A stretch of DNA of 64,000 nt from Chalciporus piperatus (taxonomy: Eukaryota > Basidiomycota > Agaricomycetes > Boletales > Boletaceae): assembly GCA_038093975.1 (NCBI GenBank), contig JBBPTG010000041.1:1-64000 (forward strand). The letters are read 5' to 3'. The notes beneath the pieces are model-generated. The model worked only from the letters and a program-made list of their open reading frames with translations. It had not been told where the DNA came from and did not search any database. Shown in pieces: positions 1-64,000 of this stretch. The position numbers and the translations under genes were made by a program. Every line of letters begins with the position of its first letter. Positions within the stretch are counted from its first letter, which is position 1.

Positions 1-1
1 T

Positions 2-1933
2 GCCTCCAAATTTGCCTCTGGAGGAATACTCCTCCAAACCGACGCCAACGGCGATTGGCATCCCTGTTCGTATCTCTCCCAGTCCTTCGGTGACGCAGAG
101 CGAAATTACGATATTTACGATCGTGAACTTCTTGCTGTCATTCGCGCACTAAAGACCTGGCGGCACTACCTCCATGGCTCCCCCTTCCCTGTCCAGGTGT
201 TCACCGATCACAAAAACCTGACCTACTTTCGCCAACCCCAGAACCTGAACCGTCGGCAAGCCCGCTGGCTCCTTGACCTTGCCGACTTTGACTTAAAAAT
301 GATCCACGTCCCTGGCTCGTCCCTCGCCGGTCCTGATGCCTTATCTAGGCGTGCTGATCACTTCCCCACTGACACCGATGACAATGCGGGTACCACTCTG
401 CTACCACCCTCGCTATTCGTCCGTGTCATTGACTCTGCGATGAACAATCACATCTCCAATCTTTCCAAGGACGACCCGTTTCTCCTCACGGCGTTGCAGG
501 CCATTGACGGTGACATCCCTGCACCTTTCCGCTCTAGACTGGCAGATTGGCAGATGACTAACGGCGTCCTGACCTATCAAGGTCGTGTCTACATCCCACC
601 GGATGAAGACCTACGTCGCACCGTAGTCCAACGATGCCATGATCATCCCACCGCCGGCCACCCTGGCTATCTCAAGACTCGGCAATTAGTCGCCGCTGAG
701 TTTTGGTGGCCCGGACTCGCCCAATTCGTTCGCAAATACGTAGAAGGATGCGCAACTTGCCAACAGAATAAGGCAAACACACATCCAACCACCCCTCCTC
801 TGATGCCAATACCCTCAAAGAGTTCTAAACCATTCCAACAAGTGTCCTGTGATCTCATCACCGACCTACCCATTTCCAATGGCTTTGATTCTCTGTTGGT
901 CGTGGTCGACCACGGGCTTACAAAAGGGGTAATTCTTTGCCCTACCAAGAAAACCGTCACGGCCGAAGGGATCGCTTCCCTCTTTTTCCACAAAGTCTAC
1001 TTAAGATTCGGTCTTTACGACAAAATCATCAGTGACAGAGGACCACAATTCGCATCCGAATTCGCTCGTGAACTAGGACGAATCCTCGGATATGACCTTT
1101 CCCTTTCCACCGCCTATCATCCCCAGTCTGATGGAGAAACTGAACGCGTCAACCAGGAAGTTGAGACTTACCTTCGAATCTATTGCGGAGATAACCCCAT
1201 ATCCTGGGCTAATTCCATTTCCCACGCAGAATTTGCACACAATCATCGGCCCCACTCTGTCACCGGCAAATCCCCGTTCTACCTCATGATGGGATATGAA
1301 CCCCGTCCTCTTCCTGCGGTGATCGCCGATTCCGCATTACCCGCTGTCGAACTTCGTCTCCACTCTCTCACCGCTGCCAGAGACGAAGCGCTCGCCTCAC
1401 ACGAACTCGCCAGACAAGTGATGGCTGCACGAACTCGACAGAAGTTCAAACCGTTCGCCAAAGGAGACAAAGTCTGGCTGGAGGCGAGGAACCTCAAACG
1501 ATCCCTGACTTCCCCAAAGTTCGCCCCGAAACGGGAAGGACCCTTTACCATCACCCAAGTCCTATCCCCGCTATCCTACAGACTCCGTCTCCCACAGACG
1601 TGGAGAATTCACCCCGTGTTCCATGCTTCTCTGTTATCGCCCTATCGCGAAAACCCCGTCCACGGACCGAACTTTCCCGCTCCACCGCCTGACCTAATAG
1701 AAGGCGAAGAAGAATACGAAATTGAAAGAATTCTCCGTCACCGAGGTTCTTCCGGGCGCCACTCGTACCTAGTCCGCTGGAAAGGATATTCTTCTGATGA
1801 AGACCGCTGGCTTAAAGAAGCAGACCTTACCCACGCCACAGAAGTCCTAGAAAACTATAAAAAAACTCACCCGTCCGCCTTCCCCTCTTCCCCAAGATCC
1901 CCATCTTCTGTCAGACGCAAAACCCGCCGCTAA
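2..1933 (+). CDS. pol: Ty3/gypsy pol, C-terminal part (RNase H - integrase - chromodomain), 5' partial
   Basis: The frame is open from base 2, so the usual ATG at 197 is internal. The first residues (ASKFASGGILLQ, then YDRELLAV and FTDHKNL) are the tail of the RNase H domain. Integrase follows. It has a zinc-binding HHCC module (H-DHPTAGHPGYLKT, then CATCQQNK), a catalytic core with D in the segment CDLITDLP and D in DRGPQF, and E in SDGETERVNQE. The C-terminal integrase domain (KFKPFAKGDKVWLEARNL, IHPVFHASLL) ends in a chromodomain (EYEIERILRHR, YLVRWKGYSSDEDRWL), which in chromoviruses targets integration to chromatin. The stop is TAA at 1931-1933. All catalytic residues in view are present. 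Confidence 0.95.
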   Translation, partial: ASKFASGGILLQTDANGDWHPCSYLSQSFGDAERNYDIYDRELLAVIRALKTWRHYLHGSPFPVQVFTDHKNLTYFRQPQNLNRRQARWLLDLADFDLKMIHVPGSSLAGPDALSRRADHFPTDTDDNAGTTLLPPSLFVRVIDSAMNNHISNLSKDDPFLLTALQAIDGDIPAPFRSRLADWQMTNGVLTYQGRVYIPPDEDLRRTVVQRCHDHPTAGHPGYLKTRQLVAAEFWWPGLAQFVRKYVEGCATCQQNKANTHPTTPPLMPIPSKSSKPFQQVSCDLITDLPISNGFDSLLVVVDHGLTKGVILCPTKKTVTAEGIASLFFHKVYLRFGLYDKIISDRGPQFASEFARELGRILGYDLSLSTAYHPQSDGETERVNQEVETYLRIYCGDNPISWANSISHAEFAHNHRPHSVTGKSPFYLMMGYEPRPLPAVIADSALPAVELRLHSLTAARDEALASHELARQVMAARTRQKFKPFAKGDKVWLEARNLKRSLTSPKFAPKREGPFTITQVLSPLSYRLRLPQTWRIHPVFHASLLSPYRENPVHGPNFPAPPPDLIEGEEEYEIERILRHRGSSGRHSYLVRWKGYSSDEDRWLKEADLTHATEVLENYKKTHPSAFPSSPRSPSSVRRKTRR

Positions 1934-1937
1934 GACC

Positions 1938-3104
1938 ATGTCCGCTCCTACCACCCCTTCGTCCTCTACTATGTCTTCCATCTCTTCTCTGTCCCGTTCT
2001 TCTTCCTCTCCTACTTACCCCCCTGGCTTACCTATTCGTTCTCTACCTATTCAACCCACTCGTCCCTCCTCTCCAGAACCCCCTAGCCCAACCGTCGCTG
2101 AAGCTGGATGGAATACCACCGGTCTCCCATTAAACTCCGCTGGATGGCCGATCTTACAGGAAGACCTAGACGCCCCCACGCATATTGCCGCTACTCCCAC
2201 GGTCAGAGTCCTACCCATTGAACTACCACTCACCGCCCATCGTCTTCGCGACGAGTTGATGGATAATGCCGTTATGGATCGCATGTCCCAATTCTTGCTA
2301 GACTCACGACTCTCGGTACCCATCGGAGCCCACCTTGATCTGGGGTCACCCCTCTTCGCCCTTTACCGCGCCTACCTGCAAGCATCCCGTCTCGCCAATC
2401 TTCCTCCTTCCCTGACGACGGTTCACCAAGCTCATTCCGAAGCTGCTTCCATCCGCAATATCCACGGTGATTTAATTACCAACCTCAGCATTGCTCTCTA
2501 CGAGCTACGGATGCCGGAGTTTCTGGACGACCTAGACCGTTACCTCAGAGAGTCCGCCTCTGCGGCTCAATCCCCCATCCCTGTCATCGGAGTTTCTACC
2601 TCATCTATCCCCTCGTCGACGCCTTCCGCATCTAGCTCCCCTTTGAACGATGAAGAAGAGGCAGTGTTCTTTCGTGCAGAACGCAACCATATTACCTCGC
2701 AACGACAACGGACTGGCACCATACCTCTATCCACCTCACATCCCCAGTACCATGACGCCTGCTTCGTATGTCACAGACTGGGCCATATACGTATCCACTG
2801 TCCCGTATACCAGTGTCCCACGTGCTTCCGCTGGGCACCCGGTCACATTCAAGGTCGTTGCCCACTTAGGCGTGGACAGAGACATACAACCACGCCACCT
2901 GTTGCGCCCTCTTCCCGTTCCCGCCGATCAGCGAATACCAATCGAGCTGCTCGACGCCCCCCTCCACTCTATACCCGTATCTCGGGTGAGACTTATTCAC
3001 GCGACGACGACGACGCCACTCTCTATGACGGAGATGATCCGACCGACGATGTCGGATATGCAAACATGACCGGTTCTCCTGGACATTATGGGTTAAACAT
3101 TTGA
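1938..3104 (+). CDS. Post-pol ORF with two zinc knuckles (gag-like or nucleic-acid-binding)
   Basis: This 388-residue protein starts at an ATG only four bases after the pol stop, in another frame. The first ~100 residues are Ser/Pro rich. A mostly helical middle part (about residues 70-200) resembles no domain I can name. Near residues 275-305 there are two CCHC knuckles: a regular CX2CX4HX4C (CFVCHRLGHIRIHC), then CX2CX6HX4C (CPTCFRWAPGHIQGRC). The C-terminus is basic, then acidic. The ORF lies between pol and the LTR, so it belongs to the element. CCHC knuckles usually mark gag nucleocapsid, so this may be a relocated or second gag-like product. No signal peptide or transmembrane segment is seen, which argues against an envelope-like role. 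Confidence 0.8.
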   Translation: MSAPTTPSSSTMSSISSLSRSSSSPTYPPGLPIRSLPIQPTRPSSPEPPSPTVAEAGWNTTGLPLNSAGWPILQEDLDAPTHIAATPTVRVLPIELPLTAHRLRDELMDNAVMDRMSQFLLDSRLSVPIGAHLDLGSPLFALYRAYLQASRLANLPPSLTTVHQAHSEAASIRNIHGDLITNLSIALYELRMPEFLDDLDRYLRESASAAQSPIPVIGVSTSSIPSSTPSASSSPLNDEEEAVFFRAERNHITSQRQRTGTIPLSTSHPQYHDACFVCHRLGHIRIHCPVYQCPTCFRWAPGHIQGRCPLRRGQRHTTTPPVAPSSRSRRSANTNRAARRPPPLYTRISGETYSRDDDDATLYDGDDPTDDVGYANMTGSPGHYGLNI

Positions 3105-3149
3105 CTGGTTTTTATCTTCGTCGATGACTTGATTCTAATACGGGGGTAA

Positions 3150-3617
3150 TGTTACGATCATTCATTCTTTCCTTTCCCATTACCTTGTACTAAGTCCTAG
3201 TCGCTGGTTCGAGTCCTGCCTAGGCCTCTTATTTCTTGCTTGCTTTAGTCAGCGGATGTTCTTCGATGTTCTTTCACATTCCATACTTCGTCATCGCTGA
3301 CTCGTACTCTTACCAAGCATGACTCATTCCTATTTGTCATAGCTTGTTCTTACACATTCCAACCGGTTCCATGCCTGCCCTTAACTCGTTTCTCTACTTA
3401 TATAAACCCTCGAGTTTCTCCTGTAACCTTAACTTAGACCTACGCAATCTAGCTTGGTCATTCCTTGCTTCCTGTGAACCCTCTGAGAGTCACCGTCCCA
3501 CTCTTGAACGGACGCTAGGCCTTAACGTGGACATCCCATCGTTAGGCTACCTTTGAAACCCTTGCTTTGACTAGGCTTTTGTGTCTACGCTTTGACCTAC
3601 CCGGCACAAGCGTAACA
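3150..3617 (+). repeat. 3' LTR of the Ty3/gypsy element (468 bp)
   Basis: The boundaries are the 7-bp terminal inverted repeat TGTTACG...CGTAACA. A TATA-like sequence (tatataaa, 3399-3406) sits in the middle, as expected for the LTR promoter. The bases just upstream (cgggggtaa) are the likely primer site for plus-strand synthesis. There is no second copy in the window for comparison. Confidence 0.8.
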
Positions 3618-4457
3618 GTTACCTTGAATTGTGATGCAATGCGCTCGATCCAAGTTTGCAGGCTGCAAAGTAATTCTATCAGTGGAACATTCAAAGAATA
3701 CAATGGACTGACTCACTGAAGTGGAAGGTTGTCCACCAGAGTCAGACACCTTCGAGAGCTGCAGGCGAAACAAGGAAGACATGAAGAGACTCTGAACCTG
3801 AAGGTTAAGAGGATGCACGGTCAGGCATGGCACCTCATGTCAGGAAACTTACGTTAAAGTGAAATGGGAAAGTCCCGCAGTCCGGAACTTGATGAAGCGC
3901 AGCCAAGAAGTGAAGCGAAGTGGATCCGTCTCAGCATCACAATCGGAAACTTGAATGCACCAGTAAGGGGCTTCAAGTTTTGAGGAAGCCAAACGTGTCC
4001 CCGGCGAGGAGGTGCGTCTTCTGATAAGCCATGCCTGTTCAGTCGTCAGGTAGGACACTTACTGTTCCAGATTTATGGCTGTCGCTGGCATGCCAAGACA
4101 GCACCGTGACCGGTTGACCCTTATGGCACAGTGATGCTGTCATGCTTGAAGCGAGAGCACGCTTAGTATGGCACGCTGCCACAGGGTCTGCTCAGTACAT
4201 GGAATGTTCCCAAACGGCAACCATTGAACCAACCTGCAGTACGCAGCACGTCTCTTCCATTCTGGTGAACACCCAGAGGCCGCGACCTGAGATCACCTAC
4301 CAACAAGGCATGTCTGCCCCAAAGATCTGAGCTGGCACGGCCACCAACCTGCCTCATTACGCCCTATAACTAGCCATTCCAACAGTGCCGGCCAACTCAA
4401 GACGTCTGACCTTGTCTCAATCCCTTCGTCTCACCCACTCGTTTCATTTCTACTCAA
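3618..4457. other. Region without a recognised gene
   Basis: Between the Ty3 LTR and the integrase-core gene I see only short ORFs without family resemblance. It is probably old host or element-flanking sequence. I found no terminal inverted repeat here matching one 3' of the integrase-core gene. Confidence 0.5.
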
Positions 4458-6387
4458 ATGCCTAACCAGTGGAAGCCAACTCGTGAGTCAAGTCGTCACT
4501 CTGGCCTGGGACTCGCATTCAAATATTGATACTTCTTCAGCACCTCTTTCGCAGATCGAGCCTCTCATCAGGCGTTTATGGGCTGCTCGGCTTACCGACC
4601 GACAAATTGTCGAAGAGCTCCGCAAGAGTATTGACACAGATGTGTATGGCATTGGGTAGGGCGACTTCACTTTTCACCTGACCCCCGCACTTGTTGCTGA
4701 CGCTGTTCCACCAACAGCCTCACAAAATTCACAGAGATCCGCAAACAACTCGGCTTGCAACGGACTCGTCAGCAACGCCATACGACAGACTCTATCCGAG
4801 CTGTTATGATGGAATTGCGCGCTATCTATCCCCATGCTGGGGCACGTGAAATGGTGAGCCTGTTGTTCCATGAACATGGCATGAGTGTTGCAAGGTAAGT
4901 ATGCCCTACGATTCCATCTGACTTATTTAACCAATCCTTCATTCAGAAGTGTTGTTCAGGAATACTTCCATACATATGAACCAGAACTTGTTCGTCAGCG
5001 CAAAGCCAATCGACTCCGGCGTCGTCAGTTCTGGGCTGCCGGTGTCAACGACATCTGGACACTTGATCAACATGACAAGTGGCTCCGTTTCGGCTTGGCG
5101 CTTCACTGTGTGATTGAGCCATTTACTGGTCGTATCTTATGGATGAAGATATGGCATTCTAACCGCAACCCCAAGTTAATCTTGTCGTATTACCTTGAAA
5201 CCATTGAACAACTTGGATGTAAGTACCCGCTCTCTATTCCTGTTCAATTGTAGTGTTCAATCCAGTTAGACATGCCCCTTGTCACCCAAAGCGATCCGGG
5301 AACAGAGAACTTTGGCGTCGCAAACGCTCAAACTATGCTCCGCCAAATGCACGACCCATCCTTGATCGGGTTCGTCCAACATCGCTGGATGCGGACGAAG
5401 AAGAACGTTATGCCTGAAATTGCCTGGTCACAGTTACGACGACGATTCTCACCCGGTTTCGAAGCCATTCTGCAGCAAGGAGTGGACAAAGGATGGTACG
5501 ACCGTGACAATACACTTCAGCTGTGAGTACCACATCTCTCCGACCCGTAGTGAAGCTGAACGATCTACCAGCATGGTCTTTCGATGGTTGTTTATTCCTT
5601 GGCTTCAGGCTGAACTCGACCGCTATCAGTATCGTGTCAACAACACATTAAAGCGACATGATCGCAACAAGGTATGTCAGGTTTACATTACCCTTTGAAT
5701 TGCTGCCGACTGCGCTTATCAAGATCCTTCCTCACGGTGTGCCCGATCTCATCTTCCAGTGCCCTGGTGATTATGGCGCCCTCAACTTTAAAGTATATCA
5801 CCTCTCCAATATTCGTTCAGCGACTAATATATAAACAGGTCACTGTCGAACGCACCACAATTGATGAAGTCCGTGATCTCTACATCAATGCTAACCACCC
5901 TGTATTCGACCTTGTTCCTCAACCACTCAACGCCTTCTTTGAAGATTGTTATGACAATCTAGGTCGTCCTGCCGTCGACTGTGCCTCAGTATGGAACATA
6001 TATCTTGCTATTCTCCGCACGATTCGAAATTACGCCGAGATTCCCCAAGTCCTAGCATCTCTCAGCTCCTCGGGGGCGGCTGATGAAGACTTTGAACTGC
6101 TGGGGGGGCAACAAGACCTGCCTGACAACAAGGACGAGTACATGGGTGGTGTCGGCAATGGTCGTGGTCTTCGTACGTTCATATTTCCTACCATGACTTT
6201 TGCCTTGAGTTCTAACATAGTTTTTCCAGAGACAGAACATCACCGTGCATTGGATGAGTTAGATATTGAGTGCGAGCGTGTGGAAGCCGAGAATGGTGAT
6301 ACTGACCCAATGGACATTCCTCCACTCGTTATCGCCTCATTCTCAGACGATGAGGCTTCAGACGAGGATGGTGATCTCGATGCATGA
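4458..6387 (+). CDS. Integrase-core (DDE, rve-like) protein of the basidiomycete multi-exon type, intact
   Basis: Nine exons join without a frame break: 4458-4482, 4541-4655, 4718-4894, 4947-5218, 5270-5522, 5572-5671, 5724-5792, 5839-6172 and 6230-6387 (1503 nt, 500 aa). All introns are GT..AG. The N-terminal part (LTDRQIVEELRK, FTEIRKQLGLQRTRQQ) looks like a helix-turn-helix region. The core has D in WTLDQHDKW, D in VTQSDPGTENF and E in KKNVMPEIAWSQLRRR, spaced as a DDE triad. The segment FRWLFIPWLQAELDRY follows. The C-terminus (about the last 130 residues) is acidic. Proteins of this kind are widespread in Agaricomycetes and annotated as integrase core domain proteins. I could not find flanking inverted repeats, so a cut-and-paste transposase and a domesticated gene are both possible. 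Confidence 0.82.
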
Positions 6388-6604
6388 CTTTTATTTCATC
6401 TATTTCATGTACTCTCTTTTTGTTGACCCGTTGTTATGTTTTTTTTGGATGACCATCATGATCTCGAACTGACATTACAGTCAAATATATAATTGAGAAA
6501 TTCTCAGTACAGGTGTCCGAGGGTCTGCTCATACATATATCCTAATTCGTAAGTCCACGTGACAGATTTTGTGATCCGAAAGAGCACGGTTGTCCGGCTT
6601 TCCA
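6388..6604. other. Spacer between the integrase-core gene and the duplicated block
   Basis: AT-rich sequence without an ORF. Similarity to the other GTPase copies starts at about 6605 (ataattgctactaacacgtc), so this marks the edge of the duplicated block. Confidence 0.5.
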
Positions 6605-8150
6605 TATAATTGCTACTAACACGTCCCGACCTTATGACAGTCGAAGAAAGACCCAGGAGTTCCAAAACGTCCTGATCTCACAATCAAGAACGCAGAGAAC
6701 GCCACAATCCGTGAGTTTCCTACGTCTGATCGTCCTCGTCTTGGTTCTTATCCTTGTTTCATCGTCTAGCCGCCCGCACGAATGGATCCAGATGCCACAA
6801 TGGCATCAGAACCCACCCTCTCCTCTCTCGTATCAGGCCCTCTCTAGGATCCAGACTACTCTCGCCATCCTGGCCTCTTCGATCCAAGACCCAGACCCAT
6901 CCCAATTTTCCGACCCATCCAGCTCCGCATCCATATCCACAGCTCCAAAAACGACAGACAACTCCGCCGCCACTACGTCCGCGCACTCCATAAAGTCATC
7001 GACGCAAGCGACGTCGTCATTCTCGTGCTCGACGCGCGAGACCCAGAGGGCTGTCGGACTCTGAGGAGACGAGAGAGTGAGGGTAAAGAAACCCGTGTTC
7101 GTTGTCAATGGAATGGGTGTGTAGTCGATGTTTTCCCTTCTTTCGAGGTTCTTCTCGCACGTGTAGATGGACCTCGTTTTGAAGCAGACTCGTGATTGAG
7201 TAGACCTCGTCCCGAGGGAGAATGCGCAACAGTGGTTGAGGTATCTTCGACACTATACACCGACGCTTCCATTCCGATCAGCATCTGCCAATCAACGATC
7301 AAATTTGTCATCTGCAACAGCTCCAGCTCTTCTACGTGTACTGAAAGCGTACAAACCGAGCGCCGCGCAAACCGTCACCGTCGGTGTGGTTGGTTTCCCC
7401 AACGTCGGAAAGAGTAGTTTGGTCAACTTTATGAAACGATCAAAGATTCGTTTTGATTCTTTGGTACGTATCGCATCTACGATAGCTTCACTTTGACCTC
7501 GACAAGGTCTGCGCTGTCGCTGCTCAGCCCGAGGATCTACAAACCGTCCAACTCGAGCGTGGTCTCAAGATCATCGACTCAGCAGGAGTCGTGTTCGACG
7601 TAGACGAGAACCAGGAGGGCATCAACCAACGTCAAAACGGTAGCATATTACTCCGGAACGTGGTCAAAGTCGAGGACGTCGATGATCCGATCACCGTCGG
7701 TGCGTTCATTTCATTGACTGATTCGAAACCACGGTCGAATTGATGTCGCGAATCGTTACGGTTGCATAGTGGAAGAGATACTTGTCCGAACAGCTCGGGC
7801 GATGATACAACCTCCCCGATTTCTCGAACACGCTCAAGTTTCGTGGAGCGTCGAGTGAGCCCCCTCTGTGCAGTCAGTCCCTTTTCATTGCGAACCGCAA
7901 CACTCTCCCTCCGGAATGAAAGCCCTTCTGTTCACCCTCGTCTGCGCCTTCGAATTCCGACTCGCCGTCCCCGTGAGTGAGATCGGCAAAAACACGACAC
8001 CTGCGTCGAAGAACGACCCGATGAACGCGCCGCAGCTCCAGTTGTTGATCAAGCCCTATCAGAGGTCGTGTAATGCAACCCTGTAGGCGTATATTGAAGC
8101 TGAACTCGAGTCTCCAACGGCCTGGGGGTGGTAACGCGGAAAGACTTACC
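6605..8150 (+). pseudogene. Grn1/GNL3-type circularly permuted nucleolar GTPase, copy 1 (exon 1 missing)
   Basis: The segments match the nucleostemin/Grn1 family, GTPases acting in nucleolar ribosome assembly. They occur in permuted order: HYVRALHKVIDASDVV with LVLDARDPEGCR, then ENAQQWLRYLRHYTPTLPF, then the P-loop VGVVGFPNVGKSSLVNFM, and after an intron VCAVAAQPEDLQTVQLERGL with the G3-like IDSAGVVF (family: DSPGVV). VKVEDVDDP follows. The usual basic N-terminus and start codon are absent because the block begins inside an intron. The sequence after about 7780 (EEILVRTAR) soon loses resemblance. This is the best preserved of the copies but probably not a complete gene. Confidence 0.75.
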
Positions 8151-8225
8151 ACAACACTTTATGTGGGAACATGACTGGACATGGAACGCAATGGGAAATT
8201 TTTATTTCCTTGAAAACTCGAATGT

Positions 8226-8245
8226 TACTTAACCAATCCGTTATA
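8226..8245 (+). promoter_or_regulatory. Conserved CCAAT box upstream of WD40 copy 1
   Basis: aaccaatccgttataa lies about 260 bases before the WD40 ATG. The same element (reverse complement taacggattggt) stands upstream of the inverted WD40 copies, near 21420, 26808, 34462 and 38456. CCAAT is the site of the Hap complex in fungi. The function here is inferred from conservation and position. Confidence 0.4.
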
Positions 8246-8496
8246 AATTTGGATTCATGCTTCGAGCATCGTGCGGGTGAAATGATCGAGCTGCGTTTGG
8301 CACGCGGCAGCACAATCAATTGGGTTTGAAATATCTACGCGGGATGGACCCACTGATGTCCACAACAAGTACACAATGCAACTTTCGTCTGCCACGCTCA
8401 TCGCTCAATCGATCATCGCTCAGTGCTGCAGGTTGAAGGTTCGTCCTGTGTCTTCATCTCCTCCGCTTTTACTCATTTCTCCTCAGACCTACGACT

Positions 8497-10334
8497 ATGA
8501 CAGACTCGGACAACGCACTTGAACCTGCAGAGAAAAGTCTAGGCCCAACGTTCACCATACAAGGTCCTAAAGAACTTGAAAAAGAGTGGACAAGGTGTAT
8601 AGCATGGCTTTCCGATGGCCGGGTCGTGGCAGGCTCAACCGATAGCACCTTGCGGATATGGAATTTGATCACCGGCACGCAAGAGGGTAGCTCGATGGTG
8701 CACCGGGGTTCGGTGACTGGGGTCATCACCACAGAAGACGGGCGGATTATCTCATGTACAAGGGTGGATAAATGTCTGAGGGTATGGAACACGGACACGG
8801 ACGAACTCACTAACGGCCCGTGGTCGACCGAGGATTATGGTCCTGCTTGGTGCATGGCTTTGTCTCAAAATGAAGAGCTCCTCGCGAGTTGTCACCCCGA
8901 AGGGATCGTCATATGGGAGATGGCGGGGACCATGCGAATCAGAAATTTCATCAGCCACGACTCCAGCAGAGAGTTTCGGTATGCCAACTCAGCTTGTTTC
9001 TCTCCCGAAGGCGATAAACTCGCAATAGTATACAACTCCTGGATCCTCGTTCTTGATGCTGCAAGTGGCGAAATAATCTTTGGACCACTCAAGGTCGCCG
9101 AGCCCCGCGGGTTATATGCTGTTGTTTGGTCATCTGAGCAATCTGACCGACTTTTCGTTGCCTGGGACGATCAGATCCGCTCATTGGATTCGAGCACGGG
9201 CAAGGTCATCGATGAACCAAAACAATCCCATCGCGACTCAGTGAGGTGTCTGTCCCTCTCTCCCGATGGAAAATGGCTTGCCAGCGGATCGAATGACAAG
9301 ACAGTCATTCTTTGGAACGTGGACTCGCGCTTGCCTATCGGAGAGCCACTCGACCATGGTTCATCCGTGTTGGCAGTTGCGTTTTCTCGTTCTGGGGAAT
9401 TTGTTGCATGCACTGGCCACGGGGGGAGCATCTCAGCCTGGCGTGTCCCGTGGTGGGACAATAACAATCACAAGGTTCCATTGTTCATTCAATGGTTAAT
9501 TCATAAACTAACATTGATGTTGCAGACCCCTGATCCCCTCCTTGACGTGCGTGCTAGCTCTCTGTGTCTACTGTTTCTGCATTTCTGACACACCGTATGC
9601 GTAGCAATCAGCAGTGGTTTCACCCGACATTCCCTCAAATATCCCTCGTGAATCTGACTTTGGTTTCCTCGATGTCAGTTTCATTGCTCTATTGCCAGAA
9701 ATTGATGCCTAATTCCGGCATTTTGTAGGCGCCTGCATCACGTCACCCCCGTCCTCTTCAAACCCATTCAAGAATGAATTCATCCGATCCCCCGCCCCGG
9801 GTACAGCACCGATTGCTCTCCTGGAGGTTGTGGAACATGTTGCCCCGATTTGTACTTGATCGCTCGCACCCAATATACATGGGACGGGCGGAACCAGTAA
9901 GCCAATCACCCCCGTTTTCATCACACATACTGAATAAGTCTGTTTCGGATAGGGTACACAGGTTGCTTCAAGGTCCACCATCAGCAACAACCCTTCCACC
10001 CCTTCTGACTTCCACCCCTTCTGACTCAGCACCCACCCCTCCTCTCGTGGTCGCCGAGGAGTCCGCTTCCGGAGAGAGCAGCGAAGAGAGCGGGAACGAC
10101 TCGATCGCGGAACCAGAAGTCAACGACATCGGATGTTGTGGGTTCTTGTCCCGTCGGCGGCCTAGAGCGACCCCGGCACGAGAGCGAGACAACATCCCTG
10201 TTGGTCAGTCTCTACCTCTAAACAATCCACCCTCGTCCACCAATGCTGGCATTTCCAACCACCCACCCTCACGCCCTGCAGCTCAGGATATCCTAGAGCT
10301 CTCTGCTGTTGTACAATCATCCGACTCTCCCTGA
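8497..10334 (+). CDS. WD40-repeat protein, copy 1 (WD-1)
   Basis: Exon 1 (8497-9474, 326 codons) encodes one seven-bladed WD40 propeller. The blade cores are TLRIWNL, CLRVWNT, GIVIWEM, WILVLDA, IRSLDSS, TVILWNV and SISAWRV. Small exons follow: 9526-9546, 9605-9673 and 9729-9896 (SWRLWNMLPRFVLDRS, IYMGRAEP). A last exon starts at 9953. A perfect 16-bp tandem duplication near 9994-10025 shifts the frame of the last exon and gives a stop at 10022 in the spliced form. If the 56-nt intron before it is retained, the frame stays open to 10334. The tail seen in the other copies ends with a motif GCCGFLSRRRPRA and is low complexity. Propellers of this kind mediate protein binding; the partner is unknown. 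Confidence 0.85.
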
Positions 10335-10981
10335 AGCCTTGCTTTTATGTTTCGTCTAGTATACCCTTTTCGCATCACCCGTGACAACATACAGATTATA
10401 TTCTCAACTGTTATCAAATTTCTGTCGCGAGTACGGAAAGATCGACGCCGCTTCTGACGAGCGTGTCGAAGAGTACATCCGTAACCTTTGGACTCTATTG
10501 TATTTTACAGCGACAAGAATCATGACATCATCTTGAGACCCGCTATCTGTGCAATTTTTACTGTTTGGAACTCTCTAAAACGTGTTTCAACTTGTTTACA
10601 CCGATAGACTCCCGCATATCTACTGTACAAATCTCAACGGACTGTCCCTCCGTAACAAGTCGCTCAAATTGCGCAAACGCAATTCTCGGCTTGGATCCAA
10701 GAAAAACCTGGATGATCGAAGTTCACCATCGAGTTCGAAGGTAAAACTCTTCAATTCCGGTTTGTGTAGGCCTCCGAGTCATATTGGCGATCGAAGTACA
10801 GCCAGAGATGGTGGAACGCGATACCCCGACTGCCAGTGTCATCAGTTGCTGCAGCTGAGACTCATACTCTTACGACGCCTAGCTACTACTGAACTTGCCA
10901 GCGTCACGATGGTCGACGTGCTCGCGTTATAGCGACTATATGCACATGATGCATGATGTGATAAACTGTTCTGATGTGTAT
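10335..10981. other. Conserved 3' flank between WD-1 and Hal2
   Basis: No complete gene is visible. Parts of this spacer recur next to the other WD40 copies, for example around 19260-19390, 24470-24745, 32060-32390 and 36110-36440, so the spacer was duplicated along with them. A short frame (FCREYGKIDAASDERVEEYIRNLW, near 10430-10490) is preserved in several copies. It could be an exon of a small gene or chance. Confidence 0.5.
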
Positions 10982-12345
10982 CTAAGCATTTGCTTTCTCC
11001 GTCATCTCCGCCTGGGCTTTCTGAACAGCAGCCAAAACTTGAGCATGCACATCCCTCCCAGCAGCAATAACCCCATAATTCTCACCCAACGTCCTCCCGA
11101 GACCAAAGTCGAGTGGTTGGCCTCTAGAATCAGTAATCACACCACCTGCCTCTCGCACGAGCAACGATCCCGGAGCGTGATCCTACCCAGGAACGTAGAC
11201 GTCAGACACCATAGACATATGTGCCGCAACGGTGTGAGCTACGAGGTGAACAGTACTCACCCAGATCTTCTCTTTGTATCCCGCCCGAGTGGGCATTCGT
11301 AGGTAAACCCCTCCATCGCCTCTGGTTAAGCAACAGTACTTGGCTTGACTGTCCATCTTTGCCGGTGCTTTCGTGATTTCCAGCAATCCCGCCACCCTTT
11401 CGTTGAATTCGAGATCCGAGTGAGCCGCCTCTACCGATTGCAAAAAGTTGAGCGTCCCAAGAGGGACGGAAGGTATCGTCAGTGGCGTCGAGGTATCATC
11501 CTCAAGGTCGATCTAGACGTCCATGTATAGCGCGTGTGCATTCAACGCATACTGTACATCAGAGGAACGAATCGGGGGGAAACGACAGTCGGAGAACGCA
11601 CCTGCTCGGCACCTTGATCTTTGACGGCGACGAAGATGCAGCCTCTGGGACCATCTGGTTCGGAGCCCTTCACGGCAAGATTTGGACATCCAATAACTCC
11701 AAGTATGACCTCTCCGTCGATCATCAACGCCAAACATACCGCGTACTGTTCGCCACGCAAGAACCCCTTGGTACCATCGATCGGATCGAGCGTCCACCTC
11801 CCTAGTCAACAAAGGTGTTTCAGTCCTCACATCGGTCACGATCGGGGTCGAACGACTCACGTCCCACTCGACCACCTTGATCATTGCCGCGATCGATCAC
11901 ATCCAACAATTCATCAGCCGTGCGTTCCTTCCCACCGAGTCCCCATTCCGCTTCATTCTCCTTGGGAGGGACAACGAGTGCTTCGTTGGCGAGTTCGACG
12001 ATGCGGGTTTTGAGATGGCTATTTCCTCGTCGGAGATCTGTAGCGTCTTCTTCGCCTACGATGGGATCGTCGGGAAAGGCGTTCGTGAGGATGGTGTTGA
12101 CGACGGCTTGAGCGCTGTAGTCCCCAACTGTGTGTATGGATCGTTCAAGGGAGCGAGAGGTGAGATTATAAGAAAATGGGGATCTCGTGGACTTCAACAA
12201 ACTGACCTGTGACAGGCGATTTATCGTCCTTGGTCAACGTCTCGTTTTTAACGAGTTTGGTAAACACAGACGACGTGAGGGCACAGGCGCGTCGGACGGC
12301 GGTCACTGCGACTTGTTTTTCAAGGGCGTATGCTAGTGGAGTCAT
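10982..12345 (-). CDS. MET22: 3'(2'),5'-bisphosphate nucleotidase (Hal2/Met22 type)
   Basis: Five exons on the minus strand (12345-12207, 12127-11861, 11801-11602, 11512-11261, 11182-10982) give 352 aa, close to the ~357 aa of yeast Hal2. The family motifs are all present: DKSPVT and GDYSAQAVV at the N-terminus, the metal-binding VGEED, WTLDPIDGTKGF, and the C-terminal WDHAPGSLLVREAGG. The enzyme removes the 3' phosphate from PAP and PAPS in sulfate assimilation. It is sensitive to Li+ and Na+ and needs Mg2+. This is the only intact copy; fragments occur at 19.1, 24.1 and 35.6 kb. It lies tail to tail with WD-1, and that order is kept in the inverted blocks. Confidence 0.93.
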
Positions 12346-12479
12346 TATGATGGTCGCTGGCAATCGTATACCGCGACGGTGAAGATGTGGGTGCTGGCGA
12401 GGAATATGAGGGTGGAAGGAGAGAGTGACAGTCAGGTTTCGGTGGACTCGGACATGTCGAAACATATACGATCGCGATT

Positions 12480-13035
12480 CGCTGGAGCGTCTGACAAAAC
12501 GATCGCCATTTCTACACGTGATCAGTAGGATGCATTTCTCAAGAGGTAGTACTAGGCACAACATGCTAACAAAAACTACAAACGTTGCCCACACTGCGAA
12601 CTCTGGACCGTCGCATGGCGAGGTAAAAAGCGCAGTCGGTACCTAGCGGACCATTGGGTGGTCTTTCAAGCCGAGGATCGATGGTACAGTGCAAGTTGTT
12701 TGTTGACTCTAGGCTTCAATACATGCTCCAACTGAGCTTCAACTTCGAACCTTTCCTCTCTCGTGGGGACTTCCGAGTTCCCCGTCGTCGTCGAAAATGG
12801 TTCGACATCCATCGTGCTCACGAACTCCTAGGTGAACGCCGGAGGTAAACCAGCTCGCCAGGGAATAATACCAATCTCGGAGATCGTAAAAGCGTGGGTT
12901 CTGTTCCAGTAGGAGGGGAGCTCGGCAGGGAATGCAGATGAATCTCGCTACACGCCGCACGTTACACCTTTCGGAGACCGACGAATCACAGCTCGCGAAT
13001 AACACCTGGCACTCAAGCCGTAGTGATAGACTCAT
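12480..13035 (-). pseudogene. Remnant of an unidentified gene family (UF1), copy A
   Basis: Sequence around 12590-12700 on the minus strand is similar to parts of the genes at about 15440-15900 and 40200-40700. A common anchor is the stretch reading catggcgaggt...gtcggtacc...cggaccattgggtgg on the plus strand. Only short ORFs remain, and none spans the conserved part. I do not recognise the family. Copies B and C show the same protein segments better preserved. Confidence 0.4.
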
Positions 13036-13359
13036 CCCTCATCTCAGAAAGGAAAAAAAAAAGGTTTTTGTTGGTCTCCTAAAAGTATGCTAGGGCTGGT
13101 GAACGGATACATCGCCAGTCGATATATAGCCTGAGTGGGACGTCGGTAGTTGAATATGTGTGGTCAACGAAACCTCGGCGGTCTCATCGCCCAGTACATT
13201 ACTAGTCCATAAAGTTAGCAGTGCGAGATGGATTTAGTTAGACACTCAACTGTGAACGGGGTTGACGAAGACCCAAAAGAGACTTCACTACTCTGCTTGA
13301 TGCAATCACGCTAAGACGCAAGATGTCAGCTGGCTCTTGCAACCAGATGTTGCTGGAAA

Positions 13360-14647
13360 TTATGTATCACCTAGCACATGCCGCTGATGCAAGTTAGTCA
13401 TTGTACACGGGCCATAAGTCACTAATTTACCAGTGAGCCCAGTCATAGTTATCATGGCTTGATGAGCGAGTAAGTTGCCATAAACGTCGATGTTATTGGT
13501 CTCACCTTCGACACCAAGGCAAGAGAAAACCTGAGGGTCGCATGAGAAAGTGACGGGCAAGAATAAAAATGACCACGCACTGTTGCGGGAATATAGGCTA
13601 CAATTGTTGCAACGAAATACGAGAGGCCCTGTATAAGTAACTGCTTCCGAAGTGGGGATTTCGCGAATTGTCTCGATAACCCAACGGCGGATAATCCGAA
13701 TACAAACAGGTCATAAGATATCGCTTGCGTAGCAGAGGTCAGTACATCCCCGCTTAGAAATCATCGACGACGCACTGTAAACGTAGACTATTGTGCTCGT
13801 CGCTGGATCCACGAACACATTGCCACAGGTATCGTTCACCCATGAAGACTTGATGTTCGCTATGTCTGATCAAAAATTATCATGAGCTAACACCCAATAC
13901 GAAGAACGAATTAATATTCGTACCAATTGCAATTGCAGCCCATTGTCCAATAGAAGCGAGCAATAATATAGCATGCACTATATGCGAGTGATTCCAGATT
14001 GTCCAGCTACTTTCAGTGTAAGATGGCCACAGTTAAGAGCAAGTCCTGGATGCTTACGTGCGAATCATCAAATTCATTGAAGCACATCCGACAGCAATGG
14101 TCCCAGTCAACTAGATTGAAAGGATCTTCCATGAGTAGACGATATGCGAAAGTATTGGAAGACTGATTACAGCCGTCAACAGGACGCTAGCTGATTAGAC
14201 TGATTAGTTAGCAGGCAAGTTGAGTGATGAGGGGAACTAACCCGAACAAGCGAAACGGCTGGATCCCCAACTTGTCCCCATTGACCTACGATTGTGTGTG
14301 ATTGCGCCAACCCCTGAGATACTATTCAGACACTTACATGAAAACGAGGCATAAGAGGAGGGAGATACGTCCGACCAGGTAAGGGAGCTTCGCGTGGGTT
14401 ATTTTGGTGACAGTGATCTGAGCAAACGTCCCTACGCACCAGAACCCAGCGGAATGTCACGCGAGAACGCAAGAGGGCGTATTCCACATCCAATGATCCC
14501 AGGTACTCCCATCTGGACACCTTGAGACACCGGTCTTCCATTAAAAAGAGAACCTACACACCCATACAGGCCGAGCAGGCAAAAGTAAAGACGAATCGAG
14601 GCTGCTGAAAGGCGAGACAGCACAGCTGGATCTTGCCATTGGACCAT
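13360..14647 (-). CDS. Integral membrane protein of the basidiomycete multi-pass (7TM-like) family
   Basis: A highly split minus-strand gene. Exon pieces read MVQWQDPAVLSRLSAASIRL with YFCLLGLY, then WEYLGSLDVEYALLRSRVTF, then LPYLVGRISLLLCLVF, QWGQVGDPAVSLVR, GTIAVGCASMNLMIRT, WNHSHIVHAILLLASIGQW, a loop with a Cys (WVNDTCGNVF), YDLFVFGLSAVGLSRQF, GLSYFVATIVAYIPAT and a last short exon ending GDT. Successive hydrophobic helices with the motif W-E-[YF]-L-x-[ST]-L-D-x-E are typical of a large uncharacterised family of membrane proteins in Agaricomycetes. The stop codon is at 13360-13362 and the start ATG at 14645-14647. Some splice phases remain uncertain. Function unknown. Confidence 0.65.
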
Positions 14648-14659
14648 GCTTCAAGGTCA

Positions 14660-15400
14660 ACGAACTTCTGGCGGCGAGAGTGAGGACACACAAAAAGCGA
14701 ATTAAATTTCGCTCACAGGTACAGAAGCACCGTCCCCCCAGCTGACAGAACTTTGACGTGCACTAATATCAAACAAATGCAATATATGGCAGTCGAGGCA
14801 AGAGCGTGGGTGCGAGAAATGATCCCGCTCTTGAAGACTTGGGCCCGGGCCGGGTGGTGTTATTTCGATCGACTATCCGTCGCTGTACCGATTGAAAGTA
14901 GCAAGTGACACAAATTGACCATACAGCTACGCATTCATGACGATCTAACCATCTAGAGCCCTTGAGGGATGTTCAAATTGACCGTGGAACGGACATGGTA
15001 AAATGTGAAGTACACTTTACCAGATTTGGCCGTTTTCGTGTGAAGCCTGAGAGCCGTTGACTGACAGCTGCTGTCATGATAGTCTCCTTTCAATCGATAT
15101 CAGTCGTTCTGCTTTACTGACTCGTCAGACCTGAAGGCAAGTACTTACAACCAGTAGAATGCGCCACATCGAGACAGCCCTCACCACTAATGAGCACAGG
15201 TATAAATTCACCGTTTCCAAATCGTCCACATATCACATCAAATGGTGTCTCCACGGTTATTTTTCACCGCAAGCGACGAATCCCACACTTCTCTCCGACA
15301 CGGCTGGTCCTTACGATAAATGGCTAATGAAATCATTACAAAGGGTCGTGGAAATTGACGTTCAAGATACAAGAAGCATAATTGATACTTACCAAAGATA
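14660..15400. other. Intergenic, no gene recognised
   Basis: No convincing coding region. At about 15160-15290 a short stretch resembles the sequence near 16105-16260 (both contain atgccacatcgagacag or a close form and gagcacaggtataa), a local diverged duplication. Confidence 0.4.
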
Positions 15401-15439
15401 ATGGGCAGGGAAGAAAAGAAACTAACAGTGTGGGCAGAA

Positions 15440-16300
15440 GTGGTGCAGCTCTGGAGTGAACATCGTCAGTTCAATGTGAAACAAAGCAAAGAAATGGGAT
15501 CAACAAGGAGTGACACAAGGACTATAAGACTGATACCACCGCAGGCCAGCGCCCTCCTCCCCCAAGAAAGCAGTGAGCCACTGGAACTGTTCGACGGCTG
15601 GGATATCCACCGCGAGAACGAGCAATTCTCCACGACGGCCAACATAATGGGGAGGGAGGCGGAGCTCACGAGGCGCGAGCACAGACTCAAAGTGCACGTA
15701 AACCTTGCGAACTAGCGGACCATCGAGTGGCCTGGGGGCTTGCGGGGCATCACAGTGGTGGTAAGCAAGTGCTCTGAGGTACTGTTCGGATACGAGGTAA
15801 CCTAACAATACTAGGTGTTCCTCAGCGGGGCGTAGGATCAAGAAGGATTGGACAACAGAGTAGTTGGAGGCGGGATTCGGAAACCTGTGGGAAGTGGTAT
15901 GCGCACACAAACACGAACTTCACGAGCGAGACGGCGAGGCCACCTACTATAGTAGTACTAGCTCAGAGCACCCGCATGGGAGATCGTTGCTGGACATCCC
16001 TGAGAGTGGAGTGTCCAAATACGTCGTCACAGCCACTGCCCTATTCCGTTTCTCTTTCGCATACAATGTAGCACAAATGCAGCATCGATATCCTTGGTAC
16101 AACCAGTGGAATATGCCACATCGAGACAGCTCTCGCCATTAACGAGCACAGGTATAAGTTCTCCTGGAACCTTTGTTCCCAGATCATCCACACCCTGCGG
16201 GCAAAGTTTCCAGCAGCGTTCCCCCCATGGTTTCGTTTCGCACGCACGCAAGCGACGGATCCCTCAAACACTGAAAGGTAAGTATCTACTGCCGTTCTCA
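15440..16300 (-). pseudogene. Unidentified gene family UF1, copy B
   Basis: The minus strand carries a long open stretch (15910-15500). It includes HRFPNPASNYSVVQSFLILR, LLGYLVSEQYLRALAYHHC and VEQFQWLTAFLGEEGAGLRW. Copy C at 40.2-41.0 kb has matching segments (RFPNPTSNHSV, REFFGPRGEWFILTLDH, VPEQVQWLSDQLKQ). The upstream part (16300-16030) has a hydrophobic run (SMWHIPLVVPRISMLHLCYIV) that could be a membrane segment. I do not recognise the family. The 3' flank is also similar to that of copy C, so whole segments were duplicated. Whether this copy works is unclear. Confidence 0.4.
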
Positions 16301-16905
16301 CACGTTTTCTGCAGCTGGTGCATTATCTCACTGCGGACGAGATTTCCTATCCTCGCAATCTTCTAATCCTCGAAGCAAAACCGCCAGGCCAGTGGTACTC
16401 CCGTTCCAGGATGATCTTCGATGGGTCCTGGAGATTCCGTCCGGTGGACCGAAAATCATGGTGGTTATCGGCCCTCCGAGGAGCGCCAATCACCAAATGA
16501 CGAGGGAGGCTTCCCTCTCCCACATTTTCTCAGATTCGTGAATCATGCTCGGATCGCGATGAGCCTTACTACCCAAACTAGAACTTCGATGGTATCACTA
16601 CAGTACAACCTGGAAAAACAGACTTTTAAGGGTTATGATCGCCACAAGGCCGGACATGTGGTATCGCCAAGCTATATATACATACGTCACCCTGCACCAC
16701 CGTTAATACGGTCTGCACCTATCGTAACGATGTCTGGACAGCGGGTTAGACGTTGCCAGTGATAGCCCGAGTGCGAGAACACTCACGTACGAGAGGAATC
16801 CGAGGTGAGTTTCTTTATCGAGTGGTTTCTATCGCCGAATAACACGAAGCTGTGCGGGTGAGTTGGACCACGGATGTGTTGCGATGTTTTCCCTCTGCCA
16901 GCGTC
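16300..16905. other. Region without a recognised gene
   Basis: Short ORFs on both strands, none with family resemblance. A TATA-like run (ctatatatacat) lies near 16672. Confidence 0.35.
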
Positions 16906-16909
16906 AGGT

Positions 16910-19058
16910 TCAAGGACACAGGGGAGTCAGGTGGCTATCCATTAGGTTCGGCAGCCTTCCCGTGTATGTGTGGAAGCAGCTTCGTCGGTTGGCGCTCGGC
17001 TTGTTTTCCCTTATTCTTTGGCTGCTCATAATGGCTTTCCATATGATGCTGTATAGCTGGCGAATCGGAAAGCGAGGATCCATCAGCAAGCGTACTTTCA
17101 GTGCTCCGTTCACCGCTAGTAGATCTTGAGTTGAACAGGTACGAGAAGACCGAAGGTAGGAAGAGTATGAGCGCACTGGCTGACTGGGGCCAGAGACGAT
17201 TTCAGGGAGGTCCCCTGAAGTGGTATCGGGAATACTGTGGAAGGACATCTCGGTAAGTTGGGAGGAGGGTAATTTCTGTCGGGCTCCAGCAATCGGCTTC
17301 TGCGCATTGACCTCGGGCCCATGGGTATGAGGTTCGTTCTCATACACTCTTTTGATCATACACATGACAGAGTTGTGCGCCGCTGTAAAAAAGTGTATCG
17401 TCAGAGGATCCCCCTGCGTCGACTCTCTGCTTTCGAACGACGAATAGAGAGACTAACCAACTTCAAGGCCTCCCCGTTTGTGGTCGTACACGGGGTCTGA
17501 GAAGTTGGTATACTTATTATCGAGTTCTTTGAACATCGCGTTTTTCTTGATCATTTCACACACAGATTCTGTAACGACTAGCATCCAGAAGCACTGAAGG
17601 GCGAGATTCACTTACGATCCTTAACCAGAGACTGGAGCAATATTGTGCTCGCTGCAAGCACGACCCGGGGTTTTCCATTTTGAGGATCCTTGAGGAGATC
17701 GATCAGGCTGTCTATGATTGAAACACGTAGACCCTCTATAGCACGTCCAGGCATCAGTATCATTATATTTCATGCAGTAACATTTAGTAGCAGACCTTCC
17801 ATAAAGTGGAACTGCAACGTTTCGGTTGTGGTACCGAGGATCTTGAGTGCGCAGGGCACCAACCAAGTGAGGAATCAACATAAGCATCCTGTCAATCGGA
17901 AGGGTCACCCCGTTGTTGCCTGGAGGACAGTCAGAACATGTTGTAAACGCCTTTGAGGGTGATTCTTACCAAACCGGCCAAACACTTGAAGGCACAGTAG
18001 GGCTGAGTACACGGTTTTACATTCTCCGGAATCGAGCTGTTGTCCCAATACCTCCAATGCCCCAGCTTCTACAACAGCAGATCGTATACGCTCTGAAACA
18101 AGTCAGAAAACCTGCTCTTGTGTAACAACAGATGGAACTAACCACATCTGAGAAGATTGGGCCGCCATGATGGCTGTTGTCAAAGAACCGATTCCGGAGC
18201 ATGTTCATGAGACGTTGGGACACTGTGAACTGGGTGCTGCAGTCGACTCAGCGATTTCATCTAAAAGGACGTCGGGGGGGATTTGCTTGGCTTCTATCAT
18301 TAGAGCTACCCATCGATCTTTACCAGTGTAGCTAGTGTCGAAGCGGCAGCCAACGAATGAAATCTCTGCTTCAACTGACTGACCAGAACGTCCACGGTGT
18401 TCGACTCCCTGATGGCCTTCGTCACATCGGCCCCGACGACGTCTGTGTTTTTGAGTTGTAGGAAGCTACGGGCAATGAGATTCCTCACTTGACCTACTGA
18501 GGGCTACTAACGCTTCTGTCGCACTAGCGCGCTTCAATGCTCGAGGGGTGGCCTTGCGCGTGATGCACGAGTTTTTTCCAGGAGGCCGCGCGCGGATAAC
18601 TCCTGCCGTACATCCTCTGCATGTAATTAAATTAGTTGAGTGTAATTGACGAGACAGAGGGTCTACCGTATCGCACGAGCTCGACCAGAGCTTGACTTAG
18701 TTGGGTCGTATCCTCATAGTAACGACAGAGAGCATCAACAAAAGTCGAGAGCACACCGCGTTGGAGCATCTCCAACCGCAGATTATCTGCCAACTGGCAG
18801 TACGGGAGTGGGTGCGCTGCCATCCCTTTGTGTGAACGCACCATCAGGAAGAAGTGAACATGAAGCACGGATCGCTGTCGGTGCAACGAATTGCTCTCCT
18901 TTCTTCGCCAGCGTGAGCAGGGTATCAACAGCGGATTGCTCCCGCATAATCTCCCTGGCACGAGCTACACCACACCAGTCAAACAGAAGTGAAGTAGCTG
19001 GAAACAATATACCATGTTTGTGCAGACCATGAACGATTCCTAATACGGAGACACACAA
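16910..19058 (-). CDS. Armadillo/HEAT-like repeat protein, probably 5' truncated
   Basis: Minus-strand exons give helical repeat segments typical of ARM proteins: IMREQSAVDTLLTLAKKGEQ, LEMLQRGVLSTFVDALCRYY, RSAVVEAGALEVLGQQLDSG with SALLCLQVFGRF, and RVSIIDSLIDLLKDPQNGKP with VVLAASTILLQSLVKD. A polar C-terminal part (VYENEPHTHGPEVNAQKP) ends at 16910. Introns separate the pieces. The 5' edge near 19058-19140 runs straight into a duplicated Hal2 fragment, so the N-terminus was probably removed when the block arrived. Such proteins act as binding scaffolds; the specific role is unknown. The exact exon structure is not resolved. Confidence 0.6.
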
Positions 19059-19139
19059 CGCCCGAGACGGGCAATCAGCTGAAGAAGATGCACCGACGAA
19101 ACTGCTGCGACGAACACAGCGAACTCGTTCGTGGAGGGG

Positions 19140-19262
19140 TCATACTTGGAGTCATTGGATCTTGCCGTGAAGGGCTCCGAACCAGATGGCCGACTTGTCA
19201 TTTTTCCCGATTCGTTCCCTTGATGTACAGTATGCATTGAATGCACACGCGCCACACACGGA
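19140..19262 (+). pseudogene. Hal2/Met22 fragment (block 2)
   Basis: The plus strand matches the middle exon of the intact gene (GVILGVIG, then the VKGSEPDG region) with an 8-base loss after GVIG. At gatgg it jumps to sequence of the following intron. It is tail to tail with WD-2, as in the intact block. Confidence 0.75.
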
Positions 19263-19390
19263 CGTACTCTTCAACACGCTCGTCAAAAGCAGCATCGAGC
19301 TTTCCGTACTCGCGACAGAAATGTGAGAGCAGTTTAGAATATAATCCATACACGGAAAGGGTCTACTAGACGAAACATAAAGGCAAGGCC

Positions 19391-21195
19391 TCAGGGAGAG
19401 TCGGACGATTGTACAACGGCGGAGAGCTCTAGGATATCCAGAGCTGGAGGGCGTGAGGATGGGTGGTTGGAAATGCTATCATTGCTGGACGAGGGTGGAT
19501 TGTTTAGAGGTAGAGCCTGATCAACAGGGATGTTGTCTCGTTCTCGTGCCGGGGACGCTCGAGGCCGCCGACGGGACAAGAACCCACAACATCCGATGTC
19601 GTTGACTTCTGGTTCAACGATCGAGTCGTTCCCGCTCTCTTCGCTGCTCTCTCCGGAAGCGGACTCCTCGGCGACCACGAGAGGAGGGGTGGGTGCTGAG
19701 TCAGAAGGGGTGGAAGGGTCGTTGCTGATGGTGGACCTTGAAGCAACCTGTGTACCCTATCCGAAACAGACTTATTCAGTATGTGTGATGAAAATGGGGG
19801 TGATTGGCTTACTGGTTCCGCTCGTCCCATGTATATTGGGTGCGAGCGATCGAGTACAAATCGGGGTATCATGTTCCAAAACCTCCAGGAGAGCAATCGG
19901 CGCTGTACTCGGGGCGGGGGATCGGATGAATTCATTCGTGAATGGTCTTGAAGAGGACGGTGGGGACGCAATACAGGTACCTAAAAATCGCAAGAGGGAG
20001 GTGTCAATTTCTGGCAATAGAGTAATGAAACTTACATCGTGGAAATCAAAGTCAGATTCACGAATGATATTTGATGGAACGTCGGGTGAAACCACTGCCG
20101 ATTGCTATGCATACGGTGTGTCAGAAATACAGAAACGGTAGACACAGAGAGCTAGCACACACGTCAAGGAGGGGATCGGGGGTCTGTAGCGTCAATGTCA
20201 GTTTATGAAATTGACCATTGAATGAACAGTGGAACCTTTCGATTGTTATTGTCCCACCACGGGACACGCCAAGCTGAGATTTTCCCCTTTCCCCCGGTGC
20301 ATGCAACAAATTCCCCAGACCGAGAAAACGCAACTGCCCACACGGATGAACCTTGGTTGAGTGTCCCTCCGACAGGCAAGCGCGATTCCACACCCAAAAG
20401 AACGACCGTTCCATCGTGTGATCCACTGGCAAGCGATTTGCCATCGGGAGAGAGGGACAGACGTGTCACTGCACCGCGATGGCATTGTGTTAGTTCATCG
20501 ATGATCTTGCCCGTGCTCGAATCCAATGAACGGATCCGACCGTCCCCACAGGCAACGAAAAGTCGCTCAGATGACCAAACAACCGCAGATAACAAGCCAG
20601 AATCAGCGACCTTGAGTGGTCCAAAGATTATTTCGCCACTTGCCGCATCAAGAACGACGATCCAGGAGCTGTATGCTATCGCGAGTTTATCGCCTTCGGG
20701 AGAGAAACAAGCTGACACAGAGACTCCGATGGAGTCGTGGCCGATGAAATTTCTGATTCGCATAGTCCCCGCCATCTCCCATATGACGATCCCATTGGAG
20801 TGACAACTCGCGAGGAGCTCTTCATTTTGAGACAAAGCCATGCACCGAGCACGACCATAATCCTCGGTCGACCACGGGCCGTTAGTGAGTTCGCCCGTGT
20901 CCGTGTTCCATACCCTCAGACGTTTATCCTGGGTTGCACATGAAATAATCCGCCCGTCTTCTGTGGTGATGACCCCAGTCACTGAACCCCGGTGCACCAT
21001 CGAGCTACCCTCTTGCGTACCGGTCGTCAAATTCCATATCCGCAAGGTGCTATCGCTTGAGCCAGTCACGACCCGGTCGTCGGAAAGCCATGCTATACAC
21101 CTTGTCCACCATTTTGCAAGTTCTTTAGGAACTTGTATGGTAAACGTTGGGCCTAGACTTTTCTCTGCAGGTTCAAGTGCGTCCGAGTCTGTCAT
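19391..21195 (-). CDS. WD40-repeat protein, copy 2 (WD-2)
   Basis: Same architecture as WD-1. Exon 1 runs from the ATG at 21195 through a seven-bladed propeller (blade ends TLRIWNL, RLRVWNT, GIVIWEM, WIVVLDA, ISAWRV). Small exons and a last exon follow, ending in QSSDSP at 19391. This copy lacks the 16-bp duplication of WD-1, so the spliced last exon stays in frame (GTQVASRSTISND, then VAEESASGESSEESGND and GCCGFLSRRRPRA). In blade 6 the usual ILW is VLLG, which may weaken that blade. Variable residues: blade 6 HRGAVT, blade 7 SSVW and GGKGK. Confidence 0.83.
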
Positions 21196-21539
21196 AGTCG
21201 TAGGCCTGAGGAGAAATGAGTAAAAGCGGAGGAGATGAAGACACAGGACGAACTTTCAACCTGCAGGACTGAGCGATGATCGAGTGATCGATGAGCGTGG
21301 CAGACGAAAATTGCATTGTGTACTTGTTGTGGACATCAGTGGGTCCATCCCGCGTAAATATTTCAAACCCAATTGATTGTACTTACGCACGATGCTCGAA
21401 GCATGAATCCAAAGTTATAACGGATTGGTCACCAATCCACTAGTAGTCTGCCTCAGTAACATTCGAGTTTTCAAGGAAATGAAAATTCCCCATATGTTGC
21501 ATTCCATGTCCTCATGTTCCCACCTTGACAATCTTTCCG

Positions 21540-23190
21540 CGTTACCACCCCTGGGCCGTTGGAGACTCGAGTTCAACTTCAGATCGCAATAAAACATCGA
21601 GCAGTTGTATATACGCATACATGCTTGCATGACACGACCTCTGATAGGGCTTGATCAACAACTGGAGCTGCGGCCCATTCGTCGGGTCGTCCTTCGACAC
21701 AGGCCTTTGCACGATTGTCGATCTCACTCGCGGGGACGGCGAGTCGGAATTCGAAGGCGCAGACGAGCGTGAACAAGAAGGCTTTCATTCCGGAGGGAGA
21801 GTGTTACGGTTCACGATGAGAAGAGACTGACTGCACGGAGGGGACGCCCACTCGACGCTCGACGACACTTGAGCGTGTTCGAGAAATCGGCGAGGTTGTA
21901 TCATCGCCCGAGCTATTCGGACAAGTATCTCTTCCACTATGCAACCGTGCCGGTTCGCGTCATCAAGTCGACCGTGGTTTTGAATCAGTGAGTAAATAAC
22001 GCACTGACGGCGATCGGATCATAGGTTTCCTCGACTCTGACGGCCTTTCGAAGCAAGGCACTACTCTTCTGGTCTTCGTCTTCTTCAAACACGACTCCTG
22101 GTGAATCGGTGGTCTTGAGACCACGCTCCAGTTGTACGGTTTGTAAATCCTTGGTATGTCCAGGCTTAGCCGCGACAGCGCAGGCCGTGTCGAGGTCAAA
22201 GCAAAGCTATCGTAGATTCCATGCACATATGAGAGTGAGAATGAATCTTTGATCGTTTCAAAGGGTTGATCAAACTACTCTTGCCGATGTTGGGGAAACC
22301 GACTACACCGACGGCGACGGTTTACGCAGCGCTCGTGTCGTGCGCTTTCAGTAGACGGAGAAGAGCAGGAGCTGTCACAGATGACAGATGTGATCGTTGA
22401 TTGGTAGACGCTAACCACTGCTGCACATTCTCCCTCGGGACGAGATCTCAATCACGATTCTGCTCCAAAATGATGTCCATGTGCACGTGCGAGAAGCACC
22501 TCGAAAGAAGGGAAAACATCGACCACGCACCTATTTTATATAGAACGAACACGAGCTTCTTACCCTCACCCTCCCGTCTCATCACCTCCTCGCAGCCCTC
22601 TGGATTCTCGCGCGTCGAGCACGAGAATGACGACGCAGCTTGCGTCGATGGCTTTGTGGAGTGCGCGGACGTAGTGTCGTCGAAGTTATTTTTTTGTTGG
22701 TTTTATGAGCTGTGGTTATGGATGTGGAGCTGTATGGTACAGGTTGGGATGGATGAGGGTCTTGGATATCGAGGAGACTAAGCTCTCTCTCGAGGAGTTC
22801 GTTCTGATGCCATTGTGGCATCTGGATCCGTTCGCGCGGGCGGCTAGACGATGGAACGAGGATAAGAACGAAGACAAAGACGAGCGCAAGGCCGACGTAG
22901 GAAACTCACGGATCGTGGCGTTTGTTTCTCTGCGTTCTTGGTTTTAAGATCAGGAAGTTTTGGAACTCCTGGGTCTTTCTTCGACTGACATAAGGATCAG
23001 AATCGGGACGTACTGGGTTTATGTGGGTCCACGGACTTGTGGGATTGTGGAAGTTGGAATGGCGAGGTAGACGTACTTACTGTTTCTTCCCATCGTGCGA
23101 TGTTGCGAGTAGGAGGAAATGGGTGGAAGAGGAAGATGTTGATGGACTCCTTGTTAATTGTGGCGGTACCCATGAGAACAGCCAATAGCA
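21540..23190 (-). pseudogene. Grn1/GNL3-type GTPase, copy 2 (longest 5' end, broken)
   Basis: This copy reaches further 5' than the others, up to a possible first exon near 23080-23170. It is dead by two visible changes. The segment corresponding to VLDARDPEGCR has an inserted base (VLDAR then ESRGLR). The codon before TVAVGVVGFPN has become TAA (SAA-stop) just ahead of the P-loop. The gene lies directly upstream of WD-2 in the same orientation, as in block 1. Confidence 0.75.
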
Positions 23191-23195
23191 ATGGT

Positions 23196-24125
23196 TGTCA
23201 CGCCCCCAAGCAACGAGATGCGTCGCGAATTTAAATGTGAACGCAAGACGAGAGGCCAAGGTCAAGTCAAGAAGAAGCAATCAGTGGGTAGCGAGGGCAA
23301 GGAGTCGTGCGGGAGATTTCAGGAGCAGAAAGTCGCAGCGAGGTGATCGGACGACTCGGCGAGGATGCCACGAGCCAAATGGTCGACGGCGTGAGCCTCG
23401 CGACCCCGGCGAGCAGCCCAGAAGACGACCGTGGAGACGACAAGGTCAAATGTTGAACCCACAAAAAATCCCAGATGACGATTCTAGGACCACGCACGCC
23501 AAACGGACGCTGAGAAAAACGAAATCGCAAGGAGAGGGGCAGAATGAGGCAGCGGGTGCCTGTAACGAGGCCGAGAGAGGGGACAGCAAAGTTGACGGCG
23601 ACGACGAAATGATCACGATCACATGGTACGATCCCTAGAGCATGCCGCTTGAGGTGAAGAGACAAGGGTCGAGCGGCGAGAGTGCCAAGCTCACCAAAGA
23701 CGAAGAAGACCCGTCGGACGGCGACGTCACAAAATTGACGACCGTGGGCAGTGACGACGACGAACGGAGTCGGTCGCATATGCCAAACGAACCCCGTAAA
23801 TGGTCAAAGCCGCCAGACGGAACTGGCACGGCCGGAGATCGTGTTGATGAGGTGAGGGAGTCCACGGCCGCGAACGAACCAAACGGCGGCATAGACATCG
23901 CGAACGGACCTGTTGACGATACGGACTCACTAGACACACCTTTCGAGCCACCAGGCCAAGTCGACGGGTCAACGAGCCACACCGACAACCGAAACACGTC
24001 GAATGACACTGAGGACGCGCCCAGCCGCGAAGGCACGCGACCAGACGAGTCGTCAAGGCCATCCAACGAAGGCAAGGGTGTCGCGAGCGGGAACGGCGAA
24101 GTTGAGGGAGCGAAAGTGGGCCTCG
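23196..24125 (+). other. GC-rich insert, possible retroelement remnant
   Basis: The segment between GTPase copy 2 and Hal2 fragment 2 has no counterpart in the other blocks. It starts TGTCACGCCC, a typical LTR start. One forward frame is open from 23195 to 24202 except for one TAG at 23636-23638. It encodes a basic stretch (RSRKSQRGDRTTRR) followed by an acidic, Ser/Asp/Gly-rich stretch (EPRKWSKPPDGT, GGIDIANGPVDD). I recognise no domain. A fragment of a gag or linker region is possible. Confidence 0.35.
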
Positions 24126-24465
24126 ACGAGCGGAGGGTCTCGGAACCCTCTCAAAACCAGCATCGTCGAACTCGCCAACGAAGCACTCGTTGCTGCTCAT
24201 GAGAAAGCGGAATGGGGACTCGGAGGGAAGGAACGCACGGCCGACGGCTTGTTGGAGGTGATCGATCGCGGCAATGATCAAGGTGGTCGAGTAGGACGTG
24301 AGTCGTTCGACCCCGATCGTGACCGATGGGAGGACTGAAACACCTTTGTTGACTAGGGAGGTGGACGCTCGATCTAATCGATGGTACCAAGGGGTTCTTG
24401 CATGGCGAACAGTACGCGGTATGTTTGGCGTTGATGATCGACGGAGAGGTCATACTTTGACGCTG
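24126..24465 (+). pseudogene. Hal2/Met22 fragment (block 3), exons 2-3
   Basis: It matches the intact gene from TSIVELANEALV through GLGGKERTADGLLEVIDRGND and, after the conserved intron, WTLD with LIDGTKGFLHGEQYA. The metal-binding DPIDGT has become DLIDGT, and both ends of the gene are missing. Tail to tail with WD-3. Confidence 0.82.
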
Positions 24466-24748
24466 GCAAGTTCAATAGTAACTGCGGTGTTGCAGGCGTA
24501 CGATGCGGAATAACAAATGTGCATTCAGGACAGCGATTGAAGCATTCCAAACGGTAAAATTTGCGAAGATACCAGCATTTCGCCATCCAAGATCATGATG
24601 CGATGATTCCGGTCACCATAAAATACAATTACGGACGTACTCTTCAACACGCTCACGGCAGAAATTTGATAGCAGTTTAGAATATAATCTGTATGTTGTC
24701 ACGAGTGACGCGAAAAGGGTATGCTGGACGAAACCTAAAGGCGAGGCT

Positions 24749-26573
24749 TCAGGGAGTGTCGGACGATTGTACAACAGCAGAGAGCTCTAGGATATCCAGA
24801 GCTGGAGGGCGTGAGGGTGGGTGGTTGGCAATGCCAGCATTGCTGGACGAGGGTGGATTGTTTAGAGGTAGAGACTGACCAACAGGGATGTTGTCTCGTT
24901 CTCGCGCCGGGGACGCTCGAGGCCGGCGACGGGACAAGAGCCCACAACATCCGATTTCGTTGACTTCTGGTTCAGTGGTCGGGTTGTTCCCGCTGTCTTC
25001 GCTGCTCTCTCCGGAAATGGACTCCTCAACGACCACGAGAGGAGGGGTGGGTGCTGAATCAGAAGGGGTGGAAGGGTCGTTGCTGATGGTGGACCTTGAA
25101 GCAACCTGTGTACCCTATCCGAAACAGACTTATTCAGTATGTGTGATGAAAACGGGGTGATTGGCTTACTGGTTCCGCTCGTCCCATGTATATTTGGTGC
25201 GAGTGATCAAGTACAAATCGGGGTATCATGTTCCACAATCTCCAGGAGAACATTCGGCGCTGTACCCGGGGAGGGGGATCGGATGGATTCATTCTTGAAT
25301 GGTCTTGAAGGGGACGGGGGCGACGTAATGCAGGCGCCTACAAATCGTAGGAATTAGGCGTCAATGTCTGGCAATAGAGCAATGAAACTGACATCGAGGA
25401 AACCAAAATCAGATTCACGAGGGATATGTGATGGAACGTCGGGTGAAACCACTGCCGATTGCTACGCATACAGTGTGTCAGAAATGCAGAAACGGTAGAC
25501 AAAGAGAGCTAGCACGCACGTCAAGGAGGGGATCGGGGGTCTGCAGCATCAATGTCAGTTTATGAAATTAACCATTGAATGAACAGTGGAACCTTTCGAT
25601 TGTTATTGTCCCACCACGGGACACGCCAAGCTGAGATGTTCTTCCCTACCCCGGTGCATGCAACAAATTCCCCAGAACGAGAAAACGCAACTGCCCTCAC
25701 GAGTGAACCATGGTTGAGTGGCTCTCCGACAGGCAAGCGCGATCCCACGTTCCAAAGAATGACTGTGTTGTCAAACGATCCGCTGGCAAGCCATTTTCCA
25801 TCGGGAGAGAGGGACAGACACCTCACTATGTTGTGATGGGATTGTTTTGGTTCATCGATGACCTTGCCCGTGCTCGAATCCAATGAGCGGATCTGATCGT
25901 CCCAGGCAACGAAAAGTCGGTCAGATTGCTCAGATGACCAAACAACAGCATATAACCCGCGAGACTCAGCGACCTTGAGTGGTCCAAAGATTATTTCGCC
26001 ACTTGCCGCATCAAGAACGAGGACGGTCCGTGAGTCGTATGCGATTGCGAGTTTATCGCCTTCGGGAGAGAAACAAGCTGAGTGGGAATACCGAAACCCT
26101 CTGCTGGAGCCGTGGCTGATGGAATTTCTGATTCGCATGGTCCCCGCCATCTCCCATATGACGATCCCTTTGTAGTGACAACTCGCGAGGAGCTCTTCAT
26201 TTTGAGACAAAGCCATGCACCGAGCACGACCATAATGCTTGATCGACCACGGGCCGTTAGTGAGTTTGTCCGTGTCCGTGTTCCATACCCTCAGACGTTT
26301 ATCCATCTCTCCACATGAAATAATCCGCCCGTCTTCTGTGGTGATGACCCCATCCACCAGACCCTGGTGCACCATCGAGCTACCCTCTTGCGTACCGGTC
26401 GTCAAATTCCATATCCGCAAGGTGCCATCGCTTGAGCCAGTCACGACCCGGTCGTCGGAAAGCCATGCTATACATGCTGTCCACGCGACTTTTCCAAGTT
26501 CTTGAGGAGCTTGTATGGTAAACGTTGGGCTTAGACTTTTCTCTGCAGGTTCAAGTGCGTCCGAGTCTGTCAT
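24749..26573 (-). CDS. WD40-repeat protein, copy 3 (WD-3)
   Basis: Seven-bladed propeller from the ATG at 26573. The exon 1 reading frame runs to 25560, with the intron donor expected just before that as in WD-1. Tail exons end at 24749 (VVEESISGESSEDSGNN, GCCGLLSRRRPRA). No break in exon 1. Variable positions differ from the other copies: blade 1 GKVAWTAC, blade 2 SCGEMDK, blade 3 SCHYKG, blade 6 HHNIVR and SFDN, blade 7 NHGSLVR and VGKN. Blade 4 has DSRTVLVL with one residue more than WD-1. The gene stands in the same order with its neighbours as WD-1. Confidence 0.83.
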
Positions 26574-26879
26574 AGTCGTAGGTCTGAGGAGAAATGAGTA
26601 AAAGCGGAGGAGACGAAGACACAGGACGAACTTTCAACCTGCAGGACTGAGCGACGATCGATTGATCGATGAGCGTGGCAGACGAAAGTTGTGGACATCA
26701 GTGGGTCCATCCCGCGTAGATATTTCAAACCCAATTGATTGTACCGCCAAACTTGAACGGAGCTCAATCATTCGCACGATGCTCGAAGCATGCATCCAAA
26801 GTTGTAACGGATTGGTTACCAGTCTACCTTGAGTCTACCTCAGTAGCATTCGAGTTTTCAAGGAAATGAAAATTCCCCA

Positions 26880-28460
26880 TTGCATTCCATGTCCAGTTCC
26901 CGCACAGAATGCTGTGGTAAATCTTTCTGCGTTACCACCCCCGGGCCGTTGGAGACTCGAGTTCAACGTTCAACATCAGATGGCAATAAAATATCGAGCA
27001 GTCTCATATACGCATACAGGGTTGCATTACACGACCTGGGCTTGATCAACAACTGGAACTGCAGCGCATTCGTCGGGTCGTTCTTCGACACAGGCCTTTG
27101 CCGGGTTTTTGCCGATCTCATTCACGGGGACGGCGAGTCGGAATTCGAAGGCGCGGATGAGGGTGAACAGGAGGGCTTTCATTCCGGAGGGAGAGTGTTG
27201 CGGTTCGCGATGAAAAGGGACTGCCTGCACAGAGGGGACGCTCGCTCGACGCTCCACGAAACTCGAGCGTGTTCGAGAAATCGGGCCGTTCGGAAGAGTA
27301 TTTCTTCCACTATGCAACCGTAATGATTCGCGACATCAATTCGACCGTGGTTTTGAATCAGTCAATGAAATGAACGCACCGACGGTGATCGAATCATCGA
27401 CGTCCTCGACTTTGACCACGTTCCGGAGTAATATGCTACCGTTTTGACGTTGGTTGATGCCCTCCTGGTTCTCGTCTTCGTCGAACACGACTCCTGGTGA
27501 GTCGATGATCTTGAGACCACGCTCGAGTTGGACGGTTTGCAGATCCTCGGGCTGAGCAGCGACAGCGCAGACCTTGTCGAGGTCAAAGTGAAGCTATCGT
27601 AGATGCGATACGTACCAAAGAATCAAAACGAATCTTTGATCGTTTCATAAAGTTGACCAAACTACTCTTTCCGACGTTGGGGAAACCAACCACACCGACG
27701 GTGACGGTTTGCGCGGCGCTCGGTTTGTACGCTTTCAGTACACGTAGAAGAGCTGGAGCTGTTGCAGATGACAAACTTGATCGTTGATTGCCAGATGCTG
27801 ATCGGAATGGAAGCGTCGGTGTATAGTGTCGAAGATACCTCAACCACTGTTGCGCGTTCTCCTTCGGGACGAGGTCTACTAAATCACGATTCTGCTTCAA
27901 AACGAGGTCCATCTACACGTGCGAGAAGAACCTCGAAAGAAGGGGAAACATGGACCACACACCTATTTTATTGAGAACGAACACGAGTTTTCTTACCCTC
28001 ACTCTCTCGTCTCCTCACTTCCTCTTCTACCAACCGACTCCAACAGCGTGCATGGAGCACGAGAATGACGACGTCGCTTGCGTCGATGACTTTGTGGAAT
28101 GCGCGGCCGTAGTGGCGGCGGAGTTTGTTCTGTGGTTTTTTGAGCCGTGGATATGGATGCGGAGCTGGATGGGTCGGAAAATTGGGATGGGTCTGGGTCT
28201 TGAATCGAAGAGGCCAGGAGGGCGAGAGCGGGGACAGTGGTTTCTGATGCCATCGTTGTATCTGGATCCGTTCGTGCGGGTGGCTAGACGATGAAACAAG
28301 GATAAGAACCAAGACGAAGACGATCGGACGTAGTAGACTCACGGATTGTGGCGTTTGTTTCTCTGCGTTCTTGATTGTGAGATCAGGAAGTTTTGGAGCT
28401 CCTGGGTCTTTCTTCAACTGTCATAAGGTCGGGACGTGTTAGTAGCAATTATGTAATGAT
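26880..28460 (-). pseudogene. Grn1/GNL3-type GTPase, copy 3
   Basis: It contains the same segments as copy 1, including the P-loop region (VGVVGFPNVGKSSLVNFM) and ENAQQWLRYLRHYTPTLPF. The motif after VIDASDVVILVL is changed from DARDPEGC to HARCWS, with loss of the family residues and a shift into another frame. It starts at the same intronic breakpoint as copy 1 (revcomp of ataattgctactaac... near 28440). Confidence 0.75.
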
Positions 28461-28676
28461 GTGTCCCTCCTTCTAAGTACCAAAGAAAACTCACAGGCAA
28501 CTCACAGGCATGTTCCCGACTCCCGTGCCACGCGACAAGGTCTGCTGACTTTCTGATGGCCGTAAGTTACATGGACCATGCGGCTCACATACCCCGCATT
28601 CTCACAGAGATGCGGTATCTCCTCTCCGGACCCCCACCACGATCTTTCAGTGTTCACTTAGTATTCTTCGTTACCG

Positions 28677-31155
28677 ATGACGGACAAGCACATCTTCGGC
28701 TCCGCAGAAGGGCTCGTTCTCGCCTCGCTGAGGGGAGCAGTAGCACAGAACCCAGCATTACGTCTGTACGTGTCCTCCTCGTCCAGACGTACTAAGGCCG
28801 ACCGACCCCTATCCGCAACCCAGACACTCACAGACGAAAACAGCCTACGTAGCCCATCCGCCTGCATCCACCCGGATCGCTGTCATCTCAGGCGGCGGCG
28901 CTGGTCACGAACCTGCTCATGCAGGCTACACTGGTCACGGCATGCTCACCTCCTCTGTTTCCGGTGATATCTTTGCCAGCCCTAGTGCCAAGCAGATTCT
29001 AGCAGCCATCGAGTTTGCTGCATTCGCAGGTCTGGACAGCGAGAAAGGGGAAAGGGCAAGAGACGTGGTGATCGTGATCAACAATTACACGGGCGACAGA
29101 CTTAACTTTGGACTTGCGATCGAACAAGCGCGAGCGAGATATCCCGGACTGAATATAACGTCCGTGCTCAATGCAGACGATGTCTCGCTCCTGCCCCAGA
29201 CCCGCGGAGAAGAATCAGAACCGAGCTTAGTGGGCCCAAGAGGACTTGGAGGTAATATTTTCGTGTGCAAGGTGTTAGGTGGTTACACGACCTTTGGAGC
29301 GATAGGAGGCGTGTCTACATCCCGTTGGTAGCGTTTTCCCGTTGAAGCTGACAACGTTACCAGCTTCGACGCCATCTACGTTCCCCCGACCTACGCTCGA
29401 GCGGACGAAGCTGCTTGGTGACGCACTTGTAGCTCATCTCAGAAGCATTGGTGCTACCCTAAGTCATTGCCACGTCCCTGGCCGGGCAGCCCACACCGGT
29501 GCGTTCCTAATCCAATCTGTATCAATGTACGAAAATCACGAATCACTCGCTGTTCTTTGGCAGCCTCTGAGCTCATTCCCGCGTCAGAAATAGAATTGGG
29601 ACTTGGGCTCCACAACGAGCCAGGTGTACGTCGCGTCACGCTCACCTCCCCGGATTGGCTCATAGGCGAGATGTCGCGTGTCGTTAGAGGGAGTGGTGGA
29701 GGTTGGCGAGGATCCGATATTTATATCGGTAGGTTGATTCAATTCGGGGAGAACCGGCCGTATATCATGATTTCTAGAAAGGCAAGAACCATATAACGCA
29801 CAGGAGACTTGGATCCGCTCTGAAGACGAGACTGTGTTGTTCATCAATAACCTCGGAGGCATCTCGATGCTCGAGATGGGTGTTATAGTCGAACAAGTTA
29901 GAAAGGAACTTGGTAAGTCCTGGGTTACTTTGGGTTTAAATAGACATGAATTAATAGTCGCTCCACTGTATGGTTAAGAATCGCACGGGATTGTCCCAGA
30001 ACGAATTTACAGCGCGCCGTTCATGACGTCTCTCAATGCCCCCGGCTTCTCCATATCGCTTGTCAATGTGACGAGGGTTGAAGAGACCGTGAACGGTGCG
30101 TTGTTCCCGTCCTCCTCTCTCGTGCCTTTCCAACGAAACGATCTCTCCAGCCAACTTTCCTGATGACCCGATTGATTTACTCGCCCTCCTCGATGCACCC
30201 ACTGAAGCATTGTCTTGGGTCGGAGCGAAGGTATGGCCGGGGCGGGGTAATCGTCTCGTTTCCCGCAACCAGGACAAGGAGGCAGAGGCCGTAGAGTCAC
30301 TCCAGTCGATCCGCGATTCCTTTGGCCCCACCCAATCGACAACTCATACAAGCAACAATCGAGATTTGGGAGTTTACACTTGGACTGACCTTGGGTTTTC
30401 AGCGCAAGAAGTCGTGAGAGGCATTCGAGGTGCTTGCGAGAGCGTGTTTTCAGCCGAACCAGACATGACGAGGTTCGATACCATCGTCGGCGATGGCGAC
30501 TGTGGTCATACATTCTCGGGTGGTAGTAAAGGTGGGTTACGTGAGCTAATGACATTGAAACGACCGTTCTGAATTCCTCTATATCATCGATAGCGGTCTT
30601 AACGGTGTTGGACAGTGGTGAACTAGATCCCCGGCTGATGGATCCTGCTTCGTTTGTCACAAAGATGGGAGAGGTTTTAGAGGGGAGCATGGGAGGGACG
30701 ATCGGTGCACGTACGTCCTTTCCACTTGTTTCCGACTCCTTACCAGTACCAACCCGCTCATCTTGTACGTAGTATTCGCGATCTTCTTTACTGCGTGGTC
30801 TATCGGTCTGCGTGGAGGACCGCCGAATTCGACGTCTCCGCTCAACGACGCCCTCGTCGCGCTCGGAAAACACACTCCTGCGCGGCCAGGCGACCGGACT
30901 GTCGTCGACGCTCTCGTCCCGCTCTGCGCTTCCGTGAGTTCGACCTCGGGAGGACTCGAAGAAGCCGTTGAAGCTGCGAGGAAGGGAGCGGAGAGCACGA
31001 GAGGTATGAAGGCGAGGCTCGGGAGAGCCTCGTATGTGATCGCAGATGGGGAGGCAAACAGCGAGGTTCCGCCAGACCCTGGAGCGTGGGGTGTTGCTGC
31101 CCTGGTGGAAGGGTTTGTGAGAGGAGTACGAGATGTGTCGAACGTTGCTCCATAG
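28677..31155 (+). CDS. DAK1: Dihydroxyacetone kinase (DAK1-like), possibly frameshifted
   Basis: It starts MTDKHIFGSAEGLVLASLRG. Exon 2 has TKTAYVAHPPASTRIAVISG followed by GGAGHEPAHAGY. DAK proteins bind dihydroxyacetone through a covalent His of the K domain. NNYTGDRLNFGLA, LSHCHVPGR, LGLGLHNEPGVRR and INNLGGISMLEMG follow. The DhaL half has RFDTIVGDGDCGHTFSGGSK and DGEANSEVPPDPGAWG before the stop at 31153. The enzyme phosphorylates dihydroxyacetone with ATP in glycerol and methanol metabolism. Two joins are suspicious: between FDAIY and LLGDALVAHLRSIG (near 29380-29400), and before ETWIRSED (29700-29812). The frames do not connect with the splice sites I can see, so the copy may be damaged or spliced unusually. 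Confidence 0.8.
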
Positions 31156-31560
31156 ATGGCGGTCTGATTGGACTCGGAGGGTCTTGGAGTTATCACCATG
31201 TAATATAATTGTACCGGACAAATCTATCGTTTCTTGCACGTCGAACGTTCTGAGCTCCTCGTTGGCCCGTTTGAAGGGTATGCACTCGACTACTTACAGA
31301 GGTTGACATTTCAACGACCAATTTTTATCATGAAAGTCGTGGTATTCAATAATGATTGAGATGATATCTTGGTGCGCACATAACGATAGGAGAAATTCCG
31401 ATATCGAGCGCAAATCGAGCGTGATGAAAACGCTCACCTTAGATCGCTCAGTCTATGTAACTTCCACGTGCACAAGGACGGGTTGATGTCTCTGTCCCCG
31501 GGCCAAGTTTCATATGAGAAAACAACCAAGACACCCAAACTCACTCTATACATACGCCAT
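31156..31560. other. Intergenic segment, duplicated near 38560-39000
   Basis: The sequence from accatgtaatataattgta (31190 region) is repeated with some changes from 38564, and in both places it leads into the 3' part of a MEF1 copy. No gene is visible inside. Confidence 0.6.
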
Positions 31561-32070
31561 GCTGGTCCTTGACTTGGGGTCACACAGGGTCACACCGCGC
31601 AACTTGGCTCGAATACCCAAAAATATCGTTCAGCGGCACCTCCGCCGTACACAAAAAACGCCTCGTCCAAAACTTTGCTATCCAGGGTCGTCCCCCGGCG
31701 TGCGTTCAGACTGCCAATGACTGCAGCCTGGAATTCGCCTGGGGCGACTTCGGACAACCCTCGGCGGCCCGGCGGTCAGGATTGGCTCCAGGGAGATAGG
31801 CTTCATCTTGGCGCAGATCCTCACGAAAGGCAGCGATGCTGGGGATACGGAATGCAAGCTCGGAAGAATCGACGATATGGTAGGAACCCTCTTGAAGGAC
31901 CATTCGTGCACCGACGATCGAGTTACCTGAGAGTGTTCCCTTTCAACCCTAAAACAAGGCAAACACGAATCAGGGGAGGTACTCCGGGCTTGTCAAGCCA
32001 CGTCAGACGATATACGCGCTTGCTTCGGGTCTCAGGCTCGAGCAAGAGGAGGAGACAGTGGTGATGATGG
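31560..32070 (-). pseudogene. MEF1: Mitochondrial elongation factor G (MEF1) fragment 1
   Basis: Minus-strand pieces match domain IV of [31 protein letters not shown] and the downstream AFRP-type segments, in broken frames. Only the C-terminal third is present. EF-G moves tRNA and mRNA on the mitochondrial ribosome. A longer but also broken copy is at 39.0-40.0 kb. Confidence 0.75.
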
Positions 32071-32394
32071 GGACGGAAAACAGCAAGTTCAGTAGTAACT
32101 ACGCCGTCGTAATAGTACGAGTCTCCTGCAGCACCTGACGACACTGGCAGCCGAGGTATCGCGCGTTCCACTGTGTCCGGCTGTACTTCGATTGCCAATA
32201 TGACAGGTTGAGACGTTGGAGGGCTACCGAAACCGGAATTGAAGACGGAAAAACAACATAGTCATTCGCGATAGCAACTTGAATGAGATAGCAGGTTAGA
32301 ATACAATCCATGTATTGTCACGAGTGCCACGAAAGGGGTCTACTAGACCAAACGTAAAGGCGAGACTTCAGGGAGTCTCAGATGGGAAAATGCT

Positions 32395-34220
32395 TCAGGG
32401 AGTGTCGGATGATTGTACAACGGCGGAGAGCTGTAGGATATCCTGAGCTGCAGGGCGCGAGGGTGGGTGGTTGGAAATGCCAGCATTGCTGGACTCGGGT
32501 GGACTATTTCGAGGTAAAGACTGCGCCATGGGAATGGTCTCTCGGTCTCGTTCTTGTGCCGGGGACGCTCGAGGCCGCCGACGGGACAAGAACCCACAAC
32601 ATCCGATGTCGTTGACTTCTGGTTCCGCAATCGAGTCGTTCCCGCTCTCTTCGCTGCTCTCTCCGGAAACGGACTCCTCGACGACCACGAGAGGAGGGGT
32701 GGGTGCTGAGTCAGAAGGGGTGGAAGGGTCGTTGCTGATGGTGGACCTTGAAGCAACCTGTGTACCCTATCCGAAACAGACTTATTCAGTATGTGTGATG
32801 AAAACGGGGGTGATTGGCTTACTGGTTCCGCTCGTCCCATGTATATTGGGTGCGAGCGATCGAGTACAAATTGGGGCAACATGTTCCACAACCTCCAGGA
32901 GAGCATTCGGCGCTGTACCCGGGGCGGGGGATCGGATGGATTCATTCTTGAATGGTCTTGAAGGGGACGGGGGCGACGTGATGCAGGCGCCTACAAAATG
33001 CCAGAATTAGGCATCTATTTCTGGCAATAGAGCAATGAAACTGACATCGAGGAAACCAAAGTCAGATTCACGAACGATATTTGAGGGAATGTCGGGTGAA
33101 ACCACTGCTGATTGCTACGCATACGGTGTGTCAGAAATGCAGAAACAGACACAGAGGGCTAGAACGCACGTCAAGGAGGGGATCGGGGGTCTGCAGCATC
33201 AATGTCAGTTTATGAAAATAACCATTGAATGAACAGTGGAACCTTTCGATTGTTATTGTCCCACCACGGGACACGCCAAGCTGAGATATTCCCCCCTTTC
33301 CCAGTGCATGCAACAAATTCCCCAGAACGAGAAAACGCAACTGCCCTCACGTTAGAACCATGGCCGAGTGGCTCTCCGATAGGCAAGCGCGATCCCACGT
33401 TCCAAAGAATGACTGTCTTGTCAAACGATCCGCTGGCAAGCCATTTGCCATCGGGAGAGAGGGACAGACACATCACTGAGGTGCGATGGGATTGTTTTAG
33501 TTCATCGATGATCTTGCCCGTGCTCGAATCCAATGAACGGATCCGACCGTCCCCACAGCCAACGAAAAGTTGGTCAGATTGCTCAGATGACCAAACAACA
33601 GCATATAACCCGCGAGAATCAGCGACATCGAGTGGTTTAAAGATTATTTCGCCACTTGCCGCATCCAGAACGAGGATCCAGGAGTTGTATGCTATTGCGA
33701 GTTTATCGCCTTCGGGAGAGAAACAAGCTGAGTCGGAATACCGAAACCCTCTGCTGGAATGTTGGTCGATGTAATTTCTGATTCGCATGGTCCCCGCCAT
33801 CTCCCATATGACGATCCCTTTGGAGTGACAACTCGCAAGGAGCTCTTCATTTTGAGACAAAGCCATGCACCAAGCAGGACCATAATCTTCGGTCGACCAC
33901 GGGCCGTTAGTGAGTTCGTCCGTGTCCGTGTTCCATACCCTCAGACATTTATCCAGCTGTGAGCATGAAATAATCCGCCCATCTTCTGTGGCGATGACCC
34001 CAGTCACCCAACCCTGGTGCACCATCGAGCTACCCTCTTGCGTACCGGTCGTCAAATTCCATATCCGCAAGGTGCCATCGCTTGAGCCAGTCACGACCCG
34101 GTCGTCGGAAAGCCATGCTATACAATTTGTCCACAGATTGTTGGGTTCTTTAGGACCTTGTATGGTAAACGTTGGGCTTAGGCTTTTCTCTGCAGGTTCA
34201 AGTGCGTCCGAGTCTGTCAT
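32395..34220 (-). CDS. WD40-repeat protein, copy 4 (WD-4)
   Basis: ATG at 34220 (MTDSDALEPAEKSLSPTF). Intact propeller exon, then tail exons with SWRLWNMLPQFVLDRS and the last exon ending QSSDTP at 32395. Tail motif GCCGFLSRRRPRA present. Variable residues: blade 1 NNLWTNC, blade 2 SCSQLDK and HQGWVTG, blade 3 SCHSKG, blade 6 HRTSVM and SFDK, blade 7 GHGSNVR and KGGN. There is no Hal2 piece next to its tail; a MEF1 fragment stands there instead. Confidence 0.84.
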
Positions 34221-34549
34221 AGTCGTAGGTCTGAGGAGCAATGAGTAAAAGCGGAGTGGATGAAGACACAGGACGAACTTTCAACCTGCAGGACCGATTG
34301 ATCGATGAGCGTGGAAGACGAAAATTGCATTGTGTACTTGTTGTGGACATCAGTGGGTCCATCCCGCGTAGATATTTCAAACCCAATTGATTGTGCTGAG
34401 TAGTGCCAAACGCAGCTCGATCATTTCACCCGCACGATGCTCGAAGCATGAATCCAAAGTACAACGGATTGGTTACCAGTCTACCAGTAGTCTACCTCAG
34501 TAACATTCGAGTTTTCAAGGAAATGAAAATTTTCCATTGCATTCCATGT

Positions 34550-35585
34550 CCAGTCGAATGCTGTGGTAAATCTTTCCGCTTTACCACCGCCGGGCCGTTG
34601 GAGACTCCAGATGGCAATACAATATCGAGCTGTATATACGCATACACGCTTGCATTACACGACCTCTGAGATAGGGCTTGATCAACAACTGGAGCTGCGG
34701 CCCATTCGTCGGGTCGTTCTTCAACACAAACCTTTGCACGGTTGTCGATCTCACTCGCGGGGACGGCGAGTCGGAATTCGAAGGCGTGGACGAGCGTGAA
34801 CAAGAAGGCTTTCATTCCAAAGGGAGAGTGTTGCGGTTCGCAATGAAAAGGGACTAACTGCACAGAGGGGGCTCACTCGACGCTCCACGAAACTCGCGCG
34901 TGTTCGAGAACGTATATGTTTCGTATCATCGCCCTTGGTGCTCGGACGAGTATTTCTTCCACTATGCAACCGTAACGATTCGCGACATCAATTCGACCGT
35001 GGTTTCAAATCAGTGTGTAAAATGAACGCACCGACGGCGAGCGGATCATCGACGTCCTCGACTTTGACCACGTCCCGGAGTATTATACTACCTTTTTGAC
35101 GTTGGTTGATGGCCTCCTGGTCCCCGTCTTCGTCGAACACGACTCCCAGTGAGTCGATGATTTTGAGACCGCGCTCCAGTTGGACGGTTTGTAGGTCCTT
35201 GGTATGTCCAGGCTGAGCCGCAACAGCGCGAGCCTTGTCGAGGTCAAAGTAAAGTTGGCATGGATTTGATACATAGATGAGAGTCAAACGAACCTACCAA
35301 CCACACCGACGTTGACGGTTTGCGCAGCGCTCGGCTTGGACGCTTTCAGTAGGCGTAGAAGAGCCGGAGCAGTTGCCGGAGACAAATTTGATTGTTGATT
35401 GGCAGGCGCTGATCGGAATGGAACTGTCGGTGTATAGTGCCGAAGATACCTCAACCACTGTTGCGCGTTCTCCTCGGGACGAGATCTAAAACACGATTCT
35501 GCCTCAAAAACGATGCCCATGTGCACGTGCGAGGAGAACCTCGAAAGAAGAAGAAAAACGACCACGGACCTATTTTATTGAGAAC
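34550..35585 (-). pseudogene. Grn1/GNL3-type GTPase, copy 4 (P-loop deleted)
   Basis: VCAVAAQPGHTKDLQ-type sequence is present (AVAAQPGHTKDLQTVQLERG, IDSLGVVF, VKVEDVDDP), as is ENAQQWLRYLRHYTPTVPF. The P-loop is cut off after VNVGVVG, and the 5' half of the gene is missing. Its 5' end abuts Hal2 fragment 3 at 35585. Confidence 0.78.
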
Positions 35586-36060
35586 GAACAGATGGTCCCA
35601 GAGGCTGCATCTTCGTCGCCGTCAAAGATCAAGGTGCCGAGCAGGTGCGTTCTCCGACTTGTGATTTTCCCCGATTCGTTCCCCTGATGTACAGTATGCG
35701 TTGAATGCACACGCACCACACACGGACGTCTAGATCGACCTTGAGGACGGTACCTCGACGCCACTGACGATCCCTCCCTTCGATCGTGAAACGCTCAACT
35801 TTTTGCAATCGGTAGAGGCGGCTCATTCGGATCTCGAATTCAACAACAGGGTAGCGGAATCGCGCAACATCAGGAAAGAACCGGCAAAGATGGACAGTCA
35901 AGCCAAGTACTATTGTACGAATTCCCACTGGGACGGGACACAAAGAGAAGATGTGGTGAGAATTATGGGGTTATTGCTGCTGGGAGGGATGTGCACGCTC
36001 GGGTTTTGGCTGCTGTTCAGAAAGCCCAGGCGGAAATGAGGGAGAAGGCAAATGCTTAGA
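35586..36060 (+). pseudogene. Hal2/Met22 fragment (block 5), 3' exons
   Basis: It begins inside exon 3 (gatggtcccagaggctgc) and continues through intron 3 and exon 4 (FLQSVEAAHSDLEFN, KMDSQAKYYC). An internal deletion removes the region around VREAGGV, and the last codons before TAG are kept (EKANA). Tail to tail with WD-5. Confidence 0.82.
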
Positions 36061-36443
36061 TACACGTTAGAGGAGAGCAAAAGTCTGCGGATGTACAGTT
36101 GATTGCATCATGTGCATATAGTAGTTGCTATAACGCGAGCACGTCGGTCGTCGTGACACTGGCAAGTTCAGTAGTAACTGCGGTGTTGGAAGAGTACGAT
36201 GCGCATTCAGGACAGCGATTTTAGAGTTCCAAACGGTAAAATTTGCTAAGATACGAGCATTTCGCCATCCAAGATCATGATGCGATGATTCCGGTCACCG
36301 TAAAATACAATGTAGTCCAAAGGTTACGGACGTACTCTTCAATACGCTCGCAGCAGAAATTTGATGAGAGTTTAGAATATAATCTGTATGTTGTCACGAG
36401 TGACGCGAAAATGGTATGCTGGACGAAACATAAAGGCGAGGCT

Positions 36444-38266
36444 TCAGGGAGTGTCGGACGATTGTACAACAGCAGAGAGCTCTAGGATATCCAGAGCTGG
36501 AGGGCGTGAGGGTGGGTGGTTGGCAATGCCAGCATTGCTGGACGAGGGTGGATTGTTTAGAGGTAGAGCCTGATCAACAGGGATGTTGTCTCGTTCTCGT
36601 GCCGGGGACGCTCGAGGCCGCCGACGGGACAAGAACCCACAACATCCGATTTCGTTGACTTCTGGTTCCGCAATCGAGTCATTCCCACTCTCTTCGCTGC
36701 TCTCTCCGGAAGCGGACCCCTCGACGACCACGAGAGGAGGGGTGGGTGCTGAGTCAGAAGGGGTGGAAGGGTCGTTGCTGATGGTGGACCTTGAAGCAAC
36801 CTGTGTACCCTATCCGAAACAGACTTATTCAGTACGTGTGATGAAAACGGGGGTGATTGGCTTACTGGTTCCGCTCGTCCCATGTATATTGGGTGCGAGC
36901 GATCGAGTACAAATCGGGGCAACATGTTCCACAACCTCCAGGAGAGCATTCGGCGCTGTACCCGGGGCGGGGGATCGGATGGATTCATTCTTGAATGGTC
37001 TTGAAGGGGACGGGGGCGACGTGATGCAGGCGCCTACAAAATGCCAGAATTAGGCATCTATTTCTGGCAATAGAGCAATGAAACTGACATCGAGGAAACC
37101 AAAGTCAGATTCACGAACGATATTTGAGGGAATGTCGGGTGAAACCACTGCTGATTGCTACGCATACGGTGTGTCAGAAATGCAGAAACAGACACAGAGG
37201 GCTAGAACGCACGTCAAGGAGGGGATCGGGGGTCTGCAGCATCAACGTCAGTTTATGAAAATAACCATTGAATGAACAGTGGAACCTTTCGATTGTTATT
37301 GTCCCACCACGGGACACGCCAAGCTGAGATTTTCCCCCCGTAGCCAGTGCATGCAACAAATTCCCCAGAACGAGAAAACGCAACTGCCCTCACGCCTGAA
37401 CCATGGTTGAGTGGCTCTCCGACAGGCAAGCGCGATCCCACGTTCCAAAGAATGACTGTGTTGTCAAACGATCCGCTGGCAAGCCATTTTCCATCAGGAG
37501 AGAGGGACAGGCACTTCACTACGCCGCGATGGGAGTGTTTTAGTTCATCGATGACCTTGCCCGTGCTCGAATCCAATGAACGGATCTGATACCCCCAGGC
37601 AACGAAAAGTCGGTCCGATTGCTCAGATGACCAAACAACACCATATAGTAAACCGCGAGAATCAGCGACCTTGAGCGGTCCAAAGATTTTTTCGCCACTT
37701 GCCGCATCCAGAACGAGAATCGTCCAGTTGTATGCTATTGCGAGTTTATCGCCTTCGGGAGAGAAACAAGCTGAGTCGGAATACCGAAACCCTCTGCTGG
37801 AGTGTTGGTCGATGTAATTTCTGATTCGCATGGTCCCCGCCATCTCCCATATGACGATCCCTCCTTCGTGACAACTCGCGAGGAGCTCTTCGTTTTGAGA
37901 CAAAGCCATGCACCAAACAGGACCATAATCCTCGGTCGACCACGGGCCGTTAGTGAGTTCGTCCGTGTCCGTGTTCCATACCCTCAGACGTTTATCCTCC
38001 CTTGCACATGAGACAATTCGCCCGTCTTCTGTGGTGATGACCCCAGTCACCGAACCCCGGTGCACCATCGAGCTACCCTCTTGCGTGCCGGTGATCAAAT
38101 TCCATATCCGCAAGGTGCTATCTCCTGAGCCAGTCACGACCCGATCATTGGAAAGCCATGCTATACACCAAATTGTCCACTCTTTTTCAAGTTCTTCAGG
38201 AACTTGTATGGTGAACGTTGGGCTTAGGCTTTTCTCTGCAGGTTCAAGTGCGTCCGAGTCTGTCAT
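36444..38266 (-). CDS. WD40-repeat protein, copy 5 (WD-5)
   Basis: ATG at 38266. Intact propeller and tail exons, last exon ending QSSDTP at 36444. Variable residues: blade 1 EKEWTIWC, blade 2 SCAREDK, blade 3 SCHEGG, blade 4 NWTILVL, blade 6 HRGVVK and SFDN, blade 7 NHGSGVR and YGGK. The sequence downstream of exon 1 is almost identical to that of WD-4 over several hundred bases (33130-33240 and 37175-37280). This suggests recent duplication or gene conversion between these two, yet the variable codons differ. Confidence 0.84.
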
Positions 38267-38989
38267 AGTCGTAGGTCTGAGGAGCAATGAGTAAAAGCGG
38301 AGTAGATGAAGACACAGGACGAACTTTCAACCTGCAGGACCGATTGATCGATGAGCGTGGAAGACGAAAATTGCATTGTGTACTTGTTGTGGACACCAGT
38401 GGGTCCATCCCGCGTAAATATTTCAAACCCAATTGATTCAATGATTACTTAGCGCCGATTGGTTACCAGTCTACCTTGAGTCTATATACCTTGTCCAGCT
38501 CATGCATGTTCCCACACAAAATGCTGTCGTACATCTTTCCCGCCCGGGAGTTGTCACTGTCACCATGTAATATAATTGTAACGGACAAATCTATCGTTTC
38601 TTGCACGGCGAACGTTCTGAGCTCGTCATCGGCCCGTTCGAAAGGTATGCAATTTCTGTTCTATTCAGACGAGATTCGACACTGCTACGATAGAACTTGT
38701 AAGGTGATGCACTCGACCACAGAGGTTGACATATCAACGACGCATTTTTATCATCATAGTTGTGGTATTCAATATATTGGTGCGTACAGTATGATGGGAG
38801 AAATTAGATCTATTGAGCGTGATGAAAATGCTCACTCCAGATCGCGCAGCGATGCACACCCAGTTGGATCCCTACTTCTTCGCCTGAGGTATCAATTTCT
38901 TGTATCTTTCCTCGATCTGCACGTGCGGAAGGACGGGTTGATGCGTCTGTCTCAAGTTCCGTCTGATAAAAGAACCGACAGCGAGAGAA

Positions 38990-40020
38990 TGAAACCAAAA
39001 TCCACTCTATACTCCATGCTGAACTCGCCCTTGCCTTGTGTCACACCGCGCAACTGGCTCGAATACCCAAATATATCGTTCGGTGGTCCCTCCGCCTTAC
39101 ACGAAAAACGCCTCGTCCCGGACTGTGCTATCCAGAATCCACGGTCCCCCGGCGTGCGTTCAAATCGCCAATGACTGCTGCCTGAAATTCGCCTGGGGCG
39201 ACAACCCTCGACGGCCATGATTGGCTCCAGGATGATAGGCTTCGTCTTGGCATAGATCCTGATTGTGGTGATACGGAATGAAAGCTTGGAAGAATAGACG
39301 ATGTGGTAGGAACCGTCTTGAAGGACCATTCGTGCACCGACGATCGAGTTACCTGAGAGTGTTCCCTTCTCGAGGGCTTCGAACCAAGCCTAATACAAGG
39401 CAAACACGAATCAGGCGAGTCGGGATTTCCTCCAGTCACACTCCATACGAGATCTACGCACATTTTCACATGGAGGGATGAAGTTCTGAGCATAACGGTA
39501 TTGATGACTCACTTGTCGTTGCCGCCTTCCGGATCGAAGGTCATGGGCTTGATGTACCCAATGACGCGTGCAAACTGACCAACACTGCCAGGTTGTTCCC
39601 GGTGCGTGTGACGGAACTCGGCATGTTCTGTGATCGTCTCGGTATGCAACGCGAGGTCTACCGTGACCGCTTGAAACTGGAATCTCGTCAGATTCGGCGA
39701 CGTTGATTCTAGAGCGACTTGCGAGTCTACTGGGTTGCAAGTGAAACGACCAAAATGAGTCGCCCTTTCTCGCCCTCGTTGTAGATAGTCTTCAAGTTCC
39801 AACGAACCAGATCCACTGCACCCTTGAGCTCAACCCCGACACCGATAGGAACCTGAACGGTAGCGGCGGCGATTTTGAGTTTAGACTGAATCTGACCAAT
39901 GGTTGGCACCCGGCCTAGACACATGTAAGAATTGAACATTTGAGGGGTTGGAGGGGGTCGGAAACCTGGTATGCGAGGACGAACACGAGCGAGACCAAGA
40001 GCAATGACGAAGAGCAATAA
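38990..40020 (-). pseudogene. MEF1: Mitochondrial elongation factor G (MEF1) fragment 2
   Basis: Minus-strand segments in family order: [20 protein letters not shown] with [20 protein letters not shown] (end of the G domain), a domain IV start (FARVIGYIKPMTFDP), MVLQDGSYHIVYSSKLSFRI, and FGYSSQLRGVTQGKGEFSME near the C-terminus. Frames change repeatedly and the N-terminal GTP-binding motifs are missing. The 3' flank is the same as that of fragment 1. Confidence 0.85.
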
Positions 40021-40199
40021 CTAGCGTGAATTCGCCTCACATACGTATGATCATGTGGATTGGTCAAAATGACGAGGGACTGAAGCATTGAAATGACACA
40101 GTACAGGAAATGTGGACATTAACATCACAAGAAGGCCGGATTCGTCAAAGATAATGTACAGGGTTGGCGGGCAGAAGCGGTGCAGCTCTGGATTGCACG

Positions 40200-41045
40200 T
40201 CGTCAGTTCAAAGTGAAACAGAGCAAAGAAAAATGGGACCAACAAGCAATAACTCATTAAGCTCAGAATGTGAGTTATAGAAGTCATAGTACCACTTCGG
40301 CTCTTGCTTCAATTGATCACTGAGCCATTGGACCTGTTCGGGAACCCGGTGATCCAAAGTGAGAATGAACCATTCCCCACGAGGGCCGAAAAATTCACGA
40401 GGGATGCCAGCAGGCGCGAGCGCATAGTGAATGCGCGCGATAACACGGCGAGTTTTGAACCAGAACATGGCGAGGCACAATGCGGAGTCGGTACCTTCCG
40501 GACCAGCGGGTGGTCTTGCATTACCAGAAGTGGTACAGCGTTCGTAAGCCAGTTCTCTGAGGGACTGTGGATACCCAATGACCAAACAACTGTTTGCGGT
40601 CCTCGAGTGGCTTCGGGTGGGGAGGACGCTGGTGTCTTCTTGGGCGAGGCGAAGGATTAGAGGATGGTGCAACAGAGTGGTTGGATGTGGGATTCGGAAA
40701 CCTGTGGACGTGGTATACGTACACGACCAAGAACACGAGCGAGGGCGAGGCCAACTAGTACTAGCTCAGAGCACCTGCATGTGAGATCGTTGCTGGAAGA
40801 CATTGTTGAAGTGGCCAATACATCGTCACAGCCACCGCCCTATTCCGCTGCTCGTATCCGGGCCGGATCGTTGCAGCTTCGTTGGAAACATCATCCAGGC
40901 TCACAGTGTGACTCACAGGCTGAGGATGGAAGTAAATGGGGTCGCTAATCCGGGACCTGATCAAAGGCTCAAGCTCTCGGACGCTGATGGGAAATCGAGC
41001 TAAAATTACCCATACCCGGGCCGAAACCCCACACGTGTCTGCGCA
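40200..41045 (-). pseudogene. Unidentified gene family UF1, copy C
   Basis: An open minus-strand stretch (40672-40208) includes REFFGPRGEWFILTLDHRVP and EQVQWLSDQLKQEPKWYYDF. Upstream pieces (MSSSNDLTCRCSELVLVG, then RFPNPTSNHSV) lie in other frames and may be separate exons. Homologous to copy B at 15.4-16.3 kb. Function not recognised. It could be a real multi-exon gene. Confidence 0.42.
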
Positions 41046-41090
41046 GTCCATATCCTTCCGCTTTCTTTCTTGGTCCTATTCGTCCCACCA

Positions 41091-43310
41091 ATGATTGTGG
41101 CGCTGCTTGTATTAGCAGCAACCCTTCTTGCAATCGAGGGCGCAAGACGGTTCATTAACACTGGCAGACGGTCCTCCCGCCCCAATGGCACGCCACCACT
41201 TCCCCCCGGTCCTAGGCCCATTCCGTTTCTCGGAAATGTGTTGGGCGTAAATACGGCTGCGCCATATGTCACGTATGCAGAATGGGCAAAGATATATGGT
41301 ACGTCGGTCCCATATTCACGATCTTCTCGATCATGTTCAAGTCGATCGTTGTGAAAAACAGGGGACATCATCTACACGCGCGTTCTGAACCAGGAGATCA
41401 TCGTGTTGAACTCGGAAGAAGTTGCGGTCGAGTTGTTGGAGAAGCGATCGAGGAAATACTCGGATCGGCCAGTTCTGTCCACTGCTGACTTGTATGTGTC
41501 ACGCCCCTTGTTCTGCGACGCCATTGACGCCGTCCAGGTTCGGTTGGGAATGGGCTTCCTCGCTTGCGAGATATGGACAGAGATTCAGGTTACATCGAAG
41601 ATTATACCACCGAGTTTTTCACGCCGAAGCTGCTCTTGCTTATCGCCAAAATCAGCTCCAAAAAGCATTTGAGATGATGACGCATCTTCTGTATGACCCA
41701 GAGCACTATGCCGACCACTTTAACACGTGTGTTTTTGATGCTCTTGACTGGCACGACACACTCGGCATACGTGACTAACCGACGTGCTTTTTAGTTTTGC
41801 GGGATCCGTGGTCATGTCTATCACGTACGGGTACGACATGAAAACATGCGATGGGTTTGTGGACTCTATCAAACGTGGTGCAGACATCTTTCTCCGATTT
41901 GCCACTCCTGAATCAGCTGCACTGTGCGCTGCGTTTCCGTTCAGTGAGTTCATGCACTTGATGGATTTATTCGTGAGGTTGGTTAACACTAGTTGGATAG
42001 TGAAACGTCTGCCGGCGTGGTTTCCGTTGATGGGTTTCAAAACCCAAGCCCCCGAATGCCGGAAACTAGTTTATGAAGGCCTTCACGCGCCATACGAGTG
42101 GGTCCTCCAGGAGCTCGTACGTCCGTACAGTGCTTATTTTAAGCTTGTGATTGATGGTTCGTTTCAGGAGGCAGGGACAGCAGCTCAGTCAATGGTTCGC
42201 GATGCGATTACCAGGTACCGTCTGAACGAGGATTCCGGGGACCCTACGCTCGTACGCGCAGTCAAAGAGTCCGCTGCGACGCTCTATTCAGGTGACGGCT
42301 ACAGTTGGCATAAATGGTTCATCCTAAATACTGACGACCCGATCAGCCTCCGTTGAGACGGTCAGTTTACTCTTCGGTTTCTCTACGTCCTGCAGTGACG
42401 TACCGACTACAGACGAACTCCACGCTTCTTGTTTTTGTCTACTTGATGATGCTTCATCCAGAGGTTCAGCAACGCGCGCAGGTTGAGATCGACCGTGTGG
42501 TCGGGGTGTTGCGATTACCTGACTTTGAAGACCGGGCTGCGTTGCCGTATGTGGATGCTATTCTGCGAGAAACAATGAGATGGCATCATGTTACTCCAAT
42601 TGGTATGTTTGATTGAGCTGAACAGTTTGGTTAACGCCATGCTGATTTGGTGTAGGTGTCCCCCATGCCACTACGGAGGACGATATTTATGAAGGGTATT
42701 ATATCCCAAAGGGTGAGTAGCATCGACATGCATGCTTGCTCCTGTGTTGATCGCATGCACAGGTGCGACGATAGTTGCCAATCTCTGGTGAGGGAACTGT
42801 GTTTCTGTCTGAATGAGTTTTCAAAGAATGACACCTGCATGAACAGGGCGATATCGCACAACGAGAAAAAGTATCACGACCCCGAAACGTTTATGCCAGA
42901 CCGATTTTTGTGTGGCGATGGTTCGCTGAACGACGACAAGATTCCCTGGGCATTTGGTTTCGGACGCCGTATCTGGTGAGTGCTATTGTGTGGACTGGTC
43001 TTGCCTTTCGATTGGCCGACATGGTGTTTATAGTCCTGGAAGACATGTCGCCGACGCGTCGTTGTGGTCTGCGATGGTATGTATTCTGTCGTTGTACAGG
43101 ATTGAAAAGACGGCTGGATCTGCAAATGTGAAGTGGGCTACGGGCCTGTCGTCGTGCGTGACCTATGATCCGCTTGAAAGGGAGGATGTGTTAACGCTGG
43201 CGTTTCACAGACATCCGCTACCGTTCCCATGCAAGTTCATCCCGAGAGATCGGGAGATGGATCCTCAAAAGCTGGCTTCTCTGATTTATGCTAGCCGTGT
43301 CGAGTTGTGA
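41091..43310 (+). CDS. Cytochrome P450, I-helix motif degraded
   Basis: An N-terminal anchor ([17 protein letters not shown]) and the hinge [15 protein letters not shown] are followed by many exons that join well: 41091-41298, 41362-41491, 41538-41726, 41795-41943, 42001-42116, 42168-42291 and further ones to 43310. The C-helix reads [15 protein letters not shown], the K-helix ILRETMRW, and the haem-binding loop [19 protein letters not shown] with its Cys ligand across an intron. A membrane-bound monooxygenase of the ER type common in basidiomycetes; substrate unknown. The I-helix oxygen-binding motif, normally AG[AG]D[TS]T, is not found. Around 42395-42425 the reading is [13 protein letters not shown], or the frame is shifted. 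The gene may therefore be inactive. Confidence 0.85.
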
Positions 43311-43581
43311 TTTGTATCCATGTAAGTACTGAACCGGATTCGATACCTGTCTTACTTTGTAACCCACTGCATGTAATATATTGATAAATGCTAGTCGAGA
43401 TCACATTTGTGCATGACGCTATTTGGGTGCGACACCCCAACTGCGCTTGGGTGAGCATCAGCCCAAGGGCAGCGAGGAGTATTTCAGAGCCCGATAGGTT
43501 TGATTTATATCTCCAACTGGTCACATTTAAATTCCGCTCAGCATTGCGCCCCTCTTCTCCAACCAGCGACACGCTTCACAG

Positions 43582-45701
43582 ATGACCGACGACGTTCAGC
43601 CTGACGCTCCCCCCTCGAGCCAACGTTCTCCAGAGTTGACAGACACCGACACCGAAATGCGAAACATTACTTCTGACGACTCCGGTGAGCTCACTCATGG
43701 TTCAGTTCATTTTAGTCACCGAACGTGATGATGCAGCGTCTGCCAATTGGACGTGGGAGGGCCGCAATTATTGGGAGGAAGCTCTTCCCATATGGCAACG
43801 GTTCGCAGACAAGTGGCGCAATGTCGATGAAGAGGCCCTCCGTCCACAATCCCGAGTTCTCGATCTTGTTCCTGACAGGCCGCCCGGCGTCGATACCCCT
43901 AGTCTATACGTTCGCGAGTGTTATGAGGAGGGTGTGCAACTGGTCCTGGAGCGGGCCCGAGCCACTCCTAGCTTCGGAGTGATTTTCACGGGTCAACCTG
44001 GAATAGGTACGACATTCCAACCCTATTTCTGCTCATCCCGTCTAAGCCCTGTTTTCAGGGAAGACTGTCTTCCTATGGTACCTCCTCGTCTATCTCCTGC
44101 AAGCGAAGGAAGTCGTCCTATTGCATGCAGATGGCACGGAGTCCCTGCTCTTCTACCATGACACTGTCTACTCTGCCTCAAGAGAAAAAAGTGCTAGTAT
44201 CCTTCCCATCCCCAACCCGTCTTCCGGTTCGAGTTCACGTCCAGTCATTTTCTCACTCTTCGACATCCGTCAGGATGAAAAACACCCACACGCTGCGACT
44301 ATGCCTCAGTGCTTCGTGGTCCAGGTTCCATCCCCAAGCCAGAACCTGTACAAGGAATGGGACAAGCAGCGACTCCCCGAGTTTACTGGGTTCCCGCTAT
44401 GGACCTATGAGGAGCTCGCAGACTAGTAAGGTGTTATGTGATGGGAGGATTCTTCGTACCTGATGTATTCGCAATGCAGCACATCACACGATGACGTCCT
44501 TCCCAACGTCAAGCAGTACTTGAAAGCTGCAATCGCGGACTGGTCAGTCACTCCAAAGTCGAAAGCATCGGTCTTCCCCGGTGTCTTTGACTTTCTCAAG
44601 GCAACCCACGGGGAGGACGCACCCGAATCAGCCAAAGTGGCGTTCGCCATCCTCTTGGATGCTCTCTTTACACGCTTCGGACCTATCCCCCGGGATATAT
44701 TCCTTGCAATGGTCAATTTCCGTGGGCAAGAGCGGCGTCACGAAGAAGTACTCGACATTGGATTCGATGAGCTGAGTAAGGTTGTGAAGGGGCTATGTGC
44801 CAGGAAGACCTTCCCAGCCTCGGACAGCGCCCACCGCATCATCGCTCTCGATTGCCGCTGGGACCAGGGCATGACGACGTGGCAAGTCTGGTTCAAGTCT
44901 CGCTATATCAAGATGCAGCTACTGGATCGACTCCACGACGAGAAACAGACTAAAGCGCGCGAGTTGATTTCACTCTTCTCCTCGGCACCCGAGTCCAGAG
45001 GCCTTGCAGGACAGATCTTCGAGCCATATGTTCACAGTCTCATTGAAGAGGCAACCGCTGGTGCCAATCTCGACCACTGGCCCCTAAAGGTAATGAACAA
45101 GCCACGTGGCAATCCCACCTCCCCAATTTTTTTCCTCTCCGACTCTGCTGAAATTGTTCCTGGATTTCCAAACATCCGGCGAACAGAGATCATCTTTGAC
45201 TCTGCGAACCTTCCTGACACACTCTCGAACAACGGGTACTACGTTCCTAACGTGTCCAATCTACCTTTCTTTGACTCGTTCGTCGTCAACATCGACTCCT
45301 CTCTCGGGTCTGCAGATCTGTGGATCCTTCAAATGACCACGACTGCTGACCATGGAGGTTCATCAAAGGGTTATGTCGTGATCCACAACATCATGGAGAA
45401 AATTAAGAAGCTGCTCCCGGGAGTAAGTTCCCCTTCCTCCCCACCAGCGAAGAAGGTGAAGCCGTCGGTGAACGTACACTACGTCTTGGTCCATCCCGAT
45501 AGCGAAGGGCGCACGACGTGGAAGCTTCCTAAAGGTTGGGATGAGCATGTCACACAGAATAACCATCAAGGAAATGGTTACGTCCTGGACGTTCCTCTGG
45601 TACGTGATTTTTTGCTTTTCTCTGGTTAGTGCCGAATGGTGCTTCATCAGACCCCTGACCTTTCCAAGCTTCTTTCGGCTGACGAAAGCCCATTCAAGTA
45701 A
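43582..45701 (+). CDS. P-loop NTPase with REase-like C-terminus, RHS/Crinkler-like, copy 1 (intact)
   Basis: Five exons join in frame (43582-43684, 43716-44006, 44059-44425, 44480-45599, 45651-45701) and give 643 aa. The first intron is only 31 nt. The N-terminus is acidic. A Walker A motif, GQPGIGKT, is assembled across the second intron and is followed by a hydrophobic strand (LLVYLLQAKEVVLL). The C-terminal half has a conserved block FFDSFVVNID with ADLWILQMT. I read this as a possible restriction-endonuclease-like fold, as proposed for RHS and CRN proteins. The last exon is TPDLSKLLSADESPFK. Two paralogs follow at 47.6 and 50 kb. Role unknown. Confidence 0.72.
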
Positions 45702-46230
45702 CGAAAGTTGAAGCTGTTCCGTCAGGCATGGGTTTGATGGTTCGTGTGTAGTATATTTTGCCCTGGATTGTGAGCATCGCTGGTGTGACCGTATCGATAG
45801 TGCATGTACTACTATGTCATTACAACGTTTCCTCCTTGTGTTTCGGTCTGCGATAAAATCTGCCTCTACCTTGGCGATACGCGAGGGCCAGACAGAGCAG
45901 TCGTAAAGGATTGAGTCATCCCTCAGTGGCTTTGACCAGCAGATGGAAGATAGTCTATTCATCCCTCGAGCAATGTCCCAGGAACTCGAGGTCGGGGGAG
46001 TGGTCATCGTGAAACTCGGAGTGCGCGATATCGGACGATGAAAATGGAGAGTACATGTATAACCCCAGGTTCCGGTATGGATTACACTCCTGACACCTGG
46101 TGATATCCCTGTGCTCCAAACCTATCTAATTCGCCAACCTACAGTGTCATGGAGGCGCGAACGTCCGGCTTTCCATACAAGCCCGGCTATGAGGCAAGCC
46201 GTCGATAGACTCATAGACGGGCTGGTCACC
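45702..46230. other. Intergenic, shared 3' flank of the RHS-like genes
   Basis: Parts of the first 250 bases are similar to the region 49700-49970 next to copies 2 and 3, so the flanks were duplicated with the genes. No gene seen. Confidence 0.45.
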
Positions 46231-47290
46231 AGACCAGCTCGAAGCATGAATCCAAAGTTATAACGGATTGGTTACCAGCCTACCTTGAGTCTACCTCAGC
46301 AACATTCGAGTTTTCAAGGAAATGAAAATTCCCCATTGCATTCCATGTCCAGCTCATGTTCCCACATAGAATGCTGTCGTAAATCTTTCCGCATTACCAC
46401 CCCCAGGCCGTTGGAGACTCTAGTTCAACTTCAGATCGCAATAAAACATCGAGCAGCCTCATATACGCATACATGCTTGCATGACACGACCTCTGATAGG
46501 GCTTGATCAACAACTGGAGCTGCGGCCCATTCGTCGGGTCGTTCTTCGACACAGGCCTTTGCACGGTTGTCATGTTTTTGCCGATCTCACTCGCGGGGAC
46601 GGCGAGTCGGAATTCGAAGGCGCGGATGAGGGTGAACAGGAGGGCTTTCATTCTGGAGGGAGAGTGTTACACTTCACGATGAAAAGAGACTGACTGCACG
46701 GAGGGGACGCTCGCTCGACGCTCGACGAAACTCGAGCGTGTTCGAGAAATCGGGGAGGTTGTATCATCGCCCGGGCCGTTCGGAAGAGTAATTTCCACTA
46801 TGCAACCGTGACGATTCGCGACATCAATTCGACCGTGGTTTCGAATCAGTCAATGAAATGAATGCACCGACGGTGATCGGATCATCGACGTCCTCAACTT
46901 TGACTACGTTCCGGAGTAATATGCTACTCTTCTGGTCTTCGTCTTCTTCGAACACGACTCCTGGTGAATCGATGGTCTTGAAACCACGCTCCAGTTGTAC
47001 GGTTTGTAGTTCCTTGGTATGTCCAGGCTTAGCCGCGACAGCGCAGGCCGTGTCTAGGTCAAAGCAAAGCTATCGTAGATTCCATGCACATATGAGAGTG
47101 AGAACGAACCTTTCATCGTTTCAAAGGGTTGATCAAACTACTCTTGCCGATGTCGAGGAAACCGACTACACCGACGGTGACGGTTTGCGCGGCGCTCGGC
47201 TACGCTTTCAGTGGACGGCAAAGAGCAGGACCGGTCGCAGATGACAGATTGGATCGTTGATTGGCAGACGCTGATCGGAGTGGAAGCGTC
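46231..47290 (-). pseudogene. Grn1/GNL3-type GTPase, copy 5 (3' half)
   Basis: Similarity begins in the usual downstream flank (ctcgaagcatgaatccaaagt) and runs to the P-loop region, where the frame is disturbed (TVTVGVVGF, then PRHRQE). It stops near 47290 inside the QQWLRYL-to-P-loop interval. No WD40 gene is attached on its downstream side, where RHS-like copy 1 stands instead. Confidence 0.75.
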
Positions 47291-47617
47291 GGTGTCGTCA
47301 CGACAGGACGCGTGGCAGGAGCAGAAGACCAGGACGTCGGTCTTCTGCTCATCGAGAGGAGATGTACGTGGCAGTGTCACGGTTGAAAGGGGCCGCTGCT
47401 CGAGACTTCCCAAAATCCTGGGCATGCACACTGAAAGTTCTGACGACGATCCGTGTTATAACTAGCTGGTAAGAAGACCCATTACTAATTCAGAAGGGCC
47501 CTTTGCCGTGTTTTCGACGAACGACGAGTGGCAGCACACAGGGGAGACACAGGGGCTCTGAGCCACACAGACCGATGGTTATTTCATTCGTCCCCCCTTC
47601 TCCCTCCCTCTTCAGAC

Positions 47618-49710
47618 ATGACTGACATCGACACCGAAATGCGAAACATTACTTCTGACGACTCCGGTGAGCTCACTCATGGTTCAATCTATTTTAGTCA
47701 CTGAACTTGAACGTGATGATGCAGCGTCTGCCAATTGGACGTGGACCGACTGGGCCCGCCGTCGTTGGGAGGAAGCTGCTCCCGAATGGCAACGGTTCGC
47801 AGACAAATGGCGCAATGTTGAAGACGAGGCCCTCCGTCCACAATCCCGAGTTCTCGATCTTGTTCCTGACAGGCCGCCCGGCGTCGATACCACTAGTCTA
47901 TACATTCGCAAGTCCTATGAGGAGGGTGTGGAGCTGGTCCGGGATCGGGCCAAGAACATTTCCGACAAAGGTGTGATTTTCACGGGCCAACCTGGAACAG
48001 GTACGACATTCCAACCCTATTTCTGCTCATCCCGTCTGAGCCTTGTTTGTAGGCAAGACTGTCTCCTGCAGGCGAAGGAAGTCGTCCTGTTTCATGCACC
48101 TGGCGAGGACTCCCTGCTCTTCTATGATGACAAGGTCTACTCAGCCCCAAGAAACACAAGTTCTGCTGCCCTTCCCACACCCAAACCGTCTCCCAGTTCA
48201 ACTTCACGTCTAGTCATTTGGTCGCTCTTCGACATTGGTACGGATGAACTACACCCAATTCTTGCGACTGCCCCTCATCAGTGTTTCGTGGTTCAGGCTC
48301 CACCTCCGAATGAGAAGTGGTACAAGCACTGGCGGAAGGAGCGAGACCCTACTTTCACTGGGTTCCCGACATGGACCCCTGAGGAGCTCGCAGCCTGGTA
48401 AGGCATTATGTGATAGCGAATCTTCATATCTGATGTATTCGCAATGCAGTGCAACGCTTGATAGCAGGGTTTTAGAGTTCAAGGAGCGCTTGAAAGTTGT
48501 GGTGGAGCACTGGCCTGACATTCCACAGTCGGAAGCATGGGCCTGCCCCGGTGTCTTTGAGTTTCTCAAAGCAATCCACCAGGATGCACTCGGATCAGCC
48601 GAACAGGCTTTCGACATCCTCTTGGATGCTCTGATCACGCACTTCGGACCATTCCTCGCGATGTATTCGCTGCAATGCGTAACTTCACAACACAAGAGCA
48701 GTACCACCTGAACGCACTCTGGATTGGATCGAAGGAGATGACCGAGCTTGTACGGGAGCTATCTGCCAGATGGCAGTTCCCACACACGAACAGCTCCCAC
48801 CGCATCATCGCTCTCGATTGCAGCGGGGTCGGGGTTGCGACGACATGGAAAAACAAGTTCAAGTCTAACCACATCGCCAAGCGGTTCTCAGACCGACTCG
48901 TCACCGAGATAGAGTGCCGAACGCACCAGTCAATTGCAGACTTCTCCTCTGTGCCCGAGGCCCAAGGCATTGCCGGACACCTCTTTGAGCCATTTGTTCA
49001 CCGTGCGATTGCAACAGTCACTGGTGATGCCAGTGCCATCTCAGGCTGGTGGTCCCTCAGAGAGATGAACTTGCAGGAATGTTGTAATCCCAGGTCCTTC
49101 AGGTTTGCTGCTGATGCCTGTGGTGAGATGGTTCCTGGATTTTCGAAAACGGAACGAACACAGGTTTTCTTTGACTCTATGAACCTTCCTGAAAATCTCT
49201 CGACCGACGAGTGTTACATTGCTAGGGTTTCCAGTCTACCCTTCTTCGACTCTTTTGTCGTCGACGTCGACTTCTCTGAATGGTCTGCAGATCTGTGGCT
49301 CCTTCAAATGAACATGAATATTGAGCGTGGAGGTTCCGCGAGTGGTTATGAGGTGGTTCACAAGATCGTGAAGAAAGTCAGGGAGCTGCTCGGAAAGGGA
49401 AGTTATTCGAGTGTGCCCCCACCAGCGAAGAGGTTGAGGGCGTTGGACGAGGAACCGTGGGTGGGCGTACACTACGTCTTGGTCCGTCCCGATGGCGAAG
49501 GGCGTTCGACGTGGAAGCTGCCTGAACTTGAAGTAAGTGATAAGACTTTCACAAAGGATGACCTTCGAAACAGTGGTTTCGTCCTGAACATTCCTGTAGT
49601 ACGTGGCTTTTTCGTTTTTCTCTTGTTGTCAGTGCTGAATGATGCTTCGTCAGTCCGAAGACCTTTCCGTGGTTTCGGCTGGCGAAAGTGACGAAAGGGA
49701 CGAAAGTTGA
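47618..49710 (+). pseudogene. RHS/Crinkler-like P-loop NTPase, copy 2 (broken)
   Basis: Same start (MTDIDTEMRN) and exon plan as copy 1. Compared with copy 1 it has a 25-base deletion just after the Walker A codons, which breaks the frame of the spliced form. Reading through the second intron restores an open frame but gives GQPGTGTT without the Walker Lys. A one-base loss near 48646 (HFGP region) breaks the C-terminal half; the rest continues in the next frame to FFDSFVVDVD and LWLLQMN and a C-terminal exon ending at 49710. Probably not functional. Confidence 0.75.
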
Positions 49711-49974
49711 AGCCGTGTTGGCACGACATCAGGCATCGTTTTGATTGTGAGTAGTGTATATAAAATCTTTTGCCTCGTATTGTGAAGATCGCTCGACCAT
49801 GGATAGTACTTGATAGCACAATGCAAAGAACTCGACCCTTGCCCCGTCCGCGTCTCGCCGAGGCGGATAGCATTTGTCGGAGACTAAAACACAGAGCGAA
49901 AATTGTAATGACATAGTACATGCACGCATCAGTACACCAGCGATGCTCACAATCCGAGGTAAATTATACCATGA

Positions 49975-52091
49975 TTATACACGAACCCTTTCGCCAGCCG
50001 AAAAAAGCTTGGAAAGGTCGGGGGTCTGATGAAGCACCATTCAGCATTGAAACCAGAGAAAGACAAAGAAGCCACGGCGTACCAGAGGAATGTCCAGGAC
50101 GAAACCAAGGCCTCGATGGTCATTCTCAGTGAAAGCTTCCTCCCAACCTATAGGAAGCTTCCACGTCGAGCGGCCTTCGCCACGAGGCCGGACCAAGACG
50201 TAATGTACGTGGACCAACGGCACCACGTCCGACAGATCCATGTCTGACCGTGATAGTTCCACGCCCGCCTTCTTCGACTTCCTCGCTGGTGAGGCAGCAT
50301 TTCTGAGCAGCTCCTTAATTCTCCGCATGATCTTGTGGACCACCACATAGCCCCTTGCTGAGCCTCTATGGTCAGAACTCGTGGTCATTTGAAGGATCCA
50401 CAGATGTGCAGACCGGGCGGAGAAATCGAGGTTGACGACGAAAGAGTCGAAGAAAGGGAGATTGGACACGCTAGCGACGTAGTACATGTCGTTCGAGAGA
50501 TTGTGAGGAATGTTCACCGAGTCAAAGACATCCTGTGTTCGCCGGACGTTTGGGAAACCGGAGACTGCCACAGGATCGTCGGGGAGCACAAAAATTGGGG
50601 AGTCAAGGTTGTCACGTATCTCCAGGTTCATCTGTTTAAGGGTCCAATGGCTGTCACCGCGTCTAAAGGGCCATAGGCCACAGGCACCACTCCGTCCTTC
50701 TGCAATGAGACGGTGAACAAATGGTTCGAAGAGTTGTCCTGCAAGGGTTTTGGCCTGGGGCACAGAGGAGAAGTATGAAAACAACCCGCGCACTTCGTTG
50801 GCAAAGTTAGCGTGGAGGTTATCTGAGACCCGCCTGGCGATGTAGTCAGATTTGAACTCGATTTTCCACGTCGTGTCGACCCCGACCCCACTGGGATAGA
50901 GAGCAATGACACAGTGGGAGGTGGTCGTGTTTGGGAAGTGTTTTCCGGCATTTAGCTCCCGTACAATCTCCCGCAGCGGCTCCGGTCCAATGAAAAGTGC
51001 ACTTTCGTGACGGTCCTCTTGTGTTTCGAAATTATACATCGCCGAGAATACCTCTCTGGGTATGGGACCATAGTGAGCGATGAGAGCATCGAAGAGAATG
51101 TCAAAAGCCTGTTCGGCTGATCCGAGCGCGTCCTGCCCATGGGTTGCCTTGAGAAAGCCAAAGAGACCAGGGTAGGCCATTGCTTCCGACTGTGGAATCA
51201 CTGGCCAGCTCTCCACCACAGCTTTCAAGCGCTCCTTGAGCTCTAAAAGCCTGCTATCGAGCGTTGCGCTGCATTGCGAACACATCAGATGTGGAGAATC
51301 CTGCTATCACATAATGCCTTACCAGGCTGCGAGCTCCTCAGGGGTCCATGCCGGGAACCCAGTCAAAGTAGGGCTTCGCTCCTTTTGCCATGTTTTATAT
51401 CGGGTCTCGTTTGGGGATGTGGTCTGGATCGGGAAACACGGAGGAGCAGTCAAAGAATGCGCAGGTTCTTCTTTCCGACTCAGGTCGAAAAGCGACCAAA
51501 TGGATGGATAAGTTGAATTGACAGGCGGTATGGGAAGGGAAGTAGTACCTTCTGCTCTTGGGGCAATGTAGACTTTGTCGTGGTAGAAAAGCAGAAAATC
51601 CGGCTCATGTACGTGGAAGAGGACGACTTGCTTCGCCTGCAGGAGACGGATGAGGAGAAACCATATGAACACAGTTTTACCTGCAAACAGCCTGAGGGGT
51701 CAGACAAGACGAGCAGAAATAAGTTGAAAATGTCCATACCCGTTCCAGGCTGTCCGGTGAAGATCACTCCTGTCGCTCCTACGCTAGGCTTGACCGTGGC
51801 CCGATCCCAGACCAGCTTTACACCCTCCTCATAGCACTCACGAACGTATATACGGTCAATAGGGATGTTTTGCAGCTTTTCGGGACCAAGATCGAGAACT
51901 GGGGGTTCCGGATGGAGGGCTTCTGCTTCAACACTACGCCACTTGTTTGCAAACTGTTGCCATTCGGGAGGAGCTTCCACCCAACGACTGCGGCCGTAGT
52001 TGGACCACGTCCAATTGGCAGACACTGCACCATCACGGTCAATGACTAAAACAGACTGAACTATAAGTAGCAAGCTCACTGGAGGTGTCAA
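49975..52091 (-). CDS. RHS/Crinkler-like P-loop NTPase, copy 3 (start unclear)
   Basis: The minus strand carries the full body of the protein: ANWTWSNYGRSRW, a Walker A GQPGTGKT across intron 2, FLLIRLLQAKQVVLFH, and after intron 3 CATLDSRLLELKERLK. The C-terminal block FFDSFVVNLD with HLWILQMT is followed by a last exon TPDLSKLFSAGERVRV ending at 49975. The first short intron (34 nt, gtgagc...tttag) is kept. The exon before it is much shorter than in copies 1 and 2 and has no usable ATG that I can see. It is tail to tail with copy 2 and divergent from HSP60. Confidence 0.68.
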
Positions 52092-52200
52092 CTCTGAGAG
52101 GGATTATCGATTATCTTCCACGTCTGCCAGCTGACTCGACCATTCACAACTATACGCGTAGGGTACTACTACCCCTGTCTTGTTTTCGCTCGCCTAATGT

Positions 52201-52230
52201 GACTGTGACATGTGTTACTGTGACACGTGA
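52201..52230 (+). promoter_or_regulatory. Direct repeat and CACGTG box upstream of HSP60
   Basis: actgtgacatgtg is followed by actgtgacacgtg, the second containing a perfect CACGTG E-box (52224-52229), about 90 bases before the HSP60 ATG. CACGTG binds bHLH factors in fungi. It could also serve the divergent RHS-like gene. Role inferred from position only. Confidence 0.35.
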
Positions 52231-52316
52231 CATGATTTTTCAAGTTTTTATTGCTCGCGTCTCCGTTTTATTCTTAAGACTCTCTCCTCTTTCTTCTTCC
52301 TTCTCATTCACAAACC

Positions 52317-54271
52317 ATGCACGCCATCTCCTCCTCCTCGTCCCGCGCAGCACGCAGAGCAGCTGCAAAGGTTGCAAAGCCCATCCTCGCTCGCGGTGCG
52401 CACAAGGAGATTAAGTTCTCCAATGACGGGCGGGCAAGCATACTGAAGGGTGTTGACGTTCTCGCCAACGCTGTCAGCGTCACTCTTGGTCCAAAGGGTG
52501 AGCCAGACATATGCACCTCCTTGGCCAAGTCACTGACCTCGTCATAGGTCGTAACGTCATCATTGAGCAGTCATTTGGTGGTCCCAAGATCACCAAGGGT
52601 AAGTCCACCATTCGCAATCCGTCTTTCCATCGTGTTTTGACGCGTATGTTTCACAGACGGTGTCACTGTTGCCAAGTCCATCACCCTCAAGGACAAGTTT
52701 GAGAACCTCGGCGCGCGGTAAGTCTCGCTTGTCGTTACCCCATGTTTACAAGTTCTCACCACGCTTCATAAAGTCTTGTCCAAGACGTTGCACAGAAGAC
52801 GAACGAGATTGCTGGTGACGGTACTACTACCGCAACTGTTCTTGCACGTGCCATCTACTCGGAGGGTGTTAAGAACGTCGCTGCTGGTTGCAATCCTATG
52901 GACCTCCGTAGAGGCTCTCAAGCTGCCGTTGACCGTGTCGTGGAGTTCTTGGCCGCTAACTCCAAGACGGTCACAACGACGGCTGAGATCGCCCAGGTTG
53001 CAACCATCTCCGCCAACGGTGACACGCACATTGGCAACCTGATTGCTCAGGCAATGGAGAAGGTCGGCAAGGAGGGTGTCATCACTGTCAAGGAGGGTCG
53101 TACAATCGAAGATGAGATTGAAATCACGGAGGGCATGCGTTTCGACCGTGGTTTCATCAGCCCTTACTTCATTACGGACATCAAGACCCAAAAGGTCGAG
53201 TTCGAGAAGCCTCTCATTCTCTTGAGTGAGAAGAAGATCTCGCTCCTTCAAGATATCCTTCCTTCCTTGGAGGCTGCTGCTCAATCTCGTCGTCCTCTCG
53301 TTATCATTGCCGAGGACATTGACGGCGAGGCGCTTGCCGCTTGCATCCTCAACAAGCTCCGTGGTCAACTCCAGGTTGCCGCCGTCAAGGCACCTGGCTT
53401 TGGTGACAACCGCAAGTCCATCCTCGGTGACCTTGCTATCCTCACAGGCGGTACCGTCTTCACCGACGAGCTGGACATCAAGCTTGAGAAAGCTACTCCT
53501 GATCTCCTCGGCTCTACCGGCTCAATCACCATCACCAAGGATGACACCATCGTCCTCAACGGTGAGGGCTCGAAGGACGCCATCCAAGCCCGTTGCGAAC
53601 AGATCCGTGCTCTTCTCGCTGACCCCACGACGAGCGAGTTCGACAAGACCAAGCTGCAGGAGCGTTTGGCCAAGTTGAGTGGTGGTGTTGCTGTCATCAA
53701 GGTCGGTGGTAGCAGCGAGGTCGAGGTCGGTGAGAAGAAGGACAGATACGATGATGCTCTCAACGCAACTCGTGCTGCCGTCGAGGAGGGTATCCTCCCT
53801 GGTGGTGGTGTCGCTCTCCTCAAGGCATCGCTTGCTCTTGCGACCAACTCCCCTGGATCAACCAACCCCCCCTCTCACCCTGATGCCAAGGTCGTCCCCA
53901 CGAGCAACTTTGACCAGGACCTTGGTGTCAACATCATCCGCCGGGCACTCACCCACCCTGCTCGCACGATCTTGTCCAATGCTGGCGAAGAGTCCGCTGT
54001 CATCGTTGGCACTCTGTTGAACCAGTACGGTAACGCCGAGAACTTCTCCATGGGCTACGACGCCAGCAAAGGCGAGTACGTCGACATGATTAAGGCAGGT
54101 ATCGTCGACCCTCTCAAGGTCGTCCGCACGGCACTCGTTGACGCTGCCGGTGTCGCGAGCTTGCTCACGACGAGCGAGGCATGCGTCGTTGAAGCTGAGG
54201 AGGAGAAGCCTGCAGGAGGCATGCCAGGCATGGGTGGTATGGGAGGAATGGGCGGAATGGGAGGCTTCTAA
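52317..54271 (+). CDS. HSP60: Mitochondrial chaperonin HSP60 (GroEL type)
   Basis: Four exons (52317-52497, 52548-52598, 52657-52717, 52774-54271) encode 596 aa, a normal length. The first ~25 residues ([14 protein letters not shown]) are a basic, Ser/Ala-rich mitochondrial targeting sequence. GroEL hallmarks follow: [23 protein letters not shown], the ATP site [23 protein letters not shown] ([12 protein letters not shown]), [28 protein letters not shown], and the flexible tail [18 protein letters not shown]. It folds imported proteins in the matrix as a double ring with HSP10. Codon use is strongly biased, as expected for a highly expressed gene. No defect. Confidence 0.98.
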
Positions 54272-54655
54272 GCGCACGCATCATAGAACATGCTTGGATC
54301 TACCCCTCCCGTCCGTTGGTCGCATTCATTTGGATTATGAAGGGCAAAAGTATCATGACTTGACACCTTACCATTATTGACTTATTGCATTCATGACTAC
54401 CAGTCTCCCACCTCGCGTCGCATTGCTAGCATCACGTACTATCTACACATTCGAATAGTGTCTTTTTCAGTTTTTACTCGTAGTCAATGGCATCACCTCT
54501 CACATTTTGGCGTTGGTTTTTGACGGTTGACGTTGGCGATATTGATGCTATGAAGCTATCCAATGAACGCGGGGCCGAGATGGACCCGAGTAGGCATAAG
54601 ATTGGTCCAACCAAATCGCCTGATGCCTAACCCTCAAACTCCCACTCGCATTAGT

Positions 54656-56086
54656 ATGGCCACCGTCGACATAAAACAGCAAAAACGCAAGAAATTCGAA
54701 GACGTCTTCGTTCGTATCCGTCATGAGTTGATCGAACACATGAAGGGGGAGAACATGCCCGCAGAGGCTGTCGAATGGTTTCGTCGCGTGCGTTCCCTCT
54801 GATGACCACTTGGATGCGCGATAAGACCCCTCGTGTTGACACCCCGTCGTAGAACCTCGACTATAATGTCCCCGGAGGAAAACTTAACCGAGGGATGTCG
54901 GTCGTGGATTCGGTGGAGATCTTGAGAGGGAGGGCGTTGTCTGATGATGAGTACTTCAAGGCTGCTCTTCTTGGATGGTGTATCGAACTCGTCAGTGCCC
55001 ATCTTCGTTCTCTGTGCTTGGACTCACTCCATCCCCATCGTTCGTGTACGATCGATGACCCATGATATCTGGTACCCGGCCATCTATCAATGCCATCTGG
55101 ACAATGGATGTGGGCGACATAGCTACAAGCGTTCTTCCTCGTCTCGGACGACATGATGGATCAATCGATCACTCGACGTGGTCAACCATGCTGGTACAAA
55201 CTCGAGGGCGTCAGCAATATCGCCATCAACGATTCGTTCATCCTCGAAGGGGCGATTTATTATCTCCTCAAAAAACACTTCCGTTCGGAAAGTTATTACG
55301 TGCATTTGTTGGAACTCTTTCACGACGTGCGTTTCTTTTTCCTCTCTTCTGCTTCCACGATGCTATACGATCAAGGCCCGGCGTTGACGTACTCCCGCAT
55401 ACGTAGACGTCCTACCAGACTGAGATGGGCCAACTGGTCGATCTGATCACAGCCTCTGAAGATCACGTCGATCTCACGAAATTCTCCCGCGACAAGTAAC
55501 GTACCCTTCTAAATCCAACTGATCGACATCTCATCTCACCGCCACTACCAGACACACCTTCATCGTCCAATACAAGACTGCCTACTACTCCTTCTACCTC
55601 TCCGTCGCGCTTGCCATGCGCATCTGCGGTATCCCCGAATCGTACACCCTCAACGGTCAATCTATCGCCCCATACGATGTCGCACTCTCCATCCTCATTC
55701 CTCTCGGTGTATATTTCCAAGTTCAAGACGATTTCCTCGATTACGCCGGTACGCCCGAACAGATCGGCAAGATCGGCACGGACATCGTCGATAACAAATG
55801 TTCGTGGTGTATCATCAAGGCGTTCGAGGCCGCAACGGAAGAGCAGCGTAAAGTCCTCAACGAGAACTATGGTCAAAAGAATGCGGAGAAGGAAGCGGCT
55901 GTCAAGGCCGTCTATGAGGAGATCGGATTGAGGGAGGAGTATAGAGCGTATGAAGAGAGAGCAAAAAAGGAGCTCGATGGGTTGATTGCAAACATACCGG
56001 AACCGGAGGCGGCGGTGGATGGGGGGTACTTGAAGAGGGGGGTTTTCACGAGCTTCTTGAACAAGATCTACAAGAGAACAAAGTAA
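54656..56086 (+). CDS. ERG20: Farnesyl diphosphate synthase
   Basis: Five exons (54656-54787, 54853-54990, 55123-55326, 55407-55495, 55552-56086) give 365 aa. The first Asp-rich motif is in [15 protein letters not shown] and the second in [41 protein letters not shown] and the C-terminal KIYKRTK are typical of Erg20 rather than GGPP synthase. It condenses DMAPP and IPP to farnesyl diphosphate for sterols, ubiquinone, dolichol and prenylation. An in-frame ATG exists at 54620 but the family starts near 54656. A weak CCAAT (gtccaaccaaatc, near 54605) lies upstream. The gene lies head to tail with HSP60, about 385 bases apart. Confidence 0.96.
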
Positions 56087-56479
56087 GATGTAATAGTTGT
56101 GCGTTTTTTGGTCGGCACAATCGGGATATGCGGGCTCGTTCATGCATGTTTCAAAGCGTGTTTATGATGACAGCGGCGGGGAGGATCGGTAAGACTAGTA
56201 GTCGCCGGGGACAACACCCTGATATTCTCTCTGTGTTGATGCAGGAAGAAGATACTGACGGGACCTAATTAGCGTTCAGAGGGAGTTCAAACAGAACAAC
56301 ATCAACTATGCAAACCTTTTCCCGCGAGCCCATTCTAGAGGAGTCGATCGCGGACATTACCGTCGTCGTCAAACTTAGCGTATTCAAGTTCCAGGAGGTC
56401 GGACAGTGTTCTGATTTCTTGCTCTGGAACCGAGGGGGAAAACTAAATAGATATGTACCTTTTGATCAATTCCCCATGA

Positions 56480-56830
56480 ACAAGTTCCTGGGGTTGGGAT
56501 TGGGGTACAGGTTGGGTTGGATCAGGGTCTTGGATCGAGAAGGCTAAGAGGGCGAGAGAGGAGACGGTGGGTTGGCATCTAGATCCGTTCGTGCGGGTGG
56601 CTAGACGATGAAACAAGGATAAGCACCAAGACGAGGACGAACAGACGTAGTAGTAGACTTACGGATCGTGCCGTTTGCGCCCTGCATTCGTGATTTTAGA
56701 GATCAGGGAATGTTGGAACTCCAGGGTCTTTTTTCCTGTTTCTGCCCACCGTGCGATGTTGTGAGTAGGAGGAAATGAGTAGAAGAGGATGATGTTGATG
56801 GACTTCAAGGATACAGTCCTCAGACTCCAG
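56480..56830 (-). pseudogene. Grn1/GNL3-type GTPase, 5' fragment (copy 6)
   Basis: It matches the 5' part of copy 2: the KKDPGVP-type segment, the intron with catcgtctag, and the region before it. Here the first intron seen in copy 2 (about 100 nt after gaaaca) is missing: gcagaaacag is followed at once by gaaaaaagaccctgg. The next intron is kept, so it is not a simple cDNA copy. Confidence 0.65.
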
Positions 56831-56849
56831 GCTTCGCAAAACATTAGAT

Positions 56850-57258
56850 TTGGAGACATATCTGCATTAAAACTACGGGGGGCTCGCCCCTCGTAGGATT
56901 TCTTTTGTTTGCCTGTCCTCGGGTCTTCAATACCAACAATTGCGACCTACCTTTCTCCAAGAGAAAATCCTTCGAAACGAATAACACCAACGTCCACAGC
57001 AATTCATTACCCCTCTCGATCACTGTCTTGCCGAGGACTCCTCGTAGCTTCGCCTCCCCCTCCTCGCTCAAAACATCATCCCTCCACAATTCGGTAGAAA
57101 CTGTGACCGTCTCGTGTGGCTGGACGGCTCCTTTGCGAGCGAATAGAACCGCATCTTCGTGCCCGGTCCCATTGCACTGACGACGTGCAGAATAGGAAAA
57201 GGGCATGCATCTGGTTTGATAGCAACAGAATTCAGAAAGTGAGTGCTCATTTCCAGAC
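56850..57258 (-). pseudogene. Unidentified gene, 3' part, interrupted by the copia element
   Basis: Removing the element and one copy of its 5-bp duplication gives a frame that runs across the site: IRFSFKLSGNEHSLSEF on to ARKGAVQPHETVTVSTELW, GVLGKTVIERGNELLWTLV and FVSKDFLLEKG. The 5' part is at 62310-62640. A further exon may lie near 56330-56460 (VPEQEIRTLSDLLELEYAKF before a stop). I do not recognise the protein. The insertion must disrupt it unless the element is spliced out. Confidence 0.5.
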
Positions 57259-57499
57259 TTTCGTAGAACGAGGATAGAAATAGTGAGCGCAGTGGTGACC
57301 TTACAACACACGAGAGCGAGCCCTTCGATGAGGGCCGGGGACGAGTGTGATATTATTAATCCCCTGATACAGGTCGAGATTATATATACAGTGAATTGCG
57401 AATCCATGGAGTCAGATTTATCATCCTCCCTCGGCATCATATATGGCCGAGCGTAGCTTGTATCTGTTTACCCTACTACGCAACAGTCGTAGTTCGACA
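57259..57499 (-). repeat. Copia 3' LTR
   Basis: Identical to the 5' LTR over 241 bp. The polypurine tract lies immediately inside (57500-57508 on the plus strand reads ctccccctc). Confidence 0.95.
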
Positions 57500-57506
57500 C
57501 TCCCCC

Positions 57507-60500
57507 TCAAGCTGAGCGGAGGCCGAGACCATTGCAATGATATGCGTGTTTTTGACGCGGTAGGGCTTTTGTGAGGATGTCTGCTGTCATTTCGTTTGTT
57601 GGGCAGTATACGAGAGTTAACCAACCGAGACGGATCGATCCTCGCATATGGAGGTTTTTAAGATCGAAGTATTTTGCTCGTTTGTGGAACTGAGCATTCG
57701 TTACAATGGCAATGGCAGACTTATTGTCGCCATATAAGATGGTTGCCTTTTTCGGCTCATAACCTATCTCATGATAGAGATTTCGCAGCCAAATAATATC
57801 TTTTTCGGCGCGTGCCATTGAATGGAATTCAGCTTCAGCAGTCGATAGTGTAGGAGATAACTCCTTCTTTGAGCTCCAAGTTATCGCACCCCCATTTAGG
57901 ACAAATACGTTACCGCTTGTTGATGTCAAGTCGTGATTGCTCGCGAAACTTGCATCTGCATATCCATAGAACTCCCCTTTCGTATCGCCTCTTGTGTAAG
58001 TAATACCCTTATCCCTTGTTCCCTTAAGATAGCGTAGGACACGCTTAGCTGCTGTCCAATGTGCCATATCGGGATTATGATTGAAGGAACAGAGCTTGTT
58101 TACGGCGTACGCAATATCGGGACGAGTTCCGATTGCGGCGTACATTAAAGATCCCGTGAGCGATGCGTAGTTCCCATATGTGGGTTGATGCTCAATGTTT
58201 GATTGACAAGGCTGAAGTTTCTGGTTCGGATCGAGTGGGGTAGTTACTGAGTTACAGTCTCGCATTTGATACTTGTCCAATAGGCTCTCAATATATTGAG
58301 TTTGCCGTATGGTCAATGTACCCCGTTCTCGATCGCACGTGAATTCTAAGCCCACGAGCTTATTTGGCTCACCTAAGTCGGTTATATCGAATAGCCCATT
58401 TAGCTCGTTTTTCAATTTGACCATTCCTTGTTTACTATTCGAGAACAGGAGGAGGTCATCAACCCATACTGTTATGATTTCGATGGAATTTCCATTGCGC
58501 CGTATGTAGACGCAGGCGTCGGTGAGGAGACGATTAAAATTTATCCCACCAAGCTTGTTATCAAGCTCTTCATTCCATTCCCGGCCGGACTGTTTTAGTC
58601 CATACAGGGTCTTGATTAGGCGGCATAGCCGAGACGTACCGTCATCGTAGCCATGGGGTTGATCCATATAGATTTCTTCTTTGAGCTTACCATTCAGGTA
58701 CGCCCCTTTTACATCCATCTGTTGGATTTCCCAATTTTCGGCTACAGCTAGTGCAAGAATTGCACGAATCGTCTCGAGGCGAACCACTGGTGAGAATGTC
58801 TCGTTATAATCCATGCCAGGGATCTGAGTAAATCCTCTGGCCACCAGACGAGCCTTATATTTTTGTAGGTTTCCATCTTTATCAAATTTTTTAACGAAAA
58901 CCCACTTGTTCGTGATGGGCTTTCGATCCTCAGGAGGATCTACTAATTCCCATGTTCCCATTCGTCGCAGTGTCTCGAGCTCGGTCTGAATGGCATTTTC
59001 CCATTCGGGCCACTCTGGTGAGTTTTTAGCCTCTTCGAGCGATTTTGGATCTCTGTCGCTGATATTGGTTTCGCTAAACGCAATGTATGCAGCGGCAGCG
59101 GCAGCGGCTGTCGACGTGGATTTTTCACGTTCGGGGTCAGGTTCATTAGATTCGTCATCGTCAATGTGGGACAATTCAGGTACATCATCTTCGTCCTGTA
59201 CGTCTTCCACGGTAACAGTATGACGTTTCTCTTCTTTGTCAGTCTTGTCATTATTGACTCGTGTACTGACAGGTACGTTGGACGATTCAGGCGGTAAGTC
59301 CGTTATCTCGTCCATTTGACTAGTAGATTCTTTGTCTTTATCTTGATCTTTCATCAAGTCATTTGTTTGCTGATTCGAGTCAGGCATATTTGTTTTCGGA
59401 CGTTTACTGACGCTCATTTCAGCATCTGTGTTATCCGAATCAAGTTGTCGCTTTAGGCTATTTGACGGGACCATCCGTTCGAGCGGATTTGGTCTGGTCT
59501 TAATGCCGTTCTCCCCCTCAGATCGTTGTTCGATTGAAGGTGGTGGTACAGCAAATGGCCATCTATATTCACGACTAACCTTTATTGTTTGTTTGGCAGC
59601 ATCATAGTACCGGACCGCTTTCGGGCCGTCATCGTATCCGACAAAGGTAAATTGATGTGCCTTTACATCTAGTTTGGACGGGTTTAACGTTTGGTCTAGT
59701 ATCCAAACAGGATGTCCAAACTCTTGAATAGAAGAGATGTCAGGACGTATGCCTGTCCATCGTTCGTGCGGCGTCGAGTCTGGTTTGGCTCGCGTGAAAG
59801 CACGATTTCGTAGGAAGGTGGCATGGGTCATTGCCTCAGGCCATAATTCATTCGGTACGTTACGAGCGAAAAGCATCGCACGTGATAGGTCAATAACCGT
59901 TTTATTCCAGCGTTCTGCCACACCATTTTGTTCGGGCGTGTACGGTGCAGTTGTCTGGATCTCTAGTCCTCGATCCAGGCACCAGGTACGTAAATCTTTG
60001 TTCACGTATTCGCGACCGTTATCAGCACGAATGGCCTTAGGGGTCATCGAATATTGGCGTTCAATATGCGCCAGATATTGTTTTACCTTTGTAGATGTTT
60101 CATCTTTGCTTTTCATGAAGCTAATCGCACAGTGTCTGGTAGCATCGTCAACAAACGACACATAATATCGATATCCCTGCAAGGAGGTAACTCGAGCAGG
60201 TCCCCAGACATCTGTGTGGGTGAGTTCACCAGGTTTTAGTTCGCGCGGAGTGCTCATTGTTGGCACCGGTCGGCGTTCGGTTTTCGCTTTTATGCAGGCT
60301 TCACATTCGAAGTCCTGCGGACTATCGTGTACGGAGAATCCGTCAACGAGATTCTTACCGTGTAAGGTACGTAGTCCAGAAATACCGATATGTCCTAGTT
60401 TACGATGCCATTCCTCCCATGTCCAGGATCGTTTTAGCTTTATCGCCACATTGGCTTCGGACGGAGGTAATATTCGTGCATCAAGAGGAAATAATCCGTT

Positions 60501-62021
60501 TTGTAGGGTTGCGACGGCAATTTCGTTTCGATTGCTATCACGTAGGATAGCCTTTTCATATTTATCGAAGAAAACGTCGCCGCCTGCACGAACAATGCGT
60601 CCGATGGACACAAGATTTTGTCGTGCGTTGGGTACATGTAATACCTTATGTAGGCACAATGTATGTTGTTGTTCATTTACGGAGGTGTGTAGTATCACAG
60701 TTCCCTGTCCGCATGCGGTTTCTGGCTTTTCGCCAAGTCCATGAACAACTTTAGATGGTAACGTTTGATACGTTACAAACGCGGTAAGATTCCCGCATAT
60801 GTGCGTCGTGGCAGCGGAATCGAGAATCCACGAATAAGCAGAAAAGTCGGCATTCTCAGCCTTTGAGATTTCGCTTTCGTTAGATACATTTACAGACGCG
60901 ATGAAGCTCTGGTCGAGTTCCTCATCGCTACTCGACTCCTGCTCTGCGATATTAGCATGAGCTTCTTTCCCTTTTCCTTTGCCTCTACCCGATCCTTCGG
61001 GTTTGCCTCTTTTCGGCTTCTCTCCTCGTCGTTTGCTGATACGACCTTTACCTTTGTTTTTCGGATTCTTGTTACAATCGTCTTTTTTATGCCCAATCCT
61101 ATCACAATAGTCGCACTTGATAACCTCTTTACCCTTCCAGTAACAGTTGACAGTCTTGTGATTGGTAAGCCCGCAGATGGCGCAAGGGTGCCATTTCGGC
61201 TTAGACGTAGACGACGATGGCGCTGAGCTGGCCGTATAGGCGGCGGTGCTGGTTGTCTCGTTCTGGCGTTTACGGCGCTGATATTCTTCGGATAAAGTAG
61301 TCTTGAGTTGGTTGATGGTAAGCTTCTTCGTACTATCTTGTGCGGCGAGAGAGGAAATGAAGGGGTCCCAAGAACGTGGGACGGATTCGAGGAGGATATT
61401 TCGGAAGTCGTTGTCCGAAACATATTGATTGTTCTGCATAAGAGTTTGACGAACACGGGTAAGCTTAATGAGGTGCTCCGTGATGTCCGTTTCGTCAGTA
61501 GCGCGCATGTGCCAAAGCATACCAATAGAATACTGGCCAAGATACACATGAGATGGTTCGTGGATGGCGCGAAGTGCTTGCCACATCTGCGCGGCAGTAG
61601 TACAGTTGACGAAATGGAGAACTTGATCGTTTGTGACGGAGGAAAGGAGTTGATTTCGTGCGTCAAGGTCTTGACCCTTCCAATAGATGACAGCGGGGTC
61701 GCTGTCAGGGCCAGGCGGCTTAGGCTTGGTGCCGGTTACGATGTCCCAAACTCCTTTATGTTCGAGGACAGTCATGATGCGCATCTTCCAGGGAGTCCAA
61801 TTTTCATCGTCCAACTTCTCCTTCTTTGCGAGAGTCGTCATGGGCGTGGGTACGTACTTTGTAGTGGGGACATTGGCTGAGGATACGGTGGTAGAAGTGG
61901 TTTGGGATGATGGAGGAGCGATAGTGACGAATCCGGATTGGGTAAGTGGCTGTGCTTGCCTGGGTGGCGTACCAGGCGGTGTAGTTGATATAGGAGCTGG
62001 CGATTGTGGTGATTGACTCAT
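57507..62021 (-). CDS. Copia Gag-Pol polyprotein, intact (1504 aa)
   Basis: Single ORF from ATG at 62021. Gag part (UBN2-like) with WTPWKMRIMTVLEHKGVWD and MWQALRAIHE. Two CCHC knuckles, CAICGLTNHKTVNC and CDYCDRIGHKKDDC (about residues 280-315). Protease WILDSAATTHICG (active Asp in DSA). Integrase with HRKLGHIGISGLRTLHG, CEACIKAK, D in HTDVWGP, D in RADNGREY and E in EQNGVAERWNK. Reverse transcriptase with KARLVARGFTQIPGMDYNET and the catalytic VWVDDLLLF. RNase H with STAEAEFHSMARAEKD and YGDNKSAIAI near the C-terminus. The ATG lies about 40 bases from the 5' LTR, a very short leader. Gag and Pol share one frame, so their ratio must be set by another means than frameshifting. No inactivating change is visible. 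Confidence 0.97.
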   Translation of the reverse strand: MSQSPQSPAPISTTPPGTPPRQAQPLTQSGFVTIAPPSSQTTSTTVSSANVPTTKYVPTPMTTLAKKEKLDDENWTPWKMRIMTVLEHKGVWDIVTGTKPKPPGPDSDPAVIYWKGQDLDARNQLLSSVTNDQVLHFVNCTTAAQMWQALRAIHEPSHVYLGQYSIGMLWHMRATDETDITEHLIKLTRVRQTLMQNNQYVSDNDFRNILLESVPRSWDPFISSLAAQDSTKKLTINQLKTTLSEEYQRRKRQNETTSTAAYTASSAPSSSTSKPKWHPCAICGLTNHKTVNCYWKGKEVIKCDYCDRIGHKKDDCNKNPKNKGKGRISKRRGEKPKRGKPEGSGRGKGKGKEAHANIAEQESSSDEELDQSFIASVNVSNESEISKAENADFSAYSWILDSAATTHICGNLTAFVTYQTLPSKVVHGLGEKPETACGQGTVILHTSVNEQQHTLCLHKVLHVPNARQNLVSIGRIVRAGGDVFFDKYEKAILRDSNRNEIAVATLQNGLFPLDARILPPSEANVAIKLKRSWTWEEWHRKLGHIGISGLRTLHGKNLVDGFSVHDSPQDFECEACIKAKTERRPVPTMSTPRELKPGELTHTDVWGPARVTSLQGYRYYVSFVDDATRHCAISFMKSKDETSTKVKQYLAHIERQYSMTPKAIRADNGREYVNKDLRTWCLDRGLEIQTTAPYTPEQNGVAERWNKTVIDLSRAMLFARNVPNELWPEAMTHATFLRNRAFTRAKPDSTPHERWTGIRPDISSIQEFGHPVWILDQTLNPSKLDVKAHQFTFVGYDDGPKAVRYYDAAKQTIKVSREYRWPFAVPPPSIEQRSEGENGIKTRPNPLERMVPSNSLKRQLDSDNTDAEMSVSKRPKTNMPDSNQQTNDLMKDQDKDKESTSQMDEITDLPPESSNVPVSTRVNNDKTDKEEKRHTVTVEDVQDEDDVPELSHIDDDESNEPDPEREKSTSTAAAAAAAYIAFSETNISDRDPKSLEEAKNSPEWPEWENAIQTELETLRRMGTWELVDPPEDRKPITNKWVFVKKFDKDGNLQKYKARLVARGFTQIPGMDYNETFSPVVRLETIRAILALAVAENWEIQQMDVKGAYLNGKLKEEIYMDQPHGYDDGTSRLCRLIKTLYGLKQSGREWNEELDNKLGGINFNRLLTDACVYIRRNGNSIEIITVWVDDLLLFSNSKQGMVKLKNELNGLFDITDLGEPNKLVGLEFTCDRERGTLTIRQTQYIESLLDKYQMRDCNSVTTPLDPNQKLQPCQSNIEHQPTYGNYASLTGSLMYAAIGTRPDIAYAVNKLCSFNHNPDMAHWTAAKRVLRYLKGTRDKGITYTRGDTKGEFYGYADASFASNHDLTSTSGNVFVLNGGAITWSSKKELSPTLSTAEAEFHSMARAEKDIIWLRNLYHEIGYEPKKATILYGDNKSAIAIVTNAQFHKRAKYFDLKNLHMRGSIRLGWLTLVYCPTNEMTADILTKALPRQKHAYHCNGLGLRSA

Positions 62022-62063
62022 AATGAATAATGTTTTTCGGGTCAGAGCTCAGGGCTCATAACC

Positions 62064-62304
62064 TTTCGTAGAACGAGGATAGAAATAGTGAGCGCAGTGG
62101 TGACCTTACAACACACGAGAGCGAGCCCTTCGATGAGGGCCGGGGACGAGTGTGATATTATTAATCCCCTGATACAGGTCGAGATTATATATACAGTGAA
62201 TTGCGAATCCATGGAGTCAGATTTATCATCCTCCCTCGGCATCATATATGGCCGAGCGTAGCTTGTATCTGTTTACCCTACTACGCAACAGTCGTAGTTC
62301 GACA
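62064..62304 (-). repeat. Copia 5' LTR
   Basis: Promoter-bearing LTR of the element. AT-rich runs near 62158-62166 and 62186-62193 (tattattaa, ttatatatac) are candidate TATA sequences on either strand. Confidence 0.95.
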
Positions 62305-62309
62305 CAGAC

Positions 62310-62640
62310 AACTTGAATGAGAATCGAATCTTGCCTATCCGATTCCTCAACTACTCCCTGATTTGGAGGTCTGCTAACGCACGCAAAGAATCTGAAGGCA
62401 GGCATGTTCGCCACAGTCATCCTCACCTCCCAGAAAATGACGTAGTCATCCCCGGTCGGGAAAGACACCGGGTTGGGACAATGAAACTCCGGTTGTGAGG
62501 GAAGGAGACGGAGAAGAGTTTCAACCAAGACACGTTAAAGTCGGTTCTAGTAGCATTTGGCTTGTCGTAGTCTGTGAAAGCGAAAATAACATCCTCTGGC
62601 CAGACCACGACGGTTACGGGTAAAGTGCGCAAAGTCCCCA
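62310..62640 (-). pseudogene. Unidentified gene, 5' part, interrupted by the copia element
   Basis: The minus strand contains PEDVIFAFTDYDKPNATRTD with FNVSWLKLFSVSF, and in another frame SFPTGDDYVIFWE before a GT. This looks like two exons of a host gene. The segment next to the target duplication continues in frame with 57258-56850 once the element is removed. No family recognised. Confidence 0.45.
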
Positions 62641-62701
62641 TTCCGATAATTCCGACGACCCACTAACAAGCTTGTCATAACTTCGTAACTACCACGGATG
62701 A

Positions 62702-64000
62702 TCATACAACGGCAGAGAGCTCTAAGATATCCTGGGCTGCAGGGCGTGAGGGTGGGTGGTTGGAAATGCCAGCATTGCTGGAGGAGGGTGGATTGTTTCG
62801 AGGTAGAGCCTGATCAACAGGGATGTTGTCTCGCTCTCGTGCCGGGGACGCTCGAGGGCGCCGACGGGACAAGAACCCACAACATCCGATGTCGTTGACT
62901 TCTGGTTCCGCGATCGAGTCGTTGTCGCTCTCTTCGCTGCTCTCTCCGGAAGCGGACTCCTCGATGACCACGAGAGGAGGGGTGGGTGCTGAGTCAGAAG
63001 GGGTGGAAGGGTCGTTGCTGATGGTGGACCTTGAAGCAACCTGTGTACCCTATCCGAAACAGACTTATTCAGTACGTGTGATGAAAACGGGGGTGATTGG
63101 CTTACTGGTTCCGCCCGTCCCATGTATATTGGGTGCGAGCGATCAAGTACAAATCGGGGCAACATGTTCCACAATCTCCAGGAGAACATTCGGCGCTGTA
63201 CCCGGGGCGGGGGATCGGATGAATTCATTCTTGAATGGGCTTGAAGCGGACGGGGGCGACGTGATGCAGGCGCCTACAAAATGCCGGAATTAGGCGTCAA
63301 TGTCTGGCAATAGAGCAATGAAACGTACATCGAGGAAATCGAAGTCAGATTCACGAGCGATATTTGAGGGAACGTCGGGTGAAACCACTGCTGATTGCTA
63401 CGCATATGGTGTGTCAGAAATGCAGGAACAGTAGACACTGAGAGCTAGCACGCACATCAAGGAGGGGATCAGGGGTCTGCAACATCAATGTCAGTTTATG
63501 AAAATAACCATTGAATGAACAGTGGAACCTTTCGATTGTTATTGTCCCACCACGGGACACGCCAAGCTAAGATGTTCCCCCCTTTCCCACTGCATGCAAC
63601 AAATTCCCCAGAACGAGAAAACGCAACTGCCGACACGTCTGAACCATGGTCGAGTGGCCCTCCGACAGGCAAGCGCGATCCCACGTTCCAAAGAATGACC
63701 GTGTTGTCATACGATCCGCTGGCAAGCCATTTGCCATCGGGAGAGAGGGACAGACACACTATTGTGTCGCGATGGGAGTGTTTTAGTTCATCGATGACCT
63801 TGCCCGTGCTCGAATCAAATGAACGGATCCGACTGTCCCCACAGGCAACGAAAAGTCGGTCAGATTGCTCAGATGACCAAACAACAGCAAATAACCCGCG
63901 AAAATCAGCGACACCGAGTGGTCCAAAGATTATTTCGCCACTTGCCGCATCAAGAACGAGGATCCAGCAGTCGTATGCTATTGCGAGTTTATCGCCTTCG
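62702..64000 (-). CDS. WD40-repeat protein, copy 6 (WD-6), N-terminus beyond the window
   Basis: The part in view starts inside blade 4 (DCWILVLDAASGEIIF) and includes blades 5-7 and the tail exons (FSWRLWNMLPRFVLDRS, GCCGFLSRRRPRA). No frame break. The last exon ends early at 62702, where GTACAATCA of the other copies reads GTATGATCA, giving a stop eight residues or so before the usual end. Homology to the other blocks ceases a few bases later. Variable residues: blade 6 HRDTIV and SYDN, blade 7 DHGSDVS and KGGN. Confidence 0.82.

Follow-up and report, generated by a model that had tools for sequence, protein, structure and literature searches.

Two families of seven-blade WD40 propellers in Chalciporus piperatus vary between paralogs at the positions diversified in Podospora HNWD proteins

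In the HNWD proteins of Podospora anserina (HET-D, HET-E and HET-R) the WD40 domain is a recognition surface, and passages of PMC1805685 describe codons 7, 9, 25 and 27 of the repeat as evolving under diversifying selection, beside the conserved positions 8 and 26. Functional HNWD alleles usually contain 11 repeats, which are modelled as two propellers in excerpts of PMC12222747. Fungal NLRs with WD40 repeats of high internal conservation were described by Dyrka et al. 2014, and the passages used from PMC4986451 concern NLRs. Among the literature matches listed, titles and abstract beginnings named neither hypervariable WD40 families outside NLRs nor fungal WD40-kinase repertoires. Little is known of the genes with which mushrooms distinguish self from non-self after hyphal fusion, or of how fungi perceive other organisms within the cell. 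Here we describe two gene families for which the recognition surface can be predicted site by site.

The window, i.e. the whole analysed stretch of 64,000 nucleotides from Chalciporus piperatus, was initially annotated as carrying a cluster of six nearly identical WD40 copies. All six were present; their propellers were 82-86% identical to copy 1, which is less than the wording implied. They belong to a set of 16 close paralogs (Family I) spread over four contigs (C41, C22, C196 and C335), and across all 16 the propeller identity was 77-87%. Each gene encodes one seven-blade WD40 propeller followed by a tail of ~185 aa. Copy 1 lies on the forward strand at 8497..10334 (exons 8497-9474, which encodes the seven-blade propeller, 9526-9546, 9729-9896 and 9953-10334). 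The other five are on the reverse strand: copy 2 at 19391..21195 (exons 21195-20236, 20183-20163, 19980-19813, 19756-19391), copy 3 at 24749..26573 (26573-25593, 25540-25520, 25337-25170, 25114-24749), copy 4 at 32395..34220 (34220-33243, 33190-33170, 32990-32823, 32766-32395), copy 5 at 36444..38266 (38266-37286, 37233-37213, 37033-36866, 36809-36444) and copy 6 at 62702..64000, whose start codon lies past the window end at contig position 64509.

Exon 1 had an open reading frame in all 16 copies, and the six splice sites per gene were kept in every one of them. Read by alignment to one copy, the tail was open for 178-186 aa in 15/16 copies and had a pN/pS of 0.62 (L009 excluded); in copy 1 the propeller was intact and the tail was frameshifted to 86 aa. 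A search with the tail, limited to proteins of 0.55-1.75 times the query length, returned 24 matches including the query, all with propeller domains, and an occurrence of the tail on non-WD40 proteins was rejected. We also rejected the idea that allelic contigs posed as paralogs: the HSP60 gene adjoining the cluster was single copy and no pair of exon-1 proteins among the 16 exceeded 87% identity.

The residues quoted in the initial annotation as changing among the six copies were re-read and agreed, both for the blade-7 codons (TCC, TCC, CTC, AAC, GGC, GAC) and for blade 6 (DSVR, GAVT, NIVR, TSVM, GVVK, DTIV), the SGS-x-D-x motif and blades 2 and 3. For the quantitative comparison we used 28 target codons of the Family I propeller equivalent to HNWD positions 7, 9, 25 and 27, a mapping that is ambiguous in blades 3-5 and was fixed after the alignment had been viewed. 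At these codons pN was 0.416 and pS 0.166, giving a pN/pS of 2.50 (bootstrap 1.60-4.42), versus 0.71 in the remaining 322 columns. Thus the expected dN/dS above 1 at the variable sites was found, and variable codons were not evenly spread over the propeller. Any two Family I genes differed at 13-24 of the 28 sites, and target-codon pN was higher than exon pS in 120/120 gene pairs. The pattern went beyond chance (Mann-Whitney p = 9e-19): none of 10,000 random 28-codon sets matched the observed pN, though 198/10,000 matched the ratio of 2.50. When the target positions were shifted by 3 to 8 codons, pN dropped from 0.42 to 0.03-0.14, and the pN/pS of the shifted sets spread from 0.22 to 1.84 because pS is noisy in such small sets.

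Codon models, run in a purpose-written implementation (neither PAML nor HyPhy) uncalibrated by simulation, favoured free omega over omega<=1 with a 2dlnL of 472.5 on one tree, where recombination inflates the test, and of 292.8 with one tree per blade. With one tree 22 sites had a posterior >0.95, and 15 of them were HNWD positions (Fisher 6e-14), namely residues 33, 48, 50, 74, 90, 116, 118, 134, 164, 207, 225, 248, 266, 290 and 308 of copy 1 exon 1. With one tree per blade, HNWD positions made up 20 of 40 flagged sites and the other 20 were non-target codons. Under both tree settings the models put about a third of the codon weight above omega 1, which exceeds the 28 target codons. We concluded that Family I is under diversifying selection at the HNWD-equivalent positions 7, 9, 25 and 27.

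The AlphaFold2 model of the propeller had a pLDDT of 84.1 and matched 7-blade structures in Foldseek with a probability of 1.00, identifying a seven-blade fold. All 22 high-posterior sites of the one-tree model were located on the top face, which has 125 of 295 residues, in line with the earlier proposal that the variable residues cluster on the propeller edge. On the bottom face pN was 0.031 and pS 0.081 (pN/pS 0.38). In Family I the framework and bottom face are conserved, and diversifying selection acts on the d-a and b-c loops of the top face. Inside copy 1 the blades were on average 26% identical to each other (maximum 32%) versus 82% between genes; therefore the diversity lies between genes rather than between repeats, as first suggested. 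The PHI test indicated recombination among the Family I paralogs (p = 0.001), and the closest paralog of a gene switched from blade to blade, so that the genes are mosaics.

A second propeller family of 15 copies (Family II) was found in the same genome, variable at the same HNWD positions as Family I. Its codon tests covered 15 of 20 loci; L049, L059, L060 (third family), L042 and L048 were excluded as too divergent. Target codons had a pN/pS of 1.37 (1.10-1.75) versus 0.57 elsewhere, with pS raised at the targets (0.339 vs 0.200), and 7 of the 28 HNWD positions were among 30 sites reaching a posterior of 0.95 (Fisher p = 0.012). The codon support for diversifying selection is thus weaker than in Family I. 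In 14/15 Family II genes the same strand carried a protein-kinase match at 445-989 bp downstream, and WD40 and kinase exons probably form one transcript in C. piperatus. Among the kinase matches listed none adjoined a Family I gene; the single one on a Family I contig lay far off, at 209 kb of C22. The kinase exons were under purifying selection (pN/pS 0.28 in 7 genes, L076 being excluded from 8 stretches). VA(V/I)K, HGD and DFG motifs occurred in 8/8 stretches examined and a P-loop was recognised by pattern in 6/7, and the joined exon set of one gene matched Pfam PF07714 with E 1.6e-32. With the VAVK lysine, the catalytic-loop Asp and DFG in place, these kinases are predicted to be active. 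Between kinase clades the kinase pS was 0.60-0.70 and the propeller pS, computed without target codons, 0.14-0.24, in 8/8 such pairs. The propeller frameworks of Family II are homogenised between diverged kinase clades, and together with the PHI result and blade mosaics of Family I this demonstrates exchange of WD40 sequence between genes.

Variation at the same positions was also seen in related fungi. In an alignment of 26 hand-picked Paxillaceae proteins (Paxillus and Gyrodon), from which partial and two-propeller matches were dropped, HNWD positions (26 of 286 columns) accounted for 23 of the 40 most variable columns; in these Paxillaceae the residues at such positions are not fixed. P0015 of Paxillus ammoniavirescens and P0106 of Ceratobasidium sp. 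carry, like Family II, a propeller and then a protein kinase domain, and P0015, annotated as one protein, has the domain order proposed for Family II. The structure that Foldseek ranked first for the predicted propeller was 5yzv, the WD40 domain of the kinase PkwA of Thermomonospora. PkwA is bacterial and has its kinase domain at the N-terminus, unlike Family II, whose kinase would be C-terminal. Family II can further be likened, through PF07714, HGD and DFG only, to the FslK/TKL kinases, a family expanded in Agaricomycetes. The term WD40 is absent from the main text of two kinase surveys (PMC3937382, PMC2838846).

The families share with HNWD a WD40 surface diversified at the same four codon positions per repeat, and concerted WD40 evolution among genes that have diverged in their other domains. 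They differ from HNWD in having seven blades of fixed number and order that vary between paralogs; HNWD repeats are over 80% alike within a gene, whereas the blades of Family I copy 1 are not highly alike. No N-terminal HET domain was found in copy 1, where about 20 aa precede the propeller; the best 25 of 31 Pfam families for this copy were propeller models. An architecture of the Dyrka et al. 2014 type was present on contig C223, where a NACHT match was followed ~1.2 kb on, on the same strand, by 12 near-identical WD repeats of 43 aa (84% alike in the eight compared), variable around GHxxxVx. Families I and II, in contrast, have neither NACHT nor near-identical repeats. One could still imagine that the propellers work for an NLR system in trans, as integrated-decoy or helper-type WD40 sensors of the genome's NACHT receptors, of which 15 matches were found; the C223 repeats, in which positions of the same kind vary, would agree with this. 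None of the NACHT matches was on the four Family I contigs, however, and Family II appears to have a kinase of its own, and we regard such a role as quite improbable.

The loop residues of WD40 proteins are by nature under little constraint, and relaxed constraint on surface loops together with ectopic gene conversion importing divergent segments might mimic the pattern without any selection. Recombination is real here, pS was somewhat raised at the Family I target codons (0.166 vs 0.099 elsewhere), and pN was raised also 1-2 codons away from them (0.134 vs 0.047 far away). However, pS of these neighbouring codons was 0.115 vs 0.092 far away with overlapping intervals, making imported segments unlikely. 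Exon pS was 0.104, and DNA >400 bp upstream, which is the decayed GTPase gene in those copies that have it, showed a pairwise difference of 0.089 (49 comparable pairs out of 120); target-codon pN is about four times this neutral divergence, which relaxation cannot exceed. With the low ratio on the bottom face added, this explanation is largely contradicted already and we consider it highly improbable. A more serious alternative, though in our opinion an unlikely one, is that the proteins act as adaptors within the cell, as ubiquitin-ligase receptors, G-beta-like scaffolds or kinase regulators, the top face being fine-tuned to the fungus's own diverging proteins and not to foreign or non-self molecules. 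WD40 propellers are mostly scaffolds, including endogenous ones, and in the length-limited search the Family I tail was found only on WD40 proteins. Passages of a Suillus study (PMC5065116) place WD40 genes under G-protein signalling. Against this, pairs of copies differ at 13-24 of the 28 sites at a rate above neutral, and each blade has its variable residues at the same positions in both families and in Paxillaceae; such repeated variation at this rate agrees better with an arms race or negative frequency dependence than with a one-time specialisation.

We therefore consider it probable that the propellers form a recognition repertoire on a fixed scaffold, joined to a kinase or a tail and outside the NLR architecture. 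The cluster would be part of a genome-wide repertoire in which each gene contributes one fixed-order seven-blade propeller. Duplication would supply the copies, recombination between paralogs would shuffle blades and keep the framework alike, and selection would hold the contact residues different between copies. The top face may bind a variable partner, possibly non-self or pathogen/host molecules, and binding could be relayed by the conserved part, i.e. the tail in Family I and the TKL-type protein kinase in Family II. From these patterns we infer a function in non-self recognition; in Family II the variable face seems to be carried by a protein kinase, and this may be a type of fungal recognition system that has yet to be described. 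More tentatively, and with somewhat less than even confidence, we propose a non-NLR class of innate or allorecognition receptors of Boletales, consisting of cytosolic WD40-kinases, in which the variable face reads non-self and the TKL domain signals, and of kinase-less propeller-tail proteins as co-receptors or decoys; the propeller would be a cassette common to the different outputs, kept alike among them by gene conversion and diversified by selection at four positions per blade. Our results suggest that the WD40 recognition face of NLRs is a module which fungi also combine with further outputs, among them kinases, and that diversification between genes instead of repeats makes use of the same four positions in each blade. 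If this is true, NACHT-first searches for fungal receptors miss much of the repertoire.

A degenerate GTPase gene, presumably of the nucleolar type, was co-duplicated upstream of the WD40 genes. The copy before WD40 copy 1 lies at 6606..8267 on the forward strand and was read in alignment (VGVVGFPNVGKSS); further copies were located near 21.4-23.0, 26.8-28.4, 34.4-35.6 and 46.2-47.3 kb.

The find is larger than the initial annotation stated. The six WD40 genes of one family within the window, which covers positions 1–64000 of contig C41 of a 35.5 Mb assembly in 484 contigs, belong to a genome-wide family of 16 close copies (Family I) on contigs C41 (6), C22 (6), C196 (3) and C335 (1). The remaining 15 copies were 77–86% identical to copy 1 (8497–10334, forward strand). 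Looser relatives are numerous: among the matches listed, at least 67 hits to copy 1 reached E ≤ 1e-30, two of them being pieces of one place on C59. The nearest relatives of the window proteins were Paxillus and Gyrodon proteins. By homology to the annotated tails of WD40 proteins from these genera, the gene is predicted to comprise exon 1 with the entire propeller, a 21-nt micro-exon (TPDPLLD), a 165–168-nt exon and a last exon. All six splice signals and an open exon 1 were found in 16 of 16 copies, and the tail was open over 178–186 aa in 15 of them; in copy 1 a frameshift shortened it to 86 aa. The tail showed a pN/pS of 0.62 (0.45–0.88; 15 copies) and contains a Trp/Arg-rich segment, SWRLWNMLPRF, as well as GCCGFLSRRR. 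AlphaFold2 predicted a seven-blade propeller (pLDDT 84.1, pTM 0.84), and this model was matched by solved WD40 folds. Three further relatives, L025 (C2), L035 (C10) and L032 (C22), contained internal stops or only a partial propeller, hinting at birth-and-death turnover.

The variable residues and codons quoted in the initial annotation agreed with our re-reading. In the WD repeat of the Podospora NWD genes, which include the HNWD family (HET-D, HET-E, HET-R), codons 7, 9, 25 and 27 are positively selected and flank the conserved positions 8 and 26, according to Paoletti et al. (2007, PMC1805685). We mapped the four positions onto the seven blades. At the resulting 28 target codons, which were set after the alignment was seen and are ambiguous in blades 3–5, pN was 0.416 and pS 0.166 in the 16 copies, a ratio of 2.50 (bootstrap 1.60–4.42), compared with 0.71 (0.55–0.91) for the remaining 322 columns. 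Target pN exceeded exon-1 pS in 120 of 120 gene pairs. As a neutral yardstick, DNA more than 400 bp upstream was used; in the 49 of 120 pairs where the alignment was long enough, its mean divergence was 0.089. When the target columns were moved by 3–8 codons, pN fell to 0.03–0.14 and the ratios scattered between 0.22 and 1.84. None of 10,000 random 28-codon sets matched the observed pN; 198 of 10,000 did reach the observed ratio, as pS can become very low when few codons are sampled. Conserved positions 8 and 26 had a pN of 0.086 and 0.073 in the five and four blades, respectively, where they were clear. Codons 1–2 away from the targets had a pS of 0.115 versus 0.092 for far codons, with overlapping intervals, and a pN of 0.134 versus 0.047. 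All 16 residue combinations at the 28 sites were distinct, with pairs differing at 13–24 of them.

Our own codon mixture model favoured sites with omega>1 in Family I both on one tree (2ΔlnL 472.5) and with seven blade trees (2ΔlnL 292.8); roughly one third of the weight fell above omega 1. At a posterior cut-off of >0.95 for beta>alpha, 22 sites were obtained on one tree (15 among the 28 targets) and 40 with the blade trees (20 among the targets). Faces were assigned by strand topology, the top face being made up of the d-a and b-c loops plus the strand ends next to them. This face comprised 125 of the 295 propeller residues and held 22 of the 22 one-tree sites; pN/pS was 1.42 for the top and 0.38 for the bottom. 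Family I shows diversification at defined top-face positions, on what is predicted to be the ligand-binding surface, and the propellers would bind variable ligands.

The blades inside copy 1 shared a mean identity of 26% (maximum 32%) versus 82% from gene to gene in Family I, which bears out the initial proposal of diversification between genes and not between repeats. Recombination was detected with the target codons excluded (PHI p = 0.001), and the closest paralog switched from one blade to the next; new combinations can therefore arise by blade shuffling between paralogs.

Twenty further WD40 loci were examined, and 15 grouped as a second family, Family II (L041, L043–L047, L050–L058), on contigs C114, C85, C207, C179, C81, C231, C341 and C197. 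The most variable columns were again largely HNWD positions, with a target pN/pS of 1.37 (1.10–1.75) versus 0.57 at the other columns (Mann-Whitney p 9e-15). Support from the codon model was weaker in this family, with 7 of the 28 targets among 30 sites above 0.95 (Fisher 0.012). A kinase match (PF07714) was located 445–989 bp downstream on the same strand in 14 of 15 members; for the fifteenth (C231) none was present among the PF07714 matches listed. Eight downstream stretches were compared, two of which (C114, C5) come from WD40 genes outside the 15, and all eight contained the VA(V/I)K, HGD and DFG motifs. Two kinase exons compared across the seven closest stretches had a pN/pS of 0.28, and one joined exon set matched PF07714 at 1.6e-32. 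P0015 of Paxillus ammoniavirescens is a single annotated protein with the same propeller-then-kinase order, and the WD40 and kinase parts of Family II probably form one transcript. In the six genes compared over both parts the kinases formed two clades, with a pS of 0.60–0.70 in 8 of 8 between-clade pairs, while the propellers of these pairs, targets left out, differed by merely 0.14–0.24. We concluded that the propeller undergoes exchange and the kinase does not, similar to what has been reported for WD40 versus NACHT in Podospora (PMC1805685). Three loci, L049 (C207), L059 (C117) and L060 (C39), formed a third WD40 subfamily, set apart by its C-terminus (LHIWCVPS...).

From the search matches, 26 Paxillus and Gyrodon proteins were selected and compared at the protein level. 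Mean entropy was 2.65 bits at HNWD-equivalent columns versus 0.81 in the rest of the propeller (p = 9e-16), and of the 40 columns with the greatest variability among 286, 23 were HNWD-equivalent; part of this pattern could be due to old paralogs having diverged in function. None of the 15 NACHT matches in the genome was on a Family I contig. On C223, 12 near-identical 43-aa WD repeats, varying around GHxxxVx, were found on the same strand as a nearby NACHT match, so that the classical between-repeat mode and the between-gene mode appear to coexist in this genome. Both families differ from HNWD in being without NACHT and HET (HET was looked for in copy 1) and in placing diversity between genes. 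The pattern resembles an HNWD recognition surface in operation, but the genes do not belong to the HNWD family. The initial interpretation as a recognition repertoire diversified between genes stands; the repertoire may serve in non-self recognition or immunity, with signalling presumably through the kinase or the tail.

Six related genes or gene fragments of ~2 kb form an array adjoining the WD40 cluster, at 43627–45781, 47609–49793 and 49988–52090 of the window and at 67685 (partial match), 69551 and 74592 of C41, with 70–81% identity to one member. A GQPGTG motif was read by eye in one copy; a Pfam search of four reading frames gave no match, and a PDB comparison of one frame nothing convincing. 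These genes are reminiscent of CR/RHS-type NTPase effectors, a candidate likeness. A GTPase gene with the sequence VGFPNVGKSS is present as decayed copies at 6606–8267 and four other places, one of them (46237–47295) without a WD40 gene; the decayed gene accompanies WD40 genes in a duplicated unit, upstream of several window copies. The HSP60-type chaperonin gene at 52898–54271, a single match in the genome, is 95% identical to Paxillus rubicundulus HSP60; together with the affinity of the WD40 proteins to Paxillus and Gyrodon, this points to a Boletales-like mushroom. At the window edges are a Gypsy-type retroelement (2–1933; RNaseH, integrase, chromodomain) and a copia-type one with a 1504-aa ORF (57507–62021, reverse strand), the latter flanked by identical 243-bp repeats at 57258–57500 and 62063–62305.
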